Source of the DNA: Morchella semilibera
Taxonomy: Eukaryota; Ascomycota; Pezizomycetes; Pezizales; Morchellaceae
Assembly: GCA_009192285.1 (NCBI GenBank)
Contig: WBVU01000018.1
Coordinates: forward strand, 124,001 to 188,000
Direction of reading: 5' to 3'
DNA: 64,000 nt
Below are positions 1 through 64,000 of the stretch, one piece after another. How positions within the stretch are numbered: the stretch's first letter is position 1; the number at the start of each line of letters is the position of its first letter. The notes beneath the pieces are model-generated. The model saw only the letters and a program-made list of their open reading frames with translations, did not search any database and was not told the DNA's origin. A program made the translations under genes and the position numbers.

Positions 1-542
1 TCCTCACACCCCTACTCCTCCTACCCCCTACCTATCTAATCTGTCCCTATCTAATCTCATCTATTCTATCCGTATCTTGCTCACTCATAAATCTCTCATC
101 TCCAACAAATACCACTAACCGCCCTGTTGTGTCATTTGGTGGTTCCATTTTGTAGCTAGGCCTTGCAAAGAGGCTCTGTTTTGTTTCATTCTGTTCCTCC
201 ACTGATTGAGTGTCCTTCGAAACACAACCACTCGTCACTGCCCAGAAACGGGGAGGGTAAGAAAGTAATCGAAGACTGTGATCCTGCAACCGCTCGCAAC
301 CACAAAAAAGAACTCCCATCCATCTCTCGCCGAAAAAATCAATCACGAGAAGGGTAGAAAAAGAAAAGAGAAAGAAAGAAAAAGAAGAAGAAGTAGAAGA
401 AGAAGAAGAAGGGCCACTTGACAGCCACTCACAAATCGTCCCCCTCCCATTCACCGGCCGAATCACCTCCTCTCCCACTAACTCGCTTCACGACCCTCTC
501 CTGCATCTCCTCCGCCGTCCACCTACTTCTCCTCCTATAAAA
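1..542. promoter_or_regulatory. Upstream region and 5' leader of the Spg1/Tem1 GTPase gene
   Basis: This stretch has no convincing coding sequence. It runs from pyrimidine-rich sequence at the left edge to a purine-rich tract of GAA and GAAA units at about 356-412, then a C/T-rich segment just before the ATG at 543. Such tracts are common in fungal promoters and leaders, so I read it as the promoter and 5' UTR of the downstream gene. The minus-strand open frame over 47-478 encodes only Ser/Phe-rich low-complexity sequence from the purine tract and is not called. Confidence 0.5.
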
Positions 543-1694
543 ATGACAACCACTCCTCCACCCCCCGAGAACAACGGCTCTCTTCCTTCCCACATCGACA
601 TAGACGTAGCTGCTACACCCCGACAGGAGCACTATACTTCTTCCGACCCTTCATTAATCATCTCACCCCAGGCACCAAACTCGCCCTCGCGCGCAATAGG
701 CGACGAACGGAACTCGAGCACCCCTCCCCTCTCTCAGTCACAGCTCTACGGTAACGGCGGTGGAATGAACAACTTTTCTTCGGCCGCTGCAGCGGCTGGT
801 GGTCAAGGGGCGGAGGCCAAGCGGAACAGCGTGGTCATCAAGGTGGGGATGGTGGGGGATGCGCAGATTGGAAAGACGAGTCTGATGGTAAAGTACGTAG
901 AGGGTAGTTTCGATGAAGACTATATCCAGACTCTTGGTTTGTCCCCTCTCCTCCTACACCCTTCCACTCTTGACAGCTGGCACGAGAATTGTTGTTTCCT
1001 GGGGAATCCAAAACTTCCCCTATCCTTAGCCCTACTAATTTGCTATACTCACTCTGTACTCCTTCCCCCCCCTGTTTGGTGCTAGGCTGACGATCATATA
1101 AAACGGTAGGTGTAAATTTCATGGAAAAGACGATATCCATTCGTAACACGGAGATCACATTCTCAATTTGGGATCTCGGCGGCCAACGGGAATTCGTCAA
1201 CATGCTACCACTCGTATGCAACGACGCCGTCGCGATCCTGTTTATGTTCGACCTGACGCGGAAAAGCACTCTCAATAGCATCAAGGAGTGGTACCGACAG
1301 GCTCGGGGATTCAATAAGGTAGGCTTTCCTTGGTGGATTCGGACGTGGGCCGGTTAGCTAATTGCATCAATTAGACTGCGATCCCGTTCCTGGTAGGAAC
1401 AAAGTACGACCACTTTGTAAACTTTCCGAGAGAAGACCAGGAAGAGATCTCGAAGCAGGCAAGGAAATTCGCCAGGGCGATGAAGGCGTCCTTGATCTTT
1501 TCGAGCACGAGTCACAGTATCAACGTGCAGAAGGTTTTTACCCGCTTCCCTATTTGTGTTATTTTCCTGTGTCGCTAACATACACGACCGGATAGATCTT
1601 TAAAATCGTTCTGTCGAAGGCATTTGACCTGAAATGCACCATACCGGAGATTGAACACGTCGGGGAGCCATTGCTACTGTATCAGGATGTGTAG
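543..1694 (+). CDS. spg1: Septum-promoting small GTPase of the Spg1/Tem1 family (4 exons)
   Basis: Exons are 543-936, 1110-1318, 1375-1533 and 1596-1694, giving 286 residues; all junctions keep frame. The GTPase core shows a P-loop GDAQIGKT at about residues 105-112, the G3 motif WDLGGQ, the G4 variant GTKYD, and the C-terminal signature [10 protein letters not shown], which together are characteristic of Spg1/Tem1. This family heads the septation initiation / mitotic exit network at the spindle pole body, binding a Cdc7-type kinase and being switched off by a Byr4-Cdc16 GAP. Residues 1-95 are a low-complexity Pro/Ser/Gly/Ala extension that the GTPase fold does not need. There is no CaaX box, as expected. 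Family identity is very likely; the exact start is less sure because the N-terminus is disordered and could be extended or shortened. Confidence 0.93.
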
Positions 1695-4312
1695 TAAACT
1701 CACACACCTGCAAATATCACCACTGTAACAGGAACTGGGCTACGGGAAATGAAAGAATGAGGTTTGAATGAATTGGAGCAGACACGAAAATGAAGATGAC
1801 AGGTCAGGAATATATTAGCACGCATATCTCTATCTCACTACAATAAGTTCATTGGTTTAGGGGAATGGGGTGTGCTACCTGGTGGCTCCGGGAATGGGCG
1901 TATGAAGGGTTTCTTGTTTCTTGTTTTTGTTTTTTTTTCCTCTCTTCTTTCTGGGTATTAGTTTTCTCCGTTTTTTTCTTTTCAATTCCCTATTTCTGTT
2001 CCCTGTTTTTTTTTTGTGGAAGTATTGACATACTTCCGGGCGTACTTGCGTGTGCGCTGTCTGCGGTTCAGGTAGTGTGGTTAGTAGTTGAGTAAAGAGG
2101 GTGATATTCTCGTTCGTTGAATTGTTAATTCGTTAGGATATCCATAGTTTTCTGTTTTTCTTCATTTCCTTTTCCTTTCTCTGCATGTCTCTTATATATC
2201 CCTTACATCATCTACTCCACCTACTACTTGCTATATTCACCTCCTACCTTACTTATACCCCTGTAGTCGTTGCGTGGCGGGTATATAGGCGGGTTTCTTG
2301 CACGCATGGTTGTTGCTATCTTTTTCTTTCTATTGATTTTTTTTTCTTATAGGGGTGGAGTGGGTGACGGTAATGAGGATGATGGGATAGCTAAAGGAAA
2401 GAGTGTAGGGAATGGTGGAGCGCAGTGGAATAAAGATATCGATCTTGACGCGGTACTGTGCCATGCGGATGCAGTCTGCACAGTGCTTGGTGACTCAGGC
2501 GGTCGTTTTAGAAGCACACTGCGGGTACCTGGTGCGTGGTGCGATGTGCGAAGTGCGGGGGTGCGGAGGGGTATATAGGGAGGCCTGGCATTGGCTTTTT
2601 TGTATGTATGTAGATTTTTAGATACATGTATCTTCATGGTATTCTACTTGATTCTTTGGTGAATCATAGGATGTCACTCGATGGTACTGGGATATTAAAA
2701 AGGCTAGACAACACGTGGTCGTGTGGGGGATTGTTTCTTATAGGCTTGCTCCACTATTGCAGTGGAACAACTAACTAATCTATAGTTCTACGGGCTGCTT
2801 TTGGAACTAACTATTCCACTACTTAAGGGCAACTATGTACTGCGTAGTCCATACTACAGTCATTGACTTGATTATTAGTAAAGTAAGGGGCCAAATACGT
2901 ATATACCTTAATACATGTAGTATCTCCTATTTTCGTCGCTCCTTTAGGTGTGTGTTTGAGGGGTGCTCTATAGCTAGCTGAGCGCAGTTCGTTTAATCCT
3001 ATTGTCTCGATGCTCTTATAGACCCGATGTATAGTTATATGTTCTAGCCCGCCGGAGAAAACTCTGCAGCTGATGACCTAGGTGCATAGTCCAGTTATAG
3101 ACCGGCCTACCCAAGAAACCCCTATGTACCAACGGGGGTAGGGTGAATCATATAGAAGGCCCTGGCCCCTACGTATACCCACTGTTTGGAACACTCGAAT
3201 TATCCATTCTTAATTTCACTCTTAATTGTGGCTCACCTGTATTCGATCCGAATAACCCATTAATCAACGTACGCCCGCAAGCTCGCTCGTTCTATGTTGG
3301 GGTGTTTCACCTTCCCGATACCCCTGATGTATATAGCAAAAGGTGTGAAATATCGATTGTATTCTGTACTAACGTAGCTAAATGAATGCTAAATATTCAA
3401 GCTGACCAAGCCGAGGCACCCTAATCCATTCACCGTAAAAGAAACCGCATGTTGATTAACCAACATTAGCTAGCGCTTGTATATACCTGTGCATGCACCA
3501 GCACCAACCATGAACTTGAAATGTTTCGATGAGGATTTTACCTTCAGGTATTGTTGACTCCAAGATAATTGACGATCTGTTACCGGCTGAGCACAACTAG
3601 GCGCTATCAGGACAGGAGGTAGTGCCAGATGGAGCGCCTAGCTAAGCATTGTTGCACCGGATATTAATGTTGGTTCAGAAGATAAGGGGTGAGGTGGTTA
3701 ATCTGGGAAGATTCGCAGTTATACTCGGTTGTGAGGACGTGGTACCGCTATATGTAGACCAAGGCCTTCAGGGCAAAAATATGAACTCGCCCCTTGAAGA
3801 GTTATATAAACCAAGAGCCGGAGGAAGGACTTTGACTGCAGAATGTTAATTCATACTATACAAGGTGAGAGAGTAGTACTGACTGATCCTCAATATGTAA
3901 TCATGAGGGCGGCTATATGGTCGTCTCCTAGAGTACTCTAGAAGCTCTTCCATATTTCTAACTTCGTTCCTCTAGGAATTCTAGGCCCGTCATTGTTGGC
4001 ATTGTGCGCTAGACCCCGTCCTCGCCCTTCTGTTTATTCTCTCCATTCTAAGCAGCTTAGTACATAAACAGTACCACCAAAGCAGACTAAAGGAAGTGCT
4101 TGCGTGTTGGTAGTGGCCCTGAATGGAACCGGTCGAATAACACCAAGCCAGATTGTCATAACCTCCGGGTTTCAGATATATATTCAATGAATTAATATCA
4201 AACCTCCGGATAGATGTCGTCACTCCGAGTCAATAAGAAAAGAAAAAAAAAACTAAAGGGCGGTAGACATCCTAAAAAACTTACACGATATGTCTGGCCA
4301 GCTAGAATAGTA
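1695..4312. other. Gene-free region with a T-rich trailer
   Basis: The first 650 bases after the GTPase stop codon are markedly T-rich on the gene's coding strand (about 1915-2010, then 2330-2345), suggesting an extended 3' UTR or terminator region. After that the sequence is AT-leaning with short open frames showing no recognisable motif, codon bias or splice pattern. Two TACATGTA octamers lie at 2623 and 2912. I see no RNA gene or transposon coding sequence. Confidence 0.5.
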
Positions 4313-4726
4313 CTATGGAGCGGTAAATGTGTCAAAAGTAATTTTACCAACGGTAGTAAATAGGTTTACCACCGGTGAAAATAATTACCATCATTTGTAC
4401 CTTATAATATCAATTTTTATTTATGATAAAAGCACAGACCGGCTTTAGCCAAAAGGGGCTATATAATTCCAATATATACGAACATGATATATCCACGGAT
4501 GGGAAACTCCATCACTAATAGCAGGTATTTCACCACCAGTGGCAGTAGGAAACTTTCATAAGTTTGGCATTAATGATTGAAGATTTGCTAATGTACTATA
4601 TATAGTACAACATAAAGACTGAAATCCAGTTTTATATTGGCACAAGGACTGAAATTCAGTTCTTATACCACCTGTGGTAAATAATTTACTAGGTAAAATT
4701 ACTTTTGACTATTTACCGCTCCATGG
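4313..4726. mobile_element. MITE-like element with long imperfect terminal inverted repeats
   Basis: The left end (from 4313) and the reverse complement of the right end (to 4726) align over about 35 bases with one small indel and a few mismatches. Both contain GGAGCGGTAAAT followed by GTCAAAAGTAATTTTACC. Weaker inverted similarity continues inward through a TTTACCAC(C/A)GGTG segment. The 414-bp interior is AT-rich and noncoding, with a short internal direct repeat (ACTGAAATCCAG near 4619 and ACTGAAATTCAG near 4648). This is the structure of a non-autonomous DNA transposon, but no clear target-site duplication flanks it (a GAATA/AATA match is only suggestive). It could also be an old hairpin-forming repeat. 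Confidence 0.65.
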
Positions 4727-7700
4727 AATACGTATATATACGCGCTTTGGGAATTACGCCTATATATGTACAGTAATTCAAACCAATTTTTTTGATCGAC
4801 CTTTTGGACGTCGACTGGCCTAGGAGCAACTAGAGGCATTGCATCCACCTACGTAGGAGCGATTGCCGGCCTCGGCGCGCATATGCGTCCATATCCTTGA
4901 TTGTGAAGTCATGTCTCGGATTCCCGATTCGACTGTAAACGCAGTTTTTGGCTTGAGTGCAGGGCTGAGACCATCTAATCCGTCGCCTTTGGAGAAAACC
5001 CTGTGTTCATCGAGGTATGTTTTGGCGAGAAACTCAATAACCTCTAAAACTTAGTATTAAAATAGCTGAAGTTCATAAGCATTATTTATACGTACCATGT
5101 AACAGCAAGTAGGACACGAAATCGGACCTGTCAAACAAGCGGCTCTATCCCGGCCCCCAAAACCCTCCGCGATATTCGTCTCTACCTTTGAAATGCTCGC
5201 ACCTATTCTTCCAAGGCCTGCTTCCATCCTCGAGGCAGGGTTTTCGGTACTCTAATTGCCGATAGCTTTATTGAGATCACCCCTAACCTTTCCCAGGCCC
5301 TGCTAGGAATCGTGAGCGGTTTACATCTACAAGAAACCGGAACAGAACAAATTTGCAAACGGTTTAGGGAGAACTTACTCAGTAGATCAGGTGGAGCTGG
5401 AGAATTCTCTGAGTCTTTCCCATCGAAGGAAATACCCAGTGTAGATGAGCCCGTCCATCTACCAGTGATATAGACAATCCCGTCGCTCTTATATAATCAA
5501 TAAAATGACGATTTCCACCAGCTAGTGGTATAGACACCCCGATCTTTGCTATATATAGCATTAAGAAAACGACGGCCTCTAATGCTATCCTATTGTCAGG
5601 ATGGTGGCACGATCGTCCAACTTGTCGACACGGTTCCACTATTTTAAATGTTTAATATTCTGCCACTCTGGCTATCACATGTGGGATTACATACCAATCA
5701 ACCGTTGGACTCGGCACTTTCAGTCTTGCCCCGCCTCGAGGAAGCCATTAGCATCCCCCTTAACGAATCTTCGACTTCTGCATAGGAGATGTTGAATAAT
5801 AGAGCGAGAAGCCAAGTACGTGGACTCCATGTTTGGCAAACAGACAGGGTGGGTTTGTGTGGTTTAAATTCTGGGACACTGAGTTATTGTTTCGCTACAA
5901 TGGCCAAGATTTTCATACTCTTCTCGTCCCTGAAGTTAGATTTCTTTGCGTACGTACACGTCTCAGACGTACGTATGTACGTACGTGAACTAGTGGAAAG
6001 GAATTACATAGTAAAAAAAAGGATAGCAAAGTCATTGGTAATTAATCAATATCATGATATCAGCCAGTGATGCAATAAGGAGAAGATGTAGAAATTTAGA
6101 GTGGTATTGTATTGTTCATGATGGGAAGAGGGAGGCTCGCTCTTGCCATCCTATCTCATAACTACATGTACACGTATTCCGAGTTGTCGAAAATAATGAG
6201 ACGCAACCGGATTGATCAACCAATCAAGTAGTTATAATCATATATTATCACTCGCTCCGATCCTTCACTACATGTAGCCAATACATGTACCTCTAGCACT
6301 AGCGCCAAGAGTACTTCGGACGCCCGAGTTGATACCGTCACCCGAAGCCCGGAAATAACACTCTAACAGCCGCCAATAAACAGACTCATTAGATCAGGGA
6401 CGTCAAGAGGCCCCGTACCACAGAGCCTTCCAGTGGCCGTTTGGACCCTGGGTCCTTTTCACATCAATAACGCTCGGTGCTTGAACGGGGTTTATAATTA
6501 TTCGGGCGTACCAATAATGTGCCATCTCACAATCGAGCCTTGTCCTCAGCTCTCTAAGCATATATATAAGCTCGATCACTGTATGTACCTACATGTAAGC
6601 ACCACTCACGCGTTAAAGTCCGAAACACCATCTGGTGCTGTCAGTGGATGTATAAGAGTATCTACAAGGGTTCCCACCGATTCTGGCCCAATCAATTACT
6701 TACACCCTGACATTCTGAACCACACCCCACTTTCGGTCATATCAGATAGGGCCTTGATGGAAACACACTTTAATATCGAATCATCTACTTAATCAGGGTC
6801 TACGATTATGTACTCTAGTTGGGGTCCGGCTTGGCTCGCTAGTCCCTCCTACCGTTCCCTCTAAGATTCGCATAACCCGGGCCCGCTGCAGGAAGTGTTT
6901 ACCGGCATTTCTCATGCCCATCGATCTTTGTAAAGCACCCTTCCGATCATTGAGCTGCGTGATCACTTCAATAGGCGCTCCCTTGCAGCCTGTCATACCG
7001 CCCCGTGCACGCGCAATTGGTGCGGCACTAAGCGGGACGGATAAACTTACATGTAGTACATATGTTACACACGCGACCTATAATGGCCTTACATGCAGTA
7101 TATAAATCTTTTTTTCTCCAAAATTTATTAAAGCAGCAAACAATCTTTTTTTTTAGGGGCCCTAGAGTAGAGCTACAATCGTATCTAATAGAGCATAATT
7201 ACATAACTATACGCGCCTCCCTACCAGGCCCTTATCATATACATCCAATCCATCTTATCTCGTACATACTCCTCCGAGTTTATCATGTTATCGTGACTAG
7301 AGTTTTTAGAATCTAGTATGGGTGGGGGAAAATGCACGAGGGGAAAAATACATGAGAAAGGAAATGCTGGTCATTACATACTAAAAATCAAACTAAAGTA
7401 TACTATGATGAAAGGGGACCCAGGGACCATATGAAAATGCTAAACTGAAAAGAAAAGCCGAATAAAGAAGGGGGGAAAGAGAAAATAAGGGGAAAAAAAA
7501 ACGCCTCAAGAAATGATTTTATCGCGAGAACCCCATGTAAAGCTATGCATATCCTTAATTCTGCCCTTCCCCCACCTCCTTCCAATCCCCAGCCCCACAC
7601 CCATATGCTCTCAGTCATGAACCCAGACATAAGCTAAAAGGAAATAATTTTTGAGAAAGAAAATAAAGAAGAATAGACGTAAAACAGTAACAAGATAAAT

Positions 7701-7752
7701 ACCACGCATAAAGCATCAAAAGAATAGACGTTTTTATTATTAGAGTATCATT
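4727..7752. other. Gene-free region between the MITE-like element and the antiporter gene
   Basis: I find no convincing gene. The longest plus-strand frame, 119 codons at 6433-6792, does not begin with ATG and shows no recognisable motif. Two degenerate tandem units of about 65 bases sit at about 5457-5580. An alternating CGTACGTA/GTACGTAC cluster is at about 5948-5992. Five TACATGTA octamers lie at 6163, 6269, 6282, 6590 and 7048. The last 300 bases (about 7430-7740) are A-rich on the plus strand, hence U-rich downstream of the antiporter stop. Confidence 0.45.
5457..5580. repeat. Degenerate two-unit tandem repeat
   Basis: Two adjacent units share a core of AGTG, then TATAGACA, then a CCCG, a TATATA-rich middle and an AAAATGACGA / AAAACGACGG end. 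By eye they match at roughly two thirds of positions. The repeat is noncoding and looks like an old local duplication. Confidence 0.4.
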
Positions 7753-10700
7753 TCACTCTCTCCCCTTTCCCTTTCCCATCACGACGTCCTTACCCCAACT
7801 AAGAGTAGATCCGCGCGGTGTTAACCCAACATTCCCTTGAGATGCGTCGGGGGTCGCAGTGGCGGCAGGTTGATCTGCGAACCTGATTCCTGGGCTCTTT
7901 GTTCGTGTTGAGTCTCCACGGAATTTACCATCGTCATCGCTGTCAGAGTCATCTTCAGCGGTGATACCGAGGGCTGCTTCTCGTCGTTTCCTCTCAGCAG
8001 CTGTTTCTTCATCTCTTTCATCTCCCAGCTTCTCGACAGTAGCATCGAGGGCAGCAGGCTTAAACCCCGAGTTGGATGTGGCAGTCGCGGTGGAAGAACC
8101 CGAGGGGTCCTCTCGCGGTACCAACCCTTGTGGTGATGGAACTTGTTGAAGTTCATGCTCGCCTCCTGTGGCGTTGCTCCTCAAGGCGTTCTTTAGTTGC
8201 TCCTCCTGATGACCTGTCAAGTCGCTCCTGCTCATGGCAGCACGGGCATGAGGATCCATCCTCTGCAATTGATGAAGGAAATCTTGTTTGCTCATCTTCC
8301 TTCCTCTCTCGTCATGCATCCGAAAGTTTATACCGTGACTCCCACGAGACTGCGAGTATACTGTCTTGGCATCCGAATCATCGTCCTCTTCTTCTTGAGC
8401 GCCAGATGAAGGGCCGGCTTTGGGTTTTTTCGTCGCAAACATTGTTGCCCAGTCTGCCCATGTTCTTTTCTGAGTAGTTGGTTTGGACTTTTCCTTGGGG
8501 ATTTTATATCTCCTGATGACTTCACCGTCTTCGTCCTCCACAATGATATTATCATCAAATCTATATGCCCAAGCAGGCTTCCTAGTTCGTCCGTTGCTGC
8601 TGCTTTCGGCACGAGCTGCATGCAGTGCGGATCTTTCATCAGTAACTGCCATTGTCAGTGGTAGTGATGATTGTGTTTTCCCGGTGTACTCATGCTGTTT
8701 CTCCTTTGTGGAGTCGTGAGGATGCATCAGTTTTTTCCCTGTAGCTTGAAGGTGACCCATGTCCAAGGGACCAACATCGTCATGTTCACGTTCCGGTGAC
8801 CTTCCTTGTCCCACAACTTCACCTTCCTTATTCTCAACGATAATATCATGCCCTTCTTGGAATGCGTTCAGATTACCCTGACCATCTGCTGGTGATGTTG
8901 GCAGTGATGACTGTGATAGCGGCGATGTTGGTGATGCAAGTTCATATCCATATTGCCTTCCTCTCTCTGCCGTATGTTCTGGAATTGTAACATTGATGTC
9001 ATCTTGTCTTCTTCCTCTAGGCCGAATTGCAGATTCAGAGATCGGTCCACCAGGTCCCATTCCAGACTCCCAGTTCTTTCTACGCTTAGCTTTGATACTT
9101 GCTGGTCTCGAAGCAGGTCGACTGGCAGCAGGACTATCAAGATATTCTTTAGATAATAAAAATCCGCCAGAAACACCACCGGGAGGTGGGAGAACTCCAG
9201 GAGGGAATCCACCGTTTGCTGACTTCTCATTCATCTCGTCTACGTCAGGTCTTTTGATGCTCATAGAAGTTTTCGGAGTTATCCTCGGTAGCCTCGCAAG
9301 CCAACTAGGCTCCTCGTTCGCTGTTGTGTACGACATAGTAATCTTCATCGTATTGATACGTTTTCCTAAGGTGAAGACTGCAATGGAAGATCCGTGAACC
9401 ACGATTGAAGATATGACCAAAAAGGTTGTTATAGGCCATATCAACAGGATAATGTTGCGGCTGTGGCTCTCGAGGTGGCTTAGCTCTTCCTCCGAGAGCG
9501 GCGTTGTATCTCCAGTCTCTAATTCTGCTCTAGCCAGAATAGCTACAAAAATAGCACCCACACCAATAGGTCCAAAGTGGCCAGCGAATAGTGCTTCTCG
9601 CCAGGTTTTGATATCGGGTATGACAGGCTTCAACGCAACCATAATCGGGATTCGGCGGAACAGAATAACCAATATCGCTATAACCACCAACCGCCAAGGT
9701 GTAATACCCAAGTCAGGTACGTTGTAAGAAGACCACGGGATAATCGATCCGAAGTAGACGAAGTACGCCAGATTGAGAAGTAGATCGATGACGTTTGAAA
9801 CGTGCGATTCCTCAGTCTTCTGCGCGAACCAACCGTCGTTTGAAAACGCGACACCAGCACAGAATCCAACCAAAAGGTCGTCAAGACCAAGCATACTACC
9901 TGTACCAGCACACCAGAGCGCGAGCACAAAGTAGAACACGAGAAAAGACTCACGATCAATCAAATTTTTTCTTTCGGCCCATTTGATAGCTTGACGACCC
10001 GCATATCCAATACAAACGCCGTAAATTGATCCGAACAAGCATTCGTATAGTACTGTCAGACAGAACCAATGCTGGAAAACAGAAGTTGCATCCGGGCGAT
10101 AGTGGATCAAGTACAGCGCAAGATAAATAAATGGGAATGCCATCCCATCGTTACACCCAGACTCGGCAGATAACACATCTCTCAGATGCTTCGGGATACG
10201 CCTTGCGAACTTTCCCTTACCGACAACGGAAGAGGCAAGAACGGGATCGGTAGCCGTGACGCAAGCAGCACATGCAAGGGACTCGAGCCAGGTCAAGGGT
10301 TCAATCATCCACCAAATGAAGAGTGACGTGACGAGCCATCCCCAGGTCATAACTGGGATCAAAAGTACCAGGACAGACTTCCAATGGCGCTCCATGTATT
10401 TCTATATAGTATCCAACGACGTAAGCTTATGCAAGTAAGTCGGGGGAGGGGCTTTAATACCTTGGGCAACTCGACGCCTACTGCAAAACATTGCACAACA
10501 AGGACAATTCGAGAGGCCTCGAGCGTAATTTGATCAACGTTTCCCCATGTACTAGGATCCAACAACCCTGCGCCGTGCGGTCCGAATATAATTCCACATA
10601 TAGTCGCCACGGCTAATAGGAAATGGTCAGCAACTACTCAATTTAGGTGAGAAGTCGAGAGTAGGTAACATACTCGCTTCTCCGATATATAATTTCTCCT

Positions 10701-11379
10701 TGATGTACAAGGATACAAGCATAAAAATACTAGTAAATCCACCGAGAATCGTATAAGCCAAATGTGGCTTATTTATCTATAATTCGAGAATATTAGCTTG
10801 AGGTCCCAAATAAGCAAAAACATAAAAGCAAAAAGATATAGATCCAGTCCTCGATCTCAAGTCAGCGCCAATCATCAGCATTGAGATTTACGAACCCCAC
10901 GCCAAGATCTATGCCAAGATGTGCCAATGTACAATGCATAATCCCGAGTGAAGGCAAGAGAAAAAAGCCAGGAACTCATGAAGAGTAAACAAGCAAAGCT
11001 CAGCCCACAAGAAAATATCTTCAAGAACTCGGCTCGGTTCCCCCCCGGAGCTCCTCCCAAAACAAATTAAACTGCCGGACCCCGACAATTTTTCCCGAAT
11101 TCGGCTCCAGCAGCGGCAATACCTACCAAATCTACCCGTCCTATCATCTCATACAGCGGCTTGGGTCTAAGAAATCCAAGACTCAAGCTGTGATGCAGTG
11201 CATACCCCCGCGCAAGCTTATGTTCGCCCAACCGTATTCCTCCGACATCCCAACAACTGCGGCGAAAGGATAAAAGGAGGGTAGAGGGGGGCAAAAAGGA
11301 AGGGGGAAAAAATAAAGGGCTGGGGGGGAAAGATAGAGAAGAATGATAAGGCACTTACGTTTAGATGATCCCAAGCCAT
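7753..11379 (-). CDS. nha1: Plasma-membrane Na+(K+)/H+ antiporter, Nha1/Sod2 family (4 exons)
   Basis: In coding order the exons are 11379-11359, 10776-10674, 10612-10461 and 10401-7753, giving 974 residues. The family exports Na+, Li+ and K+ in exchange for protons and sets cytosolic pH and salt tolerance. The first 450 residues are hydrophobic with many membrane spans. They contain the unwound-helix motif TATDPVLA (Asp near residue 144) and the ion-binding pair in [10 protein letters not shown] (Asn176-Asp177). The remaining 500 residues are a hydrophilic tail typical of fungal members, with the segment MKITMSYT just after the last span. A repeated motif ([11 protein letters not shown] and later [11 protein letters not shown]) follows, as do acidic and Ser-rich runs. 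Exon 1 encodes only MAWDHLN, which continues as INKPHLAY into exon 2, matching the family N-terminus. Intron 1 is unusually long (582 bp). Confidence 0.93.
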
Positions 11380-14300
11380 CGTGAATTATCCCTCCCTTTC
11401 GATGTTAAAGTTGTGTTGTAGAGTTCAACTTCCCCTCAGCAGGTGTCGTGATGTGAGGCGATAATCCAGAATTTAAGAACCAAAAACGGTTAAGAATTAG
11501 CGTGATCTATCTCCGCACTAACTCCTACCGTTAATTCGTCTCTTATCCGCGGTATTGCAAAGCTTATGTAGCGAATAGTGAACTAATTTCTAGAAACGAG
11601 AATGAAACATCCAAGCCGTCAGTCAAAAGTCGACCTTTGAGCTTCGGAACAATGAATTATCAGAATCAGAACCAAATATTCATCTCCCCAGATCCGGAAG
11701 AAAAGAAAGACAAACCTATTGAAGTTTGCAGAGGCTATCGCGGTCGAAAAAGACTGTGTCAGTGCGGAGAAGAAAAGCTCCTTTGGTCACCGCGTCCGAT
11801 AGTGGCAGTGGTTGGGCACAAGAGCCGAAGTAGCCACAGACTGGAAGATTCAGACCAGCTCCGTTGATTATCCAATTGTGCACGTTCCAACGTGATGGAA
11901 TCCTCGCCACAAATAAAACTTTGTACGAAGAGAAGTACAGTTGTGAGTGCGAGAGTGGGGAGGAGGAAAGGGAAGAGAGGTACAGGTGGAGGAGAATAGG
12001 AAAGAGAAGGTAGAAGTGAAGGACAAATCAGATAGATATGAGCAAGCTGTAAAATTAAATTCTTAAGCCACCCCGGCTCTTTACAAAGTATAGTTCAACC
12101 GTCTGCCGCATAGCGCCTAAGCGAATTCTTTCGGTATGATCTGGTCTCTCTAAAATTTCACCTATTGTAAATTAACAGGGTTTATTATACGTCATGCATC
12201 AGAAACTCGACCAGCCAAGACTATTTCCTGCCCATCACAGGTTGTGCTGTTGTCTAGGAATCGGATCAGCATCGACAATAACCGCTCTACTTCAACCACT
12301 CATCACGCTCTAGTATTCTATATTCGTGTGGGATCTGAAAGGGTTGGGACTATGTGAGTGTTGTTACCTATCCATCTCATGTATCGTACTTGCATAAAAT
12401 GCTTGTTGTTATTCAACATTGTTATACCAAAGCTATTGCTGACTTCAGTCCCTTCCTCAACTCGAATAGACTGATGTGTATAAACAGAGAGGACTTGGCT
12501 GAAATCTATGGTTAGAGTGGAATTTAGGAAACTCTCTAGCTTGTAAACCCCCACCGGCTCCCGTTACCTTTTGCTCAAAACAGCAAGGCAAGGCTTTGAA
12601 TTGAGTCGCCAAGTGAATAAATAGATAAAACATCCCAGCCCCCACTTTCCATGGCCAGTCACCATCTCGCAACCTGAGATTTCTAGTTAGTGCCAGCATA
12701 AGACGAGACAAGTGAATACCTCGACAGGCTACTAGGAGGATAGTCGCCTAAACTACTCTTTAGAGGGCTGGGAGGATGACCTTCGAAAAAGAAACCCAGC
12801 AGGCTGAAGAGAGGTTTGCGCCGGCACTACAGAAAAGGCCAGTATAGCCGTGGTAGTTGCACCTCAATCTTCTCCACTTTATAGACTTTTGTTTGATTAA
12901 ACAAGTCAGAGCAGGGTGCCATATGGCCATGTCATTGTATATGATGTCTATAGCTATAGATCTAGAAATAACGCCCTGGCAGGGAATCCAATATGTTACA
13001 TTGCGGTGGCTCCCGCCAGGAACTTGCCCAGAACTAACTATTTAAAGAATGGTTCAATAAGGCTTTTAATTTTCTCCCGCAGCTCAGCATCCTGGGTTCT
13101 AACAAAGTGGAACCGTGGACGTCACCGGATTTTTCGCCGGTTTCATGCGCAATTAAGGTTTTGGGGCATACGGCTGTTCACTACAAACCGGGCCAATGGC
13201 CAACGAGAACCGACCAGGCGGGGAAGCCATATCTGCTGGGAATATTTTGAGAGAACACAAACTTCTGGTCGCTTACTGCATGTGTGTACAAATTTACATA
13301 GATGGTACTCGCGCGAATAAATACATGTAATCCTCTGCTTTCCCTTGATTAAGCTGTCAGTGCCTGTCACCAAAATGCTGACCGAAAGTAGTTGCCAAGA
13401 AAGTGGCTTTTGCATACAGTTATCTTTCCCTATATACAAATTCTGATACCCGAGCCACAGGCACTTGCAACGACCCTCTGCTCTACTTATTAAGTAATGC
13501 GTTAACTGGCCACAGGTGGGTCCGTGCAATCAGTAGTTCCAGTACATGTAGTTAAGTATTTGTGTTGCGCTTCTAACTAATAGCGATTTACTCTGGAGTG
13601 GATATCCACATATATGTAGGCGCTGCAGCTGCTCGAGCATTATTAGTATCCAGTCGTTGTCCCCTGTACTCGATTAACCCTAGAACGCAGCCATACCAAT
13701 GCATTCAAGATTCGCATGCATACATGCAGCCAGATCTGCTGGAAATACAGAGAGAAAAGGTAACCGATCCTAGATACTATCACCCGGCTGATGATAGACG
13801 AATAGCGCCGGAATAAATGATTTTTTAAGGGGCGAAATATACGTACATTATGATGTGGAAAAAAATTTCCTAGCGCGACTCAGATAACACGTGTATGCGC
13901 TATTCTTATGTACATGATGAAAGAATCTCCCAACACCGGAGATAATCGCACTATTACCAACAGTGCGGGTCATCACTCGTCTCTAGCCATATAACAATAT
14001 CCTATCCGGGAATAAGGCCTCCCTAAACATAGTCTGACTATTGGAAAGATTACCAGACATATATTACTAATAAATACGAAGTTAAGACATGTTCTTCGAT
14101 CTTAAACTGCCGTAGTTTTGGCGTTGTGGAACATCGGAATGTATTTGATTCAAACCACTAATTTCATTGCCAAGCGGTGGTACTGTTTATTGGTGCTTCT
14201 TTCTCTGAATCCATGTGCACGCAGAAGGAGATTGATACGCTATCATGAAAGATCACAATACTTATGTGATAAGTAAATAACACAACAGTCAGCAGATGTT

Positions 14301-16248
14301 GGATCTTGAAACCGCTATTATTGAGCTGCATATACCCACGCTTAGATAGATATCACGCATACAGAGGTTGAAAACCCTATCTACCATTGAGAAATGTGCC
14401 AAGACACTAGTTTCTACTCTATCATATTTGCGTGCAGGACGACCTTAGCGCACAACGGGCGAACGCAACAAAGTCCAACGCGACAAAGTCCAACTCAACG
14501 AAGCCCAACGCAATGAATTCAAATTATATGCTTGATGGTTATTGCTACTAATATACGGGCACCCTCATCTAGCTGGATATATGGTTTTGATACTTGTTCA
14601 GCGTCGATAGTTGAGATCAATCGAGGTTGCGAGTCTAGTTAACAGTCGCCACTCACCCTTCGTCCTACACTTAAAATCGGGCAAGTACAATCCCGTGTCT
14701 TGGCAGAATTTCTCTTCAACCAGGCAAAAGTTTATACTCGGGTTTTATAAAGAGACCTCCCTTTGGTTTTTTTCGGTGTCATTTCTATTCCCTGAGGTTT
14801 AAAGAACTCAGTCAGATTTCGAATGCATCGGGTGTGTTTAGAACCAGACTGGAAGAAAAAACTGCCGGACCCTGCATAAACGCGGCTCTGCGGGACCTAA
14901 AAAATCGAGGGCTGGAAATGATAGGATGAATCATAGCATATCACTCGACTATGGTAATGATTTTTAATTCCACAAAGATATGCAGTTCCTTTTGATACCC
15001 CTGCACCAAACGCCACCCAGAGGGCCCATTTCTACATTACCTTATGTGATATGAAGTTGGGACATGTGTCATTTAAGTGCTGACTATGCTAGGCGCTCTT
15101 GAGGTTCATATTAACTCAATTAACCCCTCTATTGCATGCGCCTGGTCGGTTTCCGGTAATCTCCCAACACGCGTACAAAGAATCAAGTAAAGCGGGCTAG
15201 ATATGCATTTTCAGCTGTGCCTTAGCAGTAAGCACGCTTATCCCCGTGGACAGCTACTGCTTTACTGCGAGCCAACAATTTGAGGCACGCAACGGAACTT
15301 CATGAGTGCATTCGCGCACATATTTGAATGAGCTGCAGCCCTTTTTTTTTTTTTTTTTTTTTTACTTTTTTGTTGAAGAATGGGTGTCATAGTTTGTGCT
15401 GGACAAAGCCGTTTGAGTATTTAGGCGAGGTGCAGATTAGCAAACTTACACCCGAGATAGTTGCTTAGATATCACACAAACATATCTTAGCTAGAACACA
15501 CTGGTACAACCTAGGCCTAAAGACTCGAGTCGGGTACAGTGTCGGGCCTGGTTTTTTCCAGCTCAAAATTTGGCAACTGGGCGTTTTAGCACGTATTTAT
15601 GTGGGCCCAGTGAGGGGCTCTTACATGTAGTTAAGATCCGTCTAAATTCTAGGATCAAGAAGGTTTAAGTTTGTTACCGGTGTTTGGGGATTGTTGTTTT
15701 TGAAGACATTGAGGTTGGAGCCCTAATCTATCGGGCGTCGATCATCGAGTCATATCCCATGATCCTATTGATTATGAAACGCCCACTGGGGTTCACTTTA
15801 AGGCTTTCAACGGTTTAGATGCTCTGTGACACTACATGTATTGATCAAGGCCCTAATTAGCATGCCATGTGACCAAAACAAACCATTGTTTTAAAACAGT
15901 GTGGTCCACGCGCGCAGACACAGAGTGCACAATGAATCAAGTTAGAGTACACGCATGTATGTACATAATATAGATACGCATGATGAAGTACATGTGTTTT
16001 TATTCTCGAAGTACATACATACATATCTCGAGGCAAGGACACATGTAGTTGTTTTGATACATACTAGTACCTTTGGCCTTGTAGTGTGACAATGGTCCTG
16101 CGTGTCCCCAACAATTGAAGGTCAAGCATTTCTTTCTTTGGGGAGATTATCGGCTCAAGAGTATGTATACCCAGGTATAAAAACCTAAGGAATACCTAGG
16201 ATCATTGATTGAGTCCACTATACTTTCCGTCACAAACCCCCCCGCTCC
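11380..16248. other. Gene-free region upstream of the antiporter and downstream of the hexose transporter
   Basis: The antiporter promoter should occupy the first few hundred bases; no specific element stands out. The rest has only short open frames without recognisable motifs, plus a 15-bp minisatellite at 14464-14523, a T run at about 15342-15363, and TACATGTA octamers at 13322, 13543, 15622 and 15833. I see no tRNA box B motif, rRNA, or transposase or reverse-transcriptase motif. Confidence 0.45.
14464..14523. repeat. 15-bp minisatellite, four units
   Basis: Four adjacent 15-base units read CGCAACAAAGTCCAA, CGCGACAAAGTCCAA, CTCAACGAAGCCCAA and CGCAATGAATTCAAA. Unit length is a multiple of three, and one plus-strand frame reads as pentapeptides of the type NATKS, preceded by an open stretch and a possible splice acceptor near 14437. 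No complete gene can be built around it. Confidence 0.7.
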
Positions 16249-16373
16249 GTTCGGTTGACGTTGAGTTGGTTGCAATCCATAGATTGAAAAAAAAAACACC
16301 TCTGGAGATGATTATTTTATTAGGCCCAATCCATAGATTGCAACCAATCTATGGATTTTTGTGTCAACCGAAC
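16249..16373. mobile_element. Small (125-bp) inverted-repeat element
   Basis: The ends are an 11-base perfect inverted repeat (GTTCGGTTGAC at 16249-16259 and its complement at 16363-16373). Inside, 16268-16286 is repeated in inverted orientation at 16327-16345 with two mismatches. The right half also has a perfect 13-base hairpin (16328-16340 with 16345-16357, spacer CAAC). It fits a very short MITE or a foldback repeat. It lies about 260 bp beyond the hexose transporter stop, so it could also form a 3' UTR stem in that transcript. Confidence 0.55.
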
Positions 16374-16629
16374 TAAAAACTTCTCTAATACCTATGACAG
16401 CCTCATGCAGGAGAAGCAACACTCTAAAAAGCATATCAAATTTATCACAATTCACAGCAACTGGTGGTCGGGCGTAATTTGCTACTTCAAAGATTTTTAT
16501 CATTACAATAAAGCACCTTGCCTAACCGACTACAGGATATTTACAACTCCAACGTGCTCATTTACAGAATAAACCAAAAAGAATTCGCCGTGGATCAATC
16601 AAAACAAAAAAACATGGCACAACTCTTTT

Positions 16630-18362
16630 CTAAACCGCAGAATCAGAGTGCTCGGTGATTGGCTTCTCGGTGAATTCACCACCAGCCTTTCCAAGGTGTA
16701 CCGGGCGAGGTTGCTTTGAAACGTGAGTCCTCCATGCTGGGGTCTTTTCCTCAAACACCTCCTCGATCTCTTCCAAACTCTTTCCAGCTGTCTCCGGGAA
16801 CAAGAAGAAGACGTGAATGGTCATTGCTGCGCAGAAAACACCAAAGACAATGTAAACCTTCCACTTGATGTTCTCAAATGCTGGAGGCACGAAGTAACCA
16901 AGCGCAAAGTTGAAGATCCAGTTGGCGGAGGTACAGATAGCAACGGCACGGCCACGAAGACGGAGAGGGAACAACTCAGGAGGGTATGTCCACGAGACAG
17001 GACCCCAAGTAACGGCGTATGAGGCCACAAACAGATAGGAGCAGGCAATGACAGCCTTTGATGCATGACCGCCGACTTCCCAAGAGGCAGCAGCAACACC
17101 GTCGATTCCACCGGGGGGTGCGGCATGACCATATGAGGCGAGGAGACCAGCGTTGGCAAACAACCAAGTCATCATAAGAGTGGAGCCAATGAGCAGGGTG
17201 GGACGACGTCCAAAGCGATCCATATAGACCAAAGCCGGGAATGTCATGACGACGTTAATAACGTACTGGATGGATGAAGACACGAGGAGAGTGTTTCCTG
17301 TAAGACCAGCCATAGCGAAGACATAGGTCTAGATGGATTAATTGTGAGTAAACTGGGTAATATAGAGGTTTTATATGTGAAAAAACTTACAATGTAATAC
17401 ATCATAACGTTCATTCCAGTAAGCTGGGACCAGATTTGGGTGAAAAGACCAATGTGAGTCCTCATAATCATCTTTGGCTTAAATAGCTCCAGGAAGGTTG
17501 CATCTGCATTTCTCCTTTCAAACTCGACCAAAGCCCTGATGTCCTGAATCTCCTGTATCACATATGGGCTGGTGTGATCGCCGCCTCCGTGCATCATGGC
17601 GATCACATTCTCACTCTCTTCCCACCTATCTTGCCTGGCCAACCATCTGGGTGATTCTGGCAAAAAGAATAGACCAAAGAACAAGATGATAGCAGGAATC
17701 ATCTGAAGACCCCATGGAATCCTGAAGGATGCAGTTCCATCAAGGTAAGAGCACCCAAAGGAGATGTAAAACATGATCATGATACCCCAAGTGATGGCCC
17801 ATTGTTGACATCCGACAAGACGACCACGGATATCAGCACGGGCAATCTCGGTGATGTAGACGGGAACCTGAGCCGAGCAGATACCAACGGAGAAACCGTT
17901 AATAAAACGACCGGCAACAAGCATTCCAATGTTCTGGGAAGCGCAAATGATAATTGATCCGATACACCTACATACCGGTATATTTATTAGTATATATATA
18001 CTCGCGAAAATTACGGGAGAATACTGACCAGATGATGGCCCCGATCTGAATGGCATATTTACGTCCTAGCTTATCTGAGAGCCAACCAGAGCAAAGTGCA
18101 CCAACGAACGAACCACCGGGCATAGCAGCGGTGATACCACCCTGAGTGTCTGAAGGGATGTTTGGACCAAAGTATTCATTGTACGCATCAGTACCGATAC
18201 TAAACGAAGATGAACGTATATCAGTACCTCATAACCTTTTTCTAGTGATATTCTGAGGAATATTACTCACATAGCGGACATCGACGAGATGTCAAAACCA
18301 AAAAGCGCACCTCCTATACAGGAGATGGCCGTAATGAAATAGATATTACTGATGACATACAT
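16630..18362 (-). CDS. MFS hexose transporter, high-affinity glucose transporter type (4 exons)
   Basis: In coding order the exons are 18362-18271, 18199-18029, 17967-17391 and 17328-16630, giving 512 residues; phases agree at every junction. It is a 12-span sugar porter of the major facilitator superfamily importing glucose or related hexoses at the plasma membrane. Visible signatures are the first-span segment GGALFGFDISSMSA, the loop 2-3 motif DKLGRK, PESPRWL after span 6, the MNVMMYYITYVF segment of span 7, DRFGRR in loop 8-9 and PELFPLRLRGRA before span 11. These resemble the fungal Hgt1-like group. The reading frame stays open about 50 bases upstream of the chosen ATG but has no other ATG before a stop, so this start is the first available. 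Substrate preference cannot be read from sequence. Confidence 0.92.
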
Positions 18363-21300
18363 CTTGGTAGAGGTAGTCTTCCAAGTCGATTGTAAGACAA
18401 GAAAGCTGTCCTAGATGTTGAGGATGGAGAGGATGGAGAAAGTGAAAGAGTGCGGGGCCCAAGCCAACTTTATAGAATCCAAGCATCACGGCAGCTGGTC
18501 ATGTTCAGTGTGTAAGTTATGCTTCATGCGTTGAAGCAGGTGCAGGTCAACGGGAAGTGTATCACGCCTGGCTGGTACTAACTGACCCGATCTATGTGTG
18601 TACTACCAACCCACGGGCAGGGAAAAAAGAAAATCAGACAATTTAGGCAGGCAGGTAGGTAATACTCACGACGTCGTAACAACCAATTGGGTCCTAGGTA
18701 CACGGAATCGCACGCTCATGAGTACGTACTGTATCGTGCAGGGCTGTTATTTAATTATTAACGGGGCACAAAGCCAGTAAAAACCTAACTAATTGACCCT
18801 ATGATTGGAACTGCAAACAGCCCTGAGCTGGCTCACTGCTTTCAAGGCAATTGCACCTCGCACTTTTACATTGCGCACTGCTATAGACCGCAAATTTCAC
18901 GCCATATAATCCCCACGTGAGACCTTTCCCCCACACCCCGGTTTTCACTGGGATAAATTGAGTTGTAGCAACTTTACCCACATATCGGCTGCTCTCAGCA
19001 TTAGATAATTATTGCGGAGGAACAGGCGGTTCCCCTGCCTCGAAATCTGGAATCTAACGTTAATTAGATATATACATGTGAGTACAGGTAGTTGTTGCTT
19101 GACAGGGCCAGGTCCGACCCAATAACGCCCGTCGTTTCAAAAGCGGACTAAGGTTCTGGGATTGTTTTTGTAGACTTGGCATCTTGCCGGTTTTTCCGAA
19201 GTCTGCTGCTGACGTCACATTCCGACCAGATGCGGCTCATCTTAGTCCAGAAATGGCAAAAACAGACGTCAATCCCTTTTCGGGATCTTGACAACTTTGC
19301 CCTCCTTGTTAGCATCTGGCCAGTAAACTGGTCCTCCTCTTCCCCACGCTTAAAAGTGAGGTTTCGAGTGGCGCTATTTTGGATTACTCTCTGATTCCGG
19401 GGAAGAGATTCCTGGAAAAACCGAAAACGATAACTCTGTTAATCGAATCTGTGGGGAGGCTGGGGAAATGGGAGGAAAAAAGTGGGGACAATTCTGCAAG
19501 GTTAATAGCTGATAACCGCTAAAGTCAACAACACCTGAACTCGCAAACAGATGCCAAAATACACCCCCACCCCCCCAAAAAAAAACTCTCTTGTTCAGGG
19601 TGCGGTTAATTGAGAAATAAATAGTCACGATACTGGTTCCGGTGACCTGGATGGATATTCGTGCTATATGGGGTGGCAAGAAAGCTGGAAAGGTCACGCA
19701 TGGGTACTATAAACTATCCCATGCTCTCGAGTAGCTTACTCGCTGCATACCTCAACTAAAAAAGTCCTATTTTTTCTGCAGATTAAACCCGGATTATAGA
19801 TTGTCAGCTGCATGACTTTACTCTAAAAAGAAGCGGTAAAAAAAAAAATCGGGGAGAAAAGATGATACCTTGGCAGGTATATATTGTATCAGCTAAGGTC
19901 TAAGGCTACAACTACATGTAGTGAGCGATATTCAGGCACGTCCCAGTAGATATGACAGATTGTTTATCTATCTGTCGAACGAGTTATGGGGAATCAGTTC
20001 GCAGAAACCTCGGGGAAATTGAGATTTCTCCAGGCTGCATGTGCACAAACTCGGCTTTCATGCCTGCCTGTTCCCCCCTCTAGTCTCCAGCTCTTACCAC
20101 CCACTACAAGGATGCTTCTCACTCGAGCTCGTGGCTAGACATTATGTTTCAAGGATTATATTAATCTCTTAGCTAGAATTCAAAGAAAGCTAGAGAGTGG
20201 TTCAAGGTCACGATCATACTCCTTGATTTTTCTTGGGTTTTCTTAGCGCAACGTCGTCGTCAAGCAACAGCCACAGCCATCTTGGCTCGCCTTATTTCCT
20301 TTTGCCAATGCCCGGAACAACCTCTTGCCATGCAATGGCTTCCGAAACATTCTATTTACCGGGGGTGAATTTATCCACCTGCATTCATCCTTCCGAATTC
20401 CGAAAAGCCCTCTCGACCTACTGTATGTACCTACATGCCTACGATAGGTACTACAAACCCCCATTTAGGCACCAGAGTAGGGTAGTTACTCTCATATTAC
20501 AAAGAAAATTTCCTCCCATTTCGGCATCTTAATGATCCGTGCGTGTGGCTACACAGGGAAGGAGAAAAGGGAGGGAATCGGTAGTGGGATGCTGTACTAC
20601 GTATTGGCAGCAGGCATCCGATCCGATCATTACCAACTCCATCATCGTCTTGACCTTTTTTTTCTCTCATGGTCGATGGACGACCCACCGGGAAGATACA
20701 TCTGCTGTCAACCATGTGGAATGGAAGGAAACGCTGATTCTACTGCTAGCTCAGCAAGCTACTAGCTCAAGCCAGGCCGGTGGTACTGGAACTATTTTTT
20801 AAATTTTTTTTATATACGCGTCAACGTCAAAACGCGCACCTCTAATCTGCGGGGAAGCTACGGTCTTTGCTCCGACCTGGAGAGGCGTTGGTACCAAGTT
20901 CTTTGAAATCATAATCATCCCCACAATTACCAACGCAGCACTTTGAAACCTTTTTTGTTTTGGCCCGCTTACCCCCGACGGTCCTATGTAGGGTTGGGTG
21001 GTGCATGTACCTACCTAGTAGTACGTTATCTATCCCGCTAACCCTCAAAATTATTCCACTGGAATCGACTGAGGTAATCGGCTGAGGTTTTTGCGTTTGT
21101 GGGGAAAGAAGTTTTTCATTGAATCTACCCAGCTAGCCAGCTAGCATATACATGCATTGCCGTTACTGCTGCTGGGTGAATAATAATCAGAAATAACTTT
21201 ACTTGACATACACTCTATTTACACTCGGTACCCTATGCTAGTATACTTATAGGTTGGAATCGAGGGATTGGTAGCGGAATCGGAGAGTGAATAATGCAGG

Positions 21301-21736
21301 ATATTATTTGAGTTTGGAATATCTACTCACTGGACTTACGGCCCGGGTGAAGTGAAGGGAGGGAGGCAGGAAGGGAATGCCCCCCCCCGGGGCGCGCAAA
21401 ATTAGCTATGGATGAGTTTAATTACGATTTATCATCAAAAGCAGGTAGTAGATCTTGCCTTTTTTTCTTAACAACTTTAGTTTCGAATATCCCCACGCAT
21501 TTACTTTTGAAGATAATCCATCATTATAATATATGGGTCGATTCTGCGAAACCTACAAAGAACCTTATCAATCAAAACAGAAAGAAGTTGCCTGCAGAAT
21601 TATATATATATATACTTAAACATATATATATACAGTGGGTAGTACAAATCCCCCTCCACTCGCCGCCACCACATCTAGGTACTCACACACACACACGCAC
21701 ATACATGTTACCTGCTTACACACAAGCTCGCCCACA
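18363..21736. promoter_or_regulatory. Upstream region of the hexose transporter and noncoding spacer
   Basis: The first 600 bases should hold the transporter promoter. A few sequences match the loose carbon-repressor consensus SYGGRG (for example at 18452 and, on the minus strand, near 18911 and 18929), but such matches occur about once every 256 bases by chance. The rest has short open frames without motifs, alternating TA near 21600-21635, and one TACATGTA octamer at 19913. No gene is supported. Confidence 0.4.
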
Positions 21737-22746
21737 TCATGAAGGCACAATATCATATACACCCTGCCCATCCCTCCTCCTACTGATAACAGTTACATCC
21801 CACCCCCTCCTACGTAGCCCCTCCAGGGCCCTCCTACGTACGGCCCCCATGGTCTCGACGCTCGGAAAGTTCCGCACAGACCTGTTCTCCTCATCCTCCT
21901 CCACGCAGTCCTGACGATCCAAAAGCCTCATGAGGGCCTCTAGCGCCTTTTCGCGCGTCGACCGGTGCCGCTTGTTGTCATCTAGACCCTTGGGCTTCCG
22001 CCGCAGGACTCTCGGGGGGCGCGGCGGTTGGGGTGTGAGCTGCTGGCGGGAGAGTCTGGGGAGCTACATACATACATAGTTGGTTATTAGTTTTTTTTTT
22101 TTTTTTTACAAAAGAAACAATAAACAAGCACTAACTACTACCGCCCAGGGCGAGCGTGGAATATAACTACCGTTAATTCTCGAAATAATCCACTATCCCC
22201 GTATTTTATACGTGGTAAGTCCGAATCAAACTCAGATACAAACTTTTTCCCACCGGAATTAAGACTTGAAGAGGCGGAGATAGTGGATTTCTCGAGCCTT
22301 TAACGGCACATGCAAATGCATAATCATGTAGTGTGGGTGGACGGTGGGGCAGTCAGGTGGGGGGGCATACGGACAAGAGCTTCTTCATGCTGCACATTAA
22401 CAAACCCTGGCGCCTCCTGCATCATCATTGTTGGCGGGACCCTGACTGCGCCATCCCCACACCCTTTCTCCGTCGTGTAGAGCTCTTCGTAGCTGGGGAG
22501 TATGCCGGCGCCGCCCCGCACATTGTCGTCCTGCCCGCTGTGGTGCGAGTCGATGATGGAGGAGAGGAGCGCCTCGAGGTCAAGGAGGGTGCTGGTCTTT
22601 TGCCGCGGCGCAGGCAGGTACGGTGGTGCTCCCTCGGCGGCGGCGGGGGCAGAGGGGGGTAGAGTCTTGAGCTCCTTGGTGGGAGAGGGCTTGCGGGAGC
22701 GGGAGCGGGAGCGGGAGGGGAGGCAGCTTTTGAGGTGTTTGAACAT
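21737..22746 (-). CDS. Uncharacterised Ser/Arg-rich protein, probably two exons
   Basis: Exon 1 begins at the ATG at 22746 and stays open to 22324. It encodes a basic start (MFKHLKSCLPSRSRSRSRK), a Pro/Ala-rich linker, the segment STLLDLEALLSSIIDSHHSG and a LPSYEEL motif. Exon 2 (22063-21737) follows a good acceptor (TATGTAG with upstream CTAAT) and encodes 108 further residues with charged, helical character (REKALEALMRLLDRQD) ending in YDIVPS. Keeping frame needs a phase-0 donor. The candidates near 22396-22402 (GTGCAG, GTTAAT) are weak, while the best-looking donor (GTATGC, near 22371) gives the wrong phase. Exon 2 could therefore be a separate locus or exon 1 could be read alone. I recognise no family. 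Both parts are more GC-rich than the flanks. Confidence 0.4.
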
Positions 22747-24273
22747 TGGGGTGTGTAATAGACAGCGCGGTATTTCAGTAGTAATAGTAGTGGTAATTGT
22801 AATTGTAATTGTAACAGCAACAGCAACAGTGGTGAAATCAATAGCTGGTTATCGAATCAGCGGGCTACATATAATGTCTAGCTTCCATCTTGTTGTTTGT
22901 TTATCTGTTTGTTGTTGTTTGTCTATATCTTGTCTTGTTTCTCATTCCTGGCAGCTCTGGAATTGGAATGTAGATTCTTGTCCTGGACGAGACGAGGCGA
23001 GACGAAACATGACGTGTATGTACACCACAGAACCCACAATACAGCGCAATACTCTGTGCCTATAAACCAAAACCGTATTAAAAAATCGCCGTGGCTGAAG
23101 GAGAGTATAGTAGTATAGTAGTATAGCAGTATACGTACCAGCGAGCATACACCAATACTTTGTCGAAATGGTTATTGTACATACCTATTCCAAGGCCTTG
23201 ACCAGGTACTTACATGTAGCTAGTCCTGCCCAGTGAGTGCTCGATCAGGCTCACCTGCCCGGTATGCGTAGTCTACATGTACTCTACCTATTCCTACCTA
23301 CACTACCTACACTACACTACACTACTCTACACTACCTACACTACCAACCGCGCCCACCCCATAACCCACCCCATAACCTATCCACGCTCTCTCTCGCGCG
23401 GCCGGAGACGGGAGACGGGGCGCGGCCGGAGACCGGGTGTGCATGTAATATATCAAGCTGTACATACTATAGTACCTGGCCGTGGGGGCGCCCTGACAGG
23501 GGTTAGGGTTGGGCGTCATGGGGCGTCACTCGGGTTTCTGTGTCCTCTGTGGGGGCCGTCTAGCTACAGGATAGGATAGGCCCGTGCGCTGCACTACCGA
23601 CGACTCAACCAGTCTACTATGCTACGAGATGTATACAGCATACCACCTACGTGTCTACACCCGCGGGAGGCCCGCGGCGCTAGGACCCGGAGCCGGGAGC
23701 AGCGTGGAGGGCCGCTGGGGGTGCTGTTTGCTGGTATGTAAGTTGTAAATGGGCGCGGGTTGGGTTGGGTTGCTGGATGTCACGTTTGTAGCTAGCTGGG
23801 GGCGGGTGGGTGGATGAATGGATTGGTGTGTAAGTGCCGTCATGGACCATCACTCGGGTTTCTGGTTTTCGGTTTCTGTACGTCGAGCGGTTTGTAGCGT
23901 GTGGTGCGGGTGTGAAGATTAAGAAGAGGGTTGGGGGCCGGGGGGGGGGGGGGTGGACCGGCCAATAGTTACTTAGCAGTGGGTCTGTATATGTGGGGGC
24001 TACAATGTATTTACGTACATGTACTTACTTACATAGCCCCAACCAGCCCTCCGACCGACCCGTCCCACCAAGCAGCAGAGACACGGGCGGTCACTCGTGG
24101 CGCCGTACCATTATGGTTGTGGGCGTGTCAATGATCATTACTGTTTTTCCCTGGTTTGTCCCGGGGGTTACATTATAGATGGATGTCTTGCTCTTTAGTT
24201 CAATGATCAATGGGAATGATGGAACTACTGTTTCATATTCCTACTTGCTATGTACATATATCATACACTGCCC
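22747..24273. other. Gene-free spacer inside the GC-rich pocket
   Basis: No supported gene. It contains CTACACTACC-type short repeats near 23310-23345, a G run near 23940-23953, and TACATGTA octamers at 23211, 23274 and 24016. The 187-codon plus-strand frame at 22502-23065 is mostly the complement of the Ser/Arg-rich exon and is not called. Confidence 0.4.
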
Positions 24274-25440
24274 TCACTTCCTCTTCTTCCCCTTCTCCCC
24301 CGGCTTCCTCTTCCCCCCCGGCTTCCCCTTCCCCCCCGGCTTCCCCCTCTCCCCCTCCTCCGCCTCGTCGTCCTCGTCCACAGAAAGGTCGCCCTCCCTC
24401 TCGGGGTCGAAATCCTGGATCTCGTCGTCCTCGTCGTCCTCGAGCAGCATGTACTCCTCCTCCTCCTCCTCCTCTCTCACCTTCAGGTCGTCGCTGCCGT
24501 CGTCGTCGTCGTCGTCGTCGTCTTCGGCGAGCTCCCTCTCGTCCATCTCGTCCATTAAGTCGTTGATCGCCGTCTCCTTCTCCTCCTTACTCATCTCGTC
24601 CCACTCGGCGCCGAACGTATCCCTCCCAAACTTCTCCTCCTGCTCCCTCCACTCGCTCAGGACCTCCTCCCTCTCGCGCGCCCCCATCCCCTCCCACGCC
24701 TCCCCAACCAGCTGCCTCCCCAGCGCGCCCTCCCGCCACTCGGCCACAGCCCGGTCCCGCTCCGGTTCACTCATCGCGTCGTACCCCGGGCCGACAACCT
24801 CCCTGCGGAACTCCTCCTCCTCGCGCCTCTCCTCCTCCTCGCGCCGCCGCTCCTGCTCCTCCCTAGCCGCCTCCCACTCGCGCTGCCGCCGCCGCGCCAG
24901 CGACTCGTCCGTCGCCTCCGAAACACCCATCCACATGCCCGCCACCTCATCCACCTCCTCCCCGCCCGACACCCACTCGCGCAGCCGCGCGCAGCCGTGG
25001 CGGTTGCGCTGCACCGTGGCGGCCACGCGCGAGGCGGCCACGCCGGCGGCCACCCCCGCGTCGAGGAGGTCCGACCACTCGAACACGAGCCTCTCGATCT
25101 GCTCGTACTGCGTTGCCGCGCCGATGCGCGCCGTTATGCCGTCCATGGCCTGGCACCACTTGTCGGCGTTGGGGCGGGCGCCGGAGTTCCAGTCGCTGTT
25201 ACTGCCGCCGCCGCCGGTTCTGGGCGGCGGTTTGCCGCTGCTGGGGCCGCGCTTGGGGGGCGGTTGGCCCTTCTTGTGGGTTGGTTTGCCCTTCTTTTGT
25301 TTCTTGTGTGGGGTGGGCGTGCTTGTGAAGGCGCGGAGGGGGGGGAGGGGCACCGTGGTGGGCGTGGGCCGTGGTCGGAGGAGGGGGAGGAGGGCCCTCG
25401 TGCTGGGCCGGGAGAGGGCTCTGAGGGCTGCGGAGCTCAT
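24274..25440 (-). CDS. Predicted mitochondrial acidic coiled-coil protein with three internal repeats
   Basis: This is a single open frame of 388 codons. Residues 1-40 lack acidic residues, are rich in Ala, Leu, Arg and Ser and end in LRAFTS, like a mitochondrial presequence. Next come a Lys/Pro/Gly-rich linker (41-80), a region with Trp and Leu residues (84-175), a Glu/Arg coiled coil (185-213), and three repeats of about 30 residues (from about 215, 244 and 275). Each repeat has the pattern G-x-x-(Y/W)-(D/E)-x-M-(S/G)-x-x-E-(R/K). The C-terminus has Asp and Glu runs (307-360) and a GKPGGK-type basic tail. I do not recognise the family. The opposite strand carries a 455-codon Ser-rich frame, but the presequence, coiled coil and repeats make this strand the coding one. 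Third-codon positions are strikingly G/C-rich compared with other genes here. Confidence 0.7.
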   Translation of the reverse strand: MSSAALRALSRPSTRALLPLLRPRPTPTTVPLPPLRAFTSTPTPHKKQKKGKPTHKKGQPPPKRGPSSGKPPPRTGGGGSNSDWNSGARPNADKWCQAMDGITARIGAATQYEQIERLVFEWSDLLDAGVAAGVAASRVAATVQRNRHGCARLREWVSGGEEVDEVAGMWMGVSEATDESLARRRQREWEAAREEQERRREEEERREEEEFRREVVGPGYDAMSEPERDRAVAEWREGALGRQLVGEAWEGMGAREREEVLSEWREQEEKFGRDTFGAEWDEMSKEEKETAINDLMDEMDERELAEDDDDDDDDGSDDLKVREEEEEEEYMLLEDDEDDEIQDFDPEREGDLSVDEDDEAEEGERGKPGGKGKPGGKRKPGEKGKKRK

Positions 25441-27227
25441 CTCTGTCTGTCTGCAGATCAGTCGGGTGTGCGCAAACCAATGGAGGACGTACTGGGGCTG
25501 TATCTTGTTAGCTAGTACAATGCAGTGGATTAAGATGGAATGGTAGACCTGTGGTGTATGTATGTAGTTGTGTCAATTGGCTGTCGAGTCTGTGTATATC
25601 AAAGGAGCGACGTTTTGAAATTTGATGATCGATCACGAGAATCGATACGTAGCTAGCCGGATGTGGAATACGTAGTTACTTGTAGTTTGCGTCACAGGCG
25701 TGCACTCGGATGTATAGGACATGCAAGTACCGCACCTGTATCTCTTGATTCTCTCTTCTGTATCAGGGTGTGTATTGTGTATTGTGCCATTTGGTGGGGA
25801 GCGCAGATATGATATATATTGATGTTGTACGTAGGGAGAAGTAATTATCACTGTCTTGTCAGTCAGCTATATATATATACAGTTAAAGTGCAATGACGGT
25901 GGGTATAATTATAACTGTACTGTGGCTATAGCACCACGTCGACCCTCTCCTCGCTACAGTACCGCTATATATATAATTATAAGGATACATTATGTGACAG
26001 TTCTGCATCCACTTACCGCCCCCCGTTACGGCGGTACTGCATATTAAAGTGGCGTTCTCATATGACATCTGCCGGTCCCGAGTTATATGAGGATGTCCTT
26101 GAGTACTTATTTAGTGAAGCTGTACTCTGCGGGTATCCTTATATACAGGGAGATCCAGAACGGACTCGGATTATCGGGCACAAAGGGACTGACATGACCT
26201 TAGATGTGTAGTCACGTGTGCAAAACTCGACTCTTCCTCTTCCCACGTACGCCCAGTCCCAGAACCTACATAGCTTTGTGGTGATGACCTCCCCCACATA
26301 TATAAGAAGTGCCGGCCAGCCAGCTGCAGGTCACCCAAACTATGTACATACATAAAGTATCCCTAGAGGCCAGCTACAGCCACTCTTCAAAAACGCCAGT
26401 GGTTCATATACAACATGGCCAGTGCCCAGGCTTACAGAGCTGAAGCAAAGACCCCCATCTACAGAACTACAGAAACCCGATACCAGAATAAAAACACATG
26501 TACTGGCGGCCTTGGATCTGAAGCAATGCACAGTTTAGTTGGGGTCGTATCGAGTCCGAGTCACGAACACTTTTGGCGGGGGGCTGTATGTATATGTATA
26601 TCTTTAACCTCCCGATAACGGGGTTGTGCTGGATATGTTGGTGTACTCGGGGAGCTCTCCGGTTTATTTCTATCCGTGTGTGTCCTTGAAACGGGAGTTC
26701 CTACCATAACGTCGACGCCCCTCGTGCCCAATACACAGCATCAAAAGATGGATGGATCACTACAGCGTTCCCGTCAATACACTACACCCAGTAATACGGC
26801 ATTGGCACAGCCATATATTCCTCCCCAAAGGCGGTCTTTGCCACCAAACCCACAACTACAACTACACCCCATCCCCCATCCCCCAGCAGTGCACAAAGCA
26901 GGTAACGGCCAACCTTCCCAAAAAAACGAATATCACACCGTGTCGATACCTCACATCCTCACCTGGATCACACACCATCACTCGACGCCACACGGCCAAC
27001 CCGGAAGGCATCTCATGCGATGCCCTCCCTGCTAGAGTAGGCATGGCCCGGCCCCCAAAAAGAAAATTGGGGGATGCACGCGTGTCTTGGGCGCTCGGGC
27101 CACGGTGTATGCTAGCCTCGCTCCTCCAGTCATGTCCCGGCGGGCAGGGCAGTGGGTACATGTACATGTACATATCGCCTGCCTACCTACCTACCTAGAT
27201 GAGGTTCCGCGCTGTCGGGATCGTGAA

Positions 27228-27228
<1 letters not shown>
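25441..27228. other. Gene desert, left part
   Basis: No supported gene. The first 400 bases should hold the promoter of the acidic mitochondrial protein gene. The remainder has short open frames without motifs, alternating TATATA runs (25869-25880, 25964-25976), and two overlapping TACATGTA octamers at 27157 and 27163. Confidence 0.4.
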
Positions 27229-27261
<33 letters not shown>

Positions 27262-30200
27262 TTGTGGCGGAGGCACTTGGCCCCCGCCCCCCGCCACGGG
27301 TGGGTGAGGTGAGGTGAGGTGAGTGATACACTGTGATCGGATGGTATCTAGCTGGGAAATGGACACTTCTAGCTAACAGGCCCCCAGGGGGGGGTGATTC
27401 GTCGGGGTTTTTTTTTTTTTTACCTCTCTCGTGGTATGGGTTTTGTGCTGGTCTCTTTCTGTCTTTCTGTCTTCCTGTCTGTCTGTCACGGCCTAACGCG
27501 GATCGATCCAGAGCTGGCAGTGCTGACGAGAAGGTTTGCGGGTTAGCATTAATCTTACTCACTCACTCACTCACTCACTCAGCCATATCCGTGTACGAGC
27601 TGAGTGAGCGCCAATATACATACATACACCCGCGTACACCACATCTTTCTGATACATTACTTTGTGACGATAGAGCAAGCTGACTGACTGACTCTCTCTG
27701 CAAGTAGGGTACATGTATGTGACATTAGCTAGCTAGCTAGCTGTTTGTGACGAGCAAGCTGACTCTCGGTGGGGTATATATCATGTACATGTATGTGTAT
27801 ATATGATTTTATATATATAAAGTGTATAATCACACACACATAGTACCTACATAACCACATGTTTTGAGTATACGCGCGCTATACGTGGCAGTGGGATATA
27901 AGAAATATCGTCGTGTCAGATATTGTGCGTATGAGTGAGTGAGTGAGTGAGTGAGTGAGTGAATGGCCGGTACCCTGAGGGCACAAAATATGATTTTAGC
28001 AGCTACATACAAGTAGCTAGCATAGTACATGTACGTATGAGTACTTGTATGTATGTACGTATGGACTTGCTTCATTCATTGCAACCCAGCTGTGTAATAG
28101 CATGCATAGCATAGAACAGCATAGAACAGAATATAGGCATATATGTACCTACACCAGTACAGTACAGCCTAATTAACAATACCTTACCACCCGCGCAAAC
28201 CAGAAACACATCCCTCGATCAGGGTAAGGTTTTGATTCTTGAGGCTGAAGCACAACACCGGATAGAAAGATCCTGATGCAAGAGTAGAGTAGATATGCCA
28301 CCAGTGCATACACCCACCCACCCACCCACCCAGTACCCCCCCCCCCCCACCCATCCCACCACCACTGCACGGCGCGCGCACCAGCAGCCAGATTCACCGT
28401 CTTGCATAACTAACCTCCTCTCCATGTATCTCTCTCTACCCTACTCTACCCTTTCCCAACCATGATCTTCCGTGCGTCGGTCATATGGTTTCCTCGCTGA
28501 CAAAATTTTTAGCTGGAGAGCAATATCAATTGGGGCCAGCCATCATCCAGCCAACACCCACCACCACCGCTGCTATATATATAAATACATAAATATATAA
28601 TTATATAGATGTATGTATGTACCAGGTATGGCATGGGGGGGGCTCTGGTTCGGGTCGGGATCCAGCGCGCGATTGCCGCCGTAAACGGGTTTGGAGTATC
28701 AGTTTCCTGTTTTGAAAAGAGGGCTAGAAAGGCTAGAGGGCAAAGAGAGACGATATGTCTACAATCTAATTCAAGAGAAAAAACACGAACCCGTGTCCTA
28801 GAGAATAAGCTCCGTCCGCACCGCACCGCCGCACCGGCCGGCTGCTAAAATTGGAAGCTGTACTTCGCAGAAGAGCAGAGAAACCGGACCCTCGCCGGCA
28901 AACAAACAAACCAAAAAAAAAAAAAAAAAAAAAAAACTGGCCCGATCCGTGCCGTGAATCAGAATCACAAGTTAAGGGCCCCTACATACATACATACATG
29001 TAGATAGATAGCTGAGCAAAAGGCAACCCAGGCAGGCAGGTAGGCAGGCAGGCAGGCAGGTAGGCAGGGCGGGATCAATGTGATACCCGAAACTTTTTTT
29101 TTTCCCTTTGTTTTTTGTTTTTGCATATTATGCGCAGCTCCAATATTTAGATCACGGTCGCAGGTATAGGTAGGGGTACCTACCCCCTTTGGCGAGCGAG
29201 CGAGCGAGGGTCCCCCCCCCCCCCCCGGCCCTCCCTCACTCACTCACTCCCTGACTCCATATGCGGAGGAATCCTATTTGGAAAAAGGGAAAAAAAAATA
29301 AAAATAAAAAAGAGTTGAGGGATTGATTGACGTTGGAATAAGGCCTGGGCTGATCCAGCGCAGATTATGCGTTTGGCTGGATGCGAAGATACAGCAGACT
29401 GGTGGTGGGTGGTTGGTGCACAGACAGACAGACAGACTGACAGACAGACAGAGAGAGAGATACAGGGCTCGCGTGCCGCGGTATCCATGGCATGGCATGA
29501 CGGGCGTCGATCAAGATGTTGAGAACGTTACTATTCTATCCTGGCTACATGGCAGCTAGTGCTAATAGAGAACTGTACTATCATACTTGGTATTGATACT
29601 CGACCTGTAGTAATGTACTCGTGTGGTTGTGATCAATTAGAGTGAATATGTAGATGTATGTGGAGGTAAGGTATATGTAGAGAGTATCATGATCATCATG
29701 TAGGACAATCTATCCGTGAGACTCCATTCGCACAACATACATAGCCTTCCCCCCCAGAGATCTAGCTAGCTGCACTGCAGCTGAGCCGGAACTCATCAAA
29801 AGAATTTAATGCTTGATGGTCATGAACACCATGTAGATAGGCATATAGTCAACTGCCAGAAAAGATATCTACATTATTTCTTTGATGATACACATCAATC
29901 ACCGTGCTACGATCAAAGTTTCGAATTGCCGATTAGTGGGAATCGAAGATCCCTGGCTATTTCACCGTCTGTCCGTCCGTCCGTACAGTAAGTTCCCTCA
30001 CCACCACCACCCCCCCACCGTCCGCCCCCCCGGCCCCCTCCGCTAAGATAAAAACTCCGATGGTTGATCCCAGGCGCGCGATGCTTCATCTCCCGCAGCT
30101 TCCCAGCACCGCCCAGCCTGTAGAAACGTCGCTGGGGAAGTGAAAGGTGTTTGGGCAGAAATCTCGTCTCCAAACATGGACAAGCTTTATCAATGATCAG

Positions 30201-30700
30201 CCAGCAAGCAAGGTGGTGGTTAATATTCGATCAGTACAAGGGATATCCTGCAGCAGCAGCAGCAGCAGCAGCAGTAGTGCAATGGTGTGTCGCCGTGTAG
30301 AGTAGAGTGTACTTTTTCCCTTGATCTAGTACCGCTTGCAGATAATAGATACTTACATATCTACACTTCAGACGAGTATACTCGACCCCGGAGTAAAAGT
30401 ACTCATGGTGTTTTAATTCAGTCCAAGGGTCAATCAAGAATGTACTTATTTTACAGAGCATCGCGGTTGTACAACATGCTGTCATGTCCAAAAGAACACA
30501 TCCATCGATCTAGGTAATCACTTAGTATCGGACCCAGCGCGTTCATGCAAGGGATTATGTAGAGAGTTATCCAGCACATACCAAATCAAGTCTCTCCATG
30601 ATAGAGTAATCTCATACCATTTGGTCATATGTCACCACCACCACCACCACCTCCACAAGTGGCGGCGAGGGTTTTGTCTAAAAACTGGAATCTATCCCGT
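27229..30700. repeat. Microsatellite island
   Basis: A dense series of short tandem repeats: (GCTG)8 at 27229-27260, (ACTC)6 at 27557-27581, (TGAG)7 at 27932-27962, CACC units near 28312-28331, a C run at 28337-28348 and an A run near 28914-28937. Then come GGCA units at about 29030-29069, a C run near 29212-29226, CAGA units at about 29421-29451, (CAG)8 at 30251-30274 and ACC units at about 30634-30650. The (ACTC) and (TGAG) arrays are complementary and about 350 bases apart. No gene is supported; four TACATGTA octamers occur (27710, 27786, 28026, 28995). Confidence 0.75.
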
Positions 30701-33700
30701 GGAATTAACTTAACTTGTAACCTGAAAAAGCAACAACCATAAAATCAGGAACACAACTTGCATGGATTGCGGTATTTACAATGGGACCCGCGCGCGCCGG
30801 CAATTTTTTTTCCCCCTTCTCTTTCTCAAATAAGAGTACCTTGGCGTCTAATTGAAATCCAGACGTTGTTACGTTCCGCTACTACATTGCTAGGCCTGTT
30901 CACGATATCTCACTCGAAAAGTGGCTTAGCGTGGGGTTGTAGTGGGCAGAGTAGAAAAGGATCGTCAGCTAAGCATGAATCTCACTTTTTTTTGAAATAC
31001 TTCCCCACGGGGTAAGTTGTCTCTGCTGCAGTCGGTACCTAGACACTACCCGCATGAGGCATATACATAGAAGTCTCAACTTCCCGTAGTTCAAGTCAGG
31101 CTGAACGTACCTGTACTATGGCCCCAGTCATGTCAGTCAATCAGTCAATCACTGTCAATCAGTCAGCCAATCAGTCAATCCAGGCCAGGCCAGGCCAGAC
31201 CAATTTTGAAGAGGATTCAGAGAGAGCATGAGTTCAATTTAGCACGAATAAGCGATTAGGAGTGGTGCTAGAGGCGCAGAGTCCAGACTTGCCACGATAT
31301 CTATTCCGATACGACCGGCCATGCTTGAGAATTACCAGGTTATCAGCACAGGAGAAACGGTTCGGTTCGGTTGACCACACACATTCCGTCGATTGAAGAC
31401 CCCACATTTCCGTTCCCCACAGTCTAGGTCTCCTTCTTACATATGTAGCCCTGCTCTAATTACATGTAATTGCTTACGTGTGCAGGAGGTACATACGCGG
31501 CTGATCTCGAAGTCAGTCGAAAATCCTATAAAATCGTTACGGGTTATAGTTACAGTTAAATACCCCCTCAGCTCTCATACATAAGTTCGAATTGCATCAC
31601 CCCCCCCCCCCACATGTTGACAGCATGCTCAACGTCTTCCACGTACTACTCATGTCCAATGGCCATATTTTCAACCATGGTACTATCAGTTCGATCACCT
31701 AAGTATAGATATCCGTTCCGTTGGCAGGCATCGCTTTTAGAACCAGGCCGCAGTGATTGGATCTGTGCGTTTTTGCTAAAAACATTCGAGTAATTGACGA
31801 AACACGATTTATTTATCTGATATGTTTATAAAACAAGGCGAGGGGGGGTTTCCACGACCGGTGCAGTGCATCATACCCGGGTTATCACAGGTCTGGTAAG
31901 AACGTGCACATATATAAGGCGTGCCATATAAACGAGTTGGTTTGATAGGCTTGCATCTATTGGCGGGTTAACGTTGCAGGTTCAATAGGATATGGAGGGA
32001 AATGTCTCATCAGCCCACGTACACAGACGGTATCAAGATATAATTTCTGATAATCCTACGCATAACAAGCTGCCGAGGCGGAGTAGAGTCTCTTTTGGAT
32101 ACGAGTATGAATTAGAAGAGAAGTCTCTAGAACTCTACTTAATGGCCTCTTGGCACGCTCTATAATACAGTATACGTATATATACTGGTCTTTGGCATGC
32201 ACGTGGCTCAAACCGTGTCCTCGTGCTTTTCATATCTCTCAACTTTATAGTCTATATGATTCTATATCATTACCCTCAACCCCGAGATGTCAGGGGCATC
32301 CAAAACCTAAAATACCAATTATAAGCTTAAGCGTAAAAGAAAGAAAAAATATCCATCTAGCTACATGTATCTTCACGCCTTATCACTCGCCTAACAACCA
32401 ACCCCACCACCTCCAACCAACGGGCCCGAGAAAAAACAAACTCGTCGATCCCGTCTTCCAAAAATCCATGTCAACCTAGCCAACACGACTTTCCTCCCTG
32501 CCAGATTTTTTTTTTCATATTTTTTTTTCGCACCACCACCCACCTACCCGGCTATCTAGCTAGTTAGGTGATGATGATCCCATCGCGACATAAGTACCTC
32601 AAGTAACCAATGAACAAGACACCCGGTCTGCCTGCGGGCAACCTCGAAAAAAAAAAAAAAAAAAAGCAACAGCCTACAGACAGGGTCCCGGAGATCGTCT
32701 CCTGGGCGAGAAAAAAGAAGGAAGAGGGGAGGCACTGCGTAACTGGCGATGCAGGCTTTTTTTTCTTCTTACTAAAGATCACAGGCTCACGACCAGTGGG
32801 TACAACTCTACATAGCCCGCTTGTTGGCCAGAGGTTTGGCTCTAATAAATTGAACTGGTTCTAAATTGGGAAGGTTATACATAAGTTTTGGGGGTAGGTA
32901 TGGCGTTAGGTAGGTCAGATCTACAAATCTATTAGGTACTTGGACGATTCGAAATTTTATCTTATTCTACCCTTGCCCCAGGTCGAGTCCAGCTGGTCCG
33001 ATGACCGACTGACTTAAGTACCATGCGCTTATTCTAGCTATGTACCTTGCCAAGGTGATAGAAATGTGGGGTATGTGCCCGAGTGACTTTCTATGCTTTA
33101 GTTTTTTCAGGACTTGACAATTTGACCTATGTACATGTAGTTACTCTACCTACCCTACCTGCTGCCCAGGTACAGGTAGATCAGTTCCACCCCGTAAATC
33201 TGTATTCGTACCAAACCCCGGTCCAGACTAAACAGATAGAGACATCGGTGCTCGTTATCTATTGGAAGTCCACAACCAAGCTGCTGGCCTGGAACCATCG
33301 GCGTTACCATCGGATCGGTTGTTTCTACCTATATATACATAAGGCGCAGTCCCCCGCACACTTCCCTCCCCGGTAGAGATACCTACACATAGTAGTACAT
33401 ACTCTCGCTCTCCAGGTTAGGGTACAAAGTGGGGCACGGCGGTATCGATATGCTTTTTTATGTATCTTTCGACGTATGTAATTGAGATGGCGCGAAGGGG
33501 GCCGCTCGCTCGGTTGGCCTCAGATGCAGGTCAGATAGGAATCCGATTTCGATCCTGAGATAAGATTTGCTGAACGGGGTTTGGCGATGGTCGATCTGTT
33601 TCAGTTTGGATTGCTTGGGAAATAGAAGTGGTGGTGTAGGTGGAGGAGGTGGTGGTTGTTGCGAGACATCTGAAGAGATAGGGTAACTCTGACTGTGGGA

Positions 33701-36700
33701 TGATCAAACTCTTCATTAACTCAGCTCAGTGGACGGATAGAGGCGTAAAGGTGCTCTCCAGCTGTTCACAAAGCAATGTACCTGGTAGTGATGCTCTGGT
33801 AAGACAGCGACATCAATAATACGGATAGAGCAGACGGCATGCCACCCACCGGATACTTCTCCCTTTCCAATGACGATGGACTGGACCCCTAATCTTATGG
33901 TATTACTCTACGGCTAATATAAAATCTTAGACTGTGTCTACATCATCGTGCGGCGACGGCGCCTACAAAATGTAGCTAGCCCAACTTTTTACTTCCTTAG
34001 TTAAATCTTGGGTCTCCTTTAGTTAATCGTCACGTTATCAACGAACATTCCATCAAACCTGAATACATAGAGCTAGGGGATAGTAGGTAATTACATGTAG
34101 CTTTTTTTTTTTTTTTTTTTTCCTTTCACCGCCGGCAGAGTGCATGTTCCTTTTTCCCCCTCTGCGTTGTCCTCAGTTTCCGATATCTTGGTTACGTGGA
34201 AATAGATCGTGGTCAGATGTGGAATGACGTACTTTCCCGGCAATTAGATAAGAGGAAGAATAGCTAGAAAAAAAGTGAAGATTATGAGTGAGTGAACGAG
34301 TGAGGGTCTGTAGGCTGTAGTTACTAGAGTAGTTGGCCAAGCAAGAGACATAGTTAAGGGTTGTCGTGATGGATGGATGGACAGATGGCATAGTACCTGC
34401 AAGCTAGTCATGTGTGAACGTTACACGATATTGTGATTGTGGGGTTTCAGAAGGGGGAAACGTGAATATTCAACTTTTAGTACCTCATGTGCTATGATGA
34501 AATCGTTCACGGGCAGAGCTCAGGGTTCGCTTTGCATAATCAGCCCATTTTACCCCCTTCCCTTGAATTACGCTAGTTGGAGTAGTTGGAGCAAGCAAGC
34601 CATGCATTTGGTTTGATTTTTTCGTCTGATCTGATGCACTGTAGGTACTGGGTGGGCAGAGTTATGTACCGAAAAGTACATGTATGTAGGGGGAAAGAAA
34701 GAAAGGAAGCGAACGGATTGTTTCTCTCACGACCACAATCATCACCCCCCTTCTTCGTTCCTTTTTTTCTCTGCTTCAACCTCACGATATTCTACATCGA
34801 TTTCATTGGCCTGGTCACAGTGAGTTACAGCTAGAATGACAGCACAGCAGCACCACTAGGATACATACCGGAAGTGAGTATCTACATATGATGTATCTAC
34901 ACTACATCCTCAAACTCTCCTTATACATCATCATCAACTTTAAAGATACATGTATCCTAGGATAATGACGCATCAAAAATTTATGAATTTTTTTTGTCAT
35001 CTACGTCGAATAAACATATCTCAAGCACCACTCATATTTTATTTCTTCCGCTGCACAAAATTAATTCCCCGCATTAATCCCTTTTTCCCCATGATATGAT
35101 GCTGCTGACTGAGGGGTTTTGTTATCTCACGATGATTCCCCCTTTGGTGTTTTAGCAGTCGGATTAGCACGGTGACCGCGCATGCATCGGAAAAGGGCTG
35201 TTTTTATGCTGTGTCCGCCGTGTCCAGGTCCAGTCACTTGCTGTTAGCATGACACTCAACGTGTAAAGGCGGCGCAGCATGAGCTGGGGACACCTCCCTC
35301 AAAACTAACCCGCTAACCCGTAAGCTAGTGACAGGCCCCCCTTTGCTTTTTCCCAATCACCACTAAGCGAAGGAGATCTTTTTTCTGCTTCCCATCTGTA
35401 CCACAACGGCGGCGAAGAAGGAAGGAGGGAAAGAAGGGGTTGGTCCCTTGATCACCTACCTACCTACATACAACCTGCTTCCACCTCCATCATCACCGTC
35501 ATCATCGATTCAATCAACTGCGTGGTCCGGCTGCGTGTGTTGAAATGTGTTCCTACAGTTTTTTTGCTGGTGATGGCGCCTGGCGGTCACATAATATGAA
35601 AACAATACTAAGGTTAACTATTACCTCCTAGTCCTCCCTTTTCCGTGATCCCTCTTTCTCTCCCGCGATGTGTTATGTCGTTCTGCTGCTGTGTCTGCGC
35701 CTGTGAGGATTTACAAACAGAAAAAAAAAAAAATTAATTTTTAGGAATCAAAGCATCAGCTGCCTCAGCACCAGACAGCTTCCCAGACAAAAGGGCTAGA
35801 TCCGTACCCGCGACGATCCATCCAGCTACTTACATGTACAGACCCTACATACGCCATTCCTCACATCCCCCATCACAAAAGAAATCATATTTCAAAGTGG
35901 AGAAACTCCAGGAAGTATCAATGCGGCTCAAATTTATTTATATGTTTTTTTTTTTAAAAAAAAAAACCTTCACATTGAAAAAAAAATGGAGGGGCAGGTG
36001 AGGGGCATGGAGGGGCAGAGCTCAGGGTCCGATAGTAAACAGGGCCAAGCCCTATCGTATCGACTATCGATAAGAAAAGAAACAGCTTACGTGGGTAGGG
36101 TGCCGCGTTACCGCTAGAAAAATGTGGATTAATAAATGTATTACTCTACGATCAGCGGAGATGGGAATACCTTCCGTAGCTATTATGTGAAGTGGAAATC
36201 AGGTCAAGGGTACCAATCTTATTTTTTTTTTATAAAGAAAAAAAAAACATTGGCAGCCACAACATCGTGCTGTACGTGCACAGGACATTACTCTCGTTCG
36301 ATACCGACGTCATTGAGTTGCAGACCGAACAAACACAGAACACAACAACAGCCGGCCTCGTCGGATTTTTTTTTTTTATGAAATCAAATCAAATCCTTGG
36401 ACTGAATTGCACACGCTAAAGCCCACACACCCACATATATCCTCGCGTCGAAAGGTTTACAATAGGCATGGTTAGCAAAGAGAGAAGACGCAGGGCGGCT
36501 CCCGCGGCGGCGGTGGGAAGCCTGTAGGTGGTGCGGTTCATCTTTCCTTCCCCTTCCTAAAATACATGTATATTCTATCTCCGGTAAAATACCTAGATAC
36601 GTGTAGGAAGAGGGAGAATATGGTTATATTGTGTTTGGGTCTGGGGAAAGTCGAAGAAATCGCCCCTGCTCTAAAGGACTATCAGATTGAGCTGGAAACA

Positions 36701-39700
36701 AAAATCGCGCAAGATGGCGATTATTGGGAGTGAGTATTTGCTCAAGCCTCCCGTTACAGAAGATCAAGAAGCTCAAGAAGCTCAAGAAGTGGCCGATATG
36801 TACCTACCTCTGTCCACCACTGTATCCCGGGCCCAAAATTGGGGGGGGGGGGGGCAATGCAAGATGTGATGTGAGCTTCTAGCCTTTCCATACCTCGAGG
36901 TTTAGCTACATACCGCTGTCTGTCCATGTATCTGATTTGTAGTCGAAGGTCAACCCTACCACCGGCCAGCGAGATGGGTAAATTAAGGCTCGGCAAGAAA
37001 ACCGTTTCTCTCTAGGGCATGGTTCTGCCACACTCGGTTTCCTTCCGTCTTGTTGTGCCTGTCAAGTAAAGCAGGTTGGCCAGAGGACCGGGACGCCACT
37101 AGCTGACTTGAAGGTCCTCTTTAAACACCTATTTTTTTTGGACGGTAAACGAAGGTTGAGAGCGATAAATCTACTACCATGTGTACATGTATATCTGGAT
37201 CCTGATCCCATGGTTTTAACGGGCTCGAAAAGTACATACATGTACCTACGTACATATTTTACATATGCACAAGTAAAAGGTGATATATTAGTCCAGTTGT
37301 AATTCAGCCTGATGGTTTCCGAGATCTTCAGCTGTGTAATCATTGGCCGGGGTTCTTAAAGATACAATTTCCTTATGATCAACCGAGAAAAGGACTCGAC
37401 TTGCGCTTTTTGGGAATTACAACCGGCATCATCCTTTTTTGCCTCCTTGTGGTGGTGGTTTAATATTTTTTTTTCTGCCTTCTTTTTTGTTTCCATGGAG
37501 TTCATGGATAACAACTACCGACCTGACTTCTGCGAATTACGAGACGGGAACGGAGCGAGCAGGCAAGATTAACTGAAGGCATGCATCTTGTCCCCCCCCC
37601 CCCAATTCTCAAGAAGCGTTCAGGCACCAGAATGATGCTGCTGCTTTGCTGGTTGGCTAGAGAAAACTAGGTCAAGCAGTATGTACCATATCACTACATC
37701 GATATGTGGTAGTATCTTTCACTCAGCCTTGTCATGGAAACCTCACTGATTAGAATTCAGAGCAGCTTAGTTCTGGGTCATTTTGCCGTGTCATATCGAC
37801 ACTTGGTGGGTCTGGGCCACGGTCCCCGTTCTGATATGTTTCTCGAATTGTCAATGATGATCTACAGACAACGTGGTAGGGTAGCACGCGGGCGAGGCCA
37901 CTCCCTGCTGCCTTCCTAATGCAAGACATATTTCTCGTCTCGAAACGTGGATAGTGGTCTTACTGAGTATCTCTACCTATGTTCCTATGCAGAGTTGTCT
38001 ACTATCTCGTACTTACACCAGCATGCTGTCGAAAAGAGGCATTAGGGTATGTATTGATACATACATGACTGGTAGTGTGCGGAACAGAGAAATCATTACC
38101 ACCCAGATATAGGAATTTAATGACCAATCTATCCTTTAGGCTTTTAGGAGGTATCCGTGCGTCCCAATTCATCCTGCTTTAACTAGTGCATATGTGCCTG
38201 GACAATGCTGCAACTTGTTGCGGATCTTATCAAACTATCTTTCGCCACTTTAGCAAACAACCTGTTTCTGGGCGCGGGCGCGCCAGACCTGGTACCTCTC
38301 TTCCTTTCCAAACACCCCGGCGTTTCGACGTTGCCGCCGTATTAGCCCGCCGGGAAGATCCAGAGGTTCATCCGGCACAATCTTGAAAGCTTGAGCGGCT
38401 CCTCCCGAGCTAGAGGCCGGAAGCAACGGGCAACGGGCGGGATAGAAACAGGTATATGTGCTCAAGTCCCTTTCCCAAGAATGGTACATACAGACAGCTA
38501 CACAACTAAAGCTAGAAGAGTAGATACCTAGCCTGGTGGTGGCTGTATGCCTCAGGTTCATCCATAGCCCATGACCGGCGGTTGTTTAATATCATTTCTC
38601 CCGGACGGTGTCAAGGTGTAAACGCCTGTTTATTATTGTTATTATTATTTATGTATTTATGTTATCATTTTATTATTTTCTCCTTCGACAACGGCGGATG
38701 CATAATAGTTACATGTATGTGTACATCTGTACATCTTCTCGGATAAAACTCCAATCACAATCACGCGAGCAGCATTCCCAGCTTCACAACCCTGGAAACT
38801 GGATAGAGGCTGCTTGTCTTGGTTTTTTTCTCCCACGATATAATTTCTTTTTGCCCGGCAGAACCGTAAGCGAATATTCCCACCAAGGAACTCGGCGGCG
38901 CTGACCATCTATCAATAAAACTGTCCCTAAAGGGCATTGTTTCCGGCTAGCGATTTATCTCAGGGGTTGGTCATGGTGGTGCTGGTACATGGTGGGTGTT
39001 GGTTGTTTACTACCTTCCAATGCACCATGGGGAAATTCAGGGAACACAGGAAAAAAAAGAGCAGCGGACATGCTAGATTGGGCGGGTTAAACCGAGAGAT
39101 CAGAACCAGAAACTTAACAAAACAGATAGCGGTATTAGATATGTAGTCAATCACTGGGTGAAAAAACGGACACTGACTGTTAATGGGTAGGCTAAGGTCG
39201 AGACTTCAACGAATAAGATCTATTAGAAAGATTTCTCACCATAGTTGGAATCCTTGCCAGTGTGCCCCCGTCTTCACCCGTGAACAACTTTTACAAGAAT
39301 TTGACGCCTGAAATAAATAACACCTATATCATACCAACCATGCCATACCTAATGTGGAGCTTGAGTCTGCCAATGGGAGATTTGGGGGGGTCCACTTCAG
39401 TAGCCGGCGGTATCATCACGATGCTTGCCAATCACAATTACAACTTTGCCCGCGAGCTCGTAAGTCACGTTTTCTTAATTGAAGGGGGGGGGGAAAAAAA
39501 AAAGAGAGAGAGAGAGGCCTTCCTTATGGGATATGTTGGGGACGCTACTCTACATCCGCGCAACCATGCATATCAAGACTGTGTGCTTCGACGACTCTCT
39601 TGCCAGCCTAAATTGCAATAAAGCTAGGCCACCGAAGCTGTTGAGAGGGAAGTCTGACCACAGGCGTAAGTCAAGGCAGAGGGTAGAGTAATAGAGTAGG

Positions 39701-42700
39701 AAGCGCAACGCGCGCCACAAGGAGGTATGTGAGAATTAATAACGTGGGTTAGGAAAAAGAAAAGAATAGAGCTTTGATTCTTTTCTGGACCGAGCGAGCT
39801 AGATCATGGAAACCTGACTAATGCGACAAGACGATACGAGTCGAGGCTCAAGTTCAAGCCATGCCCACCGCGGGATCCCGAGCAATTCATGCTTGAGACA
39901 TCCCCATTTCCTACCGGGAGACCGGGAGACTAGTTCGTGGGGGGAAAGAACAAAGGATGAACGGACGGGGAAATGAGAGAAGGAACATGAATATGTAATA
40001 TCTGAATTTAAGACCGTGGGGCTGATGATCAATGTTTCGTGTGGTTGCGCAAGGATCCCAGGCAGGGCATCCTGCCTAATACGACTTGACTCTGATGACG
40101 GGCTCAACGGTGAAGCACTGGCTGTGTACGTATGGCAACTCACTTAACTTTAGATATCGTGAAATACCTCGCAGAATCTCCCCTATGCACTATACATACA
40201 GCAATGTATAACATACTTGGAGGTATGCTCTGCTATGACCCTGCTCGTAAGCATGCATAGGTTCAGCGTATATCTCCTCTAGAGTACGGGGCGAAGAACC
40301 CGGCCCAGCAATGATGAATTGTCGTTTATAGATAGTAATTAAATAATGTAGGATAGATACCACAATAACAGCAATGCCAATACGGATGTAACTGAATTGA
40401 GGTGTGTTTAAAGCTGATGCTCCGTTCAGGAAATAGATATTTCATGTGGCCAACTTATTATGCCTTCAACCTCTCCCAACCCAGGCGCGCAAAGCACGGC
40501 TACTGTAACACAATCCTCCAATGATCATGTGCCCCCGTGCTTTCATGAATTAAAGTGCAGGAATAGTAAGCGTCTGTATCATCAATGACGGAATTTCGTG
40601 ATTCGAGCCATTGGGGGTAGTGGGTACGGTAGAGTAGGTAGGTATGCTGCTGTATGTAGGGGGGAAGAGGTAAAGAGGATAGCTCGGGACTTGTGCTGAA
40701 TATCTGGCCATTGCATTGAGTTTCTGGTTCCAGGGTGGTAGGTACGTGCACCGGTGAATCGAATGCCGAAAAGCTGCCGTATTTTGATTTTTGTTATGTA
40801 TTTATCATGTTTTATTTTTCTTGACACGTTGGTGCACGGGGGTACCATACAGACGTGACAGGTAGGATGGGTTTTATGAGCCGGATTTTCCTTCTCAAAT
40901 GGACTGGTGCTGGTGGCTAACTAGCTCAGCTCATGGTAGGCCAGATAGGTTGGATTGAAACAAGTTCACGATACTTTTCCTTGGTGTAGCAAGTTGCAAC
41001 CGCAAGAGTAATTGCTAAAAGGGCGGGTGTGGGCCGCGACGGGTCCTTTTTTCTTTCTGGCTAACTGGAGTTAAAGTGCATCCTGTATCTGGAGGAGAGC
41101 ACGCAATAGTTTCCATGCAATTGTTTTTTTTTTTTTGCTTGCTGTTTTAATCGTCCATCAGCAATGGCAGCAGTGCGCACAGCAGCGGGCTGATGAGTGA
41201 AGCGAACAGAGAGACTTGGGAAGTCAAAGCTCCACAAGCTGCTGTGTGGCTTGCTGACGCACATTTCGATCTTCCGACCCAATGAGCATTCTGGGCGATG
41301 ATTTGGGATGGGTTTAAGAAAATCTGGGGTCATGCGGGCAATCGAAGAGGGAAACAGAGTTGTCTTACCTTCAATCCCATCCATCCATGTCCCACTCTTT
41401 ATGAATCTATCTCTAGAACTTCTCTCCTGCCAGTTCATCGGGGCAAGAGAGATGGATACGGCAGGAGAAATCTAAGGTTATTGATGGATCTGTATAACGG
41501 TGTAGGCAGCGCCAGATATCATGTGGGCACCTCCATGATGAGGTGTAATATGGATATACTGCTGTACTTGGATCTGGCGTGTACACACGTGAAAATGTAG
41601 GCATGCGGTACCTTGACTTGAACATTACCGGTAGACAGTGCAAATAGAGACGGGGATACGAGATGGGCAGAGGTATCAAAAACAGAAACAGATGCATATA
41701 TATGAGGTACTATTCTATACCATGAATATCGAATGGATAAAACGGAGGTTGACCGGCGATTCAGGAAGTGCTCTCATTCGAGTTTCAAACATTCGAGTGC
41801 CTACTCTATCTGAGCGTGAACATGACCCAAACAGCAGCTGTGAGTGAGTACGTACATGAGGTTGGGCTAAAAGTGACGGCTCGGTTGACATGTCCATTGA
41901 TCTGTTACTGGGGACGGAATCTGAGGTGTGTGTGAAGGTACTATGATACCTGGGCCACTATCAACACAGATCAATCTATTCTATGTAATAACTTTGTGAA
42001 CCTAGGGACTCTCTCTCAGCTTTGTAGAGACTATGAGTGGTAGGAGTATGAGGCACCCGCTCTCTCTGCGCGAAATTTCGGACAAACAGCCCGCTACAGC
42101 TTTGACGGCCGAAGTTCCATGGTCCATGGTAGGCAGCACTATTTTGTTCTTGAGAATCAAAAGCTCGTGCCTACCGTATCTAGAGGTTCTACTCCATCCT
42201 AGGCACGATAGTTCTCACCTAACCTAGAAATCTGAAATGATCGGATGAATTAAACATCATATGAGACATGGTACGCCGTAGTTAGCCAAACGCGACAACG
42301 GCTGCTGTAGGAAAATGATATAAAAATGAGAAAAAAAAAGCAACGTCTTGCGCGACCATACTGGATCTGTAAAAGTATGCATTCAAAAGGTTCATGAACG
42401 TATCACTTGGCAGGGCTTTGGTGTATCCCCCAAAAAAGTAGGCGCCAGCGCCGCGTGCACTTTGCGGTTGCAGTTTGGCTTAATGCCTACCCGCACACAC
42501 TTAATAGTGGGACAGGGCCTCGGGTCCTAATAACGATATCGACGCCAGTTAAGGAATTAAAGGATTAAAAGGCGAAACGTTGAGGGAAGGTGACAGGAGG
42601 GACGTACCATTTTTAGCCAATAGTGGAACACCATGACGCTTAGTTATGGTAAATGTAAACTCCACCCGCAGAAATGATTGGGGCGACTGGTTTATGATAG

Positions 42701-43619
42701 GATCCAAGATCTCCAGTTTTATGGGATAACTTTGCTATTCTGAGTGAGTAGGTACTTGACTCGAAGGTATTCTAAGCCGATACGAAGCTGGGAAGGTACC
42801 TCCACACCCTGTATTTATTCGAGGTAGCACCGAGTTAACAGCGGTTTCTTGTTATATGCAGGCCGAATAATTATCCGATGAAATATCTTACTTGAGGAAA
42901 TATTGGTAGCCTGCCTCTCACCTCACTCACAATCGACGCGGACTGGGGGGGTTCGAAATGAGATAGGCCCTTCTTGTACCTCTACACTGCCTTCTTGCCT
43001 TGTTCTCCGTTCTTAGCATGTGTGTGAATGTACCATCAATGTGATTGCTAGTCACTATCACCCTATCACATACTTGCTATCCGGATCCCTGTGTGTGTGT
43101 GTGTGTAAGTATACCTCCTATACCATGCTGCTTTAATTTGATATTATTCACACAGACGACCCTCCTTCCCCAGCTTTTGGTTTTGGATTTGCACATCTTT
43201 TTTTTTTTTTTCTTATTTCCTTTTGCTAACACTCAGCATATGTAGCAGCTGGGGGCACCGACACACCGCGACCCACATTTTTCTGGTGCATGCGAGTCAA
43301 TTGAACGTCAACGAACCACAGCCCACGATACCGTGACGTACACACGAGCGAGACCTCGAGGTTTCCTAGGCAATCTGCTACAAGTTAGTGAGTGCCGGAA
43401 TAACACCAACGACCCGAGGGAAACAGCCACCTCGCCTCGCTTTCTCTCGGCGGCACGGCTACGTTTTTTTATTTTATTTTTCCTCTGTTCTCTTCCCTCT
43501 TTCGTTTGATCCTACCCTGCACCACCCAAAAAAGAGGGTAGCGGTAAAGTTGTTGCGACGATATAAAAATACATGTACCTTCAATCTGGAAAAAATAAAA
43601 ACACTTGCAACGCCTTGAG
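30701..43619. other. Gene desert, right part
   Basis: Nearly 13 kb without a supported gene on either strand. Open frames are short, many lack ATG, and none shows a recognisable motif, sustained codon bias or spliceable neighbours. I see no transposase, reverse transcriptase, rRNA or tRNA signals. Features are homopolymer runs, a perfect T11-A11 palindrome at 35945-35966, CAATCAGT-type short repeats at about 31133-31180, and eleven TACATGTA octamers between 31461 and 38717 plus one at 43570. Confidence 0.4.
35945..35966. repeat. T11-A11 homopolymer palindrome
   Basis: Eleven T residues are followed directly by eleven A residues, a perfect palindrome that could extrude or act as a nucleosome-excluding element. 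Another A run and T run lie within 300 bases on either side. Confidence 0.6.
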
Positions 43620-45352
43620 TTGCCAGGTACACACCCATAAGCTCACTGTTCATGGGTGATAGAGCGGGACGGACGGTTCTGGTCTGGAAAACGAGAGTCA
43701 GGCTGAAGGGGCGATGATGTTAGCTGCTTCCCTTGCCCTGGGCGGGTGTGTGTAATAATATCAGGAACGAATCCCAGCGGAACAGAAAGGAATAAGATTT
43801 GCAGACATCATGTCAAATGAAATAAGGATAAGATAAAACGTGAGGTCCACGGCTAGAAGGGAAGGGGTGTTGATTGTAGAACCCTAAAGAAAGTAGGGCA
43901 TTACATATAGTACAAATACATGGCACTTTAGTGAAGTCAAATCGATTGACACAAGGCCATTATAGAAATCCAAAGAACACCAGCTACAGCAAGTACTCTA
44001 CATCAAGAGCCCGCCTGCTACCTGCTGCTTTTTCCACGCTCTGGTTGAGTGCTCTCTGTGCCGTTACAGCCAGGACACATCCAGGTAGACTTCCGGTTGG
44101 TTATTATCCAAGTCGATCGTACAGTGACCAGTCGCGCTGATAGTCGTAGTCAGCCACTCAGTCACACACATTCAACGAACCACTGCACTGGAGTCTCGAG
44201 TCACTCCCCCCCCTCCAACATCCAACCACATTCCCTCAGAATCCACTATATCTTTTCCTGACCTGTCCCCCCCCCCCCCCCGGTCAAGGTTGAGTAGCAA
44301 TAAACAACCACGCTTCGCCTTTCAAACGTTGCTGCTCGGTGAGTTTCATCCAAGAGACTGGCGACTGTAGTCATCTCAATTCGCCTCGTCGCTTTCAGTA
44401 CTGCTTCTCTCGGATTCGCGAGCGAGGGAAGAAAGAGTCGAGTGATATTACCACAAATATCAGACACCCCCCACCCCCCCCCAACTATATCCTCTTACGA
44501 CCTAAAGTTACAGAGCAGCAGAACTTCAAACGAAGACAGATCGACAAACACCGGGTGACGCAAAACTACTTCTAGACGTCCTCCTACCTGGCCATCGGGA
44601 GTTGATCCTGAAGGCATTTTTGTCTGTACGATCTTCTGTAGATTGACTTCCACTCTTGTATAGTCCTGCAGTGACCATCACTATCCTTTCTCAAGAAGCC
44701 GCCAGCCACCTTGTGAGTTTTCTGATCGACTCGTTTGTGGCAGTAGCTTTTGGTGCGTGAAATCGTCTGGGCTGATTACCGGATTCTTTTCACGATTGTG
44801 AAGTGGCAGCAACATATTTTTTTTCTGTTTTCAGCCGAGAGAGTTTTGGTTTAGGTATATGAACCACTCATAGTTTTCTACTCCTGCATGATCGCTAACT
44901 CGATAGATAACTGTCCAGTAAAGATCCTGGTGTTTCGAGTGTAGTCCTGTCAGACCCGTTGAACGACACGAAGACCACTACTTTTTGCAGCATCTCAACT
45001 TTCAAAATTTTCAACCTGGCCGCGTTATTACCGAAAGTGTTACAGCTTCCTCTTCTTCGTACGTCTCATCTCTGCCAGCGAGAGAATCAAAAGGAGCCCT
45101 GTCCCGGCTGAGGTACTCTTGATTTATCACACTCACGGTCGACCTTGATTACCTTACCCATCTATTCTTCATCTGCTGAGCCTAGAGCTTGGTATAGACG
45201 GGTGCTTCAATTGTATACTCCGTGAACTTGTGGGTTCATCTTATTCAAAAACCTTTGTAGTGCCAAATCGTCCTGACCAGATCCACCTCTTCAAGTCTGG
45301 CTCGCTACCACAGCCTTGCCCGACTTCCTCACATAGAGTCATCTGCCGTAGT
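43620..45352 (+). promoter_or_regulatory. Long 5' leader / promoter of the C2H2 transcription factor gene
   Basis: The 1.7 kb before the ATG at 45353 has no gene of its own but has candidate 5' UTR introns. One is 44713-44834 (GTGAGT donor, TTTTCAG acceptor). The other is 44855-44918 (GTATAT donor, GCTAACT branch point, CTGTCCAG acceptor). C/T-rich tracts and a C run (44266-44281) lie upstream. Long, intron-bearing leaders are common for fungal regulators and would remove or expose upstream ATGs. The transcription start cannot be placed. Confidence 0.4.
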
Positions 45353-48300
45353 ATGGCAGGAGATAACGTCGCCCTACAACCGCCAGTCAACTCAACAGCA
45401 TCCCCATCAATGTCATCCTCTTATCCCAACGGAGTGAATAACGGGAATGGTATGCCATAATTCGCTTGGTCCCATCCAATGTAGAAGCCTTAGTGATAAA
45501 GTACTCACAAGTTGTTTCAGCCTCTAAATCACAGCCGCCTCCTCCTCCGCCAAAGACTGATAAACCCAGACCGCATGTGTGTGCGACTTGCACACGTTCG
45601 TTTGCCCGTTTGGAGCATCTGAAACGTCACGAGCGTTCTCATACAAAAGAGAAGCCGTTTGAATGCCCAGAATGTACTCGGTGCTTTGCTCGTAGGGATC
45701 TACTCCTCCGCCATCAACAGAAACTACACATGACAACTACTCCCAGCAGTCGCCCGAGAGCTGGTGGTCGAAGGGAAAGCACTAGTTCTGTTGCATCAAC
45801 AACTGGTCGGGTACGAAAGAATTCTATCTCTACAACAACTGTTCCGGTTAGCGCTGGTGATGGTGGTGCATCTACAATGAGGGCTAGGCCGAGAGCAAAC
45901 ACTATTGCTCATGTGGATTCTTCAACTTTGGGAATGATTGCTGCCGCAAATGCGAATGTTAGCCGCGGAAGGAGTGGTGTAGCGGCTCAGGCCAATATGG
46001 GAGGTATCGGTTTTGGTTCCCACAATCATGAGGAAACCAGGTATGTCTTTCCAAAGATGAATCCCCGAACATGGGGTGCCTGGGCTCATGAGGGACCTAG
46101 GCACGCGATCCCAAAGATCGATACTTCAATCAATTCATTGGACTTGGGTGGAATGATGCCCCGTTCGGCCACAATCCTTCCCTCAGAATTCGACCTTGAA
46201 GGGCTGTTTTTCAGCCACCAAACTGTTAACCCAGCAGCTTTGCACTTCAACATGTCTCCTCTTCAGCAGCCTATCGGGACCCCAACTTCTCCTTTTGGAT
46301 CCGATTTCCCTGGCATGCATTCATCGTCTTATTATTCCATTGATGATGAGGACGACTACGAGTGGATGAACGTTTTGGGCGGAGGTAGTCTTCTAAATGA
46401 GCCTGTTGATCAGTCATCTCCAAGCGCTTTCAGCACCACATCTGCAAGTGGGATTAGCGAGTTGATGCTCAACGACGCTGTGTGGGGGACTGGTGCAATT
46501 GGAATGAATTCTACAGGCAGTTCGATGAACTATTCCCATCGACTGATTTTACAACCCCAAACTTCAATGATACCCCACCGCCTGGTACCGTCTCTCCAAA
46601 AAGCTTGTTAGCTCAACAAATCTCTAATGAAAACTATTATTCTACTCCAGATCCACTTTCAATATCCCCATCAGGGATGGCACCTGGTTTTTCCAACTAC
46701 AATTTCCCAAGCCAAGAGGCTCCGCCAGCCGGCTCGAGTTCCATGAGTTCTTGCGGGTCATCCCTAATCTCGCTTGCGGCTGAATCAGTTACCGAAGCTA
46801 CCCGCGCGGCATTGAATGCTACTGTAACCCAGCAGCCCGGATTCAACACCCAAGGGAATCAACAAAATTATCACTCTCCTCGCAATCAACAACGCAGGTA
46901 CTCGACATCTGCACAATCGTCCCAGTGAACACTGGACCGTTCCCTGCAGCGCTAAAGCAAGTCTCAGCAGTTGGGTTACCTAGCACGAAGGATCTCCAAC
47001 GTTATGTGGCTGCCTATATCAAATACTTCCATCCCCACCTTCCCTTCTTGCACATCCCTACCTTGAACTTCAACTCCTCCACCTTTACAAGCAGCTACAA
47101 GGGCGGGCAACGCAACGGTGGCGTGACTGGTGGCGGCGGGTGTCTTCTTTTATCCATAACCGCAATCGGGGCTCTTTACGAATTCGAACCACTGGTTGCC
47201 CGTGACCTTTTCGAGGCAGCGAAACGTAGTATTCAATTATTCCTGGAGGATCGACGAAAGGCCGATGTCAGTGCCGCTATCAGTGGAATGCATACGTCAA
47301 GCTCAAATGGAAGTGACTCGAGTAACAATACCCCCGTTTGGCTTGTTCAAGCAATGCTACTTAACGTTATCTATGGATTACAATGCGGCGATAGAGCGGC
47401 TTGTGAAATTGCTGTTACCCATTGTGGGGCATTGGTTTCTTTGGCAAGGTCTGCTGGTTTAACACGGCCAACAACTATCCCTGCCATGAATTCTGTCAAG
47501 CAAGAGGATGGGGATATTCAAATGGGCGATTTGGATTTGGGGTCGTTTGATGGAAGTGTTGGTAGCGATGGGTGGGGAGGGCTTGGGATCAAAATGGAGG
47601 CTGATGAAAATGTCGAATGGACAAGCTGGATTATGGCCGAAGAACGAAAGAGGACTCTCTATGCAGTGCACTTCCTTTCGAGCTTCCTTGTTGCCGCACA
47701 CAACTTGTCTCCGGCACTTATGAACAACGAGATCCGCCTCGACTTACCATGCAACGAGGAATTGTGGTCTTCGCACAATGCGACAGAATGGCAGCAAAGA
47801 GGCGGCCTCGTTGCTGCCTCTAAGAGCTCGGTTAGTTTCGCATCTGCACTTAACGGGCTTCTATCGACAGGCCAGCAGCAATACGGCCCCCCGGGAAAAT
47901 TCCAAAATTTTACCAACGGTCAGCAAGGAGGGATCCCCCCATACCCACCATCGGGGATTATTCCAAGCACCTTTGGATGCCTGGTCCTTATTTGTGCCCT
48001 TCATGTGTACATCTGGGAGACACGTCAAAGACATCTTGCTCGTCATTGGACTTCCGCGGAAGCCGAGGCGATGCACGCGCACATTGAGCCAGCCTTGAAA
48101 GCATGGCAAGCAGCTTGGTATAGTAGCCCGCACCACAGCATTGAGCGACCAAACCCATTTTCTATGGGGCCTCTATCAGCTGACTCCATTCCCCTCCTTG
48201 ACCTCGCGTACATTCGTCTCTTTGTTGATTTGGGGAGAGCGAAGGAGTTCTTCTGGGCGAGGGATTATGAGGCCATGGCAGAGGAGATTGCTCGTGGATG

Positions 48301-49081
48301 GGATAATGGCCAGATTACATCTTCTAGTGCATCCTCAACCTCAGCGCAATCCGATGCATCATTTTCGGGCGCTATATCACCTGCATCTTCTCCAGCATCG
48401 ACCTCGCCCTCTCCAAGTCTTCGGCCAATCAAGATGGAGCCTGGAACATCGTTTGCAAGTAATGGTATTTCTGTTAGTCCTAACGGAGCGTGTTCAAAAC
48501 GAGAAAAACATCTTAGGAAAGCTGCTTTCTACGCCGCTGACTCACTGGCGATGTCTGACACCCTTGGCGCTTCTACATCATCCTCTTCTACCGCTTGTCG
48601 GGAGCTCCCCATCCAGTCAGCACTTTGCACATTCGACTGTGCGCAAGTGCTTGCCGAGTGGATTGCCACTGTCCAGGAGCGTGTTGGGCCTTATATCGGA
48701 ACCCTTGGCAGCGAAAAGTGTGAAATCGGGGGAATCGAGGGGATGATGATGCTAGAAGCTGAGGATCGTAAGCTGATTGGAAAGGTTATGGATATGCTGC
48801 AAAACGCGCAGGCGAAGATGTCTATGGATGGTTATGCCCAAAACGGGGCCGGGATCATCAACGCCGATATTGGCTTGGGACCCAAGGTATTGAGGGTTAG
48901 TGCCTATCTTCTAGATAAGGTGGTTGTGTGGCCTGGTATGTATCCTTCTTTCCAACTGCTCAAAGATTTTTGGCCCTAACATTAGTTAGCTACACGCCTC
49001 ATGGCACAAGCTCTCCGCTCGCAAGCCGACCACATGGAAGGGCGAACCGGCGGGATTATCACCCATCACATGCAACACTAG
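45353..49081 (+). CDS. C2H2 zinc-finger plus fungal-specific transcription factor domain regulator (Adr1/AmdX/Klf1-like, 5 exons)
   Basis: Proposed exons are 45353-45449, 45521-46479, 46521-46897, 46984-48935 and 48990-49081, giving 1158 residues. Two adjacent C2H2 fingers lie at residues 53-73 (Cys53, Cys56, His69, His73) and 81-102 (Cys81, Cys84, His97, His102), with recognition helices around RLEHLKR and RRDLLLR as in yeast Adr1. A low-complexity middle containing GTVSPKSLL follows. Then comes a fungal_trans-type domain starting near [21 protein letters not shown] with [14 protein letters not shown] further on. It should be a nuclear DNA-binding regulator of carbon or stress genes; targets cannot be read here. 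Introns 1 and 4 are clear. Intron 3 is inferred from frame and a weak branch point. Intron 2 is only 41 bp and could instead be a 56-bp intron (46461-46516) or a frameshift. Confidence 0.85.
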
Positions 49082-50871
49082 ATCTATTTACACTGGTGCA
49101 AAGTATATATATCAAACCATCAATTTCTTGAAATTTAATGATTTCAAGCTATAGATGAAGAGTTTTGAGGGAGTCGCAATCTGTGTTCAACGCTCATTTT
49201 TTTCCTTGTTCATCGTAAATATGGTACCTTTTTCATATGTCTGGGAATTTTATTTTTTTCTCATGTCTATGGGTGGCTTGGGTTTTCATATATTTGGTTT
49301 GGGGCATATTTTTCTATTTACTTCTCATATAATTTCCTTCTTCATTATTGGGGCTTGGTGTTGTTTGATTTGTACGAAAGTACCGTTTTTCTTCATGACT
49401 GAGAATGACAGCTGATGATGTACACGATTGTTCTTTGTATGAGTGTGTGCATAATTTTCGTCTTTTTTTATGGCAGATAAACCGTCTTTCGGGGTTTATG
49501 TTTGATATTTCTATGTATGGGGGCGACAATCACTGTCTCGGTGGATAGGGGATTCTTTTCCCCATTTCCCCCTTCTCCTCCTTTTTGTATTGTGGCTGTA
49601 TTTTGCTATTTTCTAAATATCGACATGTCTGGGTTTTTTCTTCATACTTTTCGGTTTCTCATGGCACCTCTTTTCCTTGTGGATACTGAGTGGTTTGAGT
49701 AGAGGACTTCTTCTCTGTAGGTGTTTCCCTTTTAATCCTGGTGTTTCTGCTTTGTTTCCCTACTACTATCTTGGTTTTTTTTTTATTCCGATTCACCTTT
49801 GATGAATGTCGGATGATCGCGGGTTCTGGCTAAGAGTGGAGTGGGCTGGACAAAAAAGAAGGAAAAAAAAGGAAACAAGTGGTGATGGAGAGGGAGGAAG
49901 ATACGACGAGACCTGCGACGCCATTTTTCATTAACGAATGCTACGAATCACTTTGCGAGCTTCCTCTATTTTCTTGGGTGTTTTCCTTTGTTTGGGTGGT
50001 GTGCTGGTTTTTTTTTTTTCGGCTTTTTTCTGCATGTTTCAGGGCGAGATGGGCTTTTTTTCTCTTCAATTCGATTTTCTATCATCACTGGAAGGACCTG
50101 ATTGTTTCTCTTTTTTTCACTTGCGATTTATTTTGAAAGTGAAGGGACGATTGCACTATTTAGGTCTAACCTTACCTATCCCCTCCTCCTCCCCGACCTT
50201 TTCTACCCCCTCAATTGATTTTATACAAATAGGTTACCTCTGTATGGACTGGCTAGCTAGGTTTCTTCTTCTCTGATGATACCTTTCTTACCTCTTCCTC
50301 CTCCTCCCTCCTGTTTCGTGTCACACTACCCCCTTCTACTACTACCGCTGCTGTTCCTGAAGTCTTTACCATCATGTACCCTAAAAATCAATTCAGTCCG
50401 AATCCGGATCGAAAAAAAGCAAAGTGAAAGTGAAGAAGAAAGTGAAAGAAGGAAAAAAAAAAAAAAAAAAGAAAAAAAAATGCCCATTGTCTTGGATTCG
50501 CCATTGCAATGATGGGACGTATGGTGACCACCCCCCTCATCCACAACAAGGAATTTTCCCATGCCGGCAACGTGTCGGCAAGAAAAAAAACCATAAATGT
50601 GCCGAGAATCGGGGAATTTGAAGCCGCCGGGGCTGGGCTGGGCTGGGTTGCTGCTGCCGTCGACATTTAGAGGGTGGGAGGTTATTTAGGTGCTGTTTTA
50701 CTACTACTTTGCCGAAGGGATGAACACACCTGTCAGTGATCCATTCTAGGTCTTATTTCTTTCGCGTTGACCGCTGGAATTAAAATATACCACGAGAGAG
50801 AGATCGACCAGGAGAGAGAAGAGTAATTGCAAAGAGTAATCAATTAAAGAGAACTCCTCGATAATCAGTGG

Positions 50872-50907
<36 letters not shown>

Positions 50908-52660
50908 CTTTCACTCTCTCGACTCTCTTCCCATTCTAGGATCCTCCGGCCGAGTGATCAGGCATGTCGAGCTAGCCGTTTTGTTTCACTCGAGTTGAGG
51001 AGCTCCCTATCACGGCCCCACAAAAAGTCAAATGATGTGCATGCGTACATACATGTCTTGCGGGAAGGTAAAGGTGGATGGTAGCCTAAACCGGGAAAAT
51101 ACGTGTGGATATGTTTTTTTTTTGTTTTTTTTGTTTTATATATTTTTATAATATTTCCCACGGCCCATGATCATGACCCGGCCAATGGGTTAGATCAGGG
51201 GGGGGACCTCGATGGAGGGAGAGATAGACTCGATTATTGAGATCAAGTTGGCATTGGTTGGCCAATATGGACGGATGGATGGATGGTAGAGGGGAAAGTA
51301 TTGAGGTGTTACGCAGATGCAGGCAGCGCTGATGGTGATGGTAGTACAGGTCGTAGATATCATCAGCTAATGGGTCAACAATAGGGGTCCAGTTACGACT
51401 AGGGGGGGGATGACTAGCATGAGTTTTTTTGAAATGACCTTGACGGGTTTTTAAGATATCCCCCGGAAGGTGAACTCGTCGGGAATATGTCGTCCTAGCC
51501 TTTAGTGGTACCGGTGGCTAGGTTATACCCACATATACTGTAACTTGGAACCAGGTAGTCCCATGGTATTATCAGTAATATTGATGCCGAGAGATCTTCG
51601 TGATTGTAGAATATTATTTCGTATTGGCTAGTTTGGACCAGAGGAGATAAGGGGAAGCGCACAAGATCTTCCCTATAGATCTTAATTGTAGCGGTAAACA
51701 AAGGACTGCCCTACGACAAAGTACCTACACCTACTCACTCAGGTACAGCATATGCACGTGTAAGACTTGGTCAGAACCGGTTAACCACAATGGCATTAAT
51801 GTGTCAGCATAATATTATTATATGCAAATCGATTTGACTACTTCATGACACGCAATCTCGAAATACCATTCCGCGACCAGCCTTGTTCTGATTGGCAGTG
51901 ACACACCCCAACTACCATGGAGTGTCATAACATGATGGCCAGGCTCTCTACATATATGTTGTCTCCCCACGAAAGCTGAGCCCCGAAGCAATCCTTTCCC
52001 TGGCGGATAGCACAAATCACCACTTAGCGAGTGATATTATGTGATCAGAACCGCGGAGGTGACGTATTTGGAATAGCTACAATATGATATAGTCCCATAA
52101 TTATAATAGCAGCCTGGGGGTTCCACTAGACATCCAAATATTACCACGTATGGTGTGGACGTCTCCGATTTTGAATTCAACTTATGATGTACTTACTTTC
52201 CCGCACTGAAAGCCGACGTTCTAGGTAGTCCATTTGGTAACCAAAGCTTCTTATAGGTGAGCTGAGCTCAGAATTCGAAATAGGTAGTAAGTTGACGTTA
52301 AGACCCTTGGTACGTGTGTCTACATACATCTTGCATAGGACCGGCCCGTGGTTAGTGAAGTAAATTACTAGATCGTATCACGCATACGTAATTGTGACAT
52401 CTGCGCCCTGAAAGCCGAGTGTTTCAGACCGTTCTGGAAGACAGCCTGTAGTTACATCATATGGAGGCCTTAGGCGCGGTCAGCAGCTATGTCGATCTCA
52501 AAAGCACAAATGAATAAATGATAAGATCATTGATATATCGATAGTTTTAACACTCATCCGAGTCATCATAGTCCTAAAAAAACTCCTTAATGCTGCATCT
52601 ACGCTTACTACGCTCTACGTTCTACACTCTAGATCTTTTGTCCAATCATCACCATTACAA
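49082..52660. other. T-rich spacer between the transcription factor and EMC3
   Basis: From about 49195 to 50130 the plus strand is strongly T-rich with many runs of six or more, consistent with a long U-rich trailer of the upstream gene. Open frames here are Phe/Leu/Ser-rich artefacts of that composition. Further on are A runs at about 50453-50470, a 33-T run at 50873-50905, and ordinary AT-leaning sequence to the EMC3 stop. No gene, RNA gene or TACATGTA octamer was seen. Confidence 0.45.
50873..50905. repeat. Uninterrupted run of 33 T
   Basis: This is the longest homopolymer in the window. It may be the poly-A tail of a reverse-strand retroposed sequence or simple slippage. The bases just 3' of it (C/T-rich, then nothing gene-like) give no sign of a retrocopy. 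Confidence 0.7.
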
Positions 52661-53741
52661 TTAGTTATGCGCTGCTAACAGCCTCTCGATAACACCGTCT
52701 AGCACCCACTCATGCTGACCACCTACAACCTCAAGATTCTCCGCCTCGGCGAGGAACATCTTGTGCGGGTCTTGTCCCGGCGCGAACATTCCTGCGCCTC
52801 CGGCAGGATTCATTCCGCCCATCTGTGCGGCCATCTGATCGGCTGCATTATCGTTTCCAAGGATGAAGCTAAAGACGGGGCGGAGACCGAAGAGGTTGAG
52901 GAAGTACCTATAGAGAGGGAGGAGAGTTAGTCAATTAGTGACAGTAGATATAGAAGGGCCAAGGCCTACCAAGAAAGAGACGACACCCATCTAACGTCCA
53001 TATCCCTCGTCATAACCCCAGACTGGAGCATACTCTTGAACCGGATAGTCAACGGGAACGGCAGTTTCACTATTGTCCGATCAGCACTCATCTCACCACC
53101 CACACCACCAAAACACGCATTCCCCAGGGCAACTTACTGATGACAAAGCCGCTGAAAAATGCATTAATCCACCCCATGATCAGTGTCTGCGGAACCATCA
53201 TCGCCATGTTTCCCTTCAGCATATTCATCATCTGGTCCATTCCCGCTGGATCCGTCATTGGGTTCGCTGGCGGCTTCCCTTTGTTCTCAGGTTCCTTAAG
53301 GAAATCCCCGCGGTTGTAAGCCGCGACTAGATAGTTCTTGCGCGCCATGAAGGAGGATAGTGAGATCTGGTTGAGGTTGGTACGCAGTGAGACGCCGTGC
53401 AGGAGATTCCGCCTGGAAAGGTGGTTAGTGGATTAAATTTGGGTTGGGGGCGGTTTCGTTTGTCCTACTGCTCACGAATTGCCCGAATGTCTTGTTTTTG
53501 GGGCGCAGATTGCATCAATACTGTCGCGTAGTGACGAAGCACACCAGTGAGGACCTATATATTTATCATTAGGACTGGCAGATATTAGGTTGCGGGCGAG
53601 CTATCCGTACCATGACGATGGTGATGGGGAACAAGATCCAATAACTAGCAATTTATCAGCAGAGATCTAGTTGATGAGGGAAAATGGAACATACAATAGT
53701 TGAGGATCCCTAAGGATCGTTTGCTCCTGTACTGAAGCCAT
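52661..53741 (-). CDS. EMC3: ER membrane protein complex subunit 3 (6 exons)
   Basis: In coding order the exons are 53741-53695, 53644-53611, 53554-53469, 53412-53138, 53069-52970 and 52907-52661, giving 262 residues, the usual family length. EMC3 is a Get1/Oxa1/YidC-superfamily insertase subunit that, with EMC6, lines the hydrophilic cavity through which tail-anchored and multispanning proteins enter the ER membrane. Visible family hallmarks are the first span and basic turn (GVLRHY), IREQRNLLHG, the Met-rich segment [36 protein letters not shown], and [16 protein letters not shown]. The span [13 protein letters not shown] comes near residue 185. The third intron must use the weaker donor GTAGGA. 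A better-looking GTGAGC seven bases upstream would break the frame and the conserved IREQR segment. The start is the only ATG before the first exon junction. Confidence 0.95.
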
Positions 53742-54375
53742 GATGGTGGGGTGCTGTAGTTGTTGTTGGGGATTGAGCTGCGGAGGAATCTTAGAACTCG
53801 AGATGTGGCTCGCTTTGGAGATGTGTTACCAACTAAGTGAAAGGGGAAACGGGTAGGGTAATGTCTTGGCAGTGTTGAGCCGCAACGCTAGTAATACCTG
53901 AGGAATACTAACTACGGGTATGCGCAATAACTAGTACGTACTTGGTGTTGTAGATATACATATGAAAATTGTTCTGTCTGCCTGTTATTTTGAGGTGGAA
54001 GAAAGCCCAGAAAGGTATTCTAGAGAATATGCTCGGGTTTATAGGAAAGCCTTGCTTTAAGGCTTGTCTAGTGCTCATGTGCGCGCGCGTGCACGTAATA
54101 TCGTGGCCGATTAAAGTAGCCGAGTGATTGTTCATGAACATAAACCAACTAATTGATTAATTCATTTCCGTTTTTAAAGTCTATTTATGCCCGTAATTGA
54201 ATAGATATTATAGTCCTATAATTTTACACCCCCTTGAAACACCTTTCGACAGAAGCGGAAACAGAATCCGAGTTGAGTCCATCTCTTTGTCCTCTCCAAA
54301 CCACACCTCTTTATATAAGAAGACTCTTGTTACCTCCTCGATCAGTCATACTCCCATTACCAAATTTTGGCAAAG
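53742..54375. promoter_or_regulatory. Divergent promoter between EMC3 and the coiled-coil gene
   Basis: The 634 bases separate two divergently transcribed genes and should contain both promoters. An alternating GCGCGCGTGCAC stretch lies near 54079-54094. The 150 bases before the plus-strand ATG are pyrimidine-rich, as in many fungal leaders. No coding sequence is supported; the frames that open at about 54197 and 54234 would read into the neighbour in other frames. Confidence 0.45.
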
Positions 54376-54912
54376 ATGGGATCCCCCGCCCGCGGCCGAG
54401 GAGGCCGGAACCACGAACTACGAACGCGCAGAGCCCAAATTGACAACATGCACAAGGTAGTCCACGAATGCCGCACACACTACGAGCAGCTCACCAAGCA
54501 ACTCGATACCGCCGCTTCGACCTACAAAACATCGTCTGCGAGACTCAGCGCGCACCTTGCCAAGCTCGAGCAGTCTACAGGAACCGTTAATCCCAAGTTG
54601 ATCGAAGAGGTTAAGCAACGCTTGGAGGAAGCGGGCCGGTACTTGTCTGGCGCCACAGACTTTAAAGAAAAACTGACGAAGGGATACGAGGAGATGATGA
54701 CTTGCAATTTGCAGTCGATTGAGCTCTGGGAGAGGGAGATAAACTTGTTAACCCTTTTGGGCATGCCTGGGACTAAAATGTCAGGGTGGGTGTGGGCGAA
54801 GGAGGAGCCGGCAGAGTATGAGGATGATGATGAGGCGTACGTTCCGACTGAGACTTCAGAGACTTGTGGTGACGAGTTCAATGTTCAGGAGGATGTTGAA
54901 ATGTCTCTTTAG
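54376..54912 (+). CDS. Small coiled-coil protein with acidic tail, unknown family
   Basis: A single intronless frame of 178 residues from the first ATG. After a short Gly/Arg-rich start (GSPARGRGGR), residues about 15-130 are charged and helix-prone (HKVVHECRTHYEQLTKQLD, VKQRLEEAGRYLSG, FKEKLTKGYEEMM), typical of a coiled-coil adaptor or complex subunit. The C-terminal 40 residues are acidic (EYEDDDEA). I do not recognise a family; size and layout resemble small subunits of kinetochore or vesicle-tethering complexes, but that is only resemblance. The opposite-strand frames over the same bases lack such features. Confidence 0.7.
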   Translation: MGSPARGRGGRNHELRTRRAQIDNMHKVVHECRTHYEQLTKQLDTAASTYKTSSARLSAHLAKLEQSTGTVNPKLIEEVKQRLEEAGRYLSGATDFKEKLTKGYEEMMTCNLQSIELWEREINLLTLLGMPGTKMSGWVWAKEEPAEYEDDDEAYVPTETSETCGDEFNVQEDVEMSL

Positions 54913-55534
54913 ATGTTAACTGCAGTGATGTAATTACTGATTTACATTTGGATAGCTTATCTTTGACAGAAAAAGATAATGTTGGCTCAGAGTCCGACAA
55001 CTTGTCGTGATTGGTCCAAGGAGTCGTTTCAGATAACGGGCCAGAGAGACAGCCGCCGCCATGTTGGACTAATGTTTTGTTTTATTATTGGGCCGACATA
55101 GAGTACTCACTCACTGCTTTATCTTCTAGACACTTTGTCCTGTCAAATTCATGACTGTATATTTCAGCAAGAAGCCTCTGTCGTTAATCTCTTCAGTTCA
55201 TTAATTCGTCTACATACAATTAACCAGCCCCCCCGCAAGACCTATCGATCCCATCCTTTTCCATGCTAAAGCTGACCGAGTGATAGTTTATGAAACTCCA
55301 CTCCCCGCCGCCCATCTGGTCTAACATTCAGGCAGGGAGACTCAACAATACAACTCATGATCCATCCATTCATACACAAAGGAAAAAAAGTACAATAAAT
55401 TATCCCGACCAATAACGCCTCCAAACAAGCGGAGATTAAATTACATCGTCAGCAAAGAAATAGCAAACCATCCACTCCATCCCTTCAAAAGCCCAAGAGT
55501 CTAGAAGTCTATCATTTCATCTAAGGGTGGCTGG
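54913..55534. terminator. Convergent 3' region
   Basis: The coiled-coil gene and the F-box gene end toward each other across 622 bases, so both terminators should lie here. AT-rich stretches suitable for polyadenylation are present near 54935-54985 and, for the minus-strand gene, near 55380-55405 (A-rich on the plus strand). I see no gene. Confidence 0.35.
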
Positions 55535-57596
55535 CTATTCTATCCTCTCCGCCCTCCATATACCAGCCCAGTCGCGTATCTCATCCAGCTCAACTAACCT
55601 GCCACGCCTGATGTATCTCCTCCTTTCGCCGTCCCAGATCGGCAGTCGATCGGCCCGATGCCCAAAATCATTGAAGGCGAATACCTCCAGGTTCCGCAGG
55701 TCCGTCTGTGCAAGCCTTATCTCCATTGTTTGAGAATTTTGTTTCATCTCGGCTATTACGTCTTCGCGAGTAAGTGGCGCTACAGCGAGGATGTGGATGA
55801 ACCGCAGGCGGGTGAGGAAAACTATTAGGACATCCAGAATTTTCTGCTAACGTTAGGGATAGAAGAGCTACTTAAGGGGGAGTCTTAGGTATACCCATTG
55901 ACTATGCAACATCGAGATTGCAAGTTCCTCTAGTCTCGCACAAGACCTGAATAGCCTACTAACATCCAACCTCTCATAGTTCCACCTTGAGCATAACCTC
56001 AGTCTCTTTAGTGTACTTCCATGGTGCTTTTCAATCGCTTCCAAGAATATTGTTGAATTTTCTGCCTCATCTGGCGTTATTACTGGGGGGTCAAGAATAT
56101 AGAGTTCCTCCAACCCATCGAAACTATTAATCAGCTGTGCCCAATGCGCCGCGCACGAGTTGATCCGCAGAGACTTGAGATTTAGCTGTACTACTCTTAT
56201 TATTGAAGATGTAGAGCCGGGGGTAGTCCCGGGTGTACTGACCACGGGAGATGCTCCCGGGGATTCGACACCAATTGTGAAGCCACCACCACTACCCAGG
56301 AAGCCTGGGGGATGCTCGGATTCAATTAATGACCCATGAGAACCGGCGCCGATGAGTTCCAACCAGCTTGCAACGTCGATAACTTCACAGTCTAGAAGGC
56401 TTAACTTCTCGAGCTGACCCATATCAATCCACTCTTTGATGTCCCCGACCATTGGGAAGTCGAATATCACGTTCCGTAGCTCTAGTTCTTTCAGTCTTAG
56501 TTTTCCAGCAGTTTGTGGGTCTCCTGGTCGGCCGGTGCCAACGCCAATTCCTACACCTCTGCCAGTTACTGGTTTCTTCTGCTGCAGAATGCGTTGTAGA
56601 AACAGCATCCGCCCTAATGGTGTAGGTTTACGCCAAGATAACGATATTGACTCTAGTTTTGATGAGAAGAAAATCGTAGGACTGTAGTCGTCAATGAACG
56701 CCGATTCACTTGGCAGATCTGTCAAGCACAACCTCCGCAGCGTCCGGAATGGCGGTACCGATGTCAGTGGAGGCCTATGTATCGATGGATTATTCGAGAA
56801 GCTTTTGATCGCCAACGGCTGACCACTCGAGCTCTTGGTAAAGCGATGAGTCGAAACAACGGGATGTGATATCTTGAGCTCCTTCAGCGACGGATTCCGT
56901 ACCAGCGCTGTGAATAATAGTGGGTGAACATAATCGTCCGTCTTCCACCTGTGTACAGACTTACAGATCAGCACTCGCCCACCCACCGCATCATCGTTGT
57001 TCCGGTAATACACACCAAAATGTTTCCAGCCTCGTGCACCCTGTCAACACCCCGGCCACGGCCACAGCCCATACTGTGTCCTCGTCACTCCACTGTCCGC
57101 GCTCCCACCAGTCGTCCTCGATGGCTCTATCGCGCTCTTCCTCATCGCTGACGATTGTGAGAACCTTGACGCATGCTGCGATACCTGGTTTCATGAGCGC
57201 GCTGAGGGCCATGTACTTCCTGCCGGCCTTAGGCCGCCGGCTAGGGCGTCGGAGGGATACAGTATGGTAGAGAAGTGGTATCGCTAGGAAGTGGTGGATT
57301 CGTGAAGTGCGCGCAACGTTGGCAAGGTCTGATGGGGATTTGATCTATGAATATCCATTGGTCTCTCATGTCAGCTCCTTCAGGTGTCAGGCTAGTAGTT
57401 ACGTCAACATCATATCGGTGCCATCAACATCAACGCAACCGGCGACCAACTTAACCAAACCCAACAGGCGAAAACAGTGGGAAATAGATCATACGTGAGA
57501 AATAATCGAGCTCATGATATCAAGCGGAAGCTGTATCCTTGCCGGATCAGCCCCCACCCGGGGCTTGTGCATCGAGGGATCTAGAATTTCGTACAT
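55535..57596 (-). CDS. F-box protein with leucine-rich-repeat-like C-terminal region (4 exons)
   Basis: In coding order the exons are 57596-57495, 57344-57016, 56948-55895 and 55843-55535, giving 597 residues with matching phases. An F-box spans about residues 22-60 (QLPLDIMSSIISHIKSPSDL then ANVARTSRIHHFLAIPLLY) and is split by intron 1. F-boxes bind Skp1 and bring substrates to SCF ubiquitin ligases. The body has spaced Leu-rich segments such as LKELELRNVIF, LEKLSLLDCEVI, LKSLRINSC, LEELYILDPP and LKRLRLCSRW, each resembling one leucine-rich-repeat strand. A Pro/Ser/Gly-rich insert interrupts them. The substrate cannot be inferred. CAND1, the SCF exchange factor, is the next gene. Intron 3 has a clean CTAAC branch point; intron 2 starts GTGTGT. 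Confidence 0.83.
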
Positions 57597-59042
57597 ATCC
57601 TTTACACCACTGTCTCTGATTCAGTTGTGAGGATTGTTGAGTGTTGATATGTATGTATCTGTCCTGCGTTCGATCTAGATGCCCAGTACTCTGCGAATAT
57701 TCCCAAGTTGCTCAGCAGGCAGACAGTATTCTCTCTCTCTGCCTACTATAGATCCCCCGGCTTCTTCTGTTTCCGTTTCCGTTTCCGCTCAGTGTCTCTA
57801 TCTCTATTCTTTCGGTACGGGGGTACTTGGGTCCGTCGTCGTCAATGTCACTATTAAAATTGATGATAGGTACCGATAACCCTTAATTTTGTCGGTTCCT
57901 GGCGTGCTCGTGTGCGCGCATAAACATAAAAGAGTAGGAGGAGGTTAAAAAATAGTAATAGCAGCAGGATCCACCCAGCTAGCTAGGTTCACGTCAGGGA
58001 AGGAAAGGAAAAAACTCTCCTAACGAGGAGGCTTCAATCACTCCGGATAACCCTACCTCCCTGTCCTTCGGACTCCGTACCTCCGGCCACTGCCCTCTAA
58101 CTAATTAACAGAGGATCTGTATACCTAGTAGTAGTATGCCTAGGTGCGAAAAGGGACTCCATTGTCAGCATTCCACTTAATCCGTCCCGTATGACTCCTT
58201 CTGTTGTTTTGCGCGGTCCCTGGTCGCTGCAGTTGCAGCGTCCGGGTAGACTGCGATCTAACCTCCGACTGGCAGCTCCCGTTTGTGACACGTGAAAAAC
58301 ACTCACAACAGCACAAACAAGCTTCTTTTGGCCCCTCTTCAACCCCACCGATCCTTTTTGGGGGGTAGTGTATGTGTGTGCGTGTGGTTGGTTGGTTGGT
58401 TGGCTGGTTGGTGGTGGTTCGATAGACAACGGAGCTCCGTAGGTAAATATGGGTATTGTAGGTGTAGAGGGACAGAAGGTATCATAGGAGGCTCTGCTTG
58501 CCTTAGGCATTTAGACAGAAAGCTCAGACGACAGAGAGACACCGGAATGTTAGATCTACTTAAATACCCATTTTCCTCTACTATATCTACAAGTGGGATG
58601 ACTGATCTTCGTGTTGTTTTCTAACTAGTTGTAACCCTGGCACTGTTTTATGCAGGTACTTTAGCGGGGGCTTTATTGGCACTCGGGCTTCGATTGTGCT
58701 CATCCAAAGGTAACAATTACATGTAGTATGTAGTTATTCCTGTATATCAGCGTGACACTTTGTAACTTGAACTTGTACTTCGAGAGATACTTTCAGGGTT
58801 TTGCTACACGAGCTCAAGAGATCTTTGGCCCCCCAGAAGTAATAATGAAAATTCACTTGCGTATACAAAGAAAAAAATAAAAAAAAATAAAAAAAATAGG
58901 GAACCATTGGAATTAAGGTGCGCACAATCAAATAATTCGTGGTATGTAGTCTTGCTCCTAGCTTAATCATTCAACCACCAGATACGCCTAAACAATAATA
59001 GAACACCTTTTTTTAAAGCCATGGTAGACAGTTATCGCGTAA
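57597..59042. other. Spacer between the F-box gene promoter and the CAND1 3' end
   Basis: The left part should be the F-box gene promoter, with CT-rich sequence and TTTCCG repeats near 57769-57790. A GGTT/GGCT repeat lies at about 58386-58410, one TACATGTA octamer at 58718, and an A-rich block at about 58868-58899 that would be U-rich in the CAND1 trailer. The 137-codon minus-strand frame at 58097-58510 has no motif and overlaps simple repeats, so it is not called. Confidence 0.4.
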
Positions 59043-62000
59043 CTAAAGATCTCTATCCTCAGCCTCCAGTGCTTGCAACTCGTCCATAAATGCCGTCTTT
59101 GCCCACTCCCAATAAGCCGTCCACTTCTTCTGCCCACCAGTACCTCCAAATTCCCCGTTCAAGGTCAAAGTAGCCCTCATAGTACTCCTGATACTCTCGT
59201 GATGCTTCTCGATCTCTTGCTTCACTGCGTTTTCTTTTGGCTTTGTTGAGAGTGTGGCCCGGAAGCAATCGGATATGCTGTCTAGCCTACATATTGTCTC
59301 TTCACGGGCGAGGTGAATGAGCTTCGTCAACATGAGGTTACAGAGCGCACGGATGTCATGCTCATCCTGAAGACCGACGATGACGCGGTCAAAGTATGTC
59401 CGGACGTCGATACCAGAAAACGAAGTTTCAAGGAGGGCATAGAGGGTTTCGTAAGCGCTCTATTATAGTGTTAGTTAAATCATTGACAATGAAGACTTGA
59501 GTGGGAAAATACAAACCTTCCTAACCTCCAACCCATCGTCTACCTTGTGTTTAAATGGTCCCATCATGACCTCTCTGACCAATTCTGGCTTGATGAAACT
59601 CTCCCTATATACTAGTGGCAGAAGTCTCTCCAGATGGGGCATGATAAGGTGTGGCTTATTATGAGCAGCCGAGTTCAGTGCTGTCAGCGCTAGCCTTCTA
59701 TTCTCCATCTCCTTGTCGTCGACCATGACAGTCAAAAATTCGACCACAATCGGCCTCAAGAGGTCGTCATAAGAGGCTTCGGTATCCGTAAAAGTATACC
59801 TCAGCGCAGAAATTACCATACCGCGTATAGCAGGGAATGGTGACTGGAGATGCTTCTGAAGCTCCGGCAAAAAGCTGTAGGGGTCAATAATTGTAAGTCT
59901 CCCGACACACTCAGCGCCAACAGCCTTGCTATCATCATTCTTTGCAATCGCGAAGAGAGCATTCCAGATCTGATCGGCATAGGGCTTGATATCAGCAGTC
60001 GTATCATTTGAGTGTTGGATGATCTCCTTCAGCGAGTGCAAGAGCAAATATTGGTCCTTATCGCCACCTCCGAGTCTCTGCATGATAACAGGCAAATATC
60101 CACTGACATTGCCCGCAGAAGCTAGTCCCAAAGCCACTGCAGCAGCGATTGGGACATCGTCACTCTTTGCATGAAACTGGTCCAGGAAAACCTCTGGACC
60201 GACTGGGAATGATGCTCCCCTAGATTAACCAGTAAGTCAGCGATTAGAAAGAAAAATAAGGATATGTGGGAGCTTACATTCTCAATCCGATTTCACCAAG
60301 GACCATGAGTCCCAGGCATTTCCTCTTGTCATCAGAAGTACTCGCAACTTCGCCCACAAAGTCACCAACGCCAACAGCAAATCCTCCTTCCTTCCCACCG
60401 CCACTAACATGTAGCTGTGCTACCAATCTAGCTACAACCCCAGTGTCCCCATTGACACCAACATCTCTCAACAGGGAGTTCATCACTCTCTTCTTCCCTT
60501 CATCATCAACCTCTCCGATTGTCTTGATGAGTAGCAGTAAGTTCTCAACCACAAGACCAGAACCAAGGGAACTCTTGGCCAACCCACAGATACCATCAAT
60601 TATCCCTTGAGATACAAAAACACCGCCGTCAAGCATCATCAACCTGATGATTGCGAGCGCTGGAGCAAGAAGGTGCATATCTCCGACCACTAGAAGGGGC
60701 GTAAGAACGTCGATCAGTTCTTCCTTACTAGTGGTGTCCAATTTTCGTCTGCAGATTTCATTTGCAGCAATACTCTTCAAAGCGTCTAGACTGGCCCCAC
60801 GAAGCGCCCGATTAGACTTTCTCAATTGAGCACCGCACTCGATGACCACAGTCTTGACCCATTCATCATTGACGTCTTCTACAGTCTTAGTACTTCTTGC
60901 AATGCCTTCAATGGCTCTTACTGCAGTGATACGGGTGGTTTCGTTTCTTAGTCTTTCCACGAGAAGATCTAAGGCCTTTGTCCTTCGGTCTTTCCCGATA
61001 AGCTCTACCTCGCCAGAGGTCCGGGCTAGTACGACCCCAAGGGCAACAATAGCCCCCTCCCTGACTTCTAAATCCGAATCGCTGCTTTGAACCTTCTCGA
61101 GGACAACATCGTACAGACCTTGTAGATAAAGGGAATAGCTCTGCGCTCCTTGAGTAGTAAGGAGTTTAACGATTGCAACGATTGTGCCGAGAGCTTCAGA
61201 AGAGATCTTGTATGCAGATTCTTTGACAGCTACTATGATGGCGGGAATCAACGAGTCAAAGAACTCCCCAACCACGGCAGTCGAGTGATTTTCGCATATC
61301 TTGCCAACTAGCTTGAGAACCTCAACTCTTAATGAAGACCCAGTAGCGGTAGCAGCACTCCCAGCTCCTGCGGTGGCCGCAACAACATTACCTGTAGAGG
61401 ACAGTGTGCTCCCACCTTTAACGGCTTCCACAAGCGGTTCGATAAAGAACCCAAGCACCCCATCAAGTCCACCATGGAGAATCGAGACGATCGATGATAG
61501 TAGGGTAATGCTTGCTTGTTTCGTTGGTAATGTTGTAGTCTTCGCCTTGAACAGTTTGCTGAGTGACTTGCTCAGATCTGGGATGAGTGCTTGTAGGCTC
61601 TGCTTCACTCCGGCTTCGTCTGCACTCGGTACTGGCACTTGCAGCTGACTCGCGCTATCAAGCATAGAGGCATCAGAGCCTCGCCTCCTCTTAGGAGGAG
61701 GACCCATAGCCATATCGCCGGGAATATTTGCTGTTAAAGAAGTAGAAGAAGGAACGAATGTCCCCTCAGCAACCTCCCCAGTCTTCCTCACCAAAACCGT
61801 AGCGGTTGCTAAAACCTCCAAACGTACGTTTTCCTCGCGTTCATGGAATCGTTTGACAAGCAGGGGTGCAACATCTGTATAAGCCTTTCCACCACCCTCC
61901 CCCTTTCCCTTGACCAAATCCGCTGCACGTGTGGATATAACAGTTGACAAGAGTTTCGCTGCACAGCGTCTAACTTTCCAGCTGATATCGTCCTCATCCG

Positions 62001-63347
62001 AAAAATCTCCGTCGTCTTCGAACGCATCTTCACCATCGCTTCCACCAAATCCATCTTCTTCATCATCTTCCCCCTCCTGTTGAGTCCCCTCCATCTCTTC
62101 ATCATCCTCGTCATCACCAGGATCAGCATAGTTAGGGTCGTACTTTAAGTAGATCATTCCAGCATTCAGTACATCATCTGTAAATCTAATCATTTCGCTA
62201 GTACAGAAGCTCTGAAAGCTCTCCAAGCTCACGAGGGCAGCTTCTCGAACTTCATCCATCTCCATCTCCGGCTCATCACCAAGTTCCCGATCCTGAATAT
62301 CTCTTCCATCCACCACCGAGAGTATGAATGGACATAAGGTCTTCAGATACGGTCCGAACCTGGCTGGTATGCCTCGGGCAAGGGCACCAGTTACAGAAAC
62401 AAGTAGACGAAGACGAGTGGGGTTCCTGTGCTTATCTTGTGCTCGGAAAGACTCAATGAGATGATTTATAAAACTAGACAAAAGCTCATCCGGGGAATAT
62501 AAGCAAAGTAAGCTCAAGGCAATGACAGCTCTTTTCTTAACTACGCCTGTAGTTCGATCGCTTTCAAGAAGGTTCATAACAGCAACCTGTAGTCTTTCGA
62601 CCTCGGCGCCGGTCAGGATCGGACCGAAACAACGCAGGGTCTCAACGAGCAGGTCTATGCTATCAAGGGTTGCACCACCAGCCTTGACAACTTCATTGCC
62701 AGGTTTCAGCAAGATCAGTAGCTTTGGAAGCAAGGTCTTCTGAACTGCGTGGACTGAAGCTACGATAGTTTGTTGAACTGGATCCTGCTTTTGGGCCGAC
62801 CCAGTACCGGCCTGGAGGGCGTTGTTGGCTGCTGGGCGAGGAAGGCTGGATATTATAGTACGGAGGGCTGTAGAGGGAATCGAAGGATCGGAAGATGACA
62901 TAGAAAGTGTAGTCAGGCGATCAATTAGAGGAGCAATCTGCGAATCTCGAATCTTGAGCACTAGTGGTCCGAGACTAAAGTAAATTTATCCAAGTTAGCT
63001 TGCTGAAGCCTTTAGAGCTTTTGGATAAACCTTGAATAAATATAGAGTCCATGGTTGAATAAGGAAGGCAAACGGCTGGACAAAAAACGAAGCTCCAGTG
63101 CAGTCTGGCAAATAACGTACCACTTGACAGCTAGGTTTTGGACCTCTCCATTTGCATCATCGAGAGATTTTACGACACCGTCGATAACTCTTCCAGCCAA
63201 TGTGGTATCAGCTTGGGCTAAGCTACCATTAGGACTGGTCAAAATGGAGAGCAAGTCGTTCAAAGACATAAAACGGTAATCAGAATCTGGAGAAGACATC
63301 TTCTCTAGAAGAGACTGGAGAGCGAATGGGGGGTTTGAAGCTGCCAT
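59043..63347 (-). CDS. CAND1: Cullin-associated NEDD8-dissociated protein 1 (CAND1/TIP120), single full-length gene (4 exons)
   Basis: In coding order the exons are 63347-63121, 62974-60278, 60219-59517 and 59459-59043, giving 1347 residues. CAND1 wraps around un-neddylated cullin-Rbx1 and exchanges substrate-receptor modules, so SCF ligases can sample their F-box proteins. The chain is almost entirely HEAT-type helical repeats. Clear landmarks are the N-terminal SLLEKMSSPDSDYRFM and NLAVKCLGPLV, and the acidic insert at about residues 360-405 followed by SWKVRRCAAKLLSTVIS. Later come the ALGLASAGN and DQYLLLHSLKEII repeats, and a C-terminal TIP120 domain (about 1170-1330) including EVRKSAYETLYALLE and DEHDIRALCNLML. 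It is somewhat longer than human CAND1 (about 1230). In Aspergillus nidulans the protein is encoded as two separate halves; here it is one gene. Confidence 0.95.
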
Positions 63348-63889
63348 GATTCGTTACTGTTCGTTTCGCTCCTTCTTTTTGTTCTCTCCTCTTTGTCTAT
63401 TGAGATGAAGCTGGGTTGCGCTTCCAACACCCGGCAGAGCTAAAACAGATGACGAGAGAGATAAATATTGATGGACAAATTGATGGAATGATGGATGGCG
63501 ATGGTGGGAGATACCCAGGTTGACTCCGTCTAGTGATTTGGTCCACTTCTGTTTCTTTTTAGCTGAGAGCCTAGAACGATGATAAAGAGAAAGTTCGTGC
63601 TCGAGAGTTGTGGAAGCACTTAGAATGTGGGGAAACCCTCACAGAAGGAGGGGCTCGCTTCCGCCACTTGGCTATTATTGGACTGAGAATTTGTGACCTG
63701 GAGCAGCCTCAGCTGTGTGTGTGACGTACACCAAAATAAAGCCAAGCCACGAACAGTTCTTGTCCATCCCCCATAATAACACTCCCGACCCCATATCATC
63801 CGTCTTCTTTATTTCATCCCATTATCTATACCATCGCATTTGTCAGATACCACCTCAATTACACCAATTGAAACCCTAACATCTTCAAA
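63348..63889. promoter_or_regulatory. Divergent promoter between CAND1 and a mitochondrial-protein gene
   Basis: The 542 bases separate two divergent ATGs. ATTGG (reverse CCAAT) occurs near 63676 in the middle of the interval, a position where a shared CCAAT-box factor could act. The 100 bases before the plus-strand ATG are C/T- and A-rich (CCCATTATCTATACC, CCTCAATTACACC) like fungal leaders. No coding sequence is supported. Confidence 0.45.
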
Positions 63890-64000
63890 ATGGCATTCCG
63901 CTTGACTTCTGCTACCCCGGCTATCAGGTCCCTTTTGGCCCGCCCTTACAATGTTTCTTCGCGTCAATTTGTACGAAGGATGTCAAAACACAATTCCGAA
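63890..64000 (+). CDS. N-terminal fragment of a probable mitochondrial protein (continues beyond the window)
   Basis: The frame opens at an ATG in a good fungal context (TTCAAAATGGC) and runs 37 codons to the window edge without a stop or obvious donor. The peptide is Arg/Ser/Ala-rich with no acidic residue until the last position (MAFRLTSATPAIRSLLARPY, then a RQFVRRMS segment), as in mitochondrial presequences. The mature protein lies outside the window, so its identity cannot be given. Confidence 0.65.
   Translation, partial: MAFRLTSATPAIRSLLARPYNVSSRQFVRRMSKHNSE

Follow-up and report, generated by a model that had tools for sequence, protein, structure and literature searches.

Introduction

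HIP1 of cyanobacteria is a hugely iterated octameric palindrome that is present in coding DNA too. Sleeping Beauty, a transposon, makes a three-base cut. In worm soma the typical Tc1 scar is an addition of four bases (78%; available portion of PMC13148408), and TACATGTA itself was called a rare Tc1 footprint in the relevant passage of PMC3520976. The same word is the motif-1/M93 of Phytophthora, for which the authors weighed a footprint origin and did not expect one, as far as the excerpts of PMC3520976 and PMC3597505 go. Here TACATGTA was analysed in a window (the whole 64-kb stretch of DNA), in a 207-kb sample and in the 56.8-Mb assembly. It is probably an excision scar of Tc1-like (Tc1/mariner, DDE_3 transposase) elements and MITEs, rather than a control switch.

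Abundance of the octamer

The sequence-only reading had listed 34 exact copies in the window, 11 of them extending to TACATGTAG. Every listed start is indeed TACATGTA, an exact word listing finds no other copy, and 11 longer forms were again counted by eye (Table 1). Expectations for the window are 1.2 (order 0), 1.5 (order 2), 2.6 (order 3), 14.4 (order 5) and 28.7 (order 6), the high-order figures being inflated because the model is itself trained on words within the octamer. When octamers are masked, the 149 kb of noncoding sample should hold 4.8, 7.1, 5.1 and 4.6 copies at orders 3, 4, 5 and 6 (8, 22, 50 and 88 without masking). As 99 are observed, the excess is 14- to 22-fold and the over-representation stands against a Markov expectation. 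The assembly contains 22,206 copies of TACATGTA versus 3,723 of the reversed word ATGTACAT, both counts being somewhat high since at least two contig pairs are duplicated.

The word is sharply defined. Under the unmasked order-3 model the 12 types that differ from it by one mismatch occur at 0.1-2.6 times expectation and the octamer itself at 12 times, and only TACATGTA (99 vs 4.8) and TATATATA (57 vs 10.1) among 16 TA-palindrome octamers show a more than 4-fold excess. The doubled octamer TACATGTACATGTA has 501 copies and the doubled reversed control 90, which is not a clean test of tandem excess, as that control itself contains the octamer. No Rfam family reached its gathering threshold in the window.

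Table 1. Copies of the octamer and a resident element in the window
Feature	Position	Strand	Remark
TACATGTA	2623..2630	.	exact word
TACATGTA	2912..2919	.	exact word
TACATGTA	6163..6170	.	exact word
TACATGTA	6269..6276	.	paired with 6282..6289, spacing 13
TACATGTA	6282..6289	.	paired with 6269..6276, spacing 13
TACATGTA	6590..6597	.	exact word
TACATGTA	7048..7055	.	exact word
TACATGTA	13322..13329	.	exact word
TACATGTA	13543..13550	.	GTTA as right flank
TACATGTA	15622..15629	.	GTTA as right flank
TACATGTA	15833..15840	.	exact word
TACATGTA	19913..19920	.	exact word
TACATGTA	23211..23218	.	exact word
TACATGTA	23274..23281	.	exact word
TACATGTA	24016..24023	.	exact word
MITE, resident non-autonomous Tc1-like element	26375..26588	.	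TA-CAGCCACTCTTCAAAA...CTTTTGGCGGGGGGCTG-TA
TACATGTA	27157..27164	.	overlaps 27163..27170, pair = TACATGTACATGTA
TACATGTA	27163..27170	.	overlaps 27157..27164
TACATGTA	27710..27717	.	exact word
TACATGTA	27786..27793	.	exact word
TACATGTA	28026..28033	.	exact word
TACATGTA	28995..29002	.	adjoins TACA run
TACATGTA	31461..31468	.	exact word
TACATGTA	32362..32369	.	exact word
TACATGTA	33132..33139	.	GTTA as right flank
TACATGTA	34092..34099	.	exact word
TACATGTA	34677..34684	.	exact word
TACATGTA	34947..34954	.	exact word
TACATGTA	35831..35838	.	exact word
TACATGTA	36563..36570	.	exact word
TACATGTA	37184..37191	.	exact word
TACATGTA	37237..37244	.	exact word
TACATGTA	38710..38717	.	exact word
TACATGTA	43570..43577	.	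exact word
TACATGTA	58718..58725	.	exact word

Distribution relative to genes

Coding sequence was called by a home-made coding HMM, unchecked against transcripts, and covers 24.7% of the window and 28% of the 207-kb sample. The earlier observation that exons lack the octamer holds for these calls: none of the 34 window copies and none of the 99 sample copies is in called coding. The 2,225 coding TAs carry no octamer (the per-TA rate of noncoding DNA predicts 21, a codon-phase model by itself only 0.2), and neither do the 111 intron-like TAs. Close to called genes (250 bp or less) 2 of 2,010 TAs carry an octamer, versus 97 of 8,586 farther away (Fisher p=1e-7); expressed differently, 20% of TAs are within 250 bp of coding, but just 2/99 octamers, and the count is again 2/99 at 200 bases. 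Beyond 250 bp the rate is alike on both sides (58/4,727 TAs upstream, 39/3,859 downstream), with bins of 0.9-1.5% upstream and 0.2-1.5% downstream. TATATATA behaves in the opposite way to TACATGTA, with 23 of 57 copies near genes. Thus, within the limits of gene calls from an unchecked HMM, the octamer is distributed outside and away from genes, as tolerated insertions would be.

The word might instead be bound by an abundant protein that contacts DNA as a dimer (an architectural protein, an insulator or a transcription factor), with TANNTACATGTANNTA as extended palindrome. Such a protein would suit a sharp palindrome whose flank preference is palindromic as well, and a spacing of 10 bases is preferred (2,666 close pairs in all; 19 among the first 100 listed). 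The same word was described as a promoter motif-1 in Phytophthora, where an Irx homeodomain preference was noted (section of PMC3520976 on the motif), and as motif M93 (corresponding part of PMC3597505); the assembly has one TALE-homeobox (PF05920) match. The 10-base spacing is not decisive, as it is compatible both with two hits at a TANNTA target and with a dimeric protein. However, the octamer is found at 0/934 TAs up to 250 bp upstream of called genes and there is no upstream peak farther out, no further helical phasing is seen among the 100 spacings tallied, and the one-mismatch neighbours do not exceed 2.6-fold. Nor would a binding site predict flanks resembling transposon insertion sites. 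We therefore regard a protein site as rather unlikely. Among the four readings offered from the sequence alone, the data favour the transposon footprint, whereas promoter-type binding is disfavoured by the upstream counts.

Resident elements and flanking sequence

The genome contains 69 DDE_3 matches, including those on duplicate contigs, and several have open frames of 343-426 codons. Among distinct transposon ends 26/27 start TA-CA (the exception, L037, starts TA-TA), although this is not an unbiased sample because the ends were partly found via TACA words. With that bias in mind, TACATGTA equals the TA target duplication plus the terminal bases of elements resident in this genome. The sample also contains TA-flanked inverted repeats whose ends are CT...AG.

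A resident MITE lies in the window; with its TA and CA/TG ends, it would be expected to leave TACATGTA behind on excision. Ten MITE copies of full length show a net gain, and in three of them it is a multiple of six (+6, +12 and +18 over the 279-base query, at C1:3960298-3960582, C11:120153-120443 and C9:1388063-1388359, respectively), which is no more than suggestive. By eye, none of 30 LINE-like near-full-length rows, one of them on a duplicate contig, has a net length of +6.

Octamer flanks (211 flank sides) favour T at +3 (59%, background 33%) and A at +4 (49%, background 32%), and disfavour A at +1 (13% vs 23%). Transposon ends agree at these positions, with T at +3 in 22/27, A at +4 in 15/27 and A at +1 in 0/27; across the genome, A occupies -3 at 40/51 MITE ends (38/48 when three rows from contigs that are duplicates, or presumed so, are left out). 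Octamer flanks and element ends differ in the share of C at +1 and in the base favoured at +2. C at +1 (GTAC target) is found at 16/16 ends of seven autonomous types, at 6/11 MITE-type ends and in 25% of octamers, and at +2 element ends favour A (13/27) and octamers T (43%). In view of this mismatch, the main family behind the scars is probably not among the elements read. One-mismatch neighbours of the octamer have a weaker signature (A-3 43%, T+3 45%, background 35%), and this dilution is counted here as scar decay in favour of a footprint. Removing CATGTA from an TACATGTA site gives TANNTANNTA, which includes the Sleeping Beauty consensus ANNTANNT. Left-right flank dependence, in an underpowered comparison, gave p values of 0.39, 0.12, 0.03 and 0.40 for widths 1-4.

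The flanks also bear on the proposal that the octamer derives from TACA/TGTA microsatellites, or from a locally biased copying or mutation process that makes short palindromes. TACATACA and TGTATGTA are enriched as well, and the context of the octamer is TA-rich at odd offsets, both as such a bias might produce. However, 173/211 flank sides are free of TGTA/TACA within 8 bases and retain the signature (T+3 54%); microsatellites do not explain the octamer excess, which stands after this check too. The restriction of strong excess to two of the 16 TA palindromes, and the lack of gene avoidance in TACATACA-type words (16/78 near genes vs 2/99 for TACATGTA), also argue against a general bias, and we consider this origin improbable. 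An RNA-level signal in untranslated regions, such as a 3'-end processing or stability element, would suit the UGUA within the word and its noncoding location but is most improbable, given the near absence of copies beside called coding and the many in long coding-free stretches (e.g., window 25,444-45,598).

Excision scars as the probable source of the octamer

From the resident elements and the form of their ends, together with a target preference shared in part and the avoidance of genes, we infer a course of excision, joining and purging. Tc1-like elements and MITEs, starting with CA and ending with TG, would insert at TA and duplicate it. Cleavage at the 3' ends of the transposon and, on the 5' side, two bases inward from the end is described in the pertinent text of PMC2170065; a cut of this kind would leave CA and TG attached to the neighbouring DNA. 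End joining that preserved both overhangs would then yield TA-CA-TG-TA, six bases longer than the TA of the empty site. Insertions within or beside genes would be purged, and intergenic ones would leave scars that build up and slowly mutate.

TACATA/TATGTA, which we take to be the usual +4 Tc1 scar, is 2.1-fold enriched. No clear target signature is seen for it when repeat-like flanks are excluded, and its regional correlation (rho 0.35, p 0.01) has the lowest p among 10 words tested. In an underpowered removal-length test at 89 isolated sites, six bases performed best (z=1.13, p=0.13), and one base gave z=1.03. Self-comparison of the DNA examined gave no informative pair of filled site and empty site with plain TA. 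Allelic comparison was set aside: C9/C10 and C12/C13 are duplicate assemblies (identical, or with scattered 1-3 base gaps only) and therefore offer no polymorphism.

A broader proposal is made more tentatively, and we hold it to be possible rather than probable. Cut-and-paste scars might rank with the most strongly over-represented words in an entire eukaryotic genome (>20,000 copies, or ~1% of the TA sites between genes). Their persistence would then reflect repair in a haploid fungus, in which the ends left by excision are joined with both overhangs preserved. The scars would form a countable and datable transposition record far exceeding the resident elements, and the abundant TACATGTA 'promoter motifs' described elsewhere (Phytophthora) might be scars as well. 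If this is true, intergenic word content can be dominated by excision scars that are mistakable for regulatory motifs, and motif discovery in such genomes therefore needs a scar filter. Scars would also let past jumps be counted directly and show how excision breaks were joined, both beyond the reach of resident copies alone. The regulatory claim for Phytophthora would be checkable by counts of gene distance, of flank match to local Tc1 ends, and of 6-base presence or absence between strains. Among the matches listed from the open-licence literature, none reports TACATGTA scars on a genome scale.

Comparison with known systems

HIP1 and TACATGTA are both hugely iterated octameric palindromes, but TACATGTA is absent from called coding and HIP1 is not. 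The footprints of Tc1/Tc3 in Caenorhabditis elegans resemble the octamer in their TA target and in a scar made of TA plus terminal bases. Compared with worm Tc1, as far as the accessible text on it extends, it is the +6 word that stands out here, in tens of thousands of copies, and not the +4. The Sleeping Beauty target consensus (as given in an extract of PMC2756404) fits the octamer flanks, whereas its scar differs in having seven bases, with one form appearing in the portion of PMC2874221 at hand. Motif-1/M93 of Phytophthora infestans is the same word, likewise very abundant and an inverted repeat; in the sections of PMC3520976 and PMC3597505 that describe it, the motif lies upstream of genes and is tied to expression, whereas the octamer studied here is depleted near genes.

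Abundance of the octamer

On re-reading of the window, the palindromic octamer TACATGTA was found at all 34 of the 34 positions listed by the sequence-only reading. The window lies on contig C15 (124001-188000) of a 23-contig assembly of 56.8 Mb, which as a whole contains 22,206 copies of TACATGTA versus 3,723 of the reversed word. These genome-wide counts are somewhat high because two contig pairs represent the same stretch of DNA twice: C9/C10 (100% identity over 49,952 bases) and C12/C13 (99.93% identity, small gaps only, over about 48,950 bases). C21 and C22 look alike by coordinates only. As 39 of 1,209 candidates were scored, absence of rDNA does not follow from the sole 5.8S rRNA match among them (see table).

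A sample of 207,172 non-duplicate bases comprised the window, five 10-kb pieces each from C9 and C12, four further pieces of 10 kb from other places, and a single locus of 3 kb; the matching C10 and C13 pieces were left out as duplicates. Coding sequence, amounting to 28% of the sample, was called by a simple HMM trained on long open frames, with no start finding and unchecked against transcripts. Pfam matches, including Nha1_C, Sugar_tr and Fungal_trans, suggest a filamentous fungus. The sample holds 99 octamers, none in called coding sequence, versus 2.6-7.1 expected (Markov orders 1-6, noncoding training, octamers masked), so the over-representation claimed from the window stands. The 12 one-mismatch types occur at 0.1-2.6 times expectation. 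The excess of TACATGTA is real and genome-wide.

Distance from genes

Octamers per TA number 97/8,586 at more than 250 bp from called genes, 2/2,010 within 250 bp, 0/111 in intron-like and 0/2,225 in coding sequence. Measured by nearest coding base, 2/99 octamers lie near called coding sequence, compared with 2,172/10,707 TAs (20.3%; p=1e-7), although untranslated regions may differ in make-up. No like depletion is seen for TATATATA (23/57 near genes), TACATACA-type words (16/78) or TANNTANNTA (48/249), and depletion is mild for TACATA/TATGTA (44/298), GTAC (94/646) and one-mismatch neighbours (20/143).

This avoidance is the outcome that purging of near-gene insertions would give. The main rival explanation, that the octamer is the site of a binding protein, appears less likely: a promoter element is hard to square with depletion near genes, and in the sample no promoter peak is present with the HMM gene calls (0.9-1.5% in upstream bins past 250 bp, 0.2-1.5% downstream). 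In its favor, close octamer pairs prefer a 10-base spacing (19 of the 100 pairs that head a listing of 2,666), which would suit a protein dimer but also fits TANNTA sites struck twice by a transposon.

Tc1-like elements and proposed excision scars

We favor, with moderate confidence, an accumulation of Tc1-type excision scars as the cause. A CA...TG element minus everything between its terminal two bases is TACATGTA; excision at TA leaving two terminal bases on each side would thus create the octamer. Insertions near genes would be purged, scars would build up elsewhere, and mutation would turn them into one-mismatch neighbors.

The assembly, duplicate contigs included, has 69 matches to the Tc1-like transposase domain DDE_3. 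Inverted-repeat ends were located in L027, L029, L030 and L033 and, among seven further elements whose end regions were taken blind, in four (L040/41, L042/43, L044/45, L048/49); none were found in L026, L028 or the other three. The 2.3-kb copy on C4, which encloses a DDE_3 match at C4:1659938, is a candidate parent of the MITE (non-autonomous) family in the window.

Selected features of the window and assembly
Feature	Location	Remarks
Diverged MITE copy	window 26375-26588	Tc1-like family of roughly 275 bp; DNA search
Transposase-bearing 2.3-kb copy	C4:1658206-1660476	Each end carries the terminal repeat of the MITE family
Palindromic MITE-like hairpin	L012:5889-5987, C12 near 515,890	CT...AG ends; seemingly in first TA of TACATGTA
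LINE-like stretch	L022:7996-10000	By eye on translation; 30 near-full-length rows elsewhere, 88-94% identity
Assorted tetranucleotide repeats	window 27229-29460	GCTG, ACTC, TGAG, CAGG, ACAG packed in about 2 kb
5.8S rRNA match	L021 (C19:2699587-2699758)	39.5 bits, under family cut-off

TA-CA begins 26/27 distinct ends and TA-TA one, not an unbiased sample because some ends were found via TACA words; the sample also has inverted repeats flanked by TA whose ends are CT...AG. GTAC occurs at 16/16 ends of the seven autonomous types (L027, L029, L030, L033, L040-L045, L048, L049), which points to strict targeting of GTAC, or to duplication of 4 bases, and away from plain TA.

Flanks were compared for 106 octamers (211 sides) from the sample and ten extra loci, the latter treated as noncoding though some carry transposase genes. 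T at +3 (59% vs 33% in background) and A at +4 (49% vs 32%) are favored, and A at +1 is scarce (13% vs 23%). Transposon ends have T at +3 in 22/27 and A at +1 in 0/27; genome-wide, 40/51 matching MITE-family ends have A at -3. The Sleeping Beauty target, ANNTANNT (PMC2756404), shows the same preference. The match to element ends is partial: C at +1 is found at 16/16 autonomous ends, 6/11 MITE-type ends and 25% of octamer sides, and at +2 element ends favor A (13/27) and octamers T (43%). Given this disagreement, the main scar-making family is probably other than those read, and perhaps mostly gone.

One-mismatch neighbors have an intermediate flank signature. Where both flanks carry the signature, few neighbors lie close to genes (2/30, vs 18/113 without), as expected of decayed scars. 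The L048/49 insertion seemingly sits in an octamer's own TA. Self-comparison of the sampled DNA for empty sites gave no decisive pair, and the removal-length test was best at six bases (p=0.13). Among 10 full-length MITE copies with a net gain, 3 have gained +6, +12 and +18 bases. By eye, no +6 was seen among the near-full-length LINE-like rows (n=30, one duplicate); the 10-kb piece holding the LINE-like stretch lacks TACATGTA. TACATA/TATGTA, the +4 scar of worms, is enriched 2.1-fold, and its flanks show no clear target signature.

Comparison with known systems

The paper on Phytophthora motif-1, which is the same word, also gives it as a rare Tc1 excision scar in worms, its authors expecting no footprint in Phytophthora (PMC3520976). 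According to the passages cited, the typical worm Tc1 scar is +4 (PMC13148408) and TACATGTA is rare (PMC3520976), whereas here the +6 form is prominent. The Phytophthora palindrome M94, TACCGGTA (PMC3597505), is likewise TA, two bases, their complement and TA, and could be a second scar type. Such scars are of a kind already known; new, if the interpretation is true, would be their scale, the prominence of +6 and the consequence for motif discovery.
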